Shown: positions 1 to 64,000 of the stretch, one piece after another | How the letters are laid out: each line of letters starts with the position of its first letter | Numbering within the stretch: position 1 is the stretch's first letter | Origin: Sipunculus nudus | Lineage: Eukaryota; Annelida; Sipuncula; Golfingiida; Sipunculidae | Reading direction: 5' to 3' | DNA: 64,000 nt | Assembly: GCA_026874595.1 (NCBI GenBank) | Contig: CM049315.1 | Coordinates: forward strand, 72,461,416 to 72,525,415 | The notes under the pieces: model-generated | Told to the model about the DNA's origin: nothing | The model's input: the letters and a program-made list of their open reading frames with translations, nothing else | Databases searched by the model: none | Program-made: the position numbers and the translations under genes

Positions 1-26
1 ACTGATACATGTTACGTCATACACTA

Positions 27-190
27 ATATCTCGAAAGCAATTGTTCAGTTTTTGGAAAATTACCGCTAGGGGGCGCTGCACTGCAACCCCGTACCTACT
101 ATCATTGTTTAACCATATCTCCACAACTACACATTTTAGGTACATAAACTGTACACCATATGAATTGGCCTTTCATGGCCTTTCTGCCCA
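27..190 (+). repeat. Module A of the internal unit duplication
   Basis: This part aligns to module B at 846-990 with an almost constant offset of 817-819 bp. Landmarks are ATATCTCGAAA (27 and 846), CCGCYAGGGGGCGYTGCA (64 and 882) and TAYMTCCASAACTA (about 116 and 933). The two are clearly diverged, far more than the copies of the unit are from each other. The unit is therefore an old duplication of a smaller module that was later amplified as one block. It recurs every 1274 bp. Confidence 0.75.
64..78 (+). promoter_or_regulatory. CTCF-like motif, site A (once per unit)
   Basis: CCGCTAGGGGGCGCT matches the established CTCF core consensus CCASYAGRKGGCRSY at every position except the third (G for A). 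It lies on the + strand. The same 15-mer recurs in all 33 copies at 64+1274(n-1), and in the truncated copy at 42106-42120. Whether the host's CTCF binds here is inference; a G-rich core can also belong to another zinc-finger protein. Confidence 0.5.
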
Positions 191-280
191 TGACCTCTTT
201 TGTTTAATCATACATGGTCCCCGCCAATTTTAACAACTTTGTAAAAATTAAAACCCGCATGCACAAATACATATGCCATC

Positions 281-298
281 ACGCATGCATGCACGCGT
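281..298. other. Alternating purine-pyrimidine tract (per unit)
   Basis: ACGCATGCATGCACGCGT is an unbroken 18-nt alternation of purine and pyrimidine with several CG and CA/TG steps, a type of sequence able to adopt Z-DNA under negative supercoiling. It recurs in every copy. The overlapping GCATGC repeats make it locally palindromic. Confidence 0.4.
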
Positions 299-323
299 TT
301 TCGTATGAAAGACAGACACGCTT

Positions 324-365
324 TCACGTGACTGCAAAAATTATAGCGTTCGCCGTATAAAATAA
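324..365 (+). promoter_or_regulatory. Promoter-like E-box plus TATA stretch (per unit)
   Basis: TCACGTGA (324-331), an E-box of the type bound by bHLH-zip proteins such as USF or TFE, is followed 25 bp on by TATAAAATAA (356-365). The best initiator match downstream (CCATTTC, 398-404) is 44 bp from the TATA start, further than the usual 30 bp. This weakens the case for a classic promoter. If the satellite is transcribed, this is the most likely start region on the + strand. Confidence 0.25.
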
Positions 366-594
366 GTGGCCACAGGCACTCTTTGCGGGCCGGTTTGCCA
401 TTTCTGTCGCGTTATAGTTTATTGCTTGCCGGAATCAGAGATTTCGACAAGTATGTTGATCAGTTCCGTTTGTTTGTTTGTCTGTATGTCCCCGCTCTAC
501 AGGCCACAATTTTGCACCAATCGTCCTGAAACTTATAGATAGAGTGTATAATCGGTTCTTCTCGGAGCCTATTGTTTTTGGTCATGATCGGTCA

Positions 595-613
595 AGGGTC
601 AAGGTCAGGGTCA
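595..613 (+). promoter_or_regulatory. Cluster of nuclear-receptor half-sites (per unit)
   Basis: Three tandem half-sites abut: AGGGTCA (595-601), AGGTCA (602-607) and GGGTCA (608-613). They include TCAAGGTCA (599-607), the extended monomer site known for NR5A/ERR-type orphan receptors. Such GGTCA runs are frequent in mollusc dispersed repeats, so the motif may be ancestry of the repeat rather than a working element. Variants at 593-594 lie just outside it. Confidence 0.3.
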
Positions 614-845
614 CCAAAAAGCTCAAAAACGGTTTTCTCTTCATACCTTCGTCAAAAATAGCCGTAGGCACCTAATCTGTAGCCCGTTTTATTTGCCACT
701 GCATGGCCACTTCCAACACTGCAAAATTGCCTCATTTCGCTGTTACCATGGTTACGCAATTTTGGGGAGAAATCATGGAATTTCGTGATATTTTTCAAAT
801 TTGCAGCAATTTTACTGATTCTGAGATATTTTATGTAACATAAGA

Positions 846-990
846 ATATCTCGAAACGGGTTTTTCAGATTTTGGAAATGGCCGCCAGGGGGCGTTGCAG
901 ATGAAAAAACATGAAAATTTGGTTTGGTGCTATACCTCCAGAACTATTAAACATTGGGCCATTTCCATCACAGCACCTTAAACTAGGGTC
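846..990 (+). repeat. Module B of the internal unit duplication
   Basis: Diverged direct repeat of module A (27-190) in the same orientation. It shares the ATATCTCGAAA start, the AGGGGGCG core and the downstream TAYMTCC motif in the same order. Two of the variable positions (922 and 984) fall inside it, but neither touches the GGGGGCG core. Confidence 0.72.
882..896 (+). promoter_or_regulatory. CTCF-like motif, site B (once per unit)
   Basis: CCGCCAGGGGGCGTT, preceded by TGG, is close to the classic CTCF form TGGCCACCAGGGGGCGCTA. It has the same orientation as site A, 818 bp downstream, and is present in all 33 full copies. Together with site A this gives about 67 same-strand CTCF-like motifs in 42 kb. 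No sequence variant that I found falls in either motif. Confidence 0.5.
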
Positions 991-3900
991 CATGGGCTTA
1001 TTTTTGCGCATAGGTGCCAAAGTGCGCTATTGCCAGATTTCTCTATTTTTGGGGTAAAACCTTTGAATTTTGAAAATATGCAGTTTTCAGCTTCTAACTC
1101 TGTCAGTTTTTATGCTAGAGAGGTCAAAAGTTTTGCATCTTGTAGCCCTTGGTGAGTTCTCGGTGATCCAACCAAAAATCTTGCAAAATCTCGCACCGTT
1201 TCTCGTCGAATGAGATTTCGCGATTTCACGGTGACATGCCCTATAGGCCACAGATATGCAGGCATCCTTTTGAAACTGATACATGTTACGTCATACACTA
1301 ATATCTCGAAAGCAATTGTTCAGTTTTTGGAAAATTACCGCTAGGGGGCGCTGCACTGCAACCCCGTACCTACTATCATTGTTTAACCATATCTCCACAA
1401 CTACACATTTTAGGTACATAAACTGTACACCATATGAATTGGCCTTTCATGGCCTTTCTGCCCATGACCTCTTTTGTTTAATCATACATGGTCCCCGCCA
1501 ATTTTAACAACTTTGTAAAAATTAAAACCCGCATGCACAAATACATATACCATCACGCATGCATGCACGCGTTTTCGTATGAAAGACAGACACGCTTTCA
1601 CGTGACTGCAAAAATTATAGCGTTCGCCGTATAAAATAAGTGGCCACAGGCACTCTTTGCGGGCCGGTTTGCCATTTCTGTCGCGTTATAGTTTATTGCT
1701 TGCCGGAATCAGAGATTTCGACAAGTATGTTGATCAGTTCCGTTTGTTTGTTTGTCTGTATGTCCCCGCTCTACAGGCCACAATTTTGCACCAATCGTCC
1801 TGAAACTTATAGATAGAGTGTATAATCGGTTCTTCTCGGAGCCTATTGTTTTTGGTCATGATCGGTCAAGGGTCAAGGTCAGGGTCACCAAAAAGCTCAA
1901 AAACGGTTTTCTCTTCATACCTTCGTCAAAAATAGCCGTAGGCACCTAATCTGTAGCCCGTTTTATTTGCCACTGCATGGCCACTTCCAACACTGCAAAA
2001 TTGCCTCATTTCGCTGTTACCATGGTTACGCAATTTTGGGGAGAAATCATGGAATTTCGTGATATTTTTCAAATTTGCAGCAATTTTACTGATTCTGAGA
2101 TATTTTATGTAACATAAGAATATCTCGAAACGGGTTTTTCAGATTTTGGAAATGGCCGCCAGGGGGCGTTGCAGATGAAAAAACATGAAAATTTGTTTTG
2201 GTGCTATACCTCCAGAACTATTAAACATTGGGCCATTTCCATCACAGCACCTTAAACTAGGGTCCATGGGCTTATTTTTGCGCATAGGTGCCAAAGTGCG
2301 CTATTGCCAGATTTCTCTATTTTTGGGGTAAAACCTTTGAATTTTGAAAATATGCAGTTTTCAGCTTCTAACTCTGTCAGTTTTTATGCTAGAGAGGTCA
2401 AAAGTTTTGCATCTTGTAGCCCTTGGTGAGTTCTCGGTGATCCAACCAAAAATCTTGCAAAATCTCGCACCGTTTCTCGTCGAATGAGATTTCGCGATTT
2501 CACGGTGACATGCCCTATAGGCCACAGATATGCAGGCATCCTTTTGAAACTGATACATGTTACGTCATACACTAATATCTCGAAAGCAATTGTTCAGTTT
2601 TTGGAAAATTACCGCTAGGGGGCGCTGCACTGCAACCCCGTACCTACTATCATTGTTTAACCATATCTCCACAACTACACATTTTAGGTACATAAACTGT
2701 ACACCATATGAATTGGCCTTTCATGGCCTTTCTGCCCATGACCTCTTTTGTTTAATCATACATGGTCCCCGCCAATTTTAACAACTTTGTAAAAATTAAA
2801 ACCCGCATGCACAAATACATATGCCATCACGCATGCATGCACGCGTTTTCGTATGAAAGACAGACACGCTTTCACGTGACTGCAAAAATTATAGCGTTCG
2901 CCGTATAAAATAAGTGGCCACAGGCACTCTTTGCGGGCCGGTTTGCCATTTCTGTCGCGTTATAGTTTATTGCTTGCCGGAATCAGAGATTTCGACAAGT
3001 ATGTTGATCAGTTCCGTTTGTTTGTTTGTCTGTATGTCCCCGCTCTACAGGCCACAATTTTGCACCAATCGTCCTGAAACTTATAGATAGAGTGTATAAT
3101 CGGTTCTTCTCGGAGCCTATTGTTTTTGGTCATGATCGGTCAAGGGTCAAGGTCAGGGTCACCAAAAAGCTCAAAAACGGTTTTCTCTTCATACCTTCGT
3201 CAAAAATAGCCGTAGGCACCTAATCTGTAGCCCGTTTTATTTGCCACTGCATGGCCACTTCCAACACTGCAAAATTGCCTCATTTCGCTGTTACCATGGT
3301 TACGCAATTTTGGGGAGAAATCATGGAATTTCGTGATATTTTTCAAATTTGCAGCAATTTTACTGATTCTGAGATATTTTATGTAACATAAGAATATCTC
3401 GAAACGGGTTTTTCAGATTTTGGAAATGGCCGCCAGGGGGCGTTGCAGATGAAAAAACATGAAAATTTGTTTTGGTGCTATACCTCCAGAACTATTAAAC
3501 ATTGGGCCATTTCCATCACAGCACCTTAAACTAGGGTCCATGGGCTTATTTTTGCGCATAGGTGCCAAAGTGCGCTATTGCCAGATTTCTCTATTTTTGG
3601 GGTAAAACCTTTGAATTTTGAAAATATGCAGTTTTCAGCTTCTAACTCTGTCAGTTTTTATGCTAGAGAGGTCAAAAGTTTTGCATCTTGTAGCCCTTGG
3701 TGAGTTCTCGGTGATCCAACCAAAAATCTTGCAAAATCTCGCACCGTTTCTCGTCGAATGAGATTTCGCGATTTCACGGTGACATGCCCTATAGGCCACA
3801 GATATGCAGGCATCCTTTTGAAACTGATACATGTTACGTCATACACTAATATCTCGAAAGCAATTGTTCAGTTTTTGGAAAATTACCGCTAGGGGGCGCT

Positions 3901-6900
3901 GCACTGCAACCCCGTACCTACTATCATTGTTTAACCATATCTCCACAACTACACATTTTAGGTACATAAACTGTACACCATATGAATTGGCCTTTCATGG
4001 CCTTTCTGCCCATGACCTCTTTTGTTTAATCATACATGGTCCCCGCCAATTTTAACAACTTTGTAAAAATTAAAACCCGCATGCACAAATACATATGCCA
4101 TCACGCATGCATGCACGCGTTTTCGTATGAAAGACAGACACGCTTTCACGTGACTGCAAAAATTATAGCGTTCGCCGTATAAAATAAGTGGCCACAGGCA
4201 CTCTTTGCGGGCCGGTTTGCCATTTCTGTCGCGTTATAGTTTATTGCTTGCCGGAATCAGAGATTTCGACAAGTATGTTGATCAGTTCCGTTTGTTTGTT
4301 TGTCTGTATGTCCCCGCTCTACAGGCCACAATTTTGCACCAATCGTCCTGAAACTTATAGATAGAGTGTATAATCGGTTCTTCTCGGAGCCTATTGTTTT
4401 TGGTCATGATCGGTCAAGGGTCAAGGTCAGGGTCACCAAAAAGCTCAAAAACGGTTTTCTCTTCATACCTTCGTCAAAAATAGCCGTAGGCACCTAATCT
4501 GTAGCCCGTTTTATTTGCCACTGCATGGCCACTTCCAACACTGCAAAATTGCCTCATTTCGCTGTTACCATGGTTACGCAATTTTGGGGAGAAATCATGG
4601 AATTTCGTGATATTTTTCAAATTTGCAGCAATTTTACTGATTCTGAGATATTTTATGTAACATAAGAATATCTCGAAACGGGTTTTTCAGATTTTGGAAA
4701 TGGCCGCCAGGGGGCGTTGCAGATGAAAAAACATGAAAATTTGGTTTGGTGCTATACCTCCAGAACTATTAAACATTGGGCCATTTCCATCACAGCACCT
4801 TAAACTAGGGTCCATGGGCTTATTTTTGCGCATAGGTGCCAAAGTGCGCTATTGCCAGATTTCTCTATTTTTGGGGTAAAACCTTTGAATTTTGAAAATA
4901 TGCAGTTTTCAGCTTCTAACTCTGTCAGTTTTTATGCTAGAGAGGTCAAAAGTTTTGCATCTTGTAGCCCTTGGTGAGTTCTCGGTGATCCAACCAAAAA
5001 TCTTGCAAAATCTCGCACCGTTTCTCGTCGAATGAGATTTCGCGATTTCACGGTGACATGCCCTATAGGCCACAGATATGCAGGCATCCTTTTGAAACTG
5101 ATACATGTTACGTCATACACTAATATCTCGAAAGCAATTGTTCAGTTTTTGGAAAATTACCGCTAGGGGGCGCTGCACTGCAACCCCGTACCTACTATCA
5201 TTGTTTAACCATATCTCCACAACTACACATTTTAGGTACATAAACTGTACACCATATGAATTGGCCTTTCATGGCCTTTCTGCCCATGACCTCTTTTGTT
5301 TAATCATACATGGTCCCCGCCAATTTTAACAACTTTGTAAAAATTAAAACCCGCATGCACAAATACATATGCCATCACGCATGCATGCACGCGTTTTCGT
5401 ATGAAAGACAGACACGCTTTCACGTGACTGCAAAAATTATAGCGTTCGCCGTATAAAATAAGTGGCCACAGGCACTCTTTGCGGGCCGGTTTGCCATTTC
5501 TGTCGCGTTATAGTTTATTGCTTGCCGGAATCAGAGATTTCGACAAGTATGTTGATCAGTTCCGTTTGTTTGTTTGTCTGTATGTCCCCGCTCTACAGGC
5601 CACAATTTTGCACCAATCGTCCTGAAACTTATAGATAGAGTGTATAATCGGTTCTTCTCGGAGCCTATTGTTTTTGGTCATGATCGGTCAAGGGTCAAGG
5701 TCAGGGTCACCAAAAAGCTCAAAAACGGTTTTCTCTTCATACCTTCGTCAAAAATAGCCGTAGGCACCTAATCTGTAGCCCGTTTTATTTGCCACTGCAT
5801 GGCCACTTCCAACACTGCAAAATTGCCTCATTTCGCTGTTACCATGGTTACGCAATTTTGGGGAGAAATCATGGAATTTCGTGATATTTTTCAAATTTGC
5901 AGCAATTTTACTGATTCTGAGATATTTTATGTAACATAAGAATATCTCGAAACGGGTTTTTCAGATTTTGGAAATGGCCGCCAGGGGGCGTTGCAGATGA
6001 AAAAACATGAAAATTTGTTTTGGTGCTATACCTCCAGAACTATTAAACATTGGGCCATTTCCATCACAGCACCTTAAACTAGGGTCCATGGGCTTATTTT
6101 TGCGCATAGGTGCCAAAGTGCGCTATTGCCAGATTTCTCTATTTTTGGGGTAAAACCTTTGAATTTTGAAAATATGCAGTTTTCAGCTTCTAACTCTGTC
6201 AGTTTTTATGCTAGAGAGGTCAAAAGTTTTGCATCTTGTAGCCCTTGGTGAGTTCTCGGTGATCCAACCAAAAATCTTGCAAAATCTCGCACCGTTTCTC
6301 GTCGAATGAGATTTCGCGATTTCACGGTGACATGCCCTATAGGCCACAGATATGCAGGCATCCTTTTGAAACTGATACATGTTACGTCATACACTAATAT
6401 CTCGAAAGCAATTGTTCAGTTTTTGGAAAATTACCGCTAGGGGGCGCTGCACTGCAACCCCGTACCTACTATCATTGTTTAACCATATCTCCACAACTAC
6501 ACATTTTAGGTACATAAACTGTACACCATATGAATTGGCCTTTCATGGCCTTTCTGCCCATGACCTCTTTTGTTTAATCATACATGGTCCCCGCCAATTT
6601 TAACAACTTTGTAAAAATTAAAACCCGCATGCACAAATACATATGCCATCACGCATGCATGCACGCGTTTTCGTATGAAAGACAGACACGCTTTCACGTG
6701 ACTGCAAAAATTATAGCGTTCGCCGTATAAAATAAGTGGCCACAGGCACTCTTTGCGGGCCGGTTTGCCATTTCTGTCGCGTTATAGTTTATTGCTTGCC
6801 GGAATCAGAGATTTCGACAAGTATGTTGATCAGTTCCGTTTGTTTGTTTGTCTGTATGTCCCCGCTCTACAGGCCACAATTTTGCACCAATCGTCCTGAA

Positions 6901-9900
6901 ACTTATAGATAGAGTGTATAATCAGTTCTTCTCGGAGCCTATTGTTTTTGGTCATGATCGGTCAAGGGTCAAGGTCAGGGTCACCAAAAAGCTCAAAAAC
7001 GGTTTTCTCTTCATACCTTCGTCAAAAATAGCCGTAGGCACCTAATCTGTAGCCCGTTTTATTTGCCACTGCATGGCCACTTCCAACACTGCAAAATTGC
7101 CTCATTTCGCTGTTACCATGGTTACGCAATTTTGGGGAGAAATCATGGAATTTCGTGATATTTTTCAAATTTGCAGCAATTTTACTGATTCTGAGATATT
7201 TTATGTAACATAAGAATATCTCGAAACGGGTTTTTCAGATTTTGGAAATGGCCGCCAGGGGGCGTTGCAGATGAAAAAACATGAAAATTTGTTTTGGTGC
7301 TATACCTCCAGAACTATTAAACATTGGGCCATTTCCATCACAGCACCTTAAACTAGGGTCCATGGGCTTATTTTTGCGCATAGGTGCCAAAGTGCGCTAT
7401 TGCCAGATTTCTCTATTTTTGGGGTAAAACCTTTGAATTTTGAAAATATGCAGTTTTCAGCTTCTAACTCTGTCAGTTTTTATGCTAGAGAGGTCAAAAG
7501 TTTTGCATCTTGTAGCCCTTGGTGAGTTCTCGGTGATCCAACCAAAAATCTTGCAAAATCTCGCACCGTTTCTCGTCGAATGAGATTTCGCGATTTCACG
7601 GTGACATGCCCTATAGGCCACAGATATGCAGGCATCCTTTTGAAACTGATACATGTTACGTCATACACTAATATCTCGAAAGCAATTGTTCAGTTTTTGG
7701 AAAATTACCGCTAGGGGGCGCTGCACTGCAACCCCGTACCTACTATCATTGTTTAACCATATCTCCACAACTACACATTTTAGGTACATAAACTGTACAC
7801 CATATGAATTGGCCTTTCATGGCCTTTCTGCCCATGACCTCTTTTGTTTAATCATACATGGTCCCCGCCAATTTTAACAACTTTGTAAAAATTAAAACCC
7901 GCATGCACAAATACATATGCCATCACGCATGCATGCACGCGTTTTCGTATGAAAGACAGACACGCTTTCACGTGACTGCAAAAATTATAGCGTTCGCCGT
8001 ATAAAATAAGTGGCCACAGGCACTCTTTGCGGGCCGGTTTGCCATTTCTGTCGCGTTATAGTTTATTGCTTGCCGGAATCAGAGATTTCGACAAGTATGT
8101 TGATCAGTTCCGTTTGTTTGTTTGTCTGTATGTCCCCGCTCTACAGGCCACAATTTTGCACCAATCGTCCTGAAACTTATAGATAGAGTGTATAATCGGT
8201 TCTTCTCGGAGCCTATTGTTTTTGGTCATGATCGGTCTAGGGTCAAGGTCAGGGTCACCAAAAAGCTCAAAAACGGTTTTCTCTTCATACCTTCGTCAAA
8301 AATAGCCGTAGGCACCTAATCTGTAGCCCGTTTTATTTGCCACTGCATGGCCACTTCCAACACTGCAAAATTGCCTCATTTCGCTGTTACCATGGTTACG
8401 CAATTTTGGGGAGAAATCATGGAATTTCGTGATATTTTTCAAATTTGCAGCAATTTTACTGATTCTGAGATATTTTATGTAACATAAGAATATCTCGAAA
8501 CGGGTTTTTCAGATTTTGGAAATGGCCGCCAGGGGGCGTTGCAGATGAAAAAACATGAAAATTTGTTTTGGTGCTATACCTCCAGAACTATTAAACATTG
8601 GGCCATTTCCATCACAGCACCTTAAACTAGGGTCCATGGGCTTATTTTTGCGCATAGGTGCCAAAGTGCGCTATTGCCAGATTTCTCTATTTTTGGGGTA
8701 AAACCTTTGAATTTTGAAAATATGCAGTTTTCAGCTTCTAACTCTGTCAGTTTTTATGCTAGAGAGGTCAAAAGTTTTGCATCTTGTAGCCCTTGGTGAG
8801 TTCTCGGTGATCCAACCAAAAATCTTGCAAAATCTCGCACCGTTTCTCGTCGAATGAGATTTCGCGATTTCACGGTGACATGCCCTATAGGCCACAGATA
8901 TGCAGGCATCCTTTTGAAACTGATACATGTTACGTCATACACTAATATCTCGAAAGCAATTGTTCAGTTTTTGGAAAATTACCGCTAGGGGGCGCTGCAC
9001 TGCAACCCCGTACCTACTATCATTGTTTAACCATATCTCCACAACTACACATTTTAGGTACATAAACTGTACACCATATGAATTGGCCTTTCATGGCCTT
9101 TCTGCCCATGACCTCTTTTGTTTAATCATACATGGTCCCCGCCAATTTTAACAACTTTGTAAAAATTAAAACCCGCATGCACAAATACATATGCCATCAC
9201 GCATGCATGCACGCGTTTTCGTATGAAAGACAGACACGCTTTCACGTGACTGCAAAAATTATAGCGTTCGCCGTATAAAATAAGTGGCCACAGGCACTCT
9301 TTGCGGGCCGGTTTGCCATTTCTGTCGCGTTATAGTTTATTGCTTGCCGGAATCAGAGATTTCGACAAGTATGTTGATCAGTTCCGTTTGTTTGTTTGTC
9401 TGTATGTCCCCGCTCTACAGGCCACAATTTTGCACCAATCGTCCTGAAACTTATAGATAGAGAGTATAATCGGTTCTTCTCGGAGCCTATTGTTTTTGGT
9501 CATGATCGGTTTAGGGTCAAGGTCAGGGTCACCAAAAAGCTCAAAAACGGTTTTCTCTTCATACCTTCGTCAAAAATAGCCGTAGGCACCTAATCTGTAG
9601 CCCGTTTTATTTGCCACTGCATGGCCACTTCCAACACTGCAAAATTGCCTCATTTCGCTGTTACCATGGTTACGCAATTTTGGGGAGAAATCATGGAATT
9701 TCGTGATATTTTTCAAATTTGCAGCAATTTTACTGATTCTGAGATATTTTATGTAACATAAGAATATCTCGAAACGGGTTTTTCAGATTTTGGAAATGGC
9801 CGCCAGGGGGCGTTGCAGATGAAAAAACATGAAAATTTGTTTTGGTGCTATACCTCCAGAACTATTAAACATTGGGCCATTTCCATCACAGCACCTTAAA

Positions 9901-12900
9901 CAAGGGTCCATGGGCTTATTTTTGCGCATAGGTGCCAAAGTGCGCTATTGCCAGATTTCTCTATTTTTGGGGTAAAACCTTTGAATTTTGAAAATATGCA
10001 GTTTTCAGCTTCTAACTCTGTCAGTTTTTATGCTAGAGAGGTCAAAAGTTTTGCATCTTGTAGCCCTTGGTGAGTTCTCGGTGATCCAACCAAAAATCTT
10101 GCAAAATCTCGCACCGTTTCTCGTCGAATGAGATTTCGCGATTTCACGGTGACATGCCCTATAGGCCACAGATATGCAGGCATCCTTTTGAAACTGATAC
10201 ATGTTACGTCATACACTAATATCTCGAAAGCAATTGTTCAGTTTTTGGAAAATTACCGCTAGGGGGCGCTGCACTGCAACCCCGTACCTACTATCATTGT
10301 TTAACCATATCTCCACAACTACACATTTTAGGTACATAAACTGTACACCATATGAATTGGCCTTTCATGGCCTTTCTGCCCATGACCTCTTTTGTTTAAT
10401 CATACATGGTCCCCGCCAATTTTAACAACTTTGTAAAAATTAAAACCCGCATGCACAAATACATATGCCATCACGCATGCATGCACGCGTTTTCGTATGA
10501 AAGACAGACACGCTTTCACGTGACTGCAAAAATTATAGCGTTCGCCGTATAAAATAAGTGGCCACAGGCACTCTTTGCGGGCCGGTTTGCCATTTCTGTC
10601 GCGTTATAGTTTATTGCTTGCCGGAATCAGAGATTTCGACAAGTATGTTGATCAGTTCCGTTTGTTTGTTTGTCTGTATGTCCCCGCTCTACAGGCCACA
10701 ATTTTGCACCAATCGTCCTGAAACTTATAGATAGAGTGTATAATCAGTTCTTCTCGGAGCCTATTGTTTTTGGTCATGATCGGTCAAGGGTCAAGGTCAG
10801 GGTCACCAAAAAGCTCAAAAACGGTTTTCTCTTCATACCTTCGTCAAAAATAGCCGTAGGCACCTAATCTGTAGCCCGTTTTATTTGCCACTGCATGGCC
10901 ACTTCCAACACTGCAAAATTGCCTCATTTCGCTGTTACCATGGTTACGCAATTTTGGGGAGAAATCATGGAATTTCGTGATATTTTTCAAATTTGCAGCA
11001 ATTTTACTGATTCTGAGATATTTTATGTAACATAAGAATATCTCGAAACGGGTTTTTCAGATTTTGGAAATGGCCGCCAGGGGGCGTTGCAGATGAAAAA
11101 ACATGAAAATTTGTTTTGGTGCTATACCTCCAGAACTATTAAACATTGGGCCATTTCCATCACAGCACCTTAAACTAGGGTCCATGGGCTTATTTTTGCG
11201 CATAGGTGCCAAAGTGCGCTATTGCCAGATTTCTCTATTTTTGGGGTAAAACCTTTGAATTTTGAAAATATGCAGTTTTCAGCTTCTAACTCTGTCAGTT
11301 TTTATGCTAGAGAGGTCAAAAGTTTTGCATCTTGTAGCCCTTGGTGAGTTCTCGGTGATCCAACCAAAAATCTTGCAAAATCTCGCACCGTTTCTCGTCG
11401 AATGAGATTTCGCGATTTCACGGTGACATGCCCTATAGGCCACAGATATGCAGGCATCCTTTTGAAACTGATACATGTTACGTCATACACTAATATCTCG
11501 AAAGCAATTGTTCAGTTTTTGGAAAATTACCGCTAGGGGGCGCTGCACTGCAACCCCGTACCTACTATCATTGTTTAACCATATCTCCACAACTACACAT
11601 TTTAGGTACATAAACTGTACACCATATGAATTGGCCTTTCATGGCCTTTCTGCCCATGACCTCTTTTGTTTAATCATACATGGTCCCCGCCAATTTTAAC
11701 AACTTTGTAAAAATTAAAACCCGCATGCACAAATACATATGCCATCACGCATGCATGCACGCGTTTTCGTATGAAAGACAGACACGCTTTCACGTGACTG
11801 CAAAAATTATAGCGTTCGCCGTATAAAATAAGTGGCCACAGGCACTCTTTGCGGGCCGGTTTGCCATTTCTGTCGCGTTATAGTTTATTGCTTGCCGGAA
11901 TCAGAGATTTCGACAAGTATGTTGATCAGTTCCGTTTGTTTGTTTGTCTGTATGTCCCCGCTCTACAGGCCACAATTTTGCACCAATCGTCCTGAAACTT
12001 ATAGATAGAGTGTATAATCGGTTCTTCTCGGAGCCTATTGTTTTTGGTCATGATCGGTCTAGGGTCAAGGTCAGGGTCACCAAAAAGCTCAAAAACGGTT
12101 TTCTCTTCATACCTTCGTCAAAAATAGCCGTAGGCACCTAATCTGTAGCCCGTTTTATTTGCCACTGCATGGCCACTTCCAACACTGCAAAATTGCCTCA
12201 TTTCGCTGTTACCATGGTTACGCAATTTTGGGGAGAAATCATGGAATTTCGTGATATTTTTCAAATTTGCAGCAATTTTACTGATTCTGAGATATTTTAT
12301 GTAACATAAGAATATCTCGAAACGGGTTTTTCAGATTTTGGAAATGGCCGCCAGGGGGCGTTGCAGATGAAAAAACATGAAAATTTGTTTTGGTGCTATA
12401 CCTCCAGAACTATTAAACATTGGGCCATTTCCATCACAGCACCTTAAACTAGGGTCCATGGGCTTATTTTTGCGCATAGGTGCCAAAGTGCGCTATTGCC
12501 AGATTTCTCTATTTTTGGGGTAAAACCTTTGAATTTTGAAAATATGCAGTTTTCAGCTTCTAACTCTGTCAGTTTTTATGCTAGAGAGGTCAAAAGTTTT
12601 GCATCTTGTAGCCCTTGGTGAGTTCTCGGTGATCCAACCAAAAATCTTGCAAAATCTCGCACCGTTTCTCGTCGAATGAGATTTCGCGATTTCACGGTGA
12701 CATGCCCTATAGGCCACAGATATGCAGGCATCCTTTTGAAACTGATACATGTTACGTCATACACTAATATCTCGAAAGCAATTGTTCAGTTTTTGGAAAA
12801 TTACCGCTAGGGGGCGCTGCACTGCAACCCCGTACCTACTATCATTGTTTAACCATATCTCCACAACTACACATTTTAGGTACATAAACTGTACACCATA

Positions 12901-15900
12901 TGAATTGGCCTTTCATGGCCTTTCTGCCCATGACCTCTTTTGTTTAATCATACATGGTCCCCGCCAATTTTAACAACTTTGTAAAAATTAAAACCCGCAT
13001 GCACAAATACATATGCCATCACGCATGCATGCACGCGTTTTCGTATGAAAGACAGACACGCTTTCACGTGACTGCAAAAATTATAGCGTTCGCCGTATAA
13101 AATAAGTGGCCACAGGCACTCTTTGCGGGCCGGTTTGCCATTTCTGTCGCGTTATAGTTTATTGCTTGCCGGAATCAGAGATTTCGACAAGTATGTTGAT
13201 CAGTTCCGTTTGTTTGTTTGTCTGTATGTCCCCGCTCTACAGGCCACAATTTTGCACCAATCGTCCTGAAACTTATAGATAGAGAGTATAATCGGTTCTT
13301 CTCGGAGCCTATTGTTTTTGGTCATGATCGGTTTAGGGTCAAGGTCAGGGTCACCAAAAAGCTCAAAAACGGTTTTCTCTTCATACCTTCGTCAAAAATA
13401 GCCGTAGGCACCTAATCTGTAGCCCGTTTTATTTGCCACTGCATGGCCACTTCCAACACTGCAAAATTGCCTCATTTCGCTGTTACCATGGTTACGCAAT
13501 TTTGGGGAGAAATCATGGAATTTCGTGATATTTTTCAAATTTGCAGCAATTTTACTGATTCTGAGATATTTTATGTAACATAAGAATATCTCGAAACGGG
13601 TTTTTCAGATTTTGGAAATGGCCGCCAGGGGGCGTTGCAGATGAAAAAACATGAAAATTTGTTTTGGTGCTATACCTCCAGAACTATTAAACATTGGGCC
13701 ATTTCCATCACAGCACCTTAAACAAGGGTCCATGGGCTTATTTTTGCGCATAGGTGCCAAAGTGCGCTATTGCCAGATTTCTCTATTTTTGGGGTAAAAC
13801 CTTTGAATTTTGAAAATATGCAGTTTTCAGCTTCTAACTCTGTCAGTTTTTATGCTAGAGAGGTCAAAAGTTTTGCATCTTGTAGCCCTTGGTGAGTTCT
13901 CGGTGATCCAACCAAAAATCTTGCAAAATCTCGCACCGTTTCTCGTCGAATGAGATTTCGCGATTTCACGGTGACATGCCCTATAGGCCACAGATATGCA
14001 GGCATCCTTTTGAAACTGATACATGTTACGTCATACACTAATATCTCGAAAGCAATTGTTCAGTTTTTGGAAAATTACCGCTAGGGGGCGCTGCACTGCA
14101 ACCCCGTACCTACTATCATTGTTTAACCATATCTCCACAACTACACATTTTAGGTACATAAACTGTACACCATATGAATTGGCCTTTCATGGCCTTTCTG
14201 CCCATGACCTCTTTTGTTTAATCATACATGGTCCCCGCCAATTTTAACAACTTTGTAAAAATTAAAACCCGCATGCACAAATACATATGCCATCACGCAT
14301 GCATGCACGCGTTTTCGTATGAAAGACAGACACGCTTTCACGTGACTGCAAAAATTATAGCGTTCGCCGTATAAAATAAGTGGCCACAGGCACTCTTTGC
14401 GGGCCGGTTTGCCATTTCTGTCGCGTTATAGTTTATTGCTTGCCGGAATCAGAGATTTCGACAAGTATGTTGATCAGTTCCGTTTGTTTGTTTGTCTGTA
14501 TGTCCCCGCTCTACAGGCCACAATTTTGCACCAATCGTCCTGAAACTTATAGATAGAGTGTATAATCGGTTCTTCTCGGAGCCTATTGTTTTTGGTCATG
14601 ATCGGTCAAGGGTCAAGGTCAGGGTCACCAAAAAGCTCAAAAACGGTTTTCTCTTCATACCTTCGTCAAAAATAGCCGTAGGCACCTAATCTGTAGCCCG
14701 TTTTATTTGCCACTGCATGGCCACTTCCAACACTGCAAAATTGCCTCATTTCGCTGTTACCATGGTTACGCAATTTTGGGGAGAAATCATGGAATTTCGT
14801 GATATTTTTCAAATTTGCAGCAATTTTACTGATTCTGAGATATTTTATGTAACATAAGAATATCTCGAAACGGGTTTTTCAGATTTTGGAAATGGCCGCC
14901 AGGGGGCGTTGCAGATGAAAAAACATGAAAATTTGTTTTGGTGCTATACCTCCAGAACTATTAAACATTGGGCCATTTCCATCACAGCACCTTAAACTAG
15001 GGTCCATGGGCTTATTTTTGCGCATAGGTGCCAAAGTGCGCTATTGCCAGATTTCTCTATTTTTGGGGTAAAACCTTTGAATTTTGAAAATATGCAGTTT
15101 TCAGCTTCTAACTCTGTCAGTTTTTATGCTAGAGAGGTCAAAAGTTTTGCATCTTGTAGCCCTTGGTGAGTTCTCGGTGATCCAACCAAAAATCTTGCAA
15201 AATCTCGCACCGTTTCTCGTCGAATGAGATTTCGCGATTTCACGGTGACATGCCCTATAGGCCACAGATATGCAGGCATCCTTTTGAAACTGATACATGT
15301 TACGTCATACACTAATATCTCGAAAGCAATTGTTCAGTTTTTGGAAAATTACCGCTAGGGGGCGCTGCACTGCAACCCCGTACCTACTATCATTGTTTAA
15401 CCATATCTCCACAACTACACATTTTAGGTACATAAACTGTACACCATATGAATTGGCCTTTCATGGCCTTTCTGCCCATGACCTCTTTTGTTTAATCATA
15501 CATGGTCCCCGCCAATTTTAACAACTTTGTAAAAATTAAAACCCGCATGCACAAATACATATGCCATCACGCATGCATGCACGCGTTTTCGTATGAAAGA
15601 CAGACACGCTTTCACGTGACTGCAAAAATTATAGCGTTCGCCGTATAAAATAAGTGGCAACAGGCACTCTTTGCGGGCCGGTTTGCCATTTCTGTCGCGT
15701 TATAGTTTATTGCTTGCCGGAATCAGAGATTTCGACAAGTATGTTGATCAGTTCCGTTTGTTTGTTTGTCTGTATGTCCCCGCTCTACAGGCCACAATTT
15801 TGCACCAATCGTCCTGAAACTTATAGATAGAGTGTATAATCAGTTCTTCTCGGAGCCTATTGTTTTTGGTCATGATCGGTCAAGGGTCAAGGTCAGGGTC

Positions 15901-18900
15901 ACCAAAAAGCTCAAAAACGGTTTTCTCTTCATACCTTCGTCAAAAATAGCCGTAGGCACCTAATCTGTAGCCCGTTTTATTTGCCACTGCATGGCCACTT
16001 CCAACACTGCAAAATTGCCTCATTTCGCTGTTACCATGGTTACGCAATTTTGGGGAGAAATCATGGAATTTCGTGATATTTTTCAAATTTGCAGCAATTT
16101 TACTGATTCTGAGATATTTTATGTAACATAAGAATATCTCGAAACGGGTTTTTCAGATTTTGGAAATGGCCGCCAGGGGGCGTTGCAGATGAAAAAACAT
16201 GAAAATTTGTTTTGGTGCTATACCTCCAGAACTATTAAACATTGGGCCATTTCCATCACAGCACCTTAAACTAGGGTCCATGGGCTTATTTTTGCGCATA
16301 GGTGCCAAAGTGCGCTATTGCCAGATTTCTCTATTTTTGGGGTAAAACCTTTGAATTTTGAAAATATGCAGTTTTCAGCTTCTAACTCTGTCAGTTTTTA
16401 TGCTAGAGAGGTCAAAAGTTTTGCATCTTGTAGCCCTTGGTGAGTTCTCGGTGATCCAACCAAAAATCTTGCAAAATCTCGCACCGTTTCTCGTCGAATG
16501 AGATTTCGCGATTTCACGGTGACATGCCCTATAGGCCACAGATATGCAGGCATCCTTTTGAAACTGATACATGTTACGTCATACACTAATATCTCGAAAG
16601 CAATTGTTCAGTTTTTGGAAAATTACCGCTAGGGGGCGCTGCACTGCAACCCCGTACCTACTATCATTGTTTAACCATATCTCCACAACTACACATTTTA
16701 GGTACATAAACTGTACACCATATGAATTGGCCTTTCATGGCCTTTCTGCCCATGACCTCTTTTGTTTAATCATACATGGTCCCCGCCAATTTTAACAACT
16801 TTGTAAAAATTAAAACCCGCATGCACAAATACATATGCCATCACGCATGCATGCACGCGTTTTCGTATGAAAGACAGACACGCTTTCACGTGACTGCAAA
16901 AATTATAGCGTTCGCCGTATAAAATAAGTGGCAACAGGCACTCTTTGCGGGCCGGTTTGCCATTTCTGTCGCGTTATAGTTTATTGCTTGCCGGAATCAG
17001 AGATTTCGACAAGTATGTTGATCAGTTCCGTTTGTTTGTTTGTCTGTATGTCCCCGCTCTACAGGCCACAATTTTGCACCAATCGTCCTGAAACTTATAG
17101 ATAGAGTGTATAATCAGTTCTTCTCGGAGCCTATTGTTTTTGGTCATGATCGGTCAAGGGTCAAGGTCAGGGTCACCAAAAAGCTCAAAAACGGTTTTCT
17201 CTTCATACCTTCGTCAAAAATAGCCGTAGGCACCTAATCTGTAGCCCGTTTTATTTGCCACTGCATGGCCACTTCCAACACTGCAAAATTGCCTCATTTC
17301 GCTGTTACCATGGTTACGCAATTTTGGGGAGAAATCATGGAATTTCGTGATATTTTTCAAATTTGCAGCAATTTTACTGATTCTGAGATATTTTATGTAA
17401 CATAAGAATATCTCGAAACGGGTTTTTCAGATTTTGGAAATGGCCGCCAGGGGGCGTTGCAGATGAAAAAACATGAAAATTTGTTTTGGTGCTATACCTC
17501 CAGAACTATTAAACATTGGGCCATTTCCATCACAGCACCTTAAACTAGGGTCCATGGGCTTATTTTTGCGCATAGGTGCCAAAGTGCGCTATTGCCAGAT
17601 TTCTCTATTTTTGGGGTAAAACCTTTGAATTTTGAAAATATGCAGTTTTCAGCTTCTAACTCTGTCAGTTTTTATGCTAGAGAGGTCAAAAGTTTTGCAT
17701 CTTGTAGCCCTTGGTGAGTTCTCGGTGATCCAACCAAAAATCTTGCAAAATCTCGCACCGTTTCTCGTCGAATGAGATTTCGCGATTTCACGGTGACATG
17801 CCCTATAGGCCACAGATATGCAGGCATCCTTTTGAAACTGATACATGTTACGTCATACACTAATATCTCGAAAGCAATTGTTCAGTTTTTGGAAAATTAC
17901 CGCTAGGGGGCGCTGCACTGCAACCCCGTACCTACTATCATTGTTTAACCATATCTCCACAACTACACATTTTAGGTACATAAACTGTACACCATATGAA
18001 TTGGCCTTTCATGGCCTTTCTGCCCATGACCTCTTTTGTTTAATCATACATGGTCCCCGCCAATTTTAACAACTTTGTAAAAATTAAAACCCGCATGCAC
18101 AAATACATATGCCATCACGCATGCATGCACGCGTTTTCGTATGAAAGACAGACACGCTTTCACGTGACTGCAAAAATTATAGCGTTCGCCGTATAAAATA
18201 AGTGGCCACAGGCACTCTTTGCGGGCCGGTTTGCCATTTCTGTCGCGTTATAGTTTATTGCTTGCCGGAATCAGAGATTTCGACAAGTATGTTGATCAGT
18301 TCCGTTTGTTTGTTTGTCTGTATGTCCCCGCTCTACAGGCCACAATTTTGCACCAATCGTCCTGAAACTTATAGATAGAGTGTATAATCAGTTCTTCTCG
18401 GAGCCTATTGTTTTTGGTCATGATCGGTCAAGGGTCAAGGTCAGGGTCACCAAAAAGCTCAAAAACGGTTTTCTCTTCATACCTTCGTCAAAAATAGCCG
18501 TAGGCACCTAATCTGTAGCCCGTTTTATTTGCCACTGCATGGCCACTTCCAACACTGCAAAATTGCCTCATTTCGCTGTTACCATGGTTACGCAATTTTG
18601 GGGAGAAATCATGGAATTTCGTGATATTTTTCAAATTTGCAGCAATTTTACTGATTCTGAGATATTTTATGTAACATAAGAATATCTCGAAACGGGTTTT
18701 TCAGATTTTGGAAATGGCCGCCAGGGGGCGTTGCAGATGAAAAAACATGAAAATTTGTTTTGGTGCTATACCTCCAGAACTATTAAACATTGGGCCATTT
18801 CCATCACAGCACCTTAAACTAGGGTCCATGGGCTTATTTTTGCGCATAGGTGCCAAAGTGCGCTATTGCCAGATTTCTCTATTTTTGGGGTAAAACCTTT

Positions 18901-21900
18901 GAATTTTGAAAATATGCAGTTTTCAGCTTCTAACTCTGTCAGTTTTTATGCTAGAGAGGTCAAAAGTTTTGCATCTTGTAGCCCTTGGTGAGTTCTCGGT
19001 GATCCAACCAAAAATCTTGCAAAATCTCGCACCGTTTCTCGTCGAATGAGATTTCGCGATTTCACGGTGACATGCCCTATAGGCCACAGATATGCAGGCA
19101 TCCTTTTGAAACTGATACATGTTACGTCATACACTAATATCTCGAAAGCAATTGTTCAGTTTTTGGAAAATTACCGCTAGGGGGCGCTGCACTGCAACCC
19201 CGTACCTACTATCATTGTTTAACCATATCTCCACAACTACACATTTTAGGTACATAAACTGTACACCATATGAATTGGCCTTTCATGGCCTTTCTGCCCA
19301 TGACCTCTTTTGTTTAATCATACATGGTCCCCGCCAATTTTAACAACTTTGTAAAAATTAAAACCCGCATGCACAAATACATATGCCATCACGCATGCAT
19401 GCACGCGTTTTCGTATGAAAGACAGACACGCTTTCACGTGACTGCAAAAATTATAGCGTTCGCCGTATAAAATAAGTGGCCACAGGCACTCTTTGCGGGC
19501 CGGTTTGCCATTTCTGTCGCGTTATAGTTTATTGCTTGCCGGAATCAGAGATTTCGACAAGTATGTTGATCAGTTCCGTTTGTTTGTTTGTCTGTATGTC
19601 CCCGCTCTACAGGCCACAATTTTGCACCAATCGTCCTGAAACTTATAGATAGAGTGTATAATCGGTTCTTCTCGGAGCCTATTGTTTTTGGTCATGATCG
19701 GTCAAGGGTCAAGGTCAGGGTCACCAAAAAGCTCAAAAACGGTTTTCTCTTCATACCTTCGTCAAAAATAGCCGTAGGCACCTAATCTGTAGCCCGTTTT
19801 ATTTGCCACTGCATGGCCACTTCCAACACTGCAAAATTGCCTCATTTCGCTGTTACCATGGTTACGCAATTTTGGGGAGAAATCATGGAATTTCGTGATA
19901 TTTTTCAAATTTGCAGCAATTTTACTGATTCTGAGATATTTTATGTAACATAAGAATATCTCGAAACGGGTTTTTCAGATTTTGGAAATGGCCGCCAGGG
20001 GGCGTTGCAGATGAAAAAACATGAAAATTTGTTTTGGTGCTATACCTCCAGAACTATTAAACATTGGGCCATTTCCATCACAGCACCTTAAACTAGGGTC
20101 CATGGGCTTATTTTTGCGCATAGGTGCCAAAGTGCGCTATTGCCAGATTTCTCTATTTTTGGGGTAAAACCTTTGAATTTTGAAAATATGCAGTTTTCAG
20201 CTTCTAACTCTGTCAGTTTTTATGCTAGAGAGGTCAAAAGTTTTGCATCTTGTAGCCCTTGGTGAGTTCTCGGTGATCCAACCAAAAATCTTGCAAAATC
20301 TCGCACCGTTTCTCGTCGAATGAGATTTCGCGATTTCACGGTGACATGCCCTATAGGCCACAGATATGCAGGCATCCTTTTGAAACTGATACATGTTACG
20401 TCATACACTAATATCTCGAAAGCAATTGTTCAGTTTTTGGAAAATTACCGCTAGGGGGCGCTGCACTGCAACCCCGTACCTACTATCATTGTTTAACCAT
20501 ATCTCCACAACTACACATTTTAGGTACATAAACTGTACACCATATGAATTGGCCTTTCATGGCCTTTCTGCCCATGACCTCTTTTGTTTAATCATACATG
20601 GTCCCCGCCAATTTTAACAACTTTGTAAAAATTAAAACCCGCATGCACAAATACATATGCCATCACGCATGCATGCACGCGTTTTCGTATGAAAGACAGA
20701 CACGCTTTCACGTGACTGCAAAAATTATAGCGTTCGCCGTATAAAATAAGTGGCAACAGGCACTCTTTGCGGGCCGGTTTGCCATTTCTGTCGCGTTATA
20801 GTTTATTGCTTGCCGGAATCAGAGATTTCGACAAGTATGTTGATCAGTTCCGTTTGTTTGTTTGTCTGTATGTCCCCGCTCTACAGGCCACAATTTTGCA
20901 CCAATCGTCCTGAAACTTATAGATAGAGTGTATAATCAGTTCTTCTCGGAGCCTATTGTTTTTGGTCATGATCGGTCAAGGGTCAAGGTCAGGGTCACCA
21001 AAAAGCTCAAAAACGGTTTTCTCTTCATACCTTCGTCAAAAATAGCCGTAGGCACCTAATCTGTAGCCCGTTTTATTTGCCACTGCATGGCCACTTCCAA
21101 CACTGCAAAATTGCCTCATTTCGCTGTTACCATGGTTACGCAATTTTGGGGAGAAATCATGGAATTTCGTGATATTTTTCAAATTTGCAGCAATTTTACT
21201 GATTCTGAGATATTTTATGTAACATAAGAATATCTCGAAACGGGTTTTTCAGATTTTGGAAATGGCCGCCAGGGGGCGTTGCAGATGAAAAAACATGAAA
21301 ATTTGTTTTGGTGCTATACCTCCAGAACTATTAAACATTGGGCCATTTCCATCACAGCACCTTAAACTAGGGTCCATGGGCTTATTTTTGCGCATAGGTG
21401 CCAAAGTGCGCTATTGCCAGATTTCTCTATTTTTGGGGTAAAACCTTTGAATTTTGAAAATATGCAGTTTTCAGCTTCTAACTCTGTCAGTTTTTATGCT
21501 AGAGAGGTCAAAAGTTTTGCATCTTGTAGCCCTTGGTGAGTTCTCGGTGATCCAACCAAAAATCTTGCAAAATCTCGCACCGTTTCTCGTCGAATGAGAT
21601 TTCGCGATTTCACGGTGACATGCCCTATAGGCCACAGATATGCAGGCATCCTTTTGAAACTGATACATGTTACGTCATACACTAATATCTCGAAAGCAAT
21701 TGTTCAGTTTTTGGAAAATTACCGCTAGGGGGCGCTGCACTGCAACCCCGTACCTACTATCATTGTTTAACCATATCTCCACAACTACACATTTTAGGTA
21801 CATAAACTGTACACCATATGAATTGGCCTTTCATGGCCTTTCTGCCCATGACCTCTTTTGTTTAATCATACATGGTCCCCGCCAATTTTAACAACTTTGT

Positions 21901-24900
21901 AAAAATTAAAACCCGCATGCACAAATACATATGCCATCACGCATGCATGCACGCGTTTTCGTATGAAAGACAGACACGCTTTCACGTGACTGCAAAAATT
22001 ATAGCGTTCGCCGTATAAAATAAGTGGCCACAGGCACTCTTTGCGGGCCGGTTTGCCATTTCTGTCGCGTTATAGTTTATTGCTTGCCGGAATCAGAGAT
22101 TTCGACAAGTATGTTGATCAGTTCCGTTTGTTTGTTTGTCTGTATGTCCCCGCTCTACAGGCCACAATTTTGCACCAATCGTCCTGAAACTTATAGATAG
22201 AGTGTATAATCGGTTCTTCTCGGAGCCTATTGTTTTTGGTCATGATCGGTCTAGGGTCAAGGTCAGGGTCACCAAAAAGCTCAAAAACGGTTTTCTCTTC
22301 ATACCTTCGTCAAAAATAGCCGTAGGCACCTAATCTGTAGCCCGTTTTATTTGCCACTGCATGGCCACTTCCAACACTGCAAAATTGCCTCATTTCGCTG
22401 TTACCATGGTTACGCAATTTTGGGGAGAAATCATGGAATTTCGTGATATTTTTCAAATTTGCAGCAATTTTACTGATTCTGAGATATTTTATGTAACATA
22501 AGAATATCTCGAAACGGGTTTTTCAGATTTTGGAAATGGCCGCCAGGGGGCGTTGCAGATGAAAAAACATGAAAATTTGTTTTGGTGCTATACCTCCAGA
22601 ACTATTAAACATTGGGCCATTTCCATCACAGCACCTTAAACTAGGGTCCATGGGCTTATTTTTGCGCATAGGTGCCAAAGTGCGCTATTGCCAGATTTCT
22701 CTATTTTTGGGGTAAAACCTTTGAATTTTGAAAATATGCAGTTTTCAGCTTCTAACTCTGTCAGTTTTTATGCTAGAGAGGTCAAAAGTTTTGCATCTTG
22801 TAGCCCTTGGTGAGTTCTCGGTGATCCAACCAAAAATCTTGCAAAATCTCGCACCGTTTCTCGTCGAATGAGATTTCGCGATTTCACGGTGACATGCCCT
22901 ATAGGCCACAGATATGCAGGCATCCTTTTGAAACTGATACATGTTACGTCATACACTAATATCTCGAAAGCAATTGTTCAGTTTTTGGAAAATTACCGCT
23001 AGGGGGCGCTGCACTGCAACCCCGTACCTACTATCATTGTTTAACCATATCTCCACAACTACACATTTTAGGTACATAAACTGTACACCATATGAATTGG
23101 CCTTTCATGGCCTTTCTGCCCATGACCTCTTTTGTTTAATCATACATGGTCCCCGCCAATTTTAACAACTTTGTAAAAATTAAAACCCGCATGCACAAAT
23201 ACATATGCCATCACGCATGCATGCACGCGTTTTCGTATGAAAGACAGACACGCTTTCACGTGACTGCAAAAATTATAGCGTTCGCCGTATAAAATAAGTG
23301 GCCACAGGCACTCTTTGCGGGCCGGTTTGCCATTTCTGTCGCGTTATAGTTTATTGCTTGCCGGAATCAGAGATTTCGACAAGTATGTTGATCAGTTCCG
23401 TTTGTTTGTTTGTCTGTATGTCCCCGCTCTACAGGCCACAATTTTGCACCAATCGTCCTGAAACTTATAGATAGAGAGTATAATCGGTTCTTCTCGGAGC
23501 CTATTGTTTTTGGTCATGATCGGTTTAGGGTCAAGGTCAGGGTCACCAAAAAGCTCAAAAACGGTTTTCTCTTCATACCTTCGTCAAAAATAGCCGTAGG
23601 CACCTAATCTGTAGCCCGTTTTATTTGCCACTGCATGGCCACTTCCAACACTGCAAAATTGCCTCATTTCGCTGTTACCATGGTTACGCAATTTTGGGGA
23701 GAAATCATGGAATTTCGTGATATTTTTCAAATTTGCAGCAATTTTACTGATTCTGAGATATTTTATGTAACATAAGAATATCTCGAAACGGGTTTTTCAG
23801 ATTTTGGAAATGGCCGCCAGGGGGCGTTGCAGATGAAAAAACATGAAAATTTGTTTTGGTGCTATACCTCCAGAACTATTAAACATTGGGCCATTTCCAT
23901 CACAGCACCTTAAACAAGGGTCCATGGGCTTATTTTTGCGCATAGGTGCCAAAGTGCGCTATTGCCAGATTTCTCTATTTTTGGGGTAAAACCTTTGAAT
24001 TTTGAAAATATGCAGTTTTCAGCTTCTAACTCTGTCAGTTTTTATGCTAGAGAGGTCAAAAGTTTTGCATCTTGTAGCCCTTGGTGAGTTCTCGGTGATC
24101 CAACCAAAAATCTTGCAAAATCTCGCACCGTTTCTCGTCGAATGAGATTTCGCGATTTCACGGTGACATGCCCTATAGGCCACAGATATGCAGGCATCCT
24201 TTTGAAACTGATACATGTTACGTCATACACTAATATCTCGAAAGCAATTGTTCAGTTTTTGGAAAATTACCGCTAGGGGGCGCTGCACTGCAACCCCGTA
24301 CCTACTATCATTGTTTAACCATATCTCCACAACTACACATTTTAGGTACATAAACTGTACACCATATGAATTGGCCTTTCATGGCCTTTCTGCCCATGAC
24401 CTCTTTTGTTTAATCATACATGGTCCCCGCCAATTTTAACAACTTTGTAAAAATTAAAACCCGCATGCACAAATACATATGCCATCACGCATGCATGCAC
24501 GCGTTTTCGTATGAAAGACAGACACGCTTTCACGTGACTGCAAAAATTATAGCGTTCGCCGTATAAAATAAGTGGCCACAGGCACTCTTTGCGGGCCGGT
24601 TTGCCATTTCTGTCGCGTTATAGTTTATTGCTTGCCGGAATCAGAGATTTCGACAAGTATGTTGATCAGTTCCGTTTGTTTGTTTGTCTGTATGTCCCCG
24701 CTCTACAGGCCACAATTTTGCACCAATCGTCCTGAAACTTATAGATAGAGTGTATAATCGGTTCTTCTCGGAGCCTATTGTTTTTGGTCATGATCGGTCA
24801 AGGGTCAAGGTCAGGGTCACCAAAAAGCTCAAAAACGGTTTTCTCTTCATACCTTCGTCAAAAATAGCCGTAGGCACCTAATCTGTAGCCCGTTTTATTT

Positions 24901-27900
24901 GCCACTGCATGGCCACTTCCAACACTGCAAAATTGCCTCATTTCGCTGTTACCATGGTTACGCAATTTTGGGGAGAAATCATGGAATTTCGTGATATTTT
25001 TCAAATTTGCAGCAATTTTACTGATTCTGAGATATTTTATGTAACATAAGAATATCTCGAAACGGGTTTTTCAGATTTTGGAAATGGCCGCCAGGGGGCG
25101 TTGCAGATGAAAAAACATGAAAATTTGTTTTGGTGCTATACCTCCAGAACTATTAAACATTGGGCCATTTCCATCACAGCACCTTAAACTAGGGTCCATG
25201 GGCTTATTTTTGCGCATAGGTGCCAAAGTGCGCTATTGCCAGATTTCTCTATTTTTGGGGTAAAACCTTTGAATTTTGAAAATATGCAGTTTTCAGCTTC
25301 TAACTCTGTCAGTTTTTATGCTAGAGAGGTCAAAAGTTTTGCATCTTGTAGCCCTTGGTGAGTTCTCGGTGATCCAACCAAAAATCTTGCAAAATCTCGC
25401 ACCGTTTCTCGTCGAATGAGATTTCGCGATTTCACGGTGACATGCCCTATAGGCCACAGATATGCAGGCATCCTTTTGAAACTGATACATGTTACGTCAT
25501 ACACTAATATCTCGAAAGCAATTGTTCAGTTTTTGGAAAATTACCGCTAGGGGGCGCTGCACTGCAACCCCGTACCTACTATCATTGTTTAACCATATCT
25601 CCACAACTACACATTTTAGGTACATAAACTGTACACCATATGAATTGGCCTTTCATGGCCTTTCTGCCCATGACCTCTTTTGTTTAATCATACATGGTCC
25701 CCGCCAATTTTAACAACTTTGTAAAAATTAAAACCCGCATGCACAAATACATATGCCATCACGCATGCATGCACGCGTTTTCGTATGAAAGACAGACACG
25801 CTTTCACGTGACTGCAAAAATTATAGCGTTCGCCGTATAAAATAAGTGGCAACAGGCACTCTTTGCGGGCCGGTTTGCCATTTCTGTCGCGTTATAGTTT
25901 ATTGCTTGCCGGAATCAGAGATTTCGACAAGTATGTTGATCAGTTCCGTTTGTTTGTTTGTCTGTATGTCCCCGCTCTACAGGCCACAATTTTGCACCAA
26001 TCGTCCTGAAACTTATAGATAGAGTGTATAATCAGTTCTTCTCGGAGCCTATTGTTTTTGGTCATGATCGGTCAAGGGTCAAGGTCAGGGTCACCAAAAA
26101 GCTCAAAAACGGTTTTCTCTTCATACCTTCGTCAAAAATAGCCGTAGGCACCTAATCTGTAGCCCGTTTTATTTGCCACTGCATGGCCACTTCCAACACT
26201 GCAAAATTGCCTCATTTCGCTGTTACCATGGTTACGCAATTTTGGGGAGAAATCATGGAATTTCGTGATATTTTTCAAATTTGCAGCAATTTTACTGATT
26301 CTGAGATATTTTATGTAACATAAGAATATCTCGAAACGGGTTTTTCAGATTTTGGAAATGGCCGCCAGGGGGCGTTGCAGATGAAAAAACATGAAAATTT
26401 GTTTTGGTGCTATACCTCCAGAACTATTAAACATTGGGCCATTTCCATCACAGCACCTTAAACTAGGGTCCATGGGCTTATTTTTGCGCATAGGTGCCAA
26501 AGTGCGCTATTGCCAGATTTCTCTATTTTTGGGGTAAAACCTTTGAATTTTGAAAATATGCAGTTTTCAGCTTCTAACTCTGTCAGTTTTTATGCTAGAG
26601 AGGTCAAAAGTTTTGCATCTTGTAGCCCTTGGTGAGTTCTCGGTGATCCAACCAAAAATCTTGCAAAATCTCGCACCGTTTCTCGTCGAATGAGATTTCG
26701 CGATTTCACGGTGACATGCCCTATAGGCCACAGATATGCAGGCATCCTTTTGAAACTGATACATGTTACGTCATACACTAATATCTCGAAAGCAATTGTT
26801 CAGTTTTTGGAAAATTACCGCTAGGGGGCGCTGCACTGCAACCCCGTACCTACTATCATTGTTTAACCATATCTCCACAACTACACATTTTAGGTACATA
26901 AACTGTACACCATATGAATTGGCCTTTCATGGCCTTTCTGCCCATGACCTCTTTTGTTTAATCATACATGGTCCCCGCCAATTTTAACAACTTTGTAAAA
27001 ATTAAAACCCGCATGCACAAATACATATGCCATCACGCATGCATGCACGCGTTTTCGTATGAAAGACAGACACGCTTTCACGTGACTGCAAAAATTATAG
27101 CGTTCGCCGTATAAAATAAGTGGCCACAGGCACTCTTTGCGGGCCGGTTTGCCATTTCTGTCGCGTTATAGTTTATTGCTTGCCGGAATCAGAGATTTCG
27201 ACAAGTATGTTGATCAGTTCCGTTTGTTTGTTTGTCTGTATGTCCCCGCTCTACAGGCCACAATTTTGCACCAATCGTCCTGAAACTTATAGATAGAGTG
27301 TATAATCAGTTCTTCTCGGAGCCTATTGTTTTTGGTCATGATCGGTCAAGGGTCAAGGTCAGGGTCACCAAAAAGCTCAAAAACGGTTTTCTCTTCATAC
27401 CTTCGTCAAAAATAGCCGTAGGCACCTAATCTGTAGCCCGTTTTATTTGCCACTGCATGGCCACTTCCAACACTGCAAAATTGCCTCATTTCGCTGTTAC
27501 CATGGTTACGCAATTTTGGGGAGAAATCATGGAATTTCGTGATATTTTTCAAATTTGCAGCAATTTTACTGATTCTGAGATATTTTATGTAACATAAGAA
27601 TATCTCGAAACGGGTTTTTCAGATTTTGGAAATGGCCGCCAGGGGGCGTTGCAGATGAAAAAACATGAAAATTTGTTTTGGTGCTATACCTCCAGAACTA
27701 TTAAACATTGGGCCATTTCCATCACAGCACCTTAAACTAGGGTCCATGGGCTTATTTTTGCGCATAGGTGCCAAAGTGCGCTATTGCCAGATTTCTCTAT
27801 TTTTGGGGTAAAACCTTTGAATTTTGAAAATATGCAGTTTTCAGCTTCTAACTCTGTCAGTTTTTATGCTAGAGAGGTCAAAAGTTTTGCATCTTGTAGC

Positions 27901-30900
27901 CCTTGGTGAGTTCTCGGTGATCCAACCAAAAATCTTGCAAAATCTCGCACCGTTTCTCGTCGAATGAGATTTCGCGATTTCACGGTGACATGCCCTATAG
28001 GCCACAGATATGCAGGCATCCTTTTGAAACTGATACATGTTACGTCATACACTAATATCTCGAAAGCAATTGTTCAGTTTTTGGAAAATTACCGCTAGGG
28101 GGCGCTGCACTGCAACCCCGTACCTACTATCATTGTTTAACCATATCTCCACAACTACACATTTTAGGTACATAAACTGTACACCATATGAATTGGCCTT
28201 TCATGGCCTTTCTGCCCATGACCTCTTTTGTTTAATCATACATGGTCCCCGCCAATTTTAACAACTTTGTAAAAATTAAAACCCGCATGCACAAATACAT
28301 ATGCCATCACGCATGCATGCACGCGTTTTCGTATGAAAGACAGACACGCTTTCACGTGACTGCAAAAATTATAGCGTTCGCCGTATAAAATAAGTGGCCA
28401 CAGGCACTCTTTGCGGGCCGGTTTGCCATTTCTGTCGCGTTATAGTTTATTGCTTGCCGGAATCAGAGATTTCGACAAGTATGTTGATCAGTTCCGTTTG
28501 TTTGTTTGTCTGTATGTCCCCGCTCTACAGGCCACAATTTTGCACCAATCGTCCTGAAACTTATAGATAGAGTGTATAATCGGTTCTTCTCGGAGCCTAT
28601 TGTTTTTGGTCATGATCGGTCAAGGGTCAAGGTCAGGGTCACCAAAAAGCTCAAAAACGGTTTTCTCTTCATACCTTCGTCAAAAATAGCCGTAGGCACC
28701 TAATCTGTAGCCCGTTTTATTTGCCACTGCATGGCCACTTCCAACACTGCAAAATTGCCTCATTTCGCTGTTACCATGGTTACGCAATTTTGGGGAGAAA
28801 TCATGGAATTTCGTGATATTTTTCAAATTTGCAGCAATTTTACTGATTCTGAGATATTTTATGTAACATAAGAATATCTCGAAACGGGTTTTTCAGATTT
28901 TGGAAATGGCCGCCAGGGGGCGTTGCAGATGAAAAAACATGAAAATTTGTTTTGGTGCTATACCTCCAGAACTATTAAACATTGGGCCATTTCCATCACA
29001 GCACCTTAAACTAGGGTCCATGGGCTTATTTTTGCGCATAGGTGCCAAAGTGCGCTATTGCCAGATTTCTCTATTTTTGGGGTAAAACCTTTGAATTTTG
29101 AAAATATGCAGTTTTCAGCTTCTAACTCTGTCAGTTTTTATGCTAGAGAGGTCAAAAGTTTTGCATCTTGTAGCCCTTGGTGAGTTCTCGGTGATCCAAC
29201 CAAAAATCTTGCAAAATCTCGCACCGTTTCTCGTCGAATGAGATTTCGCGATTTCACGGTGACATGCCCTATAGGCCACAGATATGCAGGCATCCTTTTG
29301 AAACTGATACATGTTACGTCATACACTAATATCTCGAAAGCAATTGTTCAGTTTTTGGAAAATTACCGCTAGGGGGCGCTGCACTGCAACCCCGTACCTA
29401 CTATCATTGTTTAACCATATCTCCACAACTACACATTTTAGGTACATAAACTGTACACCATATGAATTGGCCTTTCATGGCCTTTCTGCCCATGACCTCT
29501 TTTGTTTAATCATACATGGTCCCCGCCAATTTTAACAACTTTGTAAAAATTAAAACCCGCATGCACAAATACATATGCCATCACGCATGCATGCACGCGT
29601 TTTCGTATGAAAGACAGACACGCTTTCACGTGACTGCAAAAATTATAGCGTTCGCCGTATAAAATAAGTGGCCACAGGCACTCTTTGCGGGCCGGTTTGC
29701 CATTTCTGTCGCGTTATAGTTTATTGCTTGCCGGAATCAGAGATTTCGACAAGTATGTTGATCAGTTCCGTTTGTTTGTTTGTCTGTATGTCCCCGCTCT
29801 ACAGGCCACAATTTTGCACCAATCGTCCTGAAACTTATAGATAGAGTGTATAATCAGTTCTTCTCGGAGCCTATTGTTTTTGGTCATGATCGGTCAAGGG
29901 TCAAGGTCAGGGTCACCAAAAAGCTCAAAAACGGTTTTCTCTTCATACCTTCGTCAAAAATAGCCGTAGGCACCTAATCTGTAGCCCGTTTTATTTGCCA
30001 CTGCATGGCCACTTCCAACACTGCAAAATTGCCTCATTTCGCTGTTACCATGGTTACGCAATTTTGGGGAGAAATCATGGAATTTCGTGATATTTTTCAA
30101 ATTTGCAGCAATTTTACTGATTCTGAGATATTTTATGTAACATAAGAATATCTCGAAACGGGTTTTTCAGATTTTGGAAATGGCCGCCAGGGGGCGTTGC
30201 AGATGAAAAAACATGAAAATTTGTTTTGGTGCTATACCTCCAGAACTATTAAACATTGGGCCATTTCCATCACAGCACCTTAAACTAGGGTCCATGGGCT
30301 TATTTTTGCGCATAGGTGCCAAAGTGCGCTATTGCCAGATTTCTCTATTTTTGGGGTAAAACCTTTGAATTTTGAAAATATGCAGTTTTCAGCTTCTAAC
30401 TCTGTCAGTTTTTATGCTAGAGAGGTCAAAAGTTTTGCATCTTGTAGCCCTTGGTGAGTTCTCGGTGATCCAACCAAAAATCTTGCAAAATCTCGCACCG
30501 TTTCTCGTCGAATGAGATTTCGCGATTTCACGGTGACATGCCCTATAGGCCACAGATATGCAGGCATCCTTTTGAAACTGATACATGTTACGTCATACAC
30601 TAATATCTCGAAAGCAATTGTTCAGTTTTTGGAAAATTACCGCTAGGGGGCGCTGCACTGCAACCCCGTACCTACTATCATTGTTTAACCATATCTCCAC
30701 AACTACACATTTTAGGTACATAAACTGTACACCATATGAATTGGCCTTTCATGGCCTTTCTGCCCATGACCTCTTTTGTTTAATCATACATGGTCCCCGC
30801 CAATTTTAACAACTTTGTAAAAATTAAAACCCGCATGCACAAATACATATGCCATCACGCATGCATGCACGCGTTTTCGTATGAAAGACAGACACGCTTT

Positions 30901-33900
30901 CACGTGACTGCAAAAATTATAGCGTTCGCCGTATAAAATAAGTGGCCACAGGCACTCTTTGCGGGCCGGTTTGCCATTTCTGTCGCGTTATAGTTTATTG
31001 CTTGCCGGAATCAGAGATTTCGACAAGTATGTTGATCAGTTCCGTTTGTTTGTTTGTCTGTATGTCCCCGCTCTACAGGCCACAATTTTGCACCAATCGT
31101 CCTGAAACTTATAGATAGAGTGTATAATCGGTTCTTCTCGGAGCCTATTGTTTTTGGTCATGATCGGTCAAGGGTCAAGGTCAGGGTCACCAAAAAGCTC
31201 AAAAACGGTTTTCTCTTCATACCTTCGTCAAAAATAGCCGTAGGCACCTAATCTGTAGCCCGTTTTATTTGCCACTGCATGGCCACTTCCAACACTGCAA
31301 AATTGCCTCATTTCGCTGTTACCATGGTTACGCAATTTTGGGGAGAAATCATGGAATTTCGTGATATTTTTCAAATTTGCAGCAATTTTACTGATTCTGA
31401 GATATTTTATGTAACATAAGAATATCTCGAAACGGGTTTTTCAGATTTTGGAAATGGCCGCCAGGGGGCGTTGCAGATGAAAAAACATGAAAATTTGTTT
31501 TGGTGCTATACCTCCAGAACTATTAAACATTGGGCCATTTCCATCACAGCACCTTAAACTAGGGTCCATGGGCTTATTTTTGCGCATAGGTGCCAAAGTG
31601 CGCTATTGCCAGATTTCTCTATTTTTGGGGTAAAACCTTTGAATTTTGAAAATATGCAGTTTTCAGCTTCTAACTCTGTCAGTTTTTATGCTAGAGAGGT
31701 CAAAAGTTTTGCATCTTGTAGCCCTTGGTGAGTTCTCGGTGATCCAACCAAAAATCTTGCAAAATCTCGCACCGTTTCTCGTCGAATGAGATTTCGCGAT
31801 TTCACGGTGACATGCCCTATAGGCCACAGATATGCAGGCATCCTTTTGAAACTGATACATGTTACGTCATACACTAATATCTCGAAAGCAATTGTTCAGT
31901 TTTTGGAAAATTACCGCTAGGGGGCGCTGCACTGCAACCCCGTACCTACTATCATTGTTTAACCATATCTCCACAACTACACATTTTAGGTACATAAACT
32001 GTACACCATATGAATTGGCCTTTCATGGCCTTTCTGCCCATGACCTCTTTTGTTTAATCATACATGGTCCCCGCCAATTTTAACAACTTTGTAAAAATTA
32101 AAACCCGCATGCACAAATACATATGCCATCACGCATGCATGCACGCGTTTTCGTATGAAAGACAGACACGCTTTCACGTGACTGCAAAAATTATAGCGTT
32201 CGCCGTATAAAATAAGTGGCCACAGGCACTCTTTGCGGGCCGGTTTGCCATTTCTGTCGCGTTATAGTTTATTGCTTGCCGGAATCAGAGATTTCGACAA
32301 GTATGTTGATCAGTTCCGTTTGTTTGTTTGTCTGTATGTCCCCGCTCTACAGGCCACAATTTTGCACCAATCGTCCTGAAACTTATAGATAGAGTGTATA
32401 ATCGGTTCTTCTCGGAGCCTATTGTTTTTGGTCATGATCGGTCAAGGGTCAAGGTCAGGGTCACCAAAAAGCTCAAAAACGGTTTTCTCTTCATACCTTC
32501 GTCAAAAATAGCCGTAGGCACCTAATCTGTAGCCCGTTTTATTTGCCACTGCATGGCCACTTCCAACACTGCAAAATTGCCTCATTTCGCTGTTACCATG
32601 GTTACGCAATTTTGGGGAGAAATCATGGAATTTCGTGATATTTTTCAAATTTGCAGCAATTTTACTGATTCTGAGATATTTTATGTAACATAAGAATATC
32701 TCGAAACGGGTTTTTCAGATTTTGGAAATGGCCGCCAGGGGGCGTTGCAGATGAAAAAACATGAAAATTTGTTTTGGTGCTATACCTCCAGAACTATTAA
32801 ACATTGGGCCATTTCCATCACAGCACCTTAAACTAGGGTCCATGGGCTTATTTTTGCGCATAGGTGCCAAAGTGCGCTATTGCCAGATTTCTCTATTTTT
32901 GGGGTAAAACCTTTGAATTTTGAAAATATGCAGTTTTCAGCTTCTAACTCTGTCAGTTTTTATGCTAGAGAGGTCAAAAGTTTTGCATCTTGTAGCCCTT
33001 GGTGAGTTCTCGGTGATCCAACCAAAAATCTTGCAAAATCTCGCACCGTTTCTCGTCGAATGAGATTTCGCGATTTCACGGTGACATGCCCTATAGGCCA
33101 CAGATATGCAGGCATCCTTTTGAAACTGATACATGTTACGTCATACACTAATATCTCGAAAGCAATTGTTCAGTTTTTGGAAAATTACCGCTAGGGGGCG
33201 CTGCACTGCAACCCCGTACCTACTATCATTGTTTAACCATATCTCCACAACTACACATTTTAGGTACATAAACTGTACACCATATGAATTGGCCTTTCAT
33301 GGCCTTTCTGCCCATGACCTCTTTTGTTTAATCATACATGGTCCCCGCCAATTTTAACAACTTTGTAAAAATTAAAACCCGCATGCACAAATACATATGC
33401 CATCACGCATGCATGCACGCGTTTTCGTATGAAAGACAGACACGCTTTCACGTGACTGCAAAAATTATAGCGTTCGCCGTATAAAATAAGTGGCCACAGG
33501 CACTCTTTGCGGGCCGGTTTGCCATTTCTGTCGCGTTATAGTTTATTGCTTGCCGGAATCAGAGATTTCGACAAGTATGTTGATCAGTTCCGTTTGTTTG
33601 TTTGTCTGTATGTCCCCGCTCTACAGGCCACAATTTTGCACCAATCGTCCTGAAACTTATAGATAGAGTGTATAATCGGTTCTTCTCGGAGCCTATTGTT
33701 TTTGGTCATGATCGGTCAAGGGTCAAGGTCAGGGTCACCAAAAAGCTCAAAAACGGTTTTCTCTTCATACCTTCGTCAAAAATAGCCGTAGGCACCTAAT
33801 CTGTAGCCCGTTTTATTTGCCACTGCATGGCCACTTCCAACACTGCAAAATTGCCTCATTTCGCTGTTACCATGGTTACGCAATTTTGGGGAGAAATCAT

Positions 33901-36900
33901 GGAATTTCGTGATATTTTTCAAATTTGCAGCAATTTTACTGATTCTGAGATATTTTATGTAACATAAGAATATCTCGAAACGGGTTTTTCAGATTTTGGA
34001 AATGGCCGCCAGGGGGCGTTGCAGATGAAAAAACATGAAAATTTGTTTTGGTGCTATACCTCCAGAACTATTAAACATTGGGCCATTTCCATCACAGCAC
34101 CTTAAACTAGGGTCCATGGGCTTATTTTTGCGCATAGGTGCCAAAGTGCGCTATTGCCAGATTTCTCTATTTTTGGGGTAAAACCTTTGAATTTTGAAAA
34201 TATGCAGTTTTCAGCTTCTAACTCTGTCAGTTTTTATGCTAGAGAGGTCAAAAGTTTTGCATCTTGTAGCCCTTGGTGAGTTCTCGGTGATCCAACCAAA
34301 AATCTTGCAAAATCTCGCACCGTTTCTCGTCGAATGAGATTTCGCGATTTCACGGTGACATGCCCTATAGGCCACAGATATGCAGGCATCCTTTTGAAAC
34401 TGATACATGTTACGTCATACACTAATATCTCGAAAGCAATTGTTCAGTTTTTGGAAAATTACCGCTAGGGGGCGCTGCACTGCAACCCCGTACCTACTAT
34501 CATTGTTTAACCATATCTCCACAACTACACATTTTAGGTACATAAACTGTACACCATATGAATTGGCCTTTCATGGCCTTTCTGCCCATGACCTCTTTTG
34601 TTTAATCATACATGGTCCCCGCCAATTTTAACAACTTTGTAAAAATTAAAACCCGCATGCACAAATACATATGCCATCACGCATGCATGCACGCGTTTTC
34701 GTATGAAAGACAGACACGCTTTCACGTGACTGCAAAAATTATAGCGTTCGCCGTATAAAATAAGTGGCCACAGGCACTCTTTGCGGGCCGGTTTGCCATT
34801 TCTGTCGCGTTATAGTTTATTGCTTGCCGGAATCAGAGATTTCGACAAGTATGTTGATCAGTTCCGTTTGTTTGTTTGTCTGTATGTCCCCGCTCTACAG
34901 GCCACAATTTTGCACCAATCGTCCTGAAACTTATAGATAGAGTGTATAATCGGTTCTTCTCGGAGCCTATTGTTTTTGGTCATGATCGGTCAAGGGTCAA
35001 GGTCAGGGTCACCAAAAAGCTCAAAAACGGTTTTCTCTTCATACCTTCGTCAAAAATAGCCGTAGGCACCTAATCTGTAGCCCGTTTTATTTGCCACTGC
35101 ATGGCCACTTCCAACACTGCAAAATTGCCTCATTTCGCTGTTACCATGGTTACGCAATTTTGGGGAGAAATCATGGAATTTCGTGATATTTTTCAAATTT
35201 GCAGCAATTTTACTGATTCTGAGATATTTTATGTAACATAAGAATATCTCGAAACGGGTTTTTCAGATTTTGGAAATGGCCGCCAGGGGGCGTTGCAGAT
35301 GAAAAAACATGAAAATTTGTTTTGGTGCTATACCTCCAGAACTATTAAACATTGGGCCATTTCCATCACAGCACCTTAAACTAGGGTCCATGGGCTTATT
35401 TTTGCGCATAGGTGCCAAAGTGCGCTATTGCCAGATTTCTCTATTTTTGGGGTAAAACCTTTGAATTTTGAAAATATGCAGTTTTCAGCTTCTAACTCTG
35501 TCAGTTTTTATGCTAGAGAGGTCAAAAGTTTTGCATCTTGTAGCCCTTGGTGAGTTCTCGGTGATCCAACCAAAAATCTTGCAAAATCTCGCACCGTTTC
35601 TCGTCGAATGAGATTTCGCGATTTCACGGTGACATGCCCTATAGGCCACAGATATGCAGGCATCCTTTTGAAACTGATACATGTTACGTCATACACTAAT
35701 ATCTCGAAAGCAATTGTTCAGTTTTTGGAAAATTACCGCTAGGGGGCGCTGCACTGCAACCCCGTACCTACTATCATTGTTTAACCATATCTCCACAACT
35801 ACACATTTTAGGTACATAAACTGTACACCATATGAATTGGCCTTTCATGGCCTTTCTGCCCATGACCTCTTTTGTTTAATCATACATGGTCCCCGCCAAT
35901 TTTAACAACTTTGTAAAAATTAAAACCCGCATGCACAAATACATATGCCATCACGCATGCATGCACGCGTTTTCGTATGAAAGACAGACACGCTTTCACG
36001 TGACTGCAAAAATTATAGCGTTCGCCGTATAAAATAAGTGGCCACAGGCACTCTTTGCGGGCCGGTTTGCCATTTCTGTCGCGTTATAGTTTATTGCTTG
36101 CCGGAATCAGAGATTTCGACAAGTATGTTGATCAGTTCCGTTTGTTTGTTTGTCTGTATGTCCCCGCTCTACAGGCCACAATTTTGCACCAATCGTCCTG
36201 AAACTTATAGATAGAGTGTATAATCGGTTCTTCTCGGAGCCTATTGTTTTTGGTCATGATCGGTCAAGGGTCAAGGTCAGGGTCACCAAAAAGCTCAAAA
36301 ACGGTTTTCTCTTCATACCTTCGTCAAAAATAGCCGTAGGCACCTAATCTGTAGCCCGTTTTATTTGCCACTGCATGGCCACTTCCAACACTGCAAAATT
36401 GCCTCATTTCGCTGTTACCATGGTTACGCAATTTTGGGGAGAAATCATGGAATTTCGTGATATTTTTCAAATTTGCAGCAATTTTACTGATTCTGAGATA
36501 TTTTATGTAACATAAGAATATCTCGAAACGGGTTTTTCAGATTTTGGAAATGGCCGCCAGGGGGCGTTGCAGATGAAAAAACATGAAAATTTGTTTTGGT
36601 GCTATACCTCCAGAACTATTAAACATTGGGCCATTTCCATCACAGCACCTTAAACTAGGGTCCATGGGCTTATTTTTGCGCATAGGTGCCAAAGTGCGCT
36701 ATTGCCAGATTTCTCTATTTTTGGGGTAAAACCTTTGAATTTTGAAAATATGCAGTTTTCAGCTTCTAACTCTGTCAGTTTTTATGCTAGAGAGGTCAAA
36801 AGTTTTGCATCTTGTAGCCCTTGGTGAGTTCTCGGTGATCCAACCAAAAATCTTGCAAAATCTCGCACCGTTTCTCGTCGAATGAGATTTCGCGATTTCA

Positions 36901-39900
36901 CGGTGACATGCCCTATAGGCCACAGATATGCAGGCATCCTTTTGAAACTGATACATGTTACGTCATACACTAATATCTCGAAAGCAATTGTTCAGTTTTT
37001 GGAAAATTACCGCTAGGGGGCGCTGCACTGCAACCCCGTACCTACTATCATTGTTTAACCATATCTCCACAACTACACATTTTAGGTACATAAACTGTAC
37101 ACCATATGAATTGGCCTTTCATGGCCTTTCTGCCCATGACCTCTTTTGTTTAATCATACATGGTCCCCGCCAATTTTAACAACTTTGTAAAAATTAAAAC
37201 CCGCATGCACAAATACATATGCCATCACGCATGCATGCACGCGTTTTCGTATGAAAGACAGACACGCTTTCACGTGACTGCAAAAATTATAGCGTTCGCC
37301 GTATAAAATAAGTGGCCACAGGCACTCTTTGCGGGCCGGTTTGCCATTTCTGTCGCGTTATAGTTTATTGCTTGCCGGAATCAGAGATTTCGACAAGTAT
37401 GTTGATCAGTTCCGTTTGTTTGTTTGTCTGTATGTCCCCGCTCTACAGGCCACAATTTTGCACCAATCGTCCTGAAACTTATAGATAGAGTGTATAATCG
37501 GTTCTTCTCGGAGCCTATTGTTTTTGGTCATGATCGGTCAAGGGTCAAGGTCAGGGTCACCAAAAAGCTCAAAAACGGTTTTCTCTTCATACCTTCGTCA
37601 AAAATAGCCGTAGGCACCTAATCTGTAGCCCGTTTTATTTGCCACTGCATGGCCACTTCCAACACTGCAAAATTGCCTCATTTCGCTGTTACCATGGTTA
37701 CGCAATTTTGGGGAGAAATCATGGAATTTCGTGATATTTTTCAAATTTGCAGCAATTTTACTGATTCTGAGATATTTTATGTAACATAAGAATATCTCGA
37801 AACGGGTTTTTCAGATTTTGGAAATGGCCGCCAGGGGGCGTTGCAGATGAAAAAACATGAAAATTTGTTTTGGTGCTATACCTCCAGAACTATTAAACAT
37901 TGGGCCATTTCCATCACAGCACCTTAAACTAGGGTCCATGGGCTTATTTTTGCGCATAGGTGCCAAAGTGCGCTATTGCCAGATTTCTCTATTTTTGGGG
38001 TAAAACCTTTGAATTTTGAAAATATGCAGTTTTCAGCTTCTAACTCTGTCAGTTTTTATGCTAGAGAGGTCAAAAGTTTTGCATCTTGTAGCCCTTGGTG
38101 AGTTCTCGGTGATCCAACCAAAAATCTTGCAAAATCTCGCACCGTTTCTCGTCGAATGAGATTTCGCGATTTCACGGTGACATGCCCTATAGGCCACAGA
38201 TATGCAGGCATCCTTTTGAAACTGATACATGTTACGTCATACACTAATATCTCGAAAGCAATTGTTCAGTTTTTGGAAAATTACCGCTAGGGGGCGCTGC
38301 ACTGCAACCCCGTACCTACTATCATTGTTTAACCATATCTCCACAACTACACATTTTAGGTACATAAACTGTACACCATATGAATTGGCCTTTCATGGCC
38401 TTTCTGCCCATGACCTCTTTTGTTTAATCATACATGGTCCCCGCCAATTTTAACAACTTTGTAAAAATTAAAACCCGCATGCACAAATACATATGCCATC
38501 ACGCATGCATGCACGCGTTTTCGTATGAAAGACAGACACGCTTTCACGTGACTGCAAAAATTATAGCGTTCGCCGTATAAAATAAGTGGCCACAGGCACT
38601 CTTTGCGGGCCGGTTTGCCATTTCTGTCGCGTTATAGTTTATTGCTTGCCGGAATCAGAGATTTCGACAAGTATGTTGATCAGTTCCGTTTGTTTGTTTG
38701 TCTGTATGTCCCCGCTCTACAGGCCACAATTTTGCACCAATCGTCCTGAAACTTATAGATAGAGTGTATAATCGGTTCTTCTCGGAGCCTATTGTTTTTG
38801 GTCATGATCGGTCAAGGGTCAAGGTCAGGGTCACCAAAAAGCTCAAAAACGGTTTTCTCTTCATACCTTCGTCAAAAATAGCCGTAGGCACCTAATCTGT
38901 AGCCCGTTTTATTTGCCACTGCATGGCCACTTCCAACACTGCAAAATTGCCTCATTTCGCTGTTACCATGGTTACGCAATTTTGGGGAGAAATCATGGAA
39001 TTTCGTGATATTTTTCAAATTTGCAGCAATTTTACTGATTCTGAGATATTTTATGTAACATAAGAATATCTCGAAACGGGTTTTTCAGATTTTGGAAATG
39101 GCCGCCAGGGGGCGTTGCAGATGAAAAAACATGAAAATTTGTTTTGGTGCTATACCTCCAGAACTATTAAACATTGGGCCATTTCCATCACAGCACCTTA
39201 AACTAGGGTCCATGGGCTTATTTTTGCGCATAGGTGCCAAAGTGCGCTATTGCCAGATTTCTCTATTTTTGGGGTAAAACCTTTGAATTTTGAAAATATG
39301 CAGTTTTCAGCTTCTAACTCTGTCAGTTTTTATGCTAGAGAGGTCAAAAGTTTTGCATCTTGTAGCCCTTGGTGAGTTCTCGGTGATCCAACCAAAAATC
39401 TTGCAAAATCTCGCACCGTTTCTCGTCGAATGAGATTTCGCGATTTCACGGTGACATGCCCTATAGGCCACAGATATGCAGGCATCCTTTTGAAACTGAT
39501 ACATGTTACGTCATACACTAATATCTCGAAAGCAATTGTTCAGTTTTTGGAAAATTACCGCTAGGGGGCGCTGCACTGCAACCCCGTACCTACTATCATT
39601 GTTTAACCATATCTCCACAACTACACATTTTAGGTACATAAACTGTACACCATATGAATTGGCCTTTCATGGCCTTTCTGCCCATGACCTCTTTTGTTTA
39701 ATCATACATGGTCCCCGCCAATTTTAACAACTTTGTAAAAATTAAAACCCGCATGCACAAATACATATGCCATCACGCATGCATGCACGCGTTTTCGTAT
39801 GAAAGACAGACACGCTTTCACGTGACTGCAAAAATTATAGCGTTCGCCGTATAAAATAAGTGGCCACAGGCACTCTTTGCGGGCCGGTTTGCCATTTCTG

Positions 39901-42042
39901 TCGCGTTATAGTTTATTGCTTGCCGGAATCAGAGATTTCGACAAGTATGTTGATCAGTTCCGTTTGTTTGTTTGTCTGTATGTCCCCGCTCTACAGGCCA
40001 CAATTTTGCACCAATCGTCCTGAAACTTATAGATAGAGTGTATAATCGGTTCTTCTCGGAGCCTATTGTTTTTGGTCATGATCGGTCAAGGGTCAAGGTC
40101 AGGGTCACCAAAAAGCTCAAAAACGGTTTTCTCTTCATACCTTCGTCAAAAATAGCCGTAGGCACCTAATCTGTAGCCCGTTTTATTTGCCACTGCATGG
40201 CCACTTCCAACACTGCAAAATTGCCTCATTTCGCTGTTACCATGGTTACGCAATTTTGGGGAGAAATCATGGAATTTCGTGATATTTTTCAAATTTGCAG
40301 CAATTTTACTGATTCTGAGATATTTTATGTAACATAAGAATATCTCGAAACGGGTTTTTCAGATTTTGGAAATGGCCGCCAGGGGGCGTTGCAGATGAAA
40401 AAACATGAAAATTTGTTTTGGTGCTATACCTCCAGAACTATTAAACATTGGGCCATTTCCATCACAGCACCTTAAACTAGGGTCCATGGGCTTATTTTTG
40501 CGCATAGGTGCCAAAGTGCGCTATTGCCAGATTTCTCTATTTTTGGGGTAAAACCTTTGAATTTTGAAAATATGCAGTTTTCAGCTTCTAACTCTGTCAG
40601 TTTTTATGCTAGAGAGGTCAAAAGTTTTGCATCTTGTAGCCCTTGGTGAGTTCTCGGTGATCCAACCAAAAATCTTGCAAAATCTCGCACCGTTTCTCGT
40701 CGAATGAGATTTCGCGATTTCACGGTGACATGCCCTATAGGCCACAGATATGCAGGCATCCTTTTGAAACTGATACATGTTACGTCATACACTAATATCT
40801 CGAAAGCAATTGTTCAGTTTTTGGAAAATTACCGCTAGGGGGCGCTGCACTGCAACCCCGTACCTACTATCATTGTTTAACCATATCTCCACAACTACAC
40901 ATTTTAGGTACATAAACTGTACACCATATGAATTGGCCTTTCATGGCCTTTCTGCCCATGACCTCTTTTGTTTAATCATACATGGTCCCCGCCAATTTTA
41001 ACAACTTTGTAAAAATTAAAACCCGCATGCACAAATACATATGCCATCACGCATGCATGCACGCGTTTTCGTATGAAAGACAGACACGCTTTCACGTGAC
41101 TGCAAAAATTATAGCGTTCGCCGTATAAAATAAGTGGCCACAGGCACTCTTTGCGGGCCGGTTTGCCATTTCTGTCGCGTTATAGTTTATTGCTTGCCGG
41201 AATCAGAGATTTCGACAAGTATGTTGATCAGTTCCGTTTGTTTGTTTGTCTGTATGTCCCCGCTCTACAGGCCACAATTTTGCACCAATCGTCCTGAAAC
41301 TTATAGATAGAGTGTATAATCGGTTCTTCTCGGAGCCTATTGTTTTTGGTCATGATCGGTCAAGGGTCAAGGTCAGGGTCACCAAAAAGCTCAAAAACGG
41401 TTTTCTCTTCATACCTTCGTCAAAAATAGCCGTAGGCACCTAATCTGTAGCCCGTTTTATTTGCCACTGCATGGCCACTTCCAACACTGCAAAATTGCCT
41501 CATTTCGCTGTTACCATGGTTACGCAATTTTGGGGAGAAATCATGGAATTTCGTGATATTTTTCAAATTTGCAGCAATTTTACTGATTCTGAGATATTTT
41601 ATGTAACATAAGAATATCTCGAAACGGGTTTTTCAGATTTTGGAAATGGCCGCCAGGGGGCGTTGCAGATGAAAAAACATGAAAATTTGTTTTGGTGCTA
41701 TACCTCCAGAACTATTAAACATTGGGCCATTTCCATCACAGCACCTTAAACTAGGGTCCATGGGCTTATTTTTGCGCATAGGTGCCAAAGTGCGCTATTG
41801 CCAGATTTCTCTATTTTTGGGGTAAAACCTTTGAATTTTGAAAATATGCAGTTTTCAGCTTCTAACTCTGTCAGTTTTTATGCTAGAGAGGTCAAAAGTT
41901 TTGCATCTTGTAGCCCTTGGTGAGTTCTCGGTGATCCAACCAAAAATCTTGCAAAATCTCGCACCGTTTCTCGTCGAATGAGATTTCGCGATTTCACGGT
42001 GACATGCCCTATAGGCCACAGATATGCAGGCATCCTTTTGAA

Positions 42043-42416
42043 ACTGATACATGTTACGTCATACACTAATATCTCGAAAGCAATTGTTCAGTTTTTGGAA
42101 AATTACCGCTAGGGGGCGCTGCACTGCAACCCCGTACCTACTATCATTGTTTAACCATATCTCCACAACTACACATTTTAGGTACATAAACTGTACACCA
42201 TATGAATTGGCCTTTCATGGCCTTTCTGCCCATGACCTCTTTTGTTTAATCATACATGGTCCCCGCCAATTTTAACAACTTTGTAAAAATTAAAACCCGC
42301 ATGCACAAATACATATGCCATCACGCATGCATGCACGCGTTTTCGTATGAAAGACAGACACGCTTTCACGTGACTGCAAAAATTATAGCGTTCGCCGTAT
42401 AAAATAAGTGGCCACA
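42043..42416. repeat. Truncated last satellite copy and array edge
   Basis: Copy 34 follows the consensus for unit positions 1-374 without a difference that I can see and stops abruptly one base after the palindrome GTGGCCAC. From 42417 the sequence is unrelated to the unit. The edge is therefore a clean breakpoint, not a zone of decayed copies. It keeps CTCF-like site A but loses the half-site cluster and site B. Confidence 0.93.
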
Positions 42417-42887
42417 AAAGCACAAAACCCATAGGAATGGAACGGTTACTTAGTTGCCTAGTTTACATAGATTTTTTGTTCAAATTATAAAGAAAATCTT
42501 TGAATATAATTTCTTACAAAACAGCTTATTGGATCATTATTTTTTGATGGTCAGCAGATTAGATTTCAAGTTGACTAAGAAATATAAGAAGAAGGCCGAG
42601 TTGGCAAATGAGAGATTTTATGTGATATAAGTATTTACTATACTTGATATAAGTATTTCATAATCGTGATACAAATACGGAAGAAAGCGCTCTGAAATAT
42701 ATGCTATTTTACACCAATTCGACAACAGTATAGAAAGTGGCTTAAGGATCGTTGATATAAAGATGAAAGTTTCCCCTGAAATGACAGTTATGCTAACAGT
42801 CATCGAAAATAAAGTATGTGGAGTTCCTAAGGACGCTTCCTTTCTTGTCGCGCTTTACAAAAGTATTAAATTATCTTATATTATAAA
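42417..42887. other. Flank of the array, relic intron of the gene family
   Basis: No gene is seen here. The stretch 42490-42580 (AAAGAAAATCTTTGAATATA onward) resembles 47617-47700, which lies between the signal-peptide exon and exon alpha of unit 2. The satellite edge thus cuts into an older copy of that gene and has replaced its 5' part. Confidence 0.5.
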
Positions 42888-43591
42888 TCATGATATTGCC
42901 ATGGTTGCTGAAAATGATTATTTACCTGTGGCATTTTTAATGCCTCCAATTTCAGCTTTTACCAAGGCATAAGGTAAGAGGACGTTGATCTATCGTCAAT
43001 TAACTAAATAATATCAAGGTGTGATTTCTGAATTATAATTATAAATGAACTATTTGTTAAAGATCAATGTATGTACAGTATGTGAGGCATATGTTGTAAC
43101 GAACAAAAAAAATATTCGAAGATTTATTAGAGTATTCAGATAACACAAACCGAATACATGACGAATATCCTTTTATTTAAAAATATAACCTCTTGGCATT
43201 TACACCAGTCTAAAACACATTGAGGTTGCTTTCCTAATAATGTCTAAATACAAATCGAATAATAGCTTATTAACAAAAATAAGAAAGTCTGACATTTTTG
43301 CATAATGACCACGTCGATCTGTATGGGTAAGTTACCATCTAAGTACTTGATTATGAGGAAAAGATAATCAACGGATTCACTAAGGAGACTGGCAAGTAAG
43401 ATCTTTGGCCACTCTTGCAGAATTTTCACAAATATTGTTTACAAATATGTCAGATAGAAAAAAAAGGAATTATTATGGGTTATATTTCAGAAATTTGGGG
43501 TTATATTTGTCACTGATTCGTCAACTGGAACATTGAAAGCTGGTTACGACATATGAAACAAAATTGGTGTTAACGGTTATTCATAAATAAA
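42888..43591 (+). pseudogene. Unit A: 5'-truncated relic of the five-exon secreted-protein family
   Basis: Exon alpha: recognisable from GAT at 42892, encoding DIAMVAEN then AFLMPP, ending at a donor after 42973 (AAG|GTAAGAG). The last whole codon is TAA (42970-42972) where the unit 3 copy has AAA. Exon beta: about 43303-43395, with the conserved end NGFTKETG and donor GTAAG, but two in-frame stops (43327-43338 region). Exon delta: acceptor at 43489-43490, then GTLKAGYDI and TGA (43554-43556), shifted by two bases relative to the phase beta needs. AATAAA follows at 43586. The signal-peptide exon and exon 2 are missing; the satellite array begins where they should be. The family is not one I recognise. 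Homology rests on comparison with units 2 and 3. Confidence 0.55.
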
Positions 43592-44689
43592 TGAAAATCT
43601 TGTACACCTGCGCCCCTTCTGTTTGAGTGTAAATGCATTCATACATGTGTATAGGTGAGCTGTTCATGACATTTACGATATCTTAATTCTAGACCTTATA
43701 TTATTATATGTCACGACTAAGTTGCCATGCAACAGTAGGCTATAATGTTCATGTTTTAAAACCATAATAAGCGATTGTGAAATGAAGGAGAATCTGCAAC
43801 TATTGGATCTTGAGGTGATCTTGAGGTGATCATTGTTAAAATAAATGAACACGACCCAGCTTGCACTGTGTTTTTAGACTCTGACGCCTAAGATTAAAAT
43901 GAAGCTTTCCTTGTACTGACACCTACGTTCACCGAAGTTGAAAATATATTGATATGAAAACAGGTTGAAATAAATAATAATAAACTTTCTTTCTATACAG
44001 TCCACATGTTTTCCCCATTTTACAGTTCAAGGTCCAATAATGCCTTTCTGCCTTTCTTTAAAAACCCAGTAAACACCATACAAATCGCATACCTTACTGC
44101 AGATCCCTATTACTACCACAATTATGTATTTCTTCGATTGTTATATGTGATTCACTGTTGTATTTCTACGTATGATTTGTTTGTTAGGTTTTAATTTTCA
44201 ATGCAATGAAACAAGTCTGATTATTTCAAGAAAATGGCCAACAACTAGTATAGCTTTAAGGTGAATGTCAGGGGTTCACGCTGGATATTGTTTCCATTTA
44301 TATAACTGTTTAATGTTTAAGGCACTTAGCAGCTCTGTTCAGTTGTCTTAGGTTTCTCATTTTCAGATCAATGTCACGTTTCTCGGATGGAATAATCAAT
44401 TAACTAGATGGCTAGATACTGAATCAGAGCAGAGAACCGTGCACCTAAGCATCTATTCTCTATAGTATATACACCCGTTTTCTCAATTCATTGAAAAACC
44501 TTGTACCCACGCTAGCGCAGCAACTTTTTGTTGGCCTGCATTTTCTGAACTTCAGATTAGACAACAGGTGAAACTAGCCCTGATGAGGAATCAAATACTA
44601 GTTCTGGACGGGAAAGTTAGAGAAGAGACCTGCCTTCCCAGAAACATTAGAAAACTGTAAGTACATGACAGTTAAAAGGGAACTTATAA
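43592..44689. other. AT-rich intergenic stretch, nothing recognised
   Basis: I see no convincing exon or element here. A perfect 12-bp tandem doublet (TCTTGAGGTGAT twice) lies near 43808-43831. Open frames up to about 62 codons are compatible with chance. Confidence 0.6.
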
Positions 44690-45080
44690 TCTTCCCGATT
44701 AAAAGTAAATATAAGGGGATGCGGTTGTGAGTGACAAGGATTAAAAAATAAAATGGAGAAAATATTGCCAAATAGTACAGTATGTGAGATTAACGATAAA
44801 GGGAATCTAGGGTTTAACCATAAATGTTTGTAATTATCCACATAATAATCACAGAACTTTTAATTAAAAAATGATACACAATGAAGCGTTTTGTTAAGAT
44901 GTATCGGGTATCGCTTTTTGTGTAAGTAATACATATTTTACCTTAATAGTCTTACCAATAACCTACTTTTTATCATGGATATTATAAAGAAAACACAAAT
45001 CGTCATATGCGATAATGACATTGTTTATATCAATCTACGGGGTATTCGTAAGGAACAAGTCATAACTGGTGTAAATGAAC
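44690..45080 (+). repeat. Promoter-side repeat, copy P1
   Basis: Diverged copy of a block that recurs ahead of the family's signal-peptide exons. Landmarks are TGTGAGATTAA, ATGATACACAATGAAGCGTT, TTGTTAAGATGTATCGG and a final AT-rich stretch. It aligns with 46730-47240, 50455-50780, 50781-51215 and 51230-51560. The TATATAA seen in the other copies is not preserved. It ends about 340 bp before the signal-peptide exon of unit 1. Confidence 0.55.
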
Positions 45081-45414
45081 ATAGTAAGCAGGCTTAAATG
45101 AAATTAATGCAGCCCCTATACGTAGTTGCAATTTCATTAAACCGAAAGCATTAATTATTTGGAATGTTTTACCAACGCACCTGTTCTAATGCTAATTTCA
45201 TCTCAACACATATGATGATATATGATGATTTATATTTCAATTTCAGGAGTGAAAAATAAGAATTATGTCAAACGGGTTGTGGTCAAACGTCATGCTTTCC
45301 ATCTCACGATGATTATAGGAAGCTATTGACCTGCTACTTGAAAGATGTTTAGAATTATTTTAATTTCCGGCAAATGATACAGGATTTGGTATTGTTGAGA
45401 TCGGCCTGTTCATA

Positions 45415-45502
45415 ATGAGTAAACTTGTTTGGGTCGTATTTGTGGTTGTCTTGGTGCCAAAAAGATCTCAGTCCTTCGTAAACGATAAGGGAAAATTAAA
45501 CG
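45415..45502 (+). CDS. Unit 1: signal-peptide exon of the secreted-protein family
   Basis: ATG opens a frame encoding MSKLVWVVFVVVLVPKRSQS, a short positive start and hydrophobic core typical of a secretory signal peptide, then FVNDKGKLN. The exon ends at AACG|GTAACA after 45502 (phase 1); without splicing the frame stops at 45544-45546. Units 2 and 3 have paralogous starts at 47455 and 53587, all preceded by a shared GATACAGGATTTGG-type stretch some 25-35 bp upstream. That conservation supports this ATG. No matching exon 2, alpha, beta or delta follows before unit 2, so the gene is incomplete here unless the exon at 46070 belongs to it. Function unknown. Confidence 0.45.
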
Positions 45503-46069
45503 GTAACAATTCGAACAAATTAATATCGATATTATATGGCCTCTGAATCTTTATATGATTGATTTATATGATTTCACGTATAAGGTACCATGCAATAATA
45601 GATTGCGACAGTTTATGTAAACAGCCAGTGGGTATATAACAAAGAAAATTTCCTAGAGTGAATGCCATGGTAAGGGGTTTCCCCATGTGTTATAAATTCA
45701 TATTTTGGGCAAATCAAAAGTAGAAATTCTTAAAAATTAAGATACAGTTTGTGTGTATAAATGTACTCATGATGAAATTTTGAATGTTTCAAATAGGATA
45801 AAATGGAAGTCATGTAACTAATTCATTGGAAAATACAATGGTAAAATATTTAGCTTATGCATGGGCGGATCACGATTTTTTTCCCGAGGATATTGGAAAG
45901 AGCAAAAAATTTTGCACACATAGATTTATATACGCAGTCAAACTGGAAAGATATAACTGTTAGGTGATGAATTTATATGTGATAGTGTTAGCAACAGGGG
46001 AATGTGTTTAACAGTTTGATAGCAAGTCAGACTAACGGGCTAGATTTGTGAAAGTGTTTGTGTTTGCAG

Positions 46070-46252
46070 ATTGTCCATGTCAATCGAACAACATTGGTTT
46101 ATGAGAAATCAACTGGACGAGGTGAAGAAAGAACGCTTAGAACTGTAAAAGAAGTGACTCGTCGATATGGTTACCGATATGCTTCGCATAATGTATGGTC
46201 GTATCGAGGAATCACAATGACTACCGACAAATATAGATACAACCTCACCTAA
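46070..46252 (+). CDS. Possible terminal exon downstream of unit 1
   Basis: A good acceptor (TTTGTGTTTGCAG, AG at 46068-46069) precedes 60 open codons in phase 0, rich in charged residues and ending in TAA (46250-46252). It contains LVYEKSTGRGEER and KEVTRRYGYRYA. Phase 0 does not fit the phase-1 donor of the signal-peptide exon at 45502. A second frame from the same acceptor is also open for 25 codons. The resemblance to exon 2 of unit 3 (VN then VVYE) is too weak to call. No family recognised; it could be chance or a decayed exon. Confidence 0.25.
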   Translation: MVHVNRTTLVYEKSTGRGEERTLRTVKEVTRRYGYRYASHNVWSYRGITMTTDKYRYNLT

Positions 46253-46729
46253 ACCATAATCTGAACTTTTTGTTTATGCTTGAGCTTTTTTATATGTGTC
46301 ATGTTGGCCTGTTAATGCTTAAATAAGATTGAAAAGCATTGTCTTATGATCGACTAAATGAGGATTGGATGAAGACGTATGTGTGCTTCCATGAGAAGGG
46401 AACGATGGTAGAGAAATATTACTTATGACCCTCCTTAATGTTGAAACCGATGCTCACATTGTATATAATATTTTATTTTTTTTCTTCTTTAAATTGTTAT
46501 CTCAGCATAGTATGAATTTGAATTTATAATCCATTATATTACCTTTGATTGTTCAAAACGTAAGCTCAGTCATTTCTTGATATCCCTTTAAACCTGTTTT
46601 TTTCTGATCTTACTTCTGGTTCAACAACAGCTGACCTAGTGGACAAAGCCTTGGGAGTAGATAAAATACCTGTTAAAGAGGAGAAATATAAACCCAGACC
46701 CACCCTTCAAATAACAAAAGAACTTAAAT
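46253..46729. other. Intergenic stretch, nothing recognised
   Basis: AT-rich DNA between the possible exon at 46070 and the promoter-side repeat P2. I see no gene, hairpin or repeat that I can support. Confidence 0.5.
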
Positions 46730-47240
46730 CTTCCACATGAAACATAAGAGGATTGGGGTGTGATGGTGACAAGGAATGTTAACAGAATTTTAATACCAAA
46801 TAGTATATACATTATATGAGGTATACGAGATTAAATGTTTAACTTAATTAGACGTGTATTCTATATTATTGTCCAAAGATCTTATAATAAAACTGGTGCA
46901 CAATGAAGCGTTTCGTTAAGATTGTATCGGTTTACGGGTAATGCAATGCGTATTCTATCTAAATAGTCTGACCGATATGCAGCCCTATATAACCAGTAGT
47001 GTACGGTTAGTCACCCCTTCCAAAAAGCTTTGAATATTAAAAAGGAATGACGCACAGAGCTTAGTGTACGATGAAGAGTAATATTTATTACAGAGTTATA
47101 TTAATATAGGGGGAATTCATGAGGGGTATCTCATAATCAGTATTGTTGAACAGAATAAGCAATATGAAGGCAACTAATGCAGCCGGCATCATAAGTTAAA
47201 CCAGCATCATTATTTTTGGCGATGTTTTCCCTACACACCT
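46730..47240 (+). repeat. Promoter-side repeat, copy P2
   Basis: Near-identical to 50808-51180 (copy P3b): both carry ATTGTCCAAAGATCTTATAA, CTGGTGCACAATGAAGCG and CCCTATATAACCAGTAGTG. TATATAA lies at 46986-46992. The start codon of unit 2 is 463 bp further on, so if TATATAA is a real TATA box an untranslated exon or long leader is implied. The close match contrasts with the strong decay of the exons, which suggests a recent duplication of this part. Confidence 0.7.
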
Positions 47241-47454
47241 GTTTCAATGCTTATCTCCTCATATGAAAACAAGAACTTGCTATCTAATGAGTTGTGGTCC
47301 AACGTCATGGTTTTCCTATCGCGATGGTGATTAAAGGGCTACATCTGTTACTTAAAAGCAATGGAGAATTGTTTAAAAAATATGTTGTCTCTGATATAAG
47401 ATATCATTTTTAACAACTGATACAGGATTTGGTATTGATGAGACCGGACTGTGC

Positions 47455-48903
47455 ATGATGAGTAAAGTGGTTCCTCTCAAACTTTTGGCTATCTTGATGC
47501 CCATAAGATGCCAGTCCATTCGGAAGAAGGGGACAGCATGCGATAACGATCTGAAGCAATTTTATCGAAATATAAGCTCTACCTGTAAGCCACGTTTACA
47601 GAGACTTGTATTAAATGAAAAAGAAAATCTTCGCATATAATCTTTACAAAATATCTTTTCGGTTCACTATTTTTAGAATGGTCAGAAGATTTGTTTTCCG
47701 GTTGTAGAAAAGACCATAACATGGAGCAGTTTGACAAATGAGGGCGGACATTGTGTGGAATCGTCTTAGGGTGTCTCATTTAGTTTTAAGGTACAATTAT
47801 GATAAAATACAAGCTAATTGTAAAATTGTGCATTCAATCAGACATATTTTCTGGACTTGTGTTAATATTGGCTATGAACCAGGTCTTTTCAAATGGGAGA
47901 TAGAAACTGTAAATTGTCAAAATAAGAAAAAGCTTATGAGAAAAAAGTATTTCACGATTTCGTCAGTTTATGAAAGGTTAATTTCCATGTATTTACCTAT
48001 TCTATTCATAAATCATAAACTTGTTCCTGTTTTAAATATAAATGTAAGATCATACACATGTTTTGATTTTTTATGACGCAGTTCAAGTACTGAGATAAAA
48101 CATCAAGTCGAGGACTTGGAAGAGAGATTAAAGAAAGGTGATACTGCCTCGATTGCTAAACACACTTACAAGGCTCACGCATTTCTGCTGGCTCCAATGT
48201 CACCTATAATCAGGTGAATAGGTAATAACAGGTTTATATGAATAAATTATATAAATATTCATAATATGATATTGTGGAACATGATACGTTTGACGAAGCA
48301 AAATAATGACTTACAACATATGCCACAAAGTTTATCCATGATTAGAGATTTTGATTTTTACTACCAACAAAACTACGAATAATAAAAAAATCATTACAAA
48401 AAAGTAGAACATCAGAATATGCGCCGATGGTGATTGTGACCTAAACATGCTGTCTCTGTGCTTTAGATGTACCAACGGTGTTGACTTAGCCATACATTAG
48501 TCTTCATCACTCAAACTAATGCGAAGGTTACTGGGTTATTTCACATTGATATGATTTGGTAACAGCCTATTTTATCGGAATAAGGCAGTCTTGGGTAGAA
48601 ACCTGGCCAATAGAACCTCTGTCGTCGTTTCTTGTTCCAAGGTAACCATTCAGGTTGCTCATTACAAGAAAAAAGCAGCAAATGGAAACATTAAGGAGAC
48701 AGGCAGGTAAGGTCTATACCTGTTTTCAATGCATTTCGACAAACGTAATTTGTAAACTGCGTAAAATCTAAATGCTTATCCCTCTGTGTATTTTCAGAGC
48801 TCTTGTTATCTTTACGAAGAAATGTTTATCTGGAGTACTGAAGGTTGCTTACGACATTTCGAGTATTCAGTGATGTTTTATATTCTGATTACAATCAAAT
48901 AAA
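47455..48903 (+). pseudogene. Unit 2: nearly complete copy of the secreted-protein family, broken
   Basis: Signal-peptide exon from 47455 (MSKVVPLKLLAILMPIRCQS); the donor used in units 1 and 3 (GGTAA) reads GATAA here, so the frame runs on to 47640. No exon 2 is seen. Exon alpha 48082-48221: acceptor GACGCAG, open phase-2 frame with the acidic, helix-like TEIKHQVEDLEERLKK and then AFLLAPMSPI, but TGA at 48215-48217 just before the donor G|GTAATA. Exon beta 48589-48706: open in phase 1, with KVTIQVAHYKKKAANG and IKETG, donor AG|GTAAGG. Exon delta 48798-48873: completes the codon AGA and ends LKVAYDISSIQ-TGA. AATAAA lies at 48898. Two lesions plus the missing exon make it a pseudogene. Expected parent: a small secreted protein of roughly 190 residues, function unknown. 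Confidence 0.6.
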
Positions 48904-49148
48904 AAAGGTGCTGCATATTCAAACTTTGACATAATATTCACATTAATAGTTAACAAATGACTAGCATTCGTGACAAATTGAATACTAGTTTACAAGGAGA
49001 ATTTAAAGGAGTCACATTCCCAAAAACATACAAAAATGTAATTACACATCTTAGTATGCATTTCATTAAACCGAGAGCGTAAATTATTCATGCTGTTTTC
49101 CCAAAGCACCTGCTTCAATGTTAATTTAATCTCTACCCACATACAGTC
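48904..49148. other. Intergenic spacer
   Basis: Short AT-rich spacer between the poly(A) signal of unit 2 and the left copy of the long dispersed repeat. Nothing recognised. Confidence 0.5.
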
Positions 49149-49905
49149 GTCCACTGGGGGAGGGATCCTCCTTGCCCCCTCCCCCCCCCCCCCCCTAATT
49201 AGCCAAACCTATTTTTTCTTATTGCTATATGGCTATACTTTGATTTTAAGGATGTTATAATTGAATATAATATGACTCATTCATGGTTTCGGGCTTTTTT
49301 TGTACTAAAGTTTTTTTCTGTACTTTTTGGAAGAAGTTGTAGTGGTTATTAAAATGACAACAACTCCATTAATTTTTAACCAAGAATAACAAAATACCCA
49401 TCAAGCCATGTCACTTATCGTGCCCCGTTCAGATAATAAGCTCAGCAAATAAGGTCAGTATTGAGGTCAGCTCCGTTCAAAAGGTTATGCAATTACCGCC
49501 TTGGCCAAAAATAGAAAGTGTCGACTCATTATTCCTATAGCTAGAGGAAATGGATCAAATGATCAATGTTTGGCCTGATTTAGGTTTTTACCACACACCA
49601 AAAGATTAGGCTCACATATGTTTACGGATTACACAAAGTAAAAGTACCTGAACAAATAACGATGCAATGTTAAATTAGGGATAGTGGATATTGAAGTGAC
49701 CATAACTACATCAGTTTTTCATCAAGAACAATTAAGTGCCCATCTAATTATTGCATTTAACAAGCCTGTTTAGATGATGTTTTATTTATTTTTATTAAAT
49801 TTGGCGCTTCAATGGCGGTAAAGGCACGTCAATTATTATTTTCATTATTTTTAGTCAATTGCCATCACAGCTTTTTATGGTTTGTATCGGGTATTCGGCA
49901 ATAGT
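49149..49905 (+). repeat. Long dispersed repeat, left (direct) copy
   Basis: The copy starts GTCCACTGGGGGAGGG and soon has a C-rich run (49174-49195). It then matches the reverse complement of 53349-51885 in order: TTTGATTTTAAGGATGTTA-like, ACCAAGAATAACA, GATCAGTATTGAG-like, CGACTCATTATTCCT, TTTACCACACAC, GACCATAACTACAT and GCGGTAAAGGCAC followed by TTCATTATTTTTAGTCA. Similarity is patchy, perhaps three quarters of bases. No ORF of note, so it is a non-autonomous element or fragment. Confidence 0.7.
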
Positions 49906-50454
49906 CACTGACTAACTTTCTTCTAGATCTTACTTTACAAGTCCAGTTTGTATTGATATTGTACAGTTCACATTTTAATCCTTAAAAGAGTAAAACATAT
50001 AAGTAAGGATATGTCATATGTTAACACAATACAGACAGAACAAGGGGTAACAGGAATCACAATTAAAACCATTTTATATAGCCCTTGATAGATTACAAAT
50101 CATCGTTTAACAAAAACGATCAGGAAATGAGCACTATTACCTCCAAATACCCAATGGTCATAGTTAATGCTAAATAGAATACAAGAATTCGCTTTTCTCT
50201 ATTGTGTTAGTCATATTGCAGCTATCTGAATGATTTATGTTCGCCATTTTACTTTTTCTAATCTATGAATACTATAAAATGTAATAAAGTACACTTTTAA
50301 GAACAAAAAATAAGAAACTATGTGCCCTTGAGTAAAGCATCATTTTAACAAATCACTGAAATGCAATGACACATAATTAAATGAATAGTCACCTTTTCTG
50401 CAATTGTGGTGGTCAGGTTAACAGCCATTTCTTAATTTCCGGCAAATTATTATC
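49906..50454. other. Spacer between dispersed repeat and promoter-side repeats
   Basis: AT-rich, with no gene or repeat that I can support. Confidence 0.5.
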
Positions 50455-51560
50455 AAAATTATTATCCAAAGATCTTGCAAAGAATGAACGTTACGTTAAT
50501 ATTTTATTGGTTATGGGGTAATGCAATGCGTATTCTATCTAAATAGTCTGACCGATATCAAGTCTTATATAATCAGTAGGGTACGGTTAGTCACCCCTTT
50601 CGAAACAGCCTTGGATATTCAAAAGGAATGAAGCACATGTCGTAGTGTGCGATGAAGAGTTATATTTATAACCGAGTTATATTAATCAAGGGGAATTCAT
50701 AAGGGCCATCTCATGATCCGTATTATTGACCAGAATAAGCAATATGAAGGCAATTAATGCAGCCGGTATCCTAAGTTATATGTGAGATTAAATGTTTAAC
50801 TTAACTATGACGTATATTCTATATTATTGTCCAAAGATCTTATAATAAAACTGGTGCACAATGAAGCGTTTCGTTAATATTGTATCGGTTTACGGGTAAT
50901 GCAATGCGTATTCTATCTAAATAGTCTGACCGATATGCAGCCCTATATAACCAGTAGTGTACGGTTAGTCACCCCTTCCAAAAAGCCTTGGATATTAAAA
51001 AGGAATGAAGCACAGAGCTTAGTGTAGATGAAGAGTAATATTTATTACAGAGTTATATTAATCAAGGGGAATTCATGAGAGCCATCTCATGATCCGTATT
51101 ATTGACCAGAATCAGCAATATGAAGGCAATTAATGCAGCCGGTATCCTAAGTTATAATTTCGTTAAACCAGCAACAATAATTATTTGCGATGTTTCCCTA
51201 CACACCTGTTCCATTCCCAAAAACATACAAAATGTAATTACATGACACATGGAATGTTACGTATAAGCTTCCCCATAAAATGCAAACATAACGGGATGCT
51301 GATGTGGGAAACAAAGTCTAAAAACAAGGTCGAGATATAAATGTCAAATAGTCTATACAGTATGTGAACTTAAGGAATAAAATACGAATTAGGGCTTAAA
51401 TCTAAACATTACGTATTATTCACATGTTATCAACCGATCTTTTAATCAGAAGTTGATACACTGTGCAGCTTTTTGTTAATATGTATCAGGTGTCGCTTTA
51501 TGTTTGATGCAATACGTATTCTACCTGAATAGGCTGACCGACACCGGGACTTATATAAAT
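50455..51560 (+). repeat. Promoter-side repeats P3a, P3b and P3c in tandem
   Basis: Three successive copies of the block seen at 44690 and 46730: P3a 50455-50780, P3b 50781-51215 and P3c 51230-51560. All share GCAATRCGTATTCTA and a following TATATAA (50566-50572, 50944-50950 and 51552-51558). P3b is almost the same as P2, P3c is closest to P1, and P3a is intermediate. Unit 3 starts 2 kb downstream, beyond the inverted dispersed repeat. Confidence 0.7.
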
Positions 51561-51884
51561 GATATTATAAAAAAAAATGAAAAACGATGATGGCATAGTT
51601 ATAATAATCCAGGACTTAATTTAATTCTTTAAGGTAATTCTTTGCCGCTACCTGGGTTATTATTTTGAATTTTATATAATGTGGCCAGTTTCCTTTTCTG
51701 TTAAAATCCAAAATGTGTTAAAAAGCAATGTGTTAAAAAGCAATTTGGTCATACAAGTAAATTAGTAGAGTAGTTCATCAATGATTCAGATACAATTCTT
51801 ATTCCTGCACCTTCTCAGCAATTGTTATACGGTAAATGCTCCAGAAAGACTTTATTTGCACTGAAAAAGACACTAGTCCATTAT
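51561..51884. other. Spacer with a small tandem doublet
   Basis: No gene. AATGTGTTAAAAAGC is repeated twice in tandem at about 51712-51742. Confidence 0.6.
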
Positions 51885-53349
51885 ATATAGTAGCATCTAT
51901 ATAAATAGTTTATATGTGATGACTAAAATATAATGAAAAGATGTGCCTTTACCGCAAGGTAAGCATCATAACGGCAGCCATGTTTATAATTTTGTGACTT
52001 AATTTTTTAAAAAGAAATATAAACATCATTCATAGGCCTCCTTATACTGTCGACACTTAGATTGCTATAACAACCTTATCATAAGCAATTACCTGACATG
52101 TATGGACCTTAGACTTCGTGTCTAATTCGCATTTCACAAAGTATGATCTCTTTTTGTCTCAATATTTAAAATTTGCTAAAACACTCTAAAGGCTACAGAA
52201 AAGACATAATTTCGTTTAGTCCAGGAGGGGAGAGCAGAAGCTCCCCGATAAGTTTATTCTCTAATATATTGATAATCATTACTTTCTAGATATGGTCAAG
52301 GCGATCATTCCGTGGCCGTTTGAGACCTGCTGATCCCAATACTGACATATATATCAGGTTGATAAACTGGCATGATAAAAAATTATTTTTCTATGTTATA
52401 CACTTAGGATCATTTAAATTTGCCATACAACTAACATGATGCTTCTAAAATAAACTTACCACTGCAAAACACCAAAATCGATTGATTACTTTCTTTTATC
52501 CTAAGGCTGACGTGAACCAGAACAGTCTCAATGTATGTTACAAACTTATCCGAGGCCATAATTTAATCATTTCACCTATATCCACCATACAGAATGATTA
52601 GGAGTCGCTAGTTTCTATGCTTTCGCCGAAGCTAAAATGTCATGATATTTTGACACCTGTTGACCTCTCTACAGACTAAATTTGCACATGATATATCAGC
52701 TTTATATCATCTTAACCGGTATGACCAAACCAAAGCTATTTGATTGATACTTTATTGTTCTAAATAAAACATTAATGTAGTTATGGTCATTTTATTTCCC
52801 CCTACCTCCAACATAGGGTTTCTCACAAAATATTAAATACTACACCAATTTCGTTTGTTCAGGTGCTTTTATTTTCAGAAATCCTTGAACATGCGTAACC
52901 CAGAACTTTTCCAGTGTGTGGTAAAAACCCGAATCAGGCCATAAATTGAACATCTGACCTATTTCGTCCATACAGAGGAATAATGAGTCGTCACTTTCTA
53001 GATTTCGACAAAGGGGGCTATTTCATGACCTTTGACCCCTGCTGATCTCAATACTGATCTTATTTGCATATTTTATATATTATCTGTAGGGGCTTGGTAA
53101 ATGCAACAGTTTGATTGGTACTGTGTTATTCTTGGTAAAACGTGATTAAGTTATGATCATTTTAGTTTCCCCTCAAATTGGTGATAGAATCATCAGTTTT
53201 TTATGTTCAAAATAAACAGCCTGGAACCACTACTGAGACCCAGTTTAATCAATGTTAACATCCTTTAAATCAAAATTTAGGGATATAGCAATAACATCAA
53301 AATATAAATTGGCGGGGGGGGGCAACGTTTGTCACTCCAGCCCATGGAC
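51885..53349 (-). repeat. Long dispersed repeat, right (inverted) copy with three internal subrepeats
   Basis: Reverse complement of the family seen at 49149-49905, ending GGCAACGTTTGTCACTCCAG then TGGAC at 53345-53349. It is longer than the left copy because a block beginning near 52270, 52598 and 52986 is repeated three times at roughly 330-390 bp. Each block has a TTTCTAG or TTTCTATG start and the phrase CCTGYTGA followed by TCTCAATACTGA or a variant. The block at 53026-53039 contains TGACCTTTGACCCC, a textbook DR1 nuclear-receptor site on the minus strand. No coding capacity is visible. Confidence 0.7.
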
Positions 53350-54249
53350 TAATACGATAAGTCCTTAATATATTACTCGGGTGAAAATACGAATGATGTC
53401 AGATAAATGTATTTTAAATTTATGTTTTTCCTCTTATGATTATACTAATGCTTATAGGAATCTATCAAAGGCTGCATCCAGAAGTAAAAAGCTGAAGTAA
53501 ATTATTTTAAGTCTTTCTCGGGTATCAGTTAACACTTTCTAGAAACTTATACAGGATAGGATCCCAATGAGATCGGACTGTTAATAATGCGTAAAGTTGT
53601 TCCACTCACATCTATATTTGTATTTTTACCTTTAAGGTGCCAGTCTACTGGGAACGAGAAGAGAAAAAAAAAACGGTAATAATTTGCACCAATATTGATT
53701 TGTATATCGCCTCATGAAATACCCAGAACAATAATAATTCATATAAATGTCACGCGCCATCAATCATTCTTCCCATCTGCCGATGTGTACGCTTCTTCTA
53801 TAAAGGAACAGAGCTGTGTCAGCTGCGATATTATAATTACTCTTTTCGATATTTTTGTCATTTTTATTATGAGGGCAAAAATAATGGTTAATCTTTAATT
53901 AATCCTTCATAAAAGAACGGTTCCTTTAAATTAAAGCAGGTCAGGGAGATGCCCTAGGTCAAACACCACCTGACACACCTGGACACCTTCAACTATTGTA
54001 CAAAATCAATACGCGCTTTTGAACCCTAACCCATGGACCGTGCCTTTCCTGACCGCAGCATTGTCTTCGGGACCTCGTGCGTTTCACCTAACGGTTGAAC
54101 GCACGTTATACTTTGTCTTTAAGTAAAAATAAGCAGCAAACGTACTGGGTAACCTATAACCGGTACGTAACCAAGGATTGCCCACACAACATAAAACTTC
54201 TCATATATGCACCGTTATAAACCATATAATTTCAATAAGACAGTCTAAC

Positions 54250-54290
54250 CTGATGAGTGCAGCATGTTGCACGAAACTACGTAGTAGTTC
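54250..54290 (+). ncRNA. Hammerhead-ribozyme-like core (incomplete)
   Basis: CTGATGA (54250-54256) is followed by a perfect 5-bp stem GTGCA/TGCAC with a 6-nt loop (54257-54272), then GAAA (54273-54276) and a small CTAC-GTA-GTAG hairpin (54277-54287) followed by TT. This is the order of a type I hammerhead: core, stem II, GAAA, stem III, cleavage triplet. I cannot pair the flanks into stem I, so self-cleavage is doubtful. Such motifs are known from Penelope-like elements and retrozymes; no reverse transcriptase is adjacent. It may be a decayed terminal piece of one. Confidence 0.3.
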
Positions 54291-54648
54291 ACCACAAGAA
54301 CCAATTCAGTAAAGGTAAATGAAACTACTACAAACTTCATCATACGCCCCCCACTCGAGTTTTGTTTATTCTTCATAGTTACACATAATCACTCTAAACT
54401 AATGAACGGCCACAAAGAGACCTATGCCAGTGACATTTATTCCTGGTGGTTTGTAGAAAATAGCTTTTAGCAAATTTATTTTCAGAGCCAAAATAATATT
54501 TGCCGATGCATATATTAGATTCTAAATGCTCACTACAGTCGAAAAGAGCCATTACTTTTCATGTTAAAATGGTGCAATTTATTAGCCATTTTATACCTTA
54601 TTTTTTTATTCAATAGCAGTGTTATGAATATAATTCTATTGTTCAATT

Positions 54649-54651
<3 letters not shown>

Positions 54652-54699
<48 letters not shown>
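54652..54699. repeat. (AT)n microsatellite
   Basis: About 24 uninterrupted AT dinucleotides. Confidence 0.98.
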
Positions 54700-54702
<3 letters not shown>

Positions 54703-55167
54703 AAATGTATTTTGAATTTCTAGCCTTTCGGCTTCGTAGATTTATATCCTTTTCAGATGTATTGTATTTATTTTGCTACAACAGATGAAGTTAGCATACG
54801 AAAGATTCAAGAAATGGAGAGTAAGTTACGCTTCACTTGATCAAGAGTGGGTATCGCTTATCAGAGATAAAGTTAAACATTGATAGACAGTTGGTGAACA
54901 AATAAAAATTTGTATAATCGGTGAGAAGTTAGCTTACCCGGTTTCTGTCTCGTGTGAGTGATATTAAGGACAAAGATTCATTATATATGCCATTTGTTTC
55001 CTACTTTTTATTAGCCCAGGAATACGAGTTAACCTAAGAAACAATGAAAAGATCAGTATAAAGGAGATGGTAGTGTACGAAGGCAATATAGGTGTTTCCA
55101 GAGACAATGCTGTGAAGAACAGCCATTATCGAGCAGAAAAAGCGTCACTATTCAGTCGGGCAAGTTC

Positions 55168-56737
55168 GTAAAGGTTACCTAAAAATAATGATAAAACGTT
55201 TTATTTATCAAGAGCTTTGAATATTGTAAACAAAATTTTACTACATTTTTTTTAACCATCATCATTTTCTACTGTTATATTCTAACTAACAATATAGGTT
55301 TATAGCACTAGAGCTATGTTTTGCATTGATAATAGAGATGAAAATAGACTTAGTTATGCTCTCTCTGTTTAAGAGTCCTGTATGTCTGGGGGAAGGATCC
55401 AAAAGAGGGGCAGTGGTAAATAGGATATAAGATCTGGAGCATCTCATGAAGGCAATAATAATAAGTCCTGAAATTCAAGAACTCTAAATAGGATTCTGAA
55501 TAATGTGAAAACTAATTTCAAAGTGAATAGTGTTTCATGTATTAGCTCCTGGAGTTTGTAAGAAGATGTGTGCACTGCCAGGCTTGTTATATTTGACTTT
55601 GTATGGGCATTGCTATAACAGGCATGAACAGAACTTCTGTGTTCATTTTGTTTAATATTAGACTTCCGGTTGCGTAAAAGAGACACAATAGTGATCACCA
55701 GTTATCAAAGGAAGGGGCATTTTGTGGACTCGTCTTAGGACGCCTGTTTTCTTATCGCCGCTTGATTTATATATTTCAAAATAGTGACAAAAAGAAGGAA
55801 GTCAACCCTCTTAAATATTAGGTTTATTATCATATCACTGGAAAATGGTGGGGAACATCGACATAACGCACTCATTCAATGAATTTAAAGTCAACTGAAT
55901 TACGAAAACTTAAATGCATAATCTCATATATGACTCACCATCACTGAAATGGTTATGACTATGCATAACACAATGCAAACCCTCTCATTCGCTGTGTCAA
56001 GGTAATCCTTAAAGGAGGCGGTATTCTATGGTGTCTCCACTTAAACGCCCCTCCAGGAGAGCAGATGCTAATATATATAACATTCTGGGAACATTGCATC
56101 TACCTCGATTGTGGATACATTTTTAATTTTCTGTGTTTTTAAAACATTTCTGCATCTTTTCGCTTTTTTTAAAAAAAGGAGGATTACTTAAACATAGAAA
56201 ACATTGAGATTGACACTTAATAAAATTATTAAAATTATTATACAATATATTTTTACTTTAAAATGTGTATTTAGTGATTCATTGTTCTGGGACATCTGTT
56301 TGTTTCCAACTGGAGGCAGAACACCTTAGCTTATTAAATGTCTATCTGTTACCACACACCCTCATATGGAAAAACACCCATCAAGCTTTATCATTAGATC
56401 AAATAATTAAATAAATAGGAATAACAGTGATTTTTTGGGCCAACAGTGATTCCAACGATCAACACTATTATAACAGTGCTTTCTCCAGTCCTTGGTCATA
56501 CTCACTTTCACGGAAATCTCCGCAATGGGATATAAGTTGCAGCCTATCATTATATCTTTATTGTTTGCACTTCATTCTTCACTGATTCATGTTAGTCTGG
56601 GAGAATGAGGATCAGGTGACAATTTTATAATACAATTACCTCTTCTATTTATAAATCATAAACATTAAAAGTTCCTGTATTGAACAAAAGCAATATAAAT
56701 GTGAATTTATACACATGTTTTGATGTTTATAACGCAG
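55168..56737. other. Intron-like region of unit 3, partly shared with unit 2
   Basis: 55616-55760 matches 47680-47770 of unit 2 (CTTCCGGTTG, then CATTTTGTGGACTCGTCTTAG against CATTGTGTGGAATCGTCTTAG). 56640-56737 matches 47995-48081 (ATAAATCATAAAC, then ACACATGTTTTGAT and the alpha acceptor). The 880 bp between these two matches has no counterpart in unit 2: an insertion here or a deletion there. Nothing else recognised. Confidence 0.55.
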
Positions 56738-57560
56738 TTCAATATACTGAGATAAAACAACAAGAGAAAGACTGAAGAGAGTTTCAAGAAAAATGATACA
56801 GCATGGATTGCTAAACACACTTACGAGGCTAGCGCATTTCTACTGGCTCCAAGGTCACCTATAGTCAGGGGGAAAGGTAATGAAGGGGTTTGTATGGACA
56901 TAATTCGACACATAACATAATGTTGTATGAACTCGATATCTAGGACTGTCTCTGTTTGAGGAAGCCAAATAATCATCTTATACATACAGAAATCAGAATG
57001 AGGTAAAATCATTGATAAATATTAAAAGATTAGAGTTTCTTTTATATCTGCTACTGGTAAAGCTAAAAATAGTAATCAAAACAGTGATCACAAGTTTGTA
57101 TTTCACCAGAAGATGCGCGATGCCAAATGTCCCTTTACCATGATGCCCCTGTGCTTTTGTGTGTACCGAAGATTTTGCCATACGTCTTTTTCACTCTAAC
57201 ACAAAGGCCTTCCATTATTTCAAAGATTGCATAACAGATTATTTCGCCAAAATACGACAGTCTGGGGTAGATAGATGAATATCACTTTCGTCGATTCCTA
57301 TCCCAAGGTCACCGTTCATGTTGTTCAATATGCGGAAAAAGCACCAAATGGACACATCAAGGAGACCGGCAAGTAAGTAGTTGTACTTGTTATCGTTGCT
57401 TGTCCAGAAACCTAATTCGAAAAATACGTCATGTTTCAATAGTTAATCTCCTGATTTTTTAGAAGTGTGGTCGTCTTCACAGTGGATCTTGAACACTGAA
57501 AGCTGCCGACGATATATGGAGCACTCTATGATTGTGCCTGACTACAAACTAATAAATAAA

Positions 57561-58261
57561 CGTGATTCATCCAGTTAATGCAAAAAAATTAAATCACTTG
57601 AGAATGCCCCATTTTGACATAATGATCCCTGTAATGGTGGCGGGTGTTTTGTTAAAAGTAAGAACATCCAACATTTACTCTTTTTTTTCAAAGCAGTCTA
57701 AACCTGTTTTTTTATGCATATTGCTATACCCTCTTAAAAACTGAAGAAAAGCATAAGTGCCAAACGCAGCTCAGAAGGAGGGTTGTCCTAAGTAATATAA
57801 ACTATCTTCAAATACATATAATTATATGTTTGTGTTTACTAAATATGAATGGTCCACATGTAGCGGAGTTGATATAACAATAAACTTACGTATTCAGTAT
57901 CGCAGACTTAAATGCAGACGATACTTACTGGAATAGCAAACTCCTGATTTTCCCATATCAATAATTAAGGTAATAAAAATAGTTTTTACATCAAGGACAA
58001 ATTTATAATGAAAGAGCACATTTGTTTTTCTGGTAAATTCTTAAAAGGGGACCACTGTACATACCTTGGAATGTAGTTTCTAATTATATGATCTCGGGAC
58101 TGTTAATAATAATAATAATAATGATAATAATATATTAAGATATGGGCTACCAAGGGAGCTTTTACAAGCCAAACTAGACTGATTGATCATCATTATCGGA
58201 AGCTAAATTCTCTTTCCCAAAAAGGCATATAATTCCTTTTAATATCACCTTTAACATTTGA
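57561..58261. other. Spacer with an AAT-rich microsatellite
   Basis: No gene is seen. A TAA/TAATAATGATAATAA simple repeat lies at about 58104-58130. Confidence 0.6.
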
Positions 58262-59294
58262 CTTTTTACGTTCATAAAAAAGTATGAATTATCAAACGCT
58301 CTGTTTGAAGAAACAGAATTATGGTGCAGTAAACTCTTGAATGTTGCCTGTAACGGTACGAGCTCTGTATTCCTTCAGGTAAGTCTTTTATCAGAAATAA
58401 TTACACGTAATGATAACTTTCAGTGACGTGTAGCAATCCAGGGTAAAGGTTGGGAAATGGGTTTTAAGGTCGTATATTTTCTGCCGACTAATGATTTAAA
58501 CATAAAGGTCAGCATTTCTCAAGTGAATGTTAACAAAAGAAATTCGGAATTTGTATGTAGGTGGGGTTAACATGGTGCGTAGAGGACATACGGAAAGAAT
58601 GGGAAGGAAACGTGCAAATGCCGGGACAGATATTATCGTCTACATGCCATTAACTCTGAATGAGGATAAAAGCTGGGTATTTAAGGATAGCCATATTGAT
58701 TTAATAAGAAAAGGATATGATTGTAAAATAAATGAAAAGTGATAATTAGCAATCGAGACATAAAGGGTATCAGTGAGAGCTGTCTGAGGTTCCCTCATTT
58801 CAAGTCGTTGCCAATATTTGATTCAACAATTCAAAAGCGACCAGTTGACAACTCGTTTGGTAACAGGGTTAGCTGTCAGCTACAATCAACGGTGCATTTC
58901 CAATGTATTCGACGTTCCACTGTAACGCTATTTTTGTACGATGCAATTGATATTACTCTGTATGACACTGGGGATTTTTTGCATGCTCTCTCATTCCAAA
59001 GCTGCTCTCATATCAGGTGACCTAGAATTATTATTTTTAAGATTCTGATTTAACTAATGATTTACTATAAATATAAGGATAAACAATCAGGTTTTCCTTT
59101 GAAATCTTTAATTATTCAATTTAAATATGATTATTGGAATAACCTTGTGGTGAAAATCTTGTATTCTTTAATGCAGAGATGCATTAAGAAATTAGACATC
59201 AAGATGATGACTTTGAAGAGAGGTTTAAGGAAATTGATATTGCCATGATTGATGACAGGTATTATATGCCTGAGGCATTTTTATGTCCCCAAGG
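58262..59294 (+). pseudogene. Exon-like relics, including a fourth exon-alpha relative
   Basis: 58262-58378 is an open stretch encoding KKYELSNALFEETELWCSKL, then VACNGTSSVFLQ, and ending at a perfect donor CAG|GTAAGT. From an acceptor at 58559-58560 a phase-0 frame is open to 58653, overlapped by another open frame to 58742 (IIVYMPLTLNEDKSWVFK) and a third to 59020 (STVTLFLYDAIDITLYD). This pattern fits coding sequence broken by frameshifts. 59177-59294 resembles exon alpha (EIRHQDDDFEERFKEIDIA, then YMPEAFLCP), with an early in-frame TAA and a donor G|GTAAAG. Downstream sequence (ATCTATCGTCATTTGACTA) matches that after exon alpha of unit A, so this relic and unit A are closest kin. No family recognised. 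Confidence 0.35.
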
Positions 59295-59436
59295 GTAAAG
59301 ATAAGAAGTTATTCATCTATCGTCATTTGACTATATTAACAGCACAGGCCAATTACTCTGAGGTGTGGTTTCAACGTTTCAGGTTGCTTTTAATTGAATA
59401 GGTTTATAAAAGAAAATATATGTGGCCTGTTGTTCG

Positions 59437-59515
59437 CGTTAAGGACCGACCTCGGCTGAGATTCGAACTCACGATCTCCCGGCTTGAGTCCTTTGCTCTA
59501 ACTCTGAGCCGGTTA
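59437..59515 (-). mobile_element. tRNA-derived SINE head
   Basis: On the minus strand the stretch reads as a tRNA-like internal RNA polymerase III promoter: an A-box region GGCTCAGAGTTAGAGC (about 59495-59510) and a B box GAGTTCGAATCTC (about 59458-59470), spaced as in tRNA genes. The anticodon arm does not pair well and the acceptor stem is poor, so it is a SINE head or tRNA pseudogene rather than a tRNA. The body beyond it was not recognised. Confidence 0.7.
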
Positions 59516-60285
59516 ATACTGATACTAAATTTCCTAGGTGAATACTACCTTTGTTCAAGTAAACAGCATTACAAAAAAAAAATCACGGATGGAAAAGAGT
59601 TAGCTTCGCATTAATATTCTAACTAACCACTAACTTCTATCACACGATCAAAATAGCATACATGAAAAATATCTATTCATATACCTGAATTTCTATTTAT
59701 ATATATCTGACATTTATTTTCAGCCGTGATCATTTCATATTTGAAATATTTAAAAAATAAAAAAAAAGATCACTGAAATTATTTGACGAAAAGTTAAAGT
59801 GACTAAAATATGATGTATTAAGGTGTGTGATTAAGGTAGAACTATCATCAAACTACCTTGTTTCAGGTTTTAAGTCCCAAGGGAACACATGTATTGCATC
59901 CTCAGCATATACTCTATCAGATCTTTAGTAGCAATATAATTTACTTTGTCCGGAAATAAAAAAAAAAATGACCAACTGTGTATTAGTTTTTACAAAACAC
60001 GCAATACATCTCACACCTGTCAGCATGCTTTTAACAGTAGCATCATCTTGAAATATACATAAATATATCCTACTTTTTACTGCATATCTTTGATATTTTC
60101 TTCTATTTAATTATAATTTTAAAATTCTAGCAAATTAACAATTGATTCTTCGTTTATGATGGTCGGTGACTGCCTTCCAAAGTAAAATAATAATTAGAAA
60201 AAACCTGTTTCAGGACATATGTCTTCAAACAAATGTGCAAAATTTGATAGTGTTATGCCTATCAATAATTAAAACCAACTGTGAT
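59516..60285. other. AT-rich spacer, nothing recognised
   Basis: Several A-rich runs (for example 59755-59767 and 59958-59969) but no gene or element that I can support. Confidence 0.5.
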
Positions 60286-60300
60286 CAGTGGCGGATCCAG
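60286..60300. repeat. hAT-type terminal-like motif
   Basis: CAGTGGCGGATCCAG resembles the CAGNGGCGGATCCAG ends that I recall for non-autonomous hAT elements in many animals. A partner inverted end was not found, so this may be a solitary relic. Confidence 0.3.
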
Positions 60301-60560
60301 GATTTTGATATAGAGGTAGAACAACTGTCATAAAAGTGTGATTTATATGTACTTAACTTAGCATTTTCATTGAAAAGGAAGCGTCCAATATTTAATAAAA
60401 AATTACAAGGCCATATGATTAGTCTCCTTTGAGACCTTAAATAGAGGGATTTGTGAAGGAACTTTGCGATGATTGGATATTTAAATCTTTTTAAATTAGA
60501 CTCAGCAGCATAGTGAGCATTTGATACATGGCACGTATTAATTTTGAGACCCTTCATATA

Positions 60561-62463
60561 GAATTGCTTTAAAATAACTAACGTTGCAGTCCATCGTGAC
60601 ATGTTCATTGAACAGAGATCGAAGGTCAATCGCCAAATTAAACTGTCAAAGACTAGTTACTATAGTAACAAGATTGCAGAGTGTCAAGACAACTCGAAGG
60701 AGTTGTTCAGAGTGGTAAACACCTTGCTGGGTAAGGATAAGACGGTACCTCTTCAAAGGAAGCCAGTTACTGACCTAGTTGAAGTTTTCAGTTACTTCTT
60801 TGTCTCCAAGATACAGGATATCAGGGAGTCCATTCGAGCAGACATTTCTTACTCTGGACCTACATTTTCGAGCACTCGCGTACTTACTCCCATGAGAAAT
60901 TTGGCTCCTGCCACCGTGGACGAAATCGGGCGTATTATCTCAGCATCTGCCTCCAAGCAATGCGACCTTGACCACCTACCGACCAGACTGCTGAAGGCAT
61001 GTTCCAAGGAATTAACTCCTGTCATTACACACATGGTTAACCTGTCACTTTCAACCGGTGTATTTCCGCAGGACTACAAAACCGCTCTCGTCAGCCCGCT
61101 TATTAAGAAATCTACACTTGATCCTGAAGTTTTAAAAAACTTTAGACCTGTCTCTAATTTGGCGTTTGTTTCCAAAGTGATGGAGAAGGTCGTGTGTTCA
61201 CGACTCCGCAAACATCTTGTAGATAATAATTTAGAGGAGCCGTATCAATAAGCTTATCGGGCTCGACACTCCACAGAGATTGCTACTTTGAGAGTACATA
61301 ATGACATCCAGTGTGCTCTTGGAGAGAATAATTGTGTACTTCTAGTCATGATTGACTTGTCAGCTGCCTTTGATACGGTCAGTCATGAGATCTTGCTTGA
61401 TACACTTCGGTCAATGGGAGTTACTGGCACTGCCCTAGAATGGTTTGAATCATATCTTTGTAAACGTAGCCAGTCAGTCCAGATTAAAGAGATTAAGTCT
61501 AAGTTACGAATATTGGACTGTGGTGTGCCCCAGGGCTCTGTCTTAGGACCTGTCCTCTTTACTCTTTACACTGCTCCCTTAGGTACTTTACTGCATGAGC
61601 GTGGTTTTTATAATATGTATGCTGATGATTCTATTTTTTATTTGATTTTCAGGCCTGAGCACCTCAGCAATAACATCACATATATGGAGGCTACTGCTGG
61701 TTTAGTACGTAAGTGGATGGCCAACAACAGCTTGAAAATGAATGATGATAAAACAGAGGTGATGCTGATTACACCTAAACATTTGGCGACAAAGATTAAA
61801 TGTCCAAATCTTCTAATCGGCGAACATAAAGTTCAACCATCTCAGTGGATTCGAAGCCTTGGTGTTTACTTTGATTCTCATTCCACCATGGAGCTGCATG
61901 TGAACACCATATGCCGTGTGGCCTACATGCATCTCCACAACATCTATAAAATAAAAGCGTATTCGGATCAACGCTCTCTTGAGCGCCTGATCCACGCTTT
62001 TGTCACCACCAAGTTAGATTATGGAAATGCTTTACTTCTTGGATATCCGGCTTCATTAATTCAGAGGCTTCAGTGAGTTCAAAACAGCGCAGCCCGTATA
62101 CTAAGTGGATGTGACAAGTATGATCATATTACACCTGTATTGCGGGAGCTGCACTGGCTCCCTGTAAGTCAGCGTATTAAATTTAAGGTGGCCATAATAC
62201 TTTTCAAGACCAAACATCCCATGGCCCCGGTCTACTTACAGCATATAATTCATTTGTACACACCATTTAGATGCCTCAGATCGGCCGATCATGACTTACT
62301 TTTGTTCCACATATAAAGTCTTCCATGGTTGCTCAAAGAGCATTTTGTGTGGCAGGTCCCACTTTGTGGAATTCATTTCCTTTAGAATTAAGAAAAGCTG
62401 AGAGCCTAACTGCTTTTAAAAAAAATGCTTAAGACATACTTATTTGTGCAATATTTCGATTAG
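60561..62463 (+). mobile_element. CR1/L2-like LINE, 5'-truncated, reverse transcriptase pseudogene
   Basis: One reading frame encodes the C-terminal part of ORF2 of a CR1/L2-group non-LTR retrotransposon. Landmarks: a basic KVNRQIK/YYSNKI lead (60620-60690), LKNFRPVSNLAFVSKVMEKV (about 61132-61190), MIDLSAAFDTVSHEILLDTL (about 61348), VPQGSVLGPVLFTLY (about 61528), the catalytic YADD (61618-61629), SLGVYFD (about 61855) and the post-RT phrase HITPVLRELHWLPVSQRI (about 62127). Breaks: TAA at 61249-61251; TGA at 62074-62076, probably from CGA; a one-base loss near 62304; and one extra A in the A8 run 62418-62425, after which the first frame resumes and ends at TAG 62461-62463. The endonuclease domain is absent, as is usual for 5'-truncated LINE copies. 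It cannot encode a working enzyme. Confidence 0.93.
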
Positions 62464-63534
62464 CTGTGATTTTGCATATGTGCAGATTGATATATTTCCA
62501 GAACACTATAAACTACATGGTAGATAAAAGTAAACAGACCATAACTGATGCCTTATTTCTCAACTACTTCATTTCGGCACTGTGATGTTTTACTATACAT
62601 GCGTAGATATTTACGTACACGCAATATTTATCAATACTATGAGGGAAGAAGCATTTCCATTTGAAAAGGTATGGGGTAATCCTGCCTGAAATCTTACCGT
62701 CCTTTGACCAAGAAGCGTTTCCAGTCGTTTGCATTGTTCGAGTCCTCTTGAAGTATGCGGGTTATCGTAGGAGAAGAAGGAGGTGGGTCAGCAGGAGATA
62801 AAAATTATCTCTGGTTACATCCATAGTGCAATTAAGATGAAAGGCCTTATGAAGTATGCAAGACAGCAACAAAAATTAAAGTAAACAAATTAATGACATA
62901 ATGAACGTTAAAGGGGAAACGTGCCGTCTTTGTCCCCAACCGGATCTGAAGGGTTTTCTGAAAAATTATCATTTCATTATTTTTGACGATATTAAGCACT
63001 TTACCTTGTACTTAAACAGTTTTCATTTCAAGTTTCTGATAAAAACAAGTGTCAACTGGATGTGTTGTTAATGAAAAGTGTCTGTGCTGTGTAAAAGCTT
63101 TATGCGATAACATGCAAATGTCTTTATATAGAACTTCTCTTAAATTTTCTATAATTCAAACTGAAATTATTCTTATAGCATTGAAAGCTGTGTCCAGTGG
63201 TCATAAACTTAATATTTAAACCTCGGACCGTGGCACTCAAACAAAGATGAGTTATGAGACATCGCAATAATGGTAGTTACAGTTCATGTACATTTTAATG
63301 CACTGCACAACATCTCAACTTGAAAGTCCTTACAAATAAAAATGACTTCCCTTATGTTATTGAGCATCCAGTCGGGATTAACATTAGTTAGAATTTAATC
63401 ACTGTTCAAGTGATTGACTTCTTTATTTTATTTACAAACTATTCAATTAGCATATATATTCGAATACTTTATCGTATTTATCATATAATTACAAACATAT
63501 TACCCTCATCCGTATACTTCATACACTCAACGTG
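62464..63534. other. Stretch with no recognised gene
   Basis: The first part is probably LINE 3' UTR, but I see no clear tail repeat or target-site duplication. The rest is AT-rich and probably the 5' flank or an intron of the gene that begins at 63535. Confidence 0.45.
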
Positions 63535-64000
63535 ATGACATTGATTTTGTTCAGACGATTCATCGGCGAGAACACTACGATTTTCATTATCATGGCAGGT
63601 ATTTTGGTCATCTCTGGATGTTTCCCCGCAAGTCTGTATTGCGGAAGCATTGCAAACGAGGAAGGTAAATTTAAATGATTTCTAAATATCCTTCTGTGTA
63701 CATGGTATTTTAAATGCCGTAATCGAAATTCAAGTTTTCTTCGCTATATGTTGTTCAACAATCAGACATTTGTAACTGAAATAATCATGGGCGAATGTAG
63801 ACAAACTTAATCATGAAACTTTTATTTTCATACTGCCCAGTCGATGGCTGCGATTTCACCGACCTTGATTCGTCTACCTTACCTGTAGTCTATTTCATGA
63901 ATAATGAACAAACCTGCAAATGTTTTGGCAAAAACACTATCGCCACTAAAAATCCAACGAGCAAAATGTAAGCAAAATGTAATCCATAGACCTCAGAGCC
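63535..64000 (+). CDS. 5' exons of a probable membrane-anchored or secreted protein (partial)
   Basis: Exon 1, 63535-63664: ATG, MTLILFRRFIGENTT, then a hydrophobic run IFIIMAGILVISGCF, ending at a strong donor GAAG|GTAAAT (phase 1). Intron 63665-63840 has a pyrimidine-rich acceptor TACTGCCCAG. Exon 2, 63841-63967, continues in phase with VDGCDFTDLDSSTLPVV and a CKCFGKN motif, then probably splices at AAT|GTAAGC; unspliced it would stop at 63969-63971. The basic RR before the hydrophobic run fits a type II signal anchor. If translation begins at the internal ATG at 63592 instead, it would be a cleavable signal peptide. Cysteines in exon 2 suggest an extracellular domain. Neither exon resembles the family upstream. 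No family recognised. Confidence 0.45.

Follow-up and report, generated by a model that had tools for sequence, protein, structure and literature searches.

Does a long tandem array that repeats a CTCF-like motif in one orientation take part in chromosome folding in an invertebrate, or is the motif simply carried along with the repeat? The question is raised by a satellite of Sipunculus nudus, found in a window of 64,000 nucleotides (the whole stretch of DNA analyzed here; contig CM049315.1, positions 72,461,416 to 72,525,415), which a preliminary description had singled out as a DXZ4-like macrosatellite.

The 1274-bp unit and its two CTCF-type motifs

Positions 1-42600 of the window match themselves at 99.55% with a period of 1274 bp. 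The satellite array itself occupies 1..42416 on the plus strand and consists of 33 complete units followed by a 374-bp partial unit (42043..42416, equivalent to 1-374 of the unit) that ends exactly at 42416, the right edge of the array. The period, unit count and end point are those of the preliminary description. Its size estimate of 42 kb was too low, as the window cuts an array that continues upstream: at least 82,416 bp are contiguous, including 40 kb upstream of the window, and units were met again further upstream at C10:72411416, 72391416 and 72361416 (up to 100 kb). Tandem Repeats Finder, which handles periods of up to 500, did not detect the array. The copies are nearly uniform. The first unit (1..1274, in the phase used previously) differs from the consensus only at 922, units 25-33 are identical to it, and across the 82,416 bp just 55 mismatches to the unit were counted, so that identity exceeds 99.9% over the length of the array. 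The right flank (42417..64000) contains other dispersed repeats and a degenerate reverse transcriptase (60562-62316) and has no significant similarity to the unit.

Other functions were considered for the repeat. A coding unit was rejected, the longest stop-free stretch over three joined units being 75 aa, as was a reverse-strand coding frame overlapping the array edge, which had no Pfam match. Searches for structured RNA and tRNA found none, and two patterns used to look for relatives of the unit in viral_contigs gave no match. A promoter check of the unit returned a single TATAAAA on the plus strand; in human DXZ4, each unit has a promoter.

Each unit carries two CTCF-type 19-mers on the plus strand, motif 1 at 61..79 and motif 2 at 879..897, which recur every 1274 bp to give 34 and 33 copies, respectively, in the window. 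Their cores, CCGCTAGGGGGCGCT (first at 64-78) and CCGCCAGGGGGCGTT (first at 882-896), are present in 34 and 33 exact copies, all on the plus strand, with 0 in shuffled sequence, and a degenerate pattern allowing up to 3 mismatches returned the identical 67 sites, all plus, where 1.35 were expected. All array motifs thus point toward higher coordinates, and the 82,416 bp of array hold 65 exact copies of each. Scored with a reconstructed version of the vertebrate matrix JASPAR MA0139.1, the two 19-mers reach 22.0 and 21.6 of 29.1 bits (p ~2-3e-8 each), while the top site in the 21.6-kb flank reaches 10.1 bits. When the unit was dinucleotide-shuffled 2000 times, neither the best nor the second score was attained, and none of 5000 column-shuffled matrices had an equally good site in the unit (best 21.8 vs 23.0). 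The unit 19-mers therefore match the reconstructed CTCF matrix far beyond chance, and the positions, number and single orientation of the motifs reported earlier, as well as their nearness to the CTCF consensus, stand. One position departs from the matrix: position 6 is G in the array motif, where A is strongly favored.

The two motifs are not independent because both lie within a 105-bp internal duplication: the module copy holding motif 2 (796..899, plus strand) is 71% identical to unit 1251-81, which holds motif 1. Moreover, since the entire array is more than 99.9% identical, perfect conservation of the motif within it says little, and within-array conservation was rejected as evidence of selection for lack of power.

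A HINE-type element as the source of the unit

On its structural features, the unit is a HINE-type element (a non-autonomous Helitron/Helentron), truncated at the 3' side and amplified in tandem, of a kind that is spread genome-wide. The HINE 5' end lies at 422..453 (plus strand), where the subterminal inverted repeat GCTTGCCGGAA is followed by an adjacent imperfect inverse forming a hairpin, and a GTTT/GTCT microsatellite follows at 468..489 (plus strand), a layout like that given for oyster Cg_HINE in the excerpted text of PMC7492417. Dispersed copies define the element. Ten of 11 loci examined share a sharp 5' end, TTGCTTGCCGG, exact or one base off; the end pattern was not matched at L025, and at L021 element-like sequence precedes the 5' end. 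All six loci displayed share right ends reading ...GGCAAGCGCGTGACC[T/A]CTGGTCATCTTGT, beyond which the flanks are unrelated in five, the sixth (L018) having another copy next to it. One copy (L013) is 81.9-98.5% identical to 11 other loci over 1.4-2.5 kb, with at least 92.9% in 9 of them. At the seams of tandem copies, ...TTATAGTTTA is joined directly to the element 5' end.

Structural HINE features were found in these copies. In an element of 2354 bp (L019), each end has a subterminal inverted repeat, and the inverse adjoins the 5' copy (GCTTGCCGGAA at 3, TTTCGGCAAGC at 21 and TTCCGGCAAGC at 2322), and the 5' end of dispersed copies forms a hairpin when folded with RNA parameters. A 3' palindrome, GTGACC-TCT-GGTCAT, likewise folds with RNA parameters and precedes CTTGT or CTAGT; at L043 it is replaced by CGACCTCTGGTCG, with both arms altered. 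Internal tandem repeats accompany the 5' microsatellite. Finally, insertion occurs at TT without target duplication: for L013, an exact empty-site copy in the neighboring minisatellite places the insertion point between T and T, and three of four copies inserted without duplication, the fourth (L024) being uninformative as it sits in a TTA repeat.

The family is widespread. Exact 3' ends of the element number 1848 in the genome (control 0) and exact copies of motif 2 number 2590 (reversed control 0); further ladders of 1274/1275 bp are present on C1, and the copies elsewhere include both other arrays and dispersed elements, in both orientations. By the motif 2 count, the C1 ladders and the dispersed copies, the repeat is not confined to a single locus, as a DXZ4-type macrosatellite would be. 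The array of the preliminary description instead belongs to a satellite family of transposon origin that extends genome-wide. A dedicated macrosatellite at one locus, selected for a CTCF site in each unit and serving chromosome folding, would fit the long, homogeneous array and its one-directional sites per unit, but the additional arrays and dispersed copies, the transposon origin of the unit and the homology of its two sites through internal duplication make this explanation very unlikely.

Retention of the motif in diverged modules

A module model with the 19-mer masked to N was run against 17 loci. It returned 106 module matches, 95 of them usable, and at the motif position 92 of the 95 scored at least 10 bits and 88 at least 15 bits (best of four offsets). 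The consensus of the module 19-mers, TGGCCGCTAGGGGGCGCTG, scores 26.3 bits (p ~5e-10). For the 36 distinct 19-mers, random placements of the substitutions were never equally mild (0/5000); counting each substitution type once, 21 of 20,000 were, and 50 of 20,000 without CpG positions. These tests excluded 19-mers of 5 bits or less and concern related copies on one chromosome. At most variable positions the alternatives are those of the CTCF matrix, namely G/A at 6 and 11, T/C at 8 and G/T at 12, and the substitutions fall mostly at positions that CTCF tolerates. On the other hand, the motif CpGs had decayed in a CTCF-damaging way in 9 variants and in a tolerated way in 12, which is about equally common, and a T at position 11, disfavored by the matrix, is present in 3 variants; this pattern gives no support to ongoing selection on each copy. 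Column conservation correlates with CTCF information at the motif (0.52, p 0.02), but when the information profile was slid along the module the motif (0.54) ranked third of 142 offsets (those ahead giving 0.66 and 0.56), and because two offsets score higher, this correlation was not relied on.

These results bear on two alternatives. The motif could be a passive passenger, an old transposon sequence copied along as the element turned into a satellite, in arrays that are methylated or heterochromatic and have no CTCF action. Recent amplification alone accounts for the homogeneity of the array, the CpG decay has no clear direction, and motif copies and element ends are scattered in their thousands across the genome. 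However, the motif was kept despite strong divergence of the modules, and the CpG observed/expected ratio of 0.90 in the unit versus 0.72 in the flank does not point to long-standing germline methylation, although young age could also explain it. We regard a passenger as possible, though on the unlikely side. Alternatively, the motif could be read by another factor, either the Helentron replication/transposition machinery or a C2H2 protein, its likeness to a CTCF site being due to coincidence or a shared finger code. Consistent with this, the motif sits in internal transposon modules in which other blocks (e.g. columns 40-52) are at least equally conserved, the T at position 11 misfits CTCF, and C2H2 zinc-finger proteins are greatly expanded in this genome. 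Most variable positions nevertheless track the CTCF matrix, and CTCF-consensus 15-mers are in marked excess genome-wide, repeats included: 5828 copies of CCGCTAGRKGGCGCT (control 0), 946 of CCACTAGRKGGCGCT (control 3) and 606 of CCRCYAGATGGCGCT (control 0). Each of the first ten CCRCYAGATGGCGCT sites by coordinate, of the AGATGG form, resembles none of seven HINE loci, nor the unit or the module model, and so lies outside the element. A different reader thus seems improbable.

Host CTCF and the proposed role of the array

The genome encodes CTCF, and the absence of such a gene, which would have undermined the original proposal, can be set aside: an open frame of 989 aa was identified at 373 bits (E 4.9e-109; next best 198) with 11 fingers. 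Its contacts in fingers 3-5 (TGER, ESKR and DYKR) are those of human CTCF, and contacts changed in finger 6 (QGTM to QNSA) and finger 7 (RSDV to RTDI). The YDF motif, required to retain cohesin according to the excerpt of PMC10264798, is kept as SVYDF.

We therefore favor, as the probable explanation, a HINE-derived array with a CTCF-type site in each module that the host CTCF would recognize and probably occupies in part. The element family consists of degenerate modules, each with a same-direction site, and a 3'-truncated member was amplified head-to-tail into the array. This anatomy, in which CTCF-type sites borne on a transposon have been multiplied into an array with a single direction, is well supported by the sequence. 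Binding of CTCF to the array sites is likely, and some at least are probably occupied in vivo where chromatin is open and unmethylated. A boundary function we infer one step further: with CTCF encoded in this genome, the array may work as a barrier in one direction, and sites, if occupied, would halt cohesin coming from the right flank and anchor loops extending toward it. Directional action should not be assumed in invertebrates, because in echinoderms CTCF motif orientation was unrelated to boundaries (excerpt of PMC13317027); for spiralians, the excerpts of PMC10658181, PMC9023564 and PMC12407938 offer indirect evidence, from cephalopods only, on a directional stop of extrusion by CTCF. A bolder version, in which the rolling-circle family seeded thousands of working one-directional CTCF clusters and arrays of at least 100 sites form one-way cohesin barriers that set domain boundaries, with array length varying between individuals, strikes us as rather doubtful.

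The array bears on whether, outside vertebrates, CTCF halts loop extrusion depending on direction. At least 130 one-direction CTCF-type sites adjoining non-array sequence, in a host whose CTCF retains YDF, make it a natural experiment. If the proposal is true, a rolling-circle, satellite-forming route would be added to the ways in which transposons rewire chromosome folding. Among the matches listed in our literature search, no report was found of CTCF-type sites in HINE- or Helitron-derived satellites.

Mouse SINE elements spread CTCF sites, and the present family resembles them as a transposon family distributing CTCF-type sites across a genome; it differs in being a rolling-circle element with several one-direction predicted sites per copy and in forming satellite arrays. 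Like DXZ4, a CTCF-bound tandem array of primates and mouse that is long and homogeneous in primates (excerpt of PMC3491370), the array has a CTCF-type site per repeat unit, here a predicted one. As described there, DXZ4 is an X-linked locus with demonstrated CTCF binding, whereas several arrays and dispersed copies with predicted sites were found here. In Drosophila, CTCF is reported to be bound at transposon-interrupted rDNA (abstract of PMC3024428), which is likewise a tandem array of an invertebrate that involves transposon sequence; there the elements are inserted and bound, while in the present array it is the unit that derives from a transposon, and its sites are predicted. The closest structural relatives are Cg_HINE of Crassostrea gigas and Drosophila DINE-1, HINE elements with satellite-like central repeats that also occur as satellite arrays (excerpt of PMC7492417), so HINE-derived satellites are already known. 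Shared with them, as far as the excerpt describes them, are the 5' subterminal inverted repeat with its adjacent inverse, the GTCT-type microsatellite, the tandem internal repeats, the 3' subterminal inverted repeat and palindrome, and TT insertion without duplication. Unlike the units of 100-500 bp in the excerpted survey, the unit here is 1274 bp long and its array spans at least 82 kb, and unlike the HINEs of that paper, whose main text does not contain the word CTCF, its internal modules carry CTCF-type sites.

Array extent and its CTCF-type sites

The array is homogeneous with a period of 1274 bp; the window holds 33 complete units of it, followed by a partial one that reaches the right edge of the array at window position 42416. 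The window lies at 72461416-72525415 of contig C10 in the 1.43-Gb genome (G000:C10:72461416-72525415) and begins within the array; counting the 40 kb upstream, at least 82,416 contiguous bp are array, with 55 mismatches to the unit and 65 + 65 exact motifs. Still further upstream, 600-base samples were compared with the unit. The sample at C10:72411416 matched in phase (99.8%), while those at C10:72391416 (98.3%) and 72361416 (100%) contained units that were out of phase, indicating length changes or interruptions in between. Samples at C10:72311416 and 72211416 held only diverged family pieces, mostly at 74–80% identity. Variants within the array repeat in blocks of adjacent units (6–8, 9–11 and 17–19), as unequal exchange would give.

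The preliminary description of two same-strand CTCF-like motifs per unit was borne out: the two 15-mers occur in 34 and 33 copies in the window, all on the + strand, and a degenerate pattern allowing up to 3 mismatches found no site in the window beyond these exact copies. Scored with the CTCF matrix MA0139.1, the unit 19-mers starting at 61 and 879 reach 22.0 and 21.6 bits (maximum 29.1). Neither score was reached in 2000 dinucleotide shuffles of the unit, and none of 5000 column-shuffled matrices gave an equally good site in the unit, although the best ended less than 1.3 bits below it. The next-ranked unit site (4.1 bits) is motif 2 offset by three bases, and the best site in the flank scores 10.1 bits. 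Because both sites sit within a 105-bp internal duplication (71% identity), they look like one site that was duplicated and kept, not two independent sites.

Every 1274 bp, at unit 590-613 (GGTCAAGGGTCAAGGTCAGGGTCA), the array in the window also carries clustered AGGTCA-like half-sites of nuclear-receptor type, and similar clusters occur in two other fetched loci (L001 and L019). Elsewhere in the window are a large, diverged, foldback-like inverted repeat (49184-53322; arms 67–80% complementary and ~3–4 kb apart) and a degenerate reverse transcriptase (60562-62316; RVT_1, 6.7e-23 for the middle piece) with stops separating consecutive pieces.

A transposon family bearing the sites

The array is a member of a family, not a lone locus. 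The genome contains 2590 exact copies of motif 2, against 0 for the reversed control. Among the matches listed, ladders of 1274/1275 bp recur at several points of contig C1, and in the first copy fetched motif 2 was embedded in a mosaic of diverged modules. In 16 C1 stretches of 10 kb picked by motif-2 matches (L013-L028), most of the family occurs as dispersed copies; L016, L026, L027 and L028 also contain runs of tandem units.

Among the alignments listed, L013 matched 11 other loci at 81.9–98.5% identity over 1.4–2.5 kb (at least 92.9% in nine). Ten of 11 loci examined share a left end, which carries GCTTGCCGGAA and its adjoining inverse and is followed by a GTTT/GTCT microsatellite; L025 lacks a match to the end pattern. 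L014, L018 and L021 each have the left end twice, and in L021 it is preceded by element-like sequence. The right end, which carries TTCCGGCAAGC and a hairpin and terminates in CTTGT or CTAGT, agrees in all six listed cases, five with unrelated flanks and L018 leading into another copy; its 17-mer has 1848 exact genomic copies (control, 0). In the relative L043 the 3' hairpin is retained with both arms altered. An exact empty site for L013, a neighbouring minisatellite copy, places the insertion between T and T without duplication. These end, hairpin and TT-insertion features are those of non-autonomous Helitron/Helentron elements (HINEs) in oyster, as described in PMC7492417. The satellite unit starts at the HINE left end (unit 422) and extends to a truncation point, where the next left end joins directly; the right end was not found on the unit + strand with up to 4 mismatches allowed. 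Oyster HINEs include 3'-truncated tandem copies (PMC7492417). We are nearly certain of the anatomy, in which a transposon family bears CTCF-type sites and multiplies them. The preliminary interpretation is supported in part, with this site-multiplying family taking the place of a DXZ4-like locus.

Substitutions in the motif and its occurrence across the genome

To keep the motif from selecting its own matches, the 19-mer was masked in a profile of the module, the degenerate internal HINE repeat bearing the site. Across 17 loci this profile gave 106 matches, 95 of them usable, and taking the best of four offsets, 92 of the 95 scored at least 10 bits and 88 at least 15. The 36 distinct 19-mers above 5 bits have the consensus TGGCCGCTAGGGGGCGCTG (26.3 bits). 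Substitutions are absent at position 10 and single at 7, 9, 13 and 14; position 11 has changed to A five times and to T three times, position 12 to T four times, and position 8 to C six times and to A once. Among these copies, which are mutually related and from a single chromosome, random placement was equally mild in 0 of 5000 trials, in 21 of 20,000 with each substitution type counted once, and in 50 of 20,000 without CpG positions. On the other hand, other module blocks are conserved as well as the motif, the information-profile correlation at the motif ranks third among 142 offsets, CpG decay goes in both directions (12 tolerated, 9 damaging), and T at position 11 is disfavoured by the CTCF matrix.

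Genome-wide counts of three CTCF-consensus 15-mers, array and element copies included, were 5828, 946 and 606 against 0, 3 and 0 for reversed controls. The AGATGG form (606) is present in HINE relatives (L043) and also outside them: the first ten by coordinate all lacked similarity at the site to seven HINE loci, the unit and the module model; position 6 is G in four of them and A in the other six. The ten do not count as independent, since three (L040-L042) share a context and nine of the ten 3-kb loci have similarity to the reference loci away from the site. Around the motif, L040, L041 and L042 have a non-HINE, repeat-like context, GCCACTAGATGGCGCT then ...TGTC.GTA. L043 (C1:65274000-65276000) has two CCGCCAGATGGCGCT sites spaced 213 bp apart, and several such pairs at 212–213 bp are among the matches listed at C1 65.27–67.53 Mb, a region rich in family arrays.

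CTCF and a possible boundary role

The closest match to the human CTCF fingers is an 11-finger open frame on contig C11 (55–56% identity), whose top PDB match is human CTCF, the stretch preceding finger 1 included. Its contact residues match the human ones exactly in fingers 3, 4 and 5 and differ in fingers 6 and 7, changes that may account for the tolerated G at position 6. The frame retains SVYDF; in human CTCF, YDF (226-228) is required for cohesin retention (PMC10264798). C2H2 zinc-finger genes are greatly expanded in this genome: a search with the CTCF fingers gave 320 matches. Among those listed, C16 is by far the commonest contig, and C7, C9, C11 and C6 are also represented.

In vertebrates, forward motifs halt cohesin coming from higher coordinates. 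The analysis establishes a HINE-derived satellite bearing one-directional CTCF-type sites and, in the same genome, a gene for a fitting CTCF. CTCF probably occupies the array, though we hold this with some reserve. Under the vertebrate rule, cohesin from higher coordinates would then be stopped, so loops should extend rightward from 72.504 Mb on C10; a boundary role is conceivable but rather unlikely. Invertebrate precedent is mixed: squid boundaries are enriched in a CCCTC-like motif (PMC9023564), enrichment at echinoderm boundaries is weaker and without orientation (PMC13317027), and the motifs in a small annelid lie mostly at promoters (PMC7854359).
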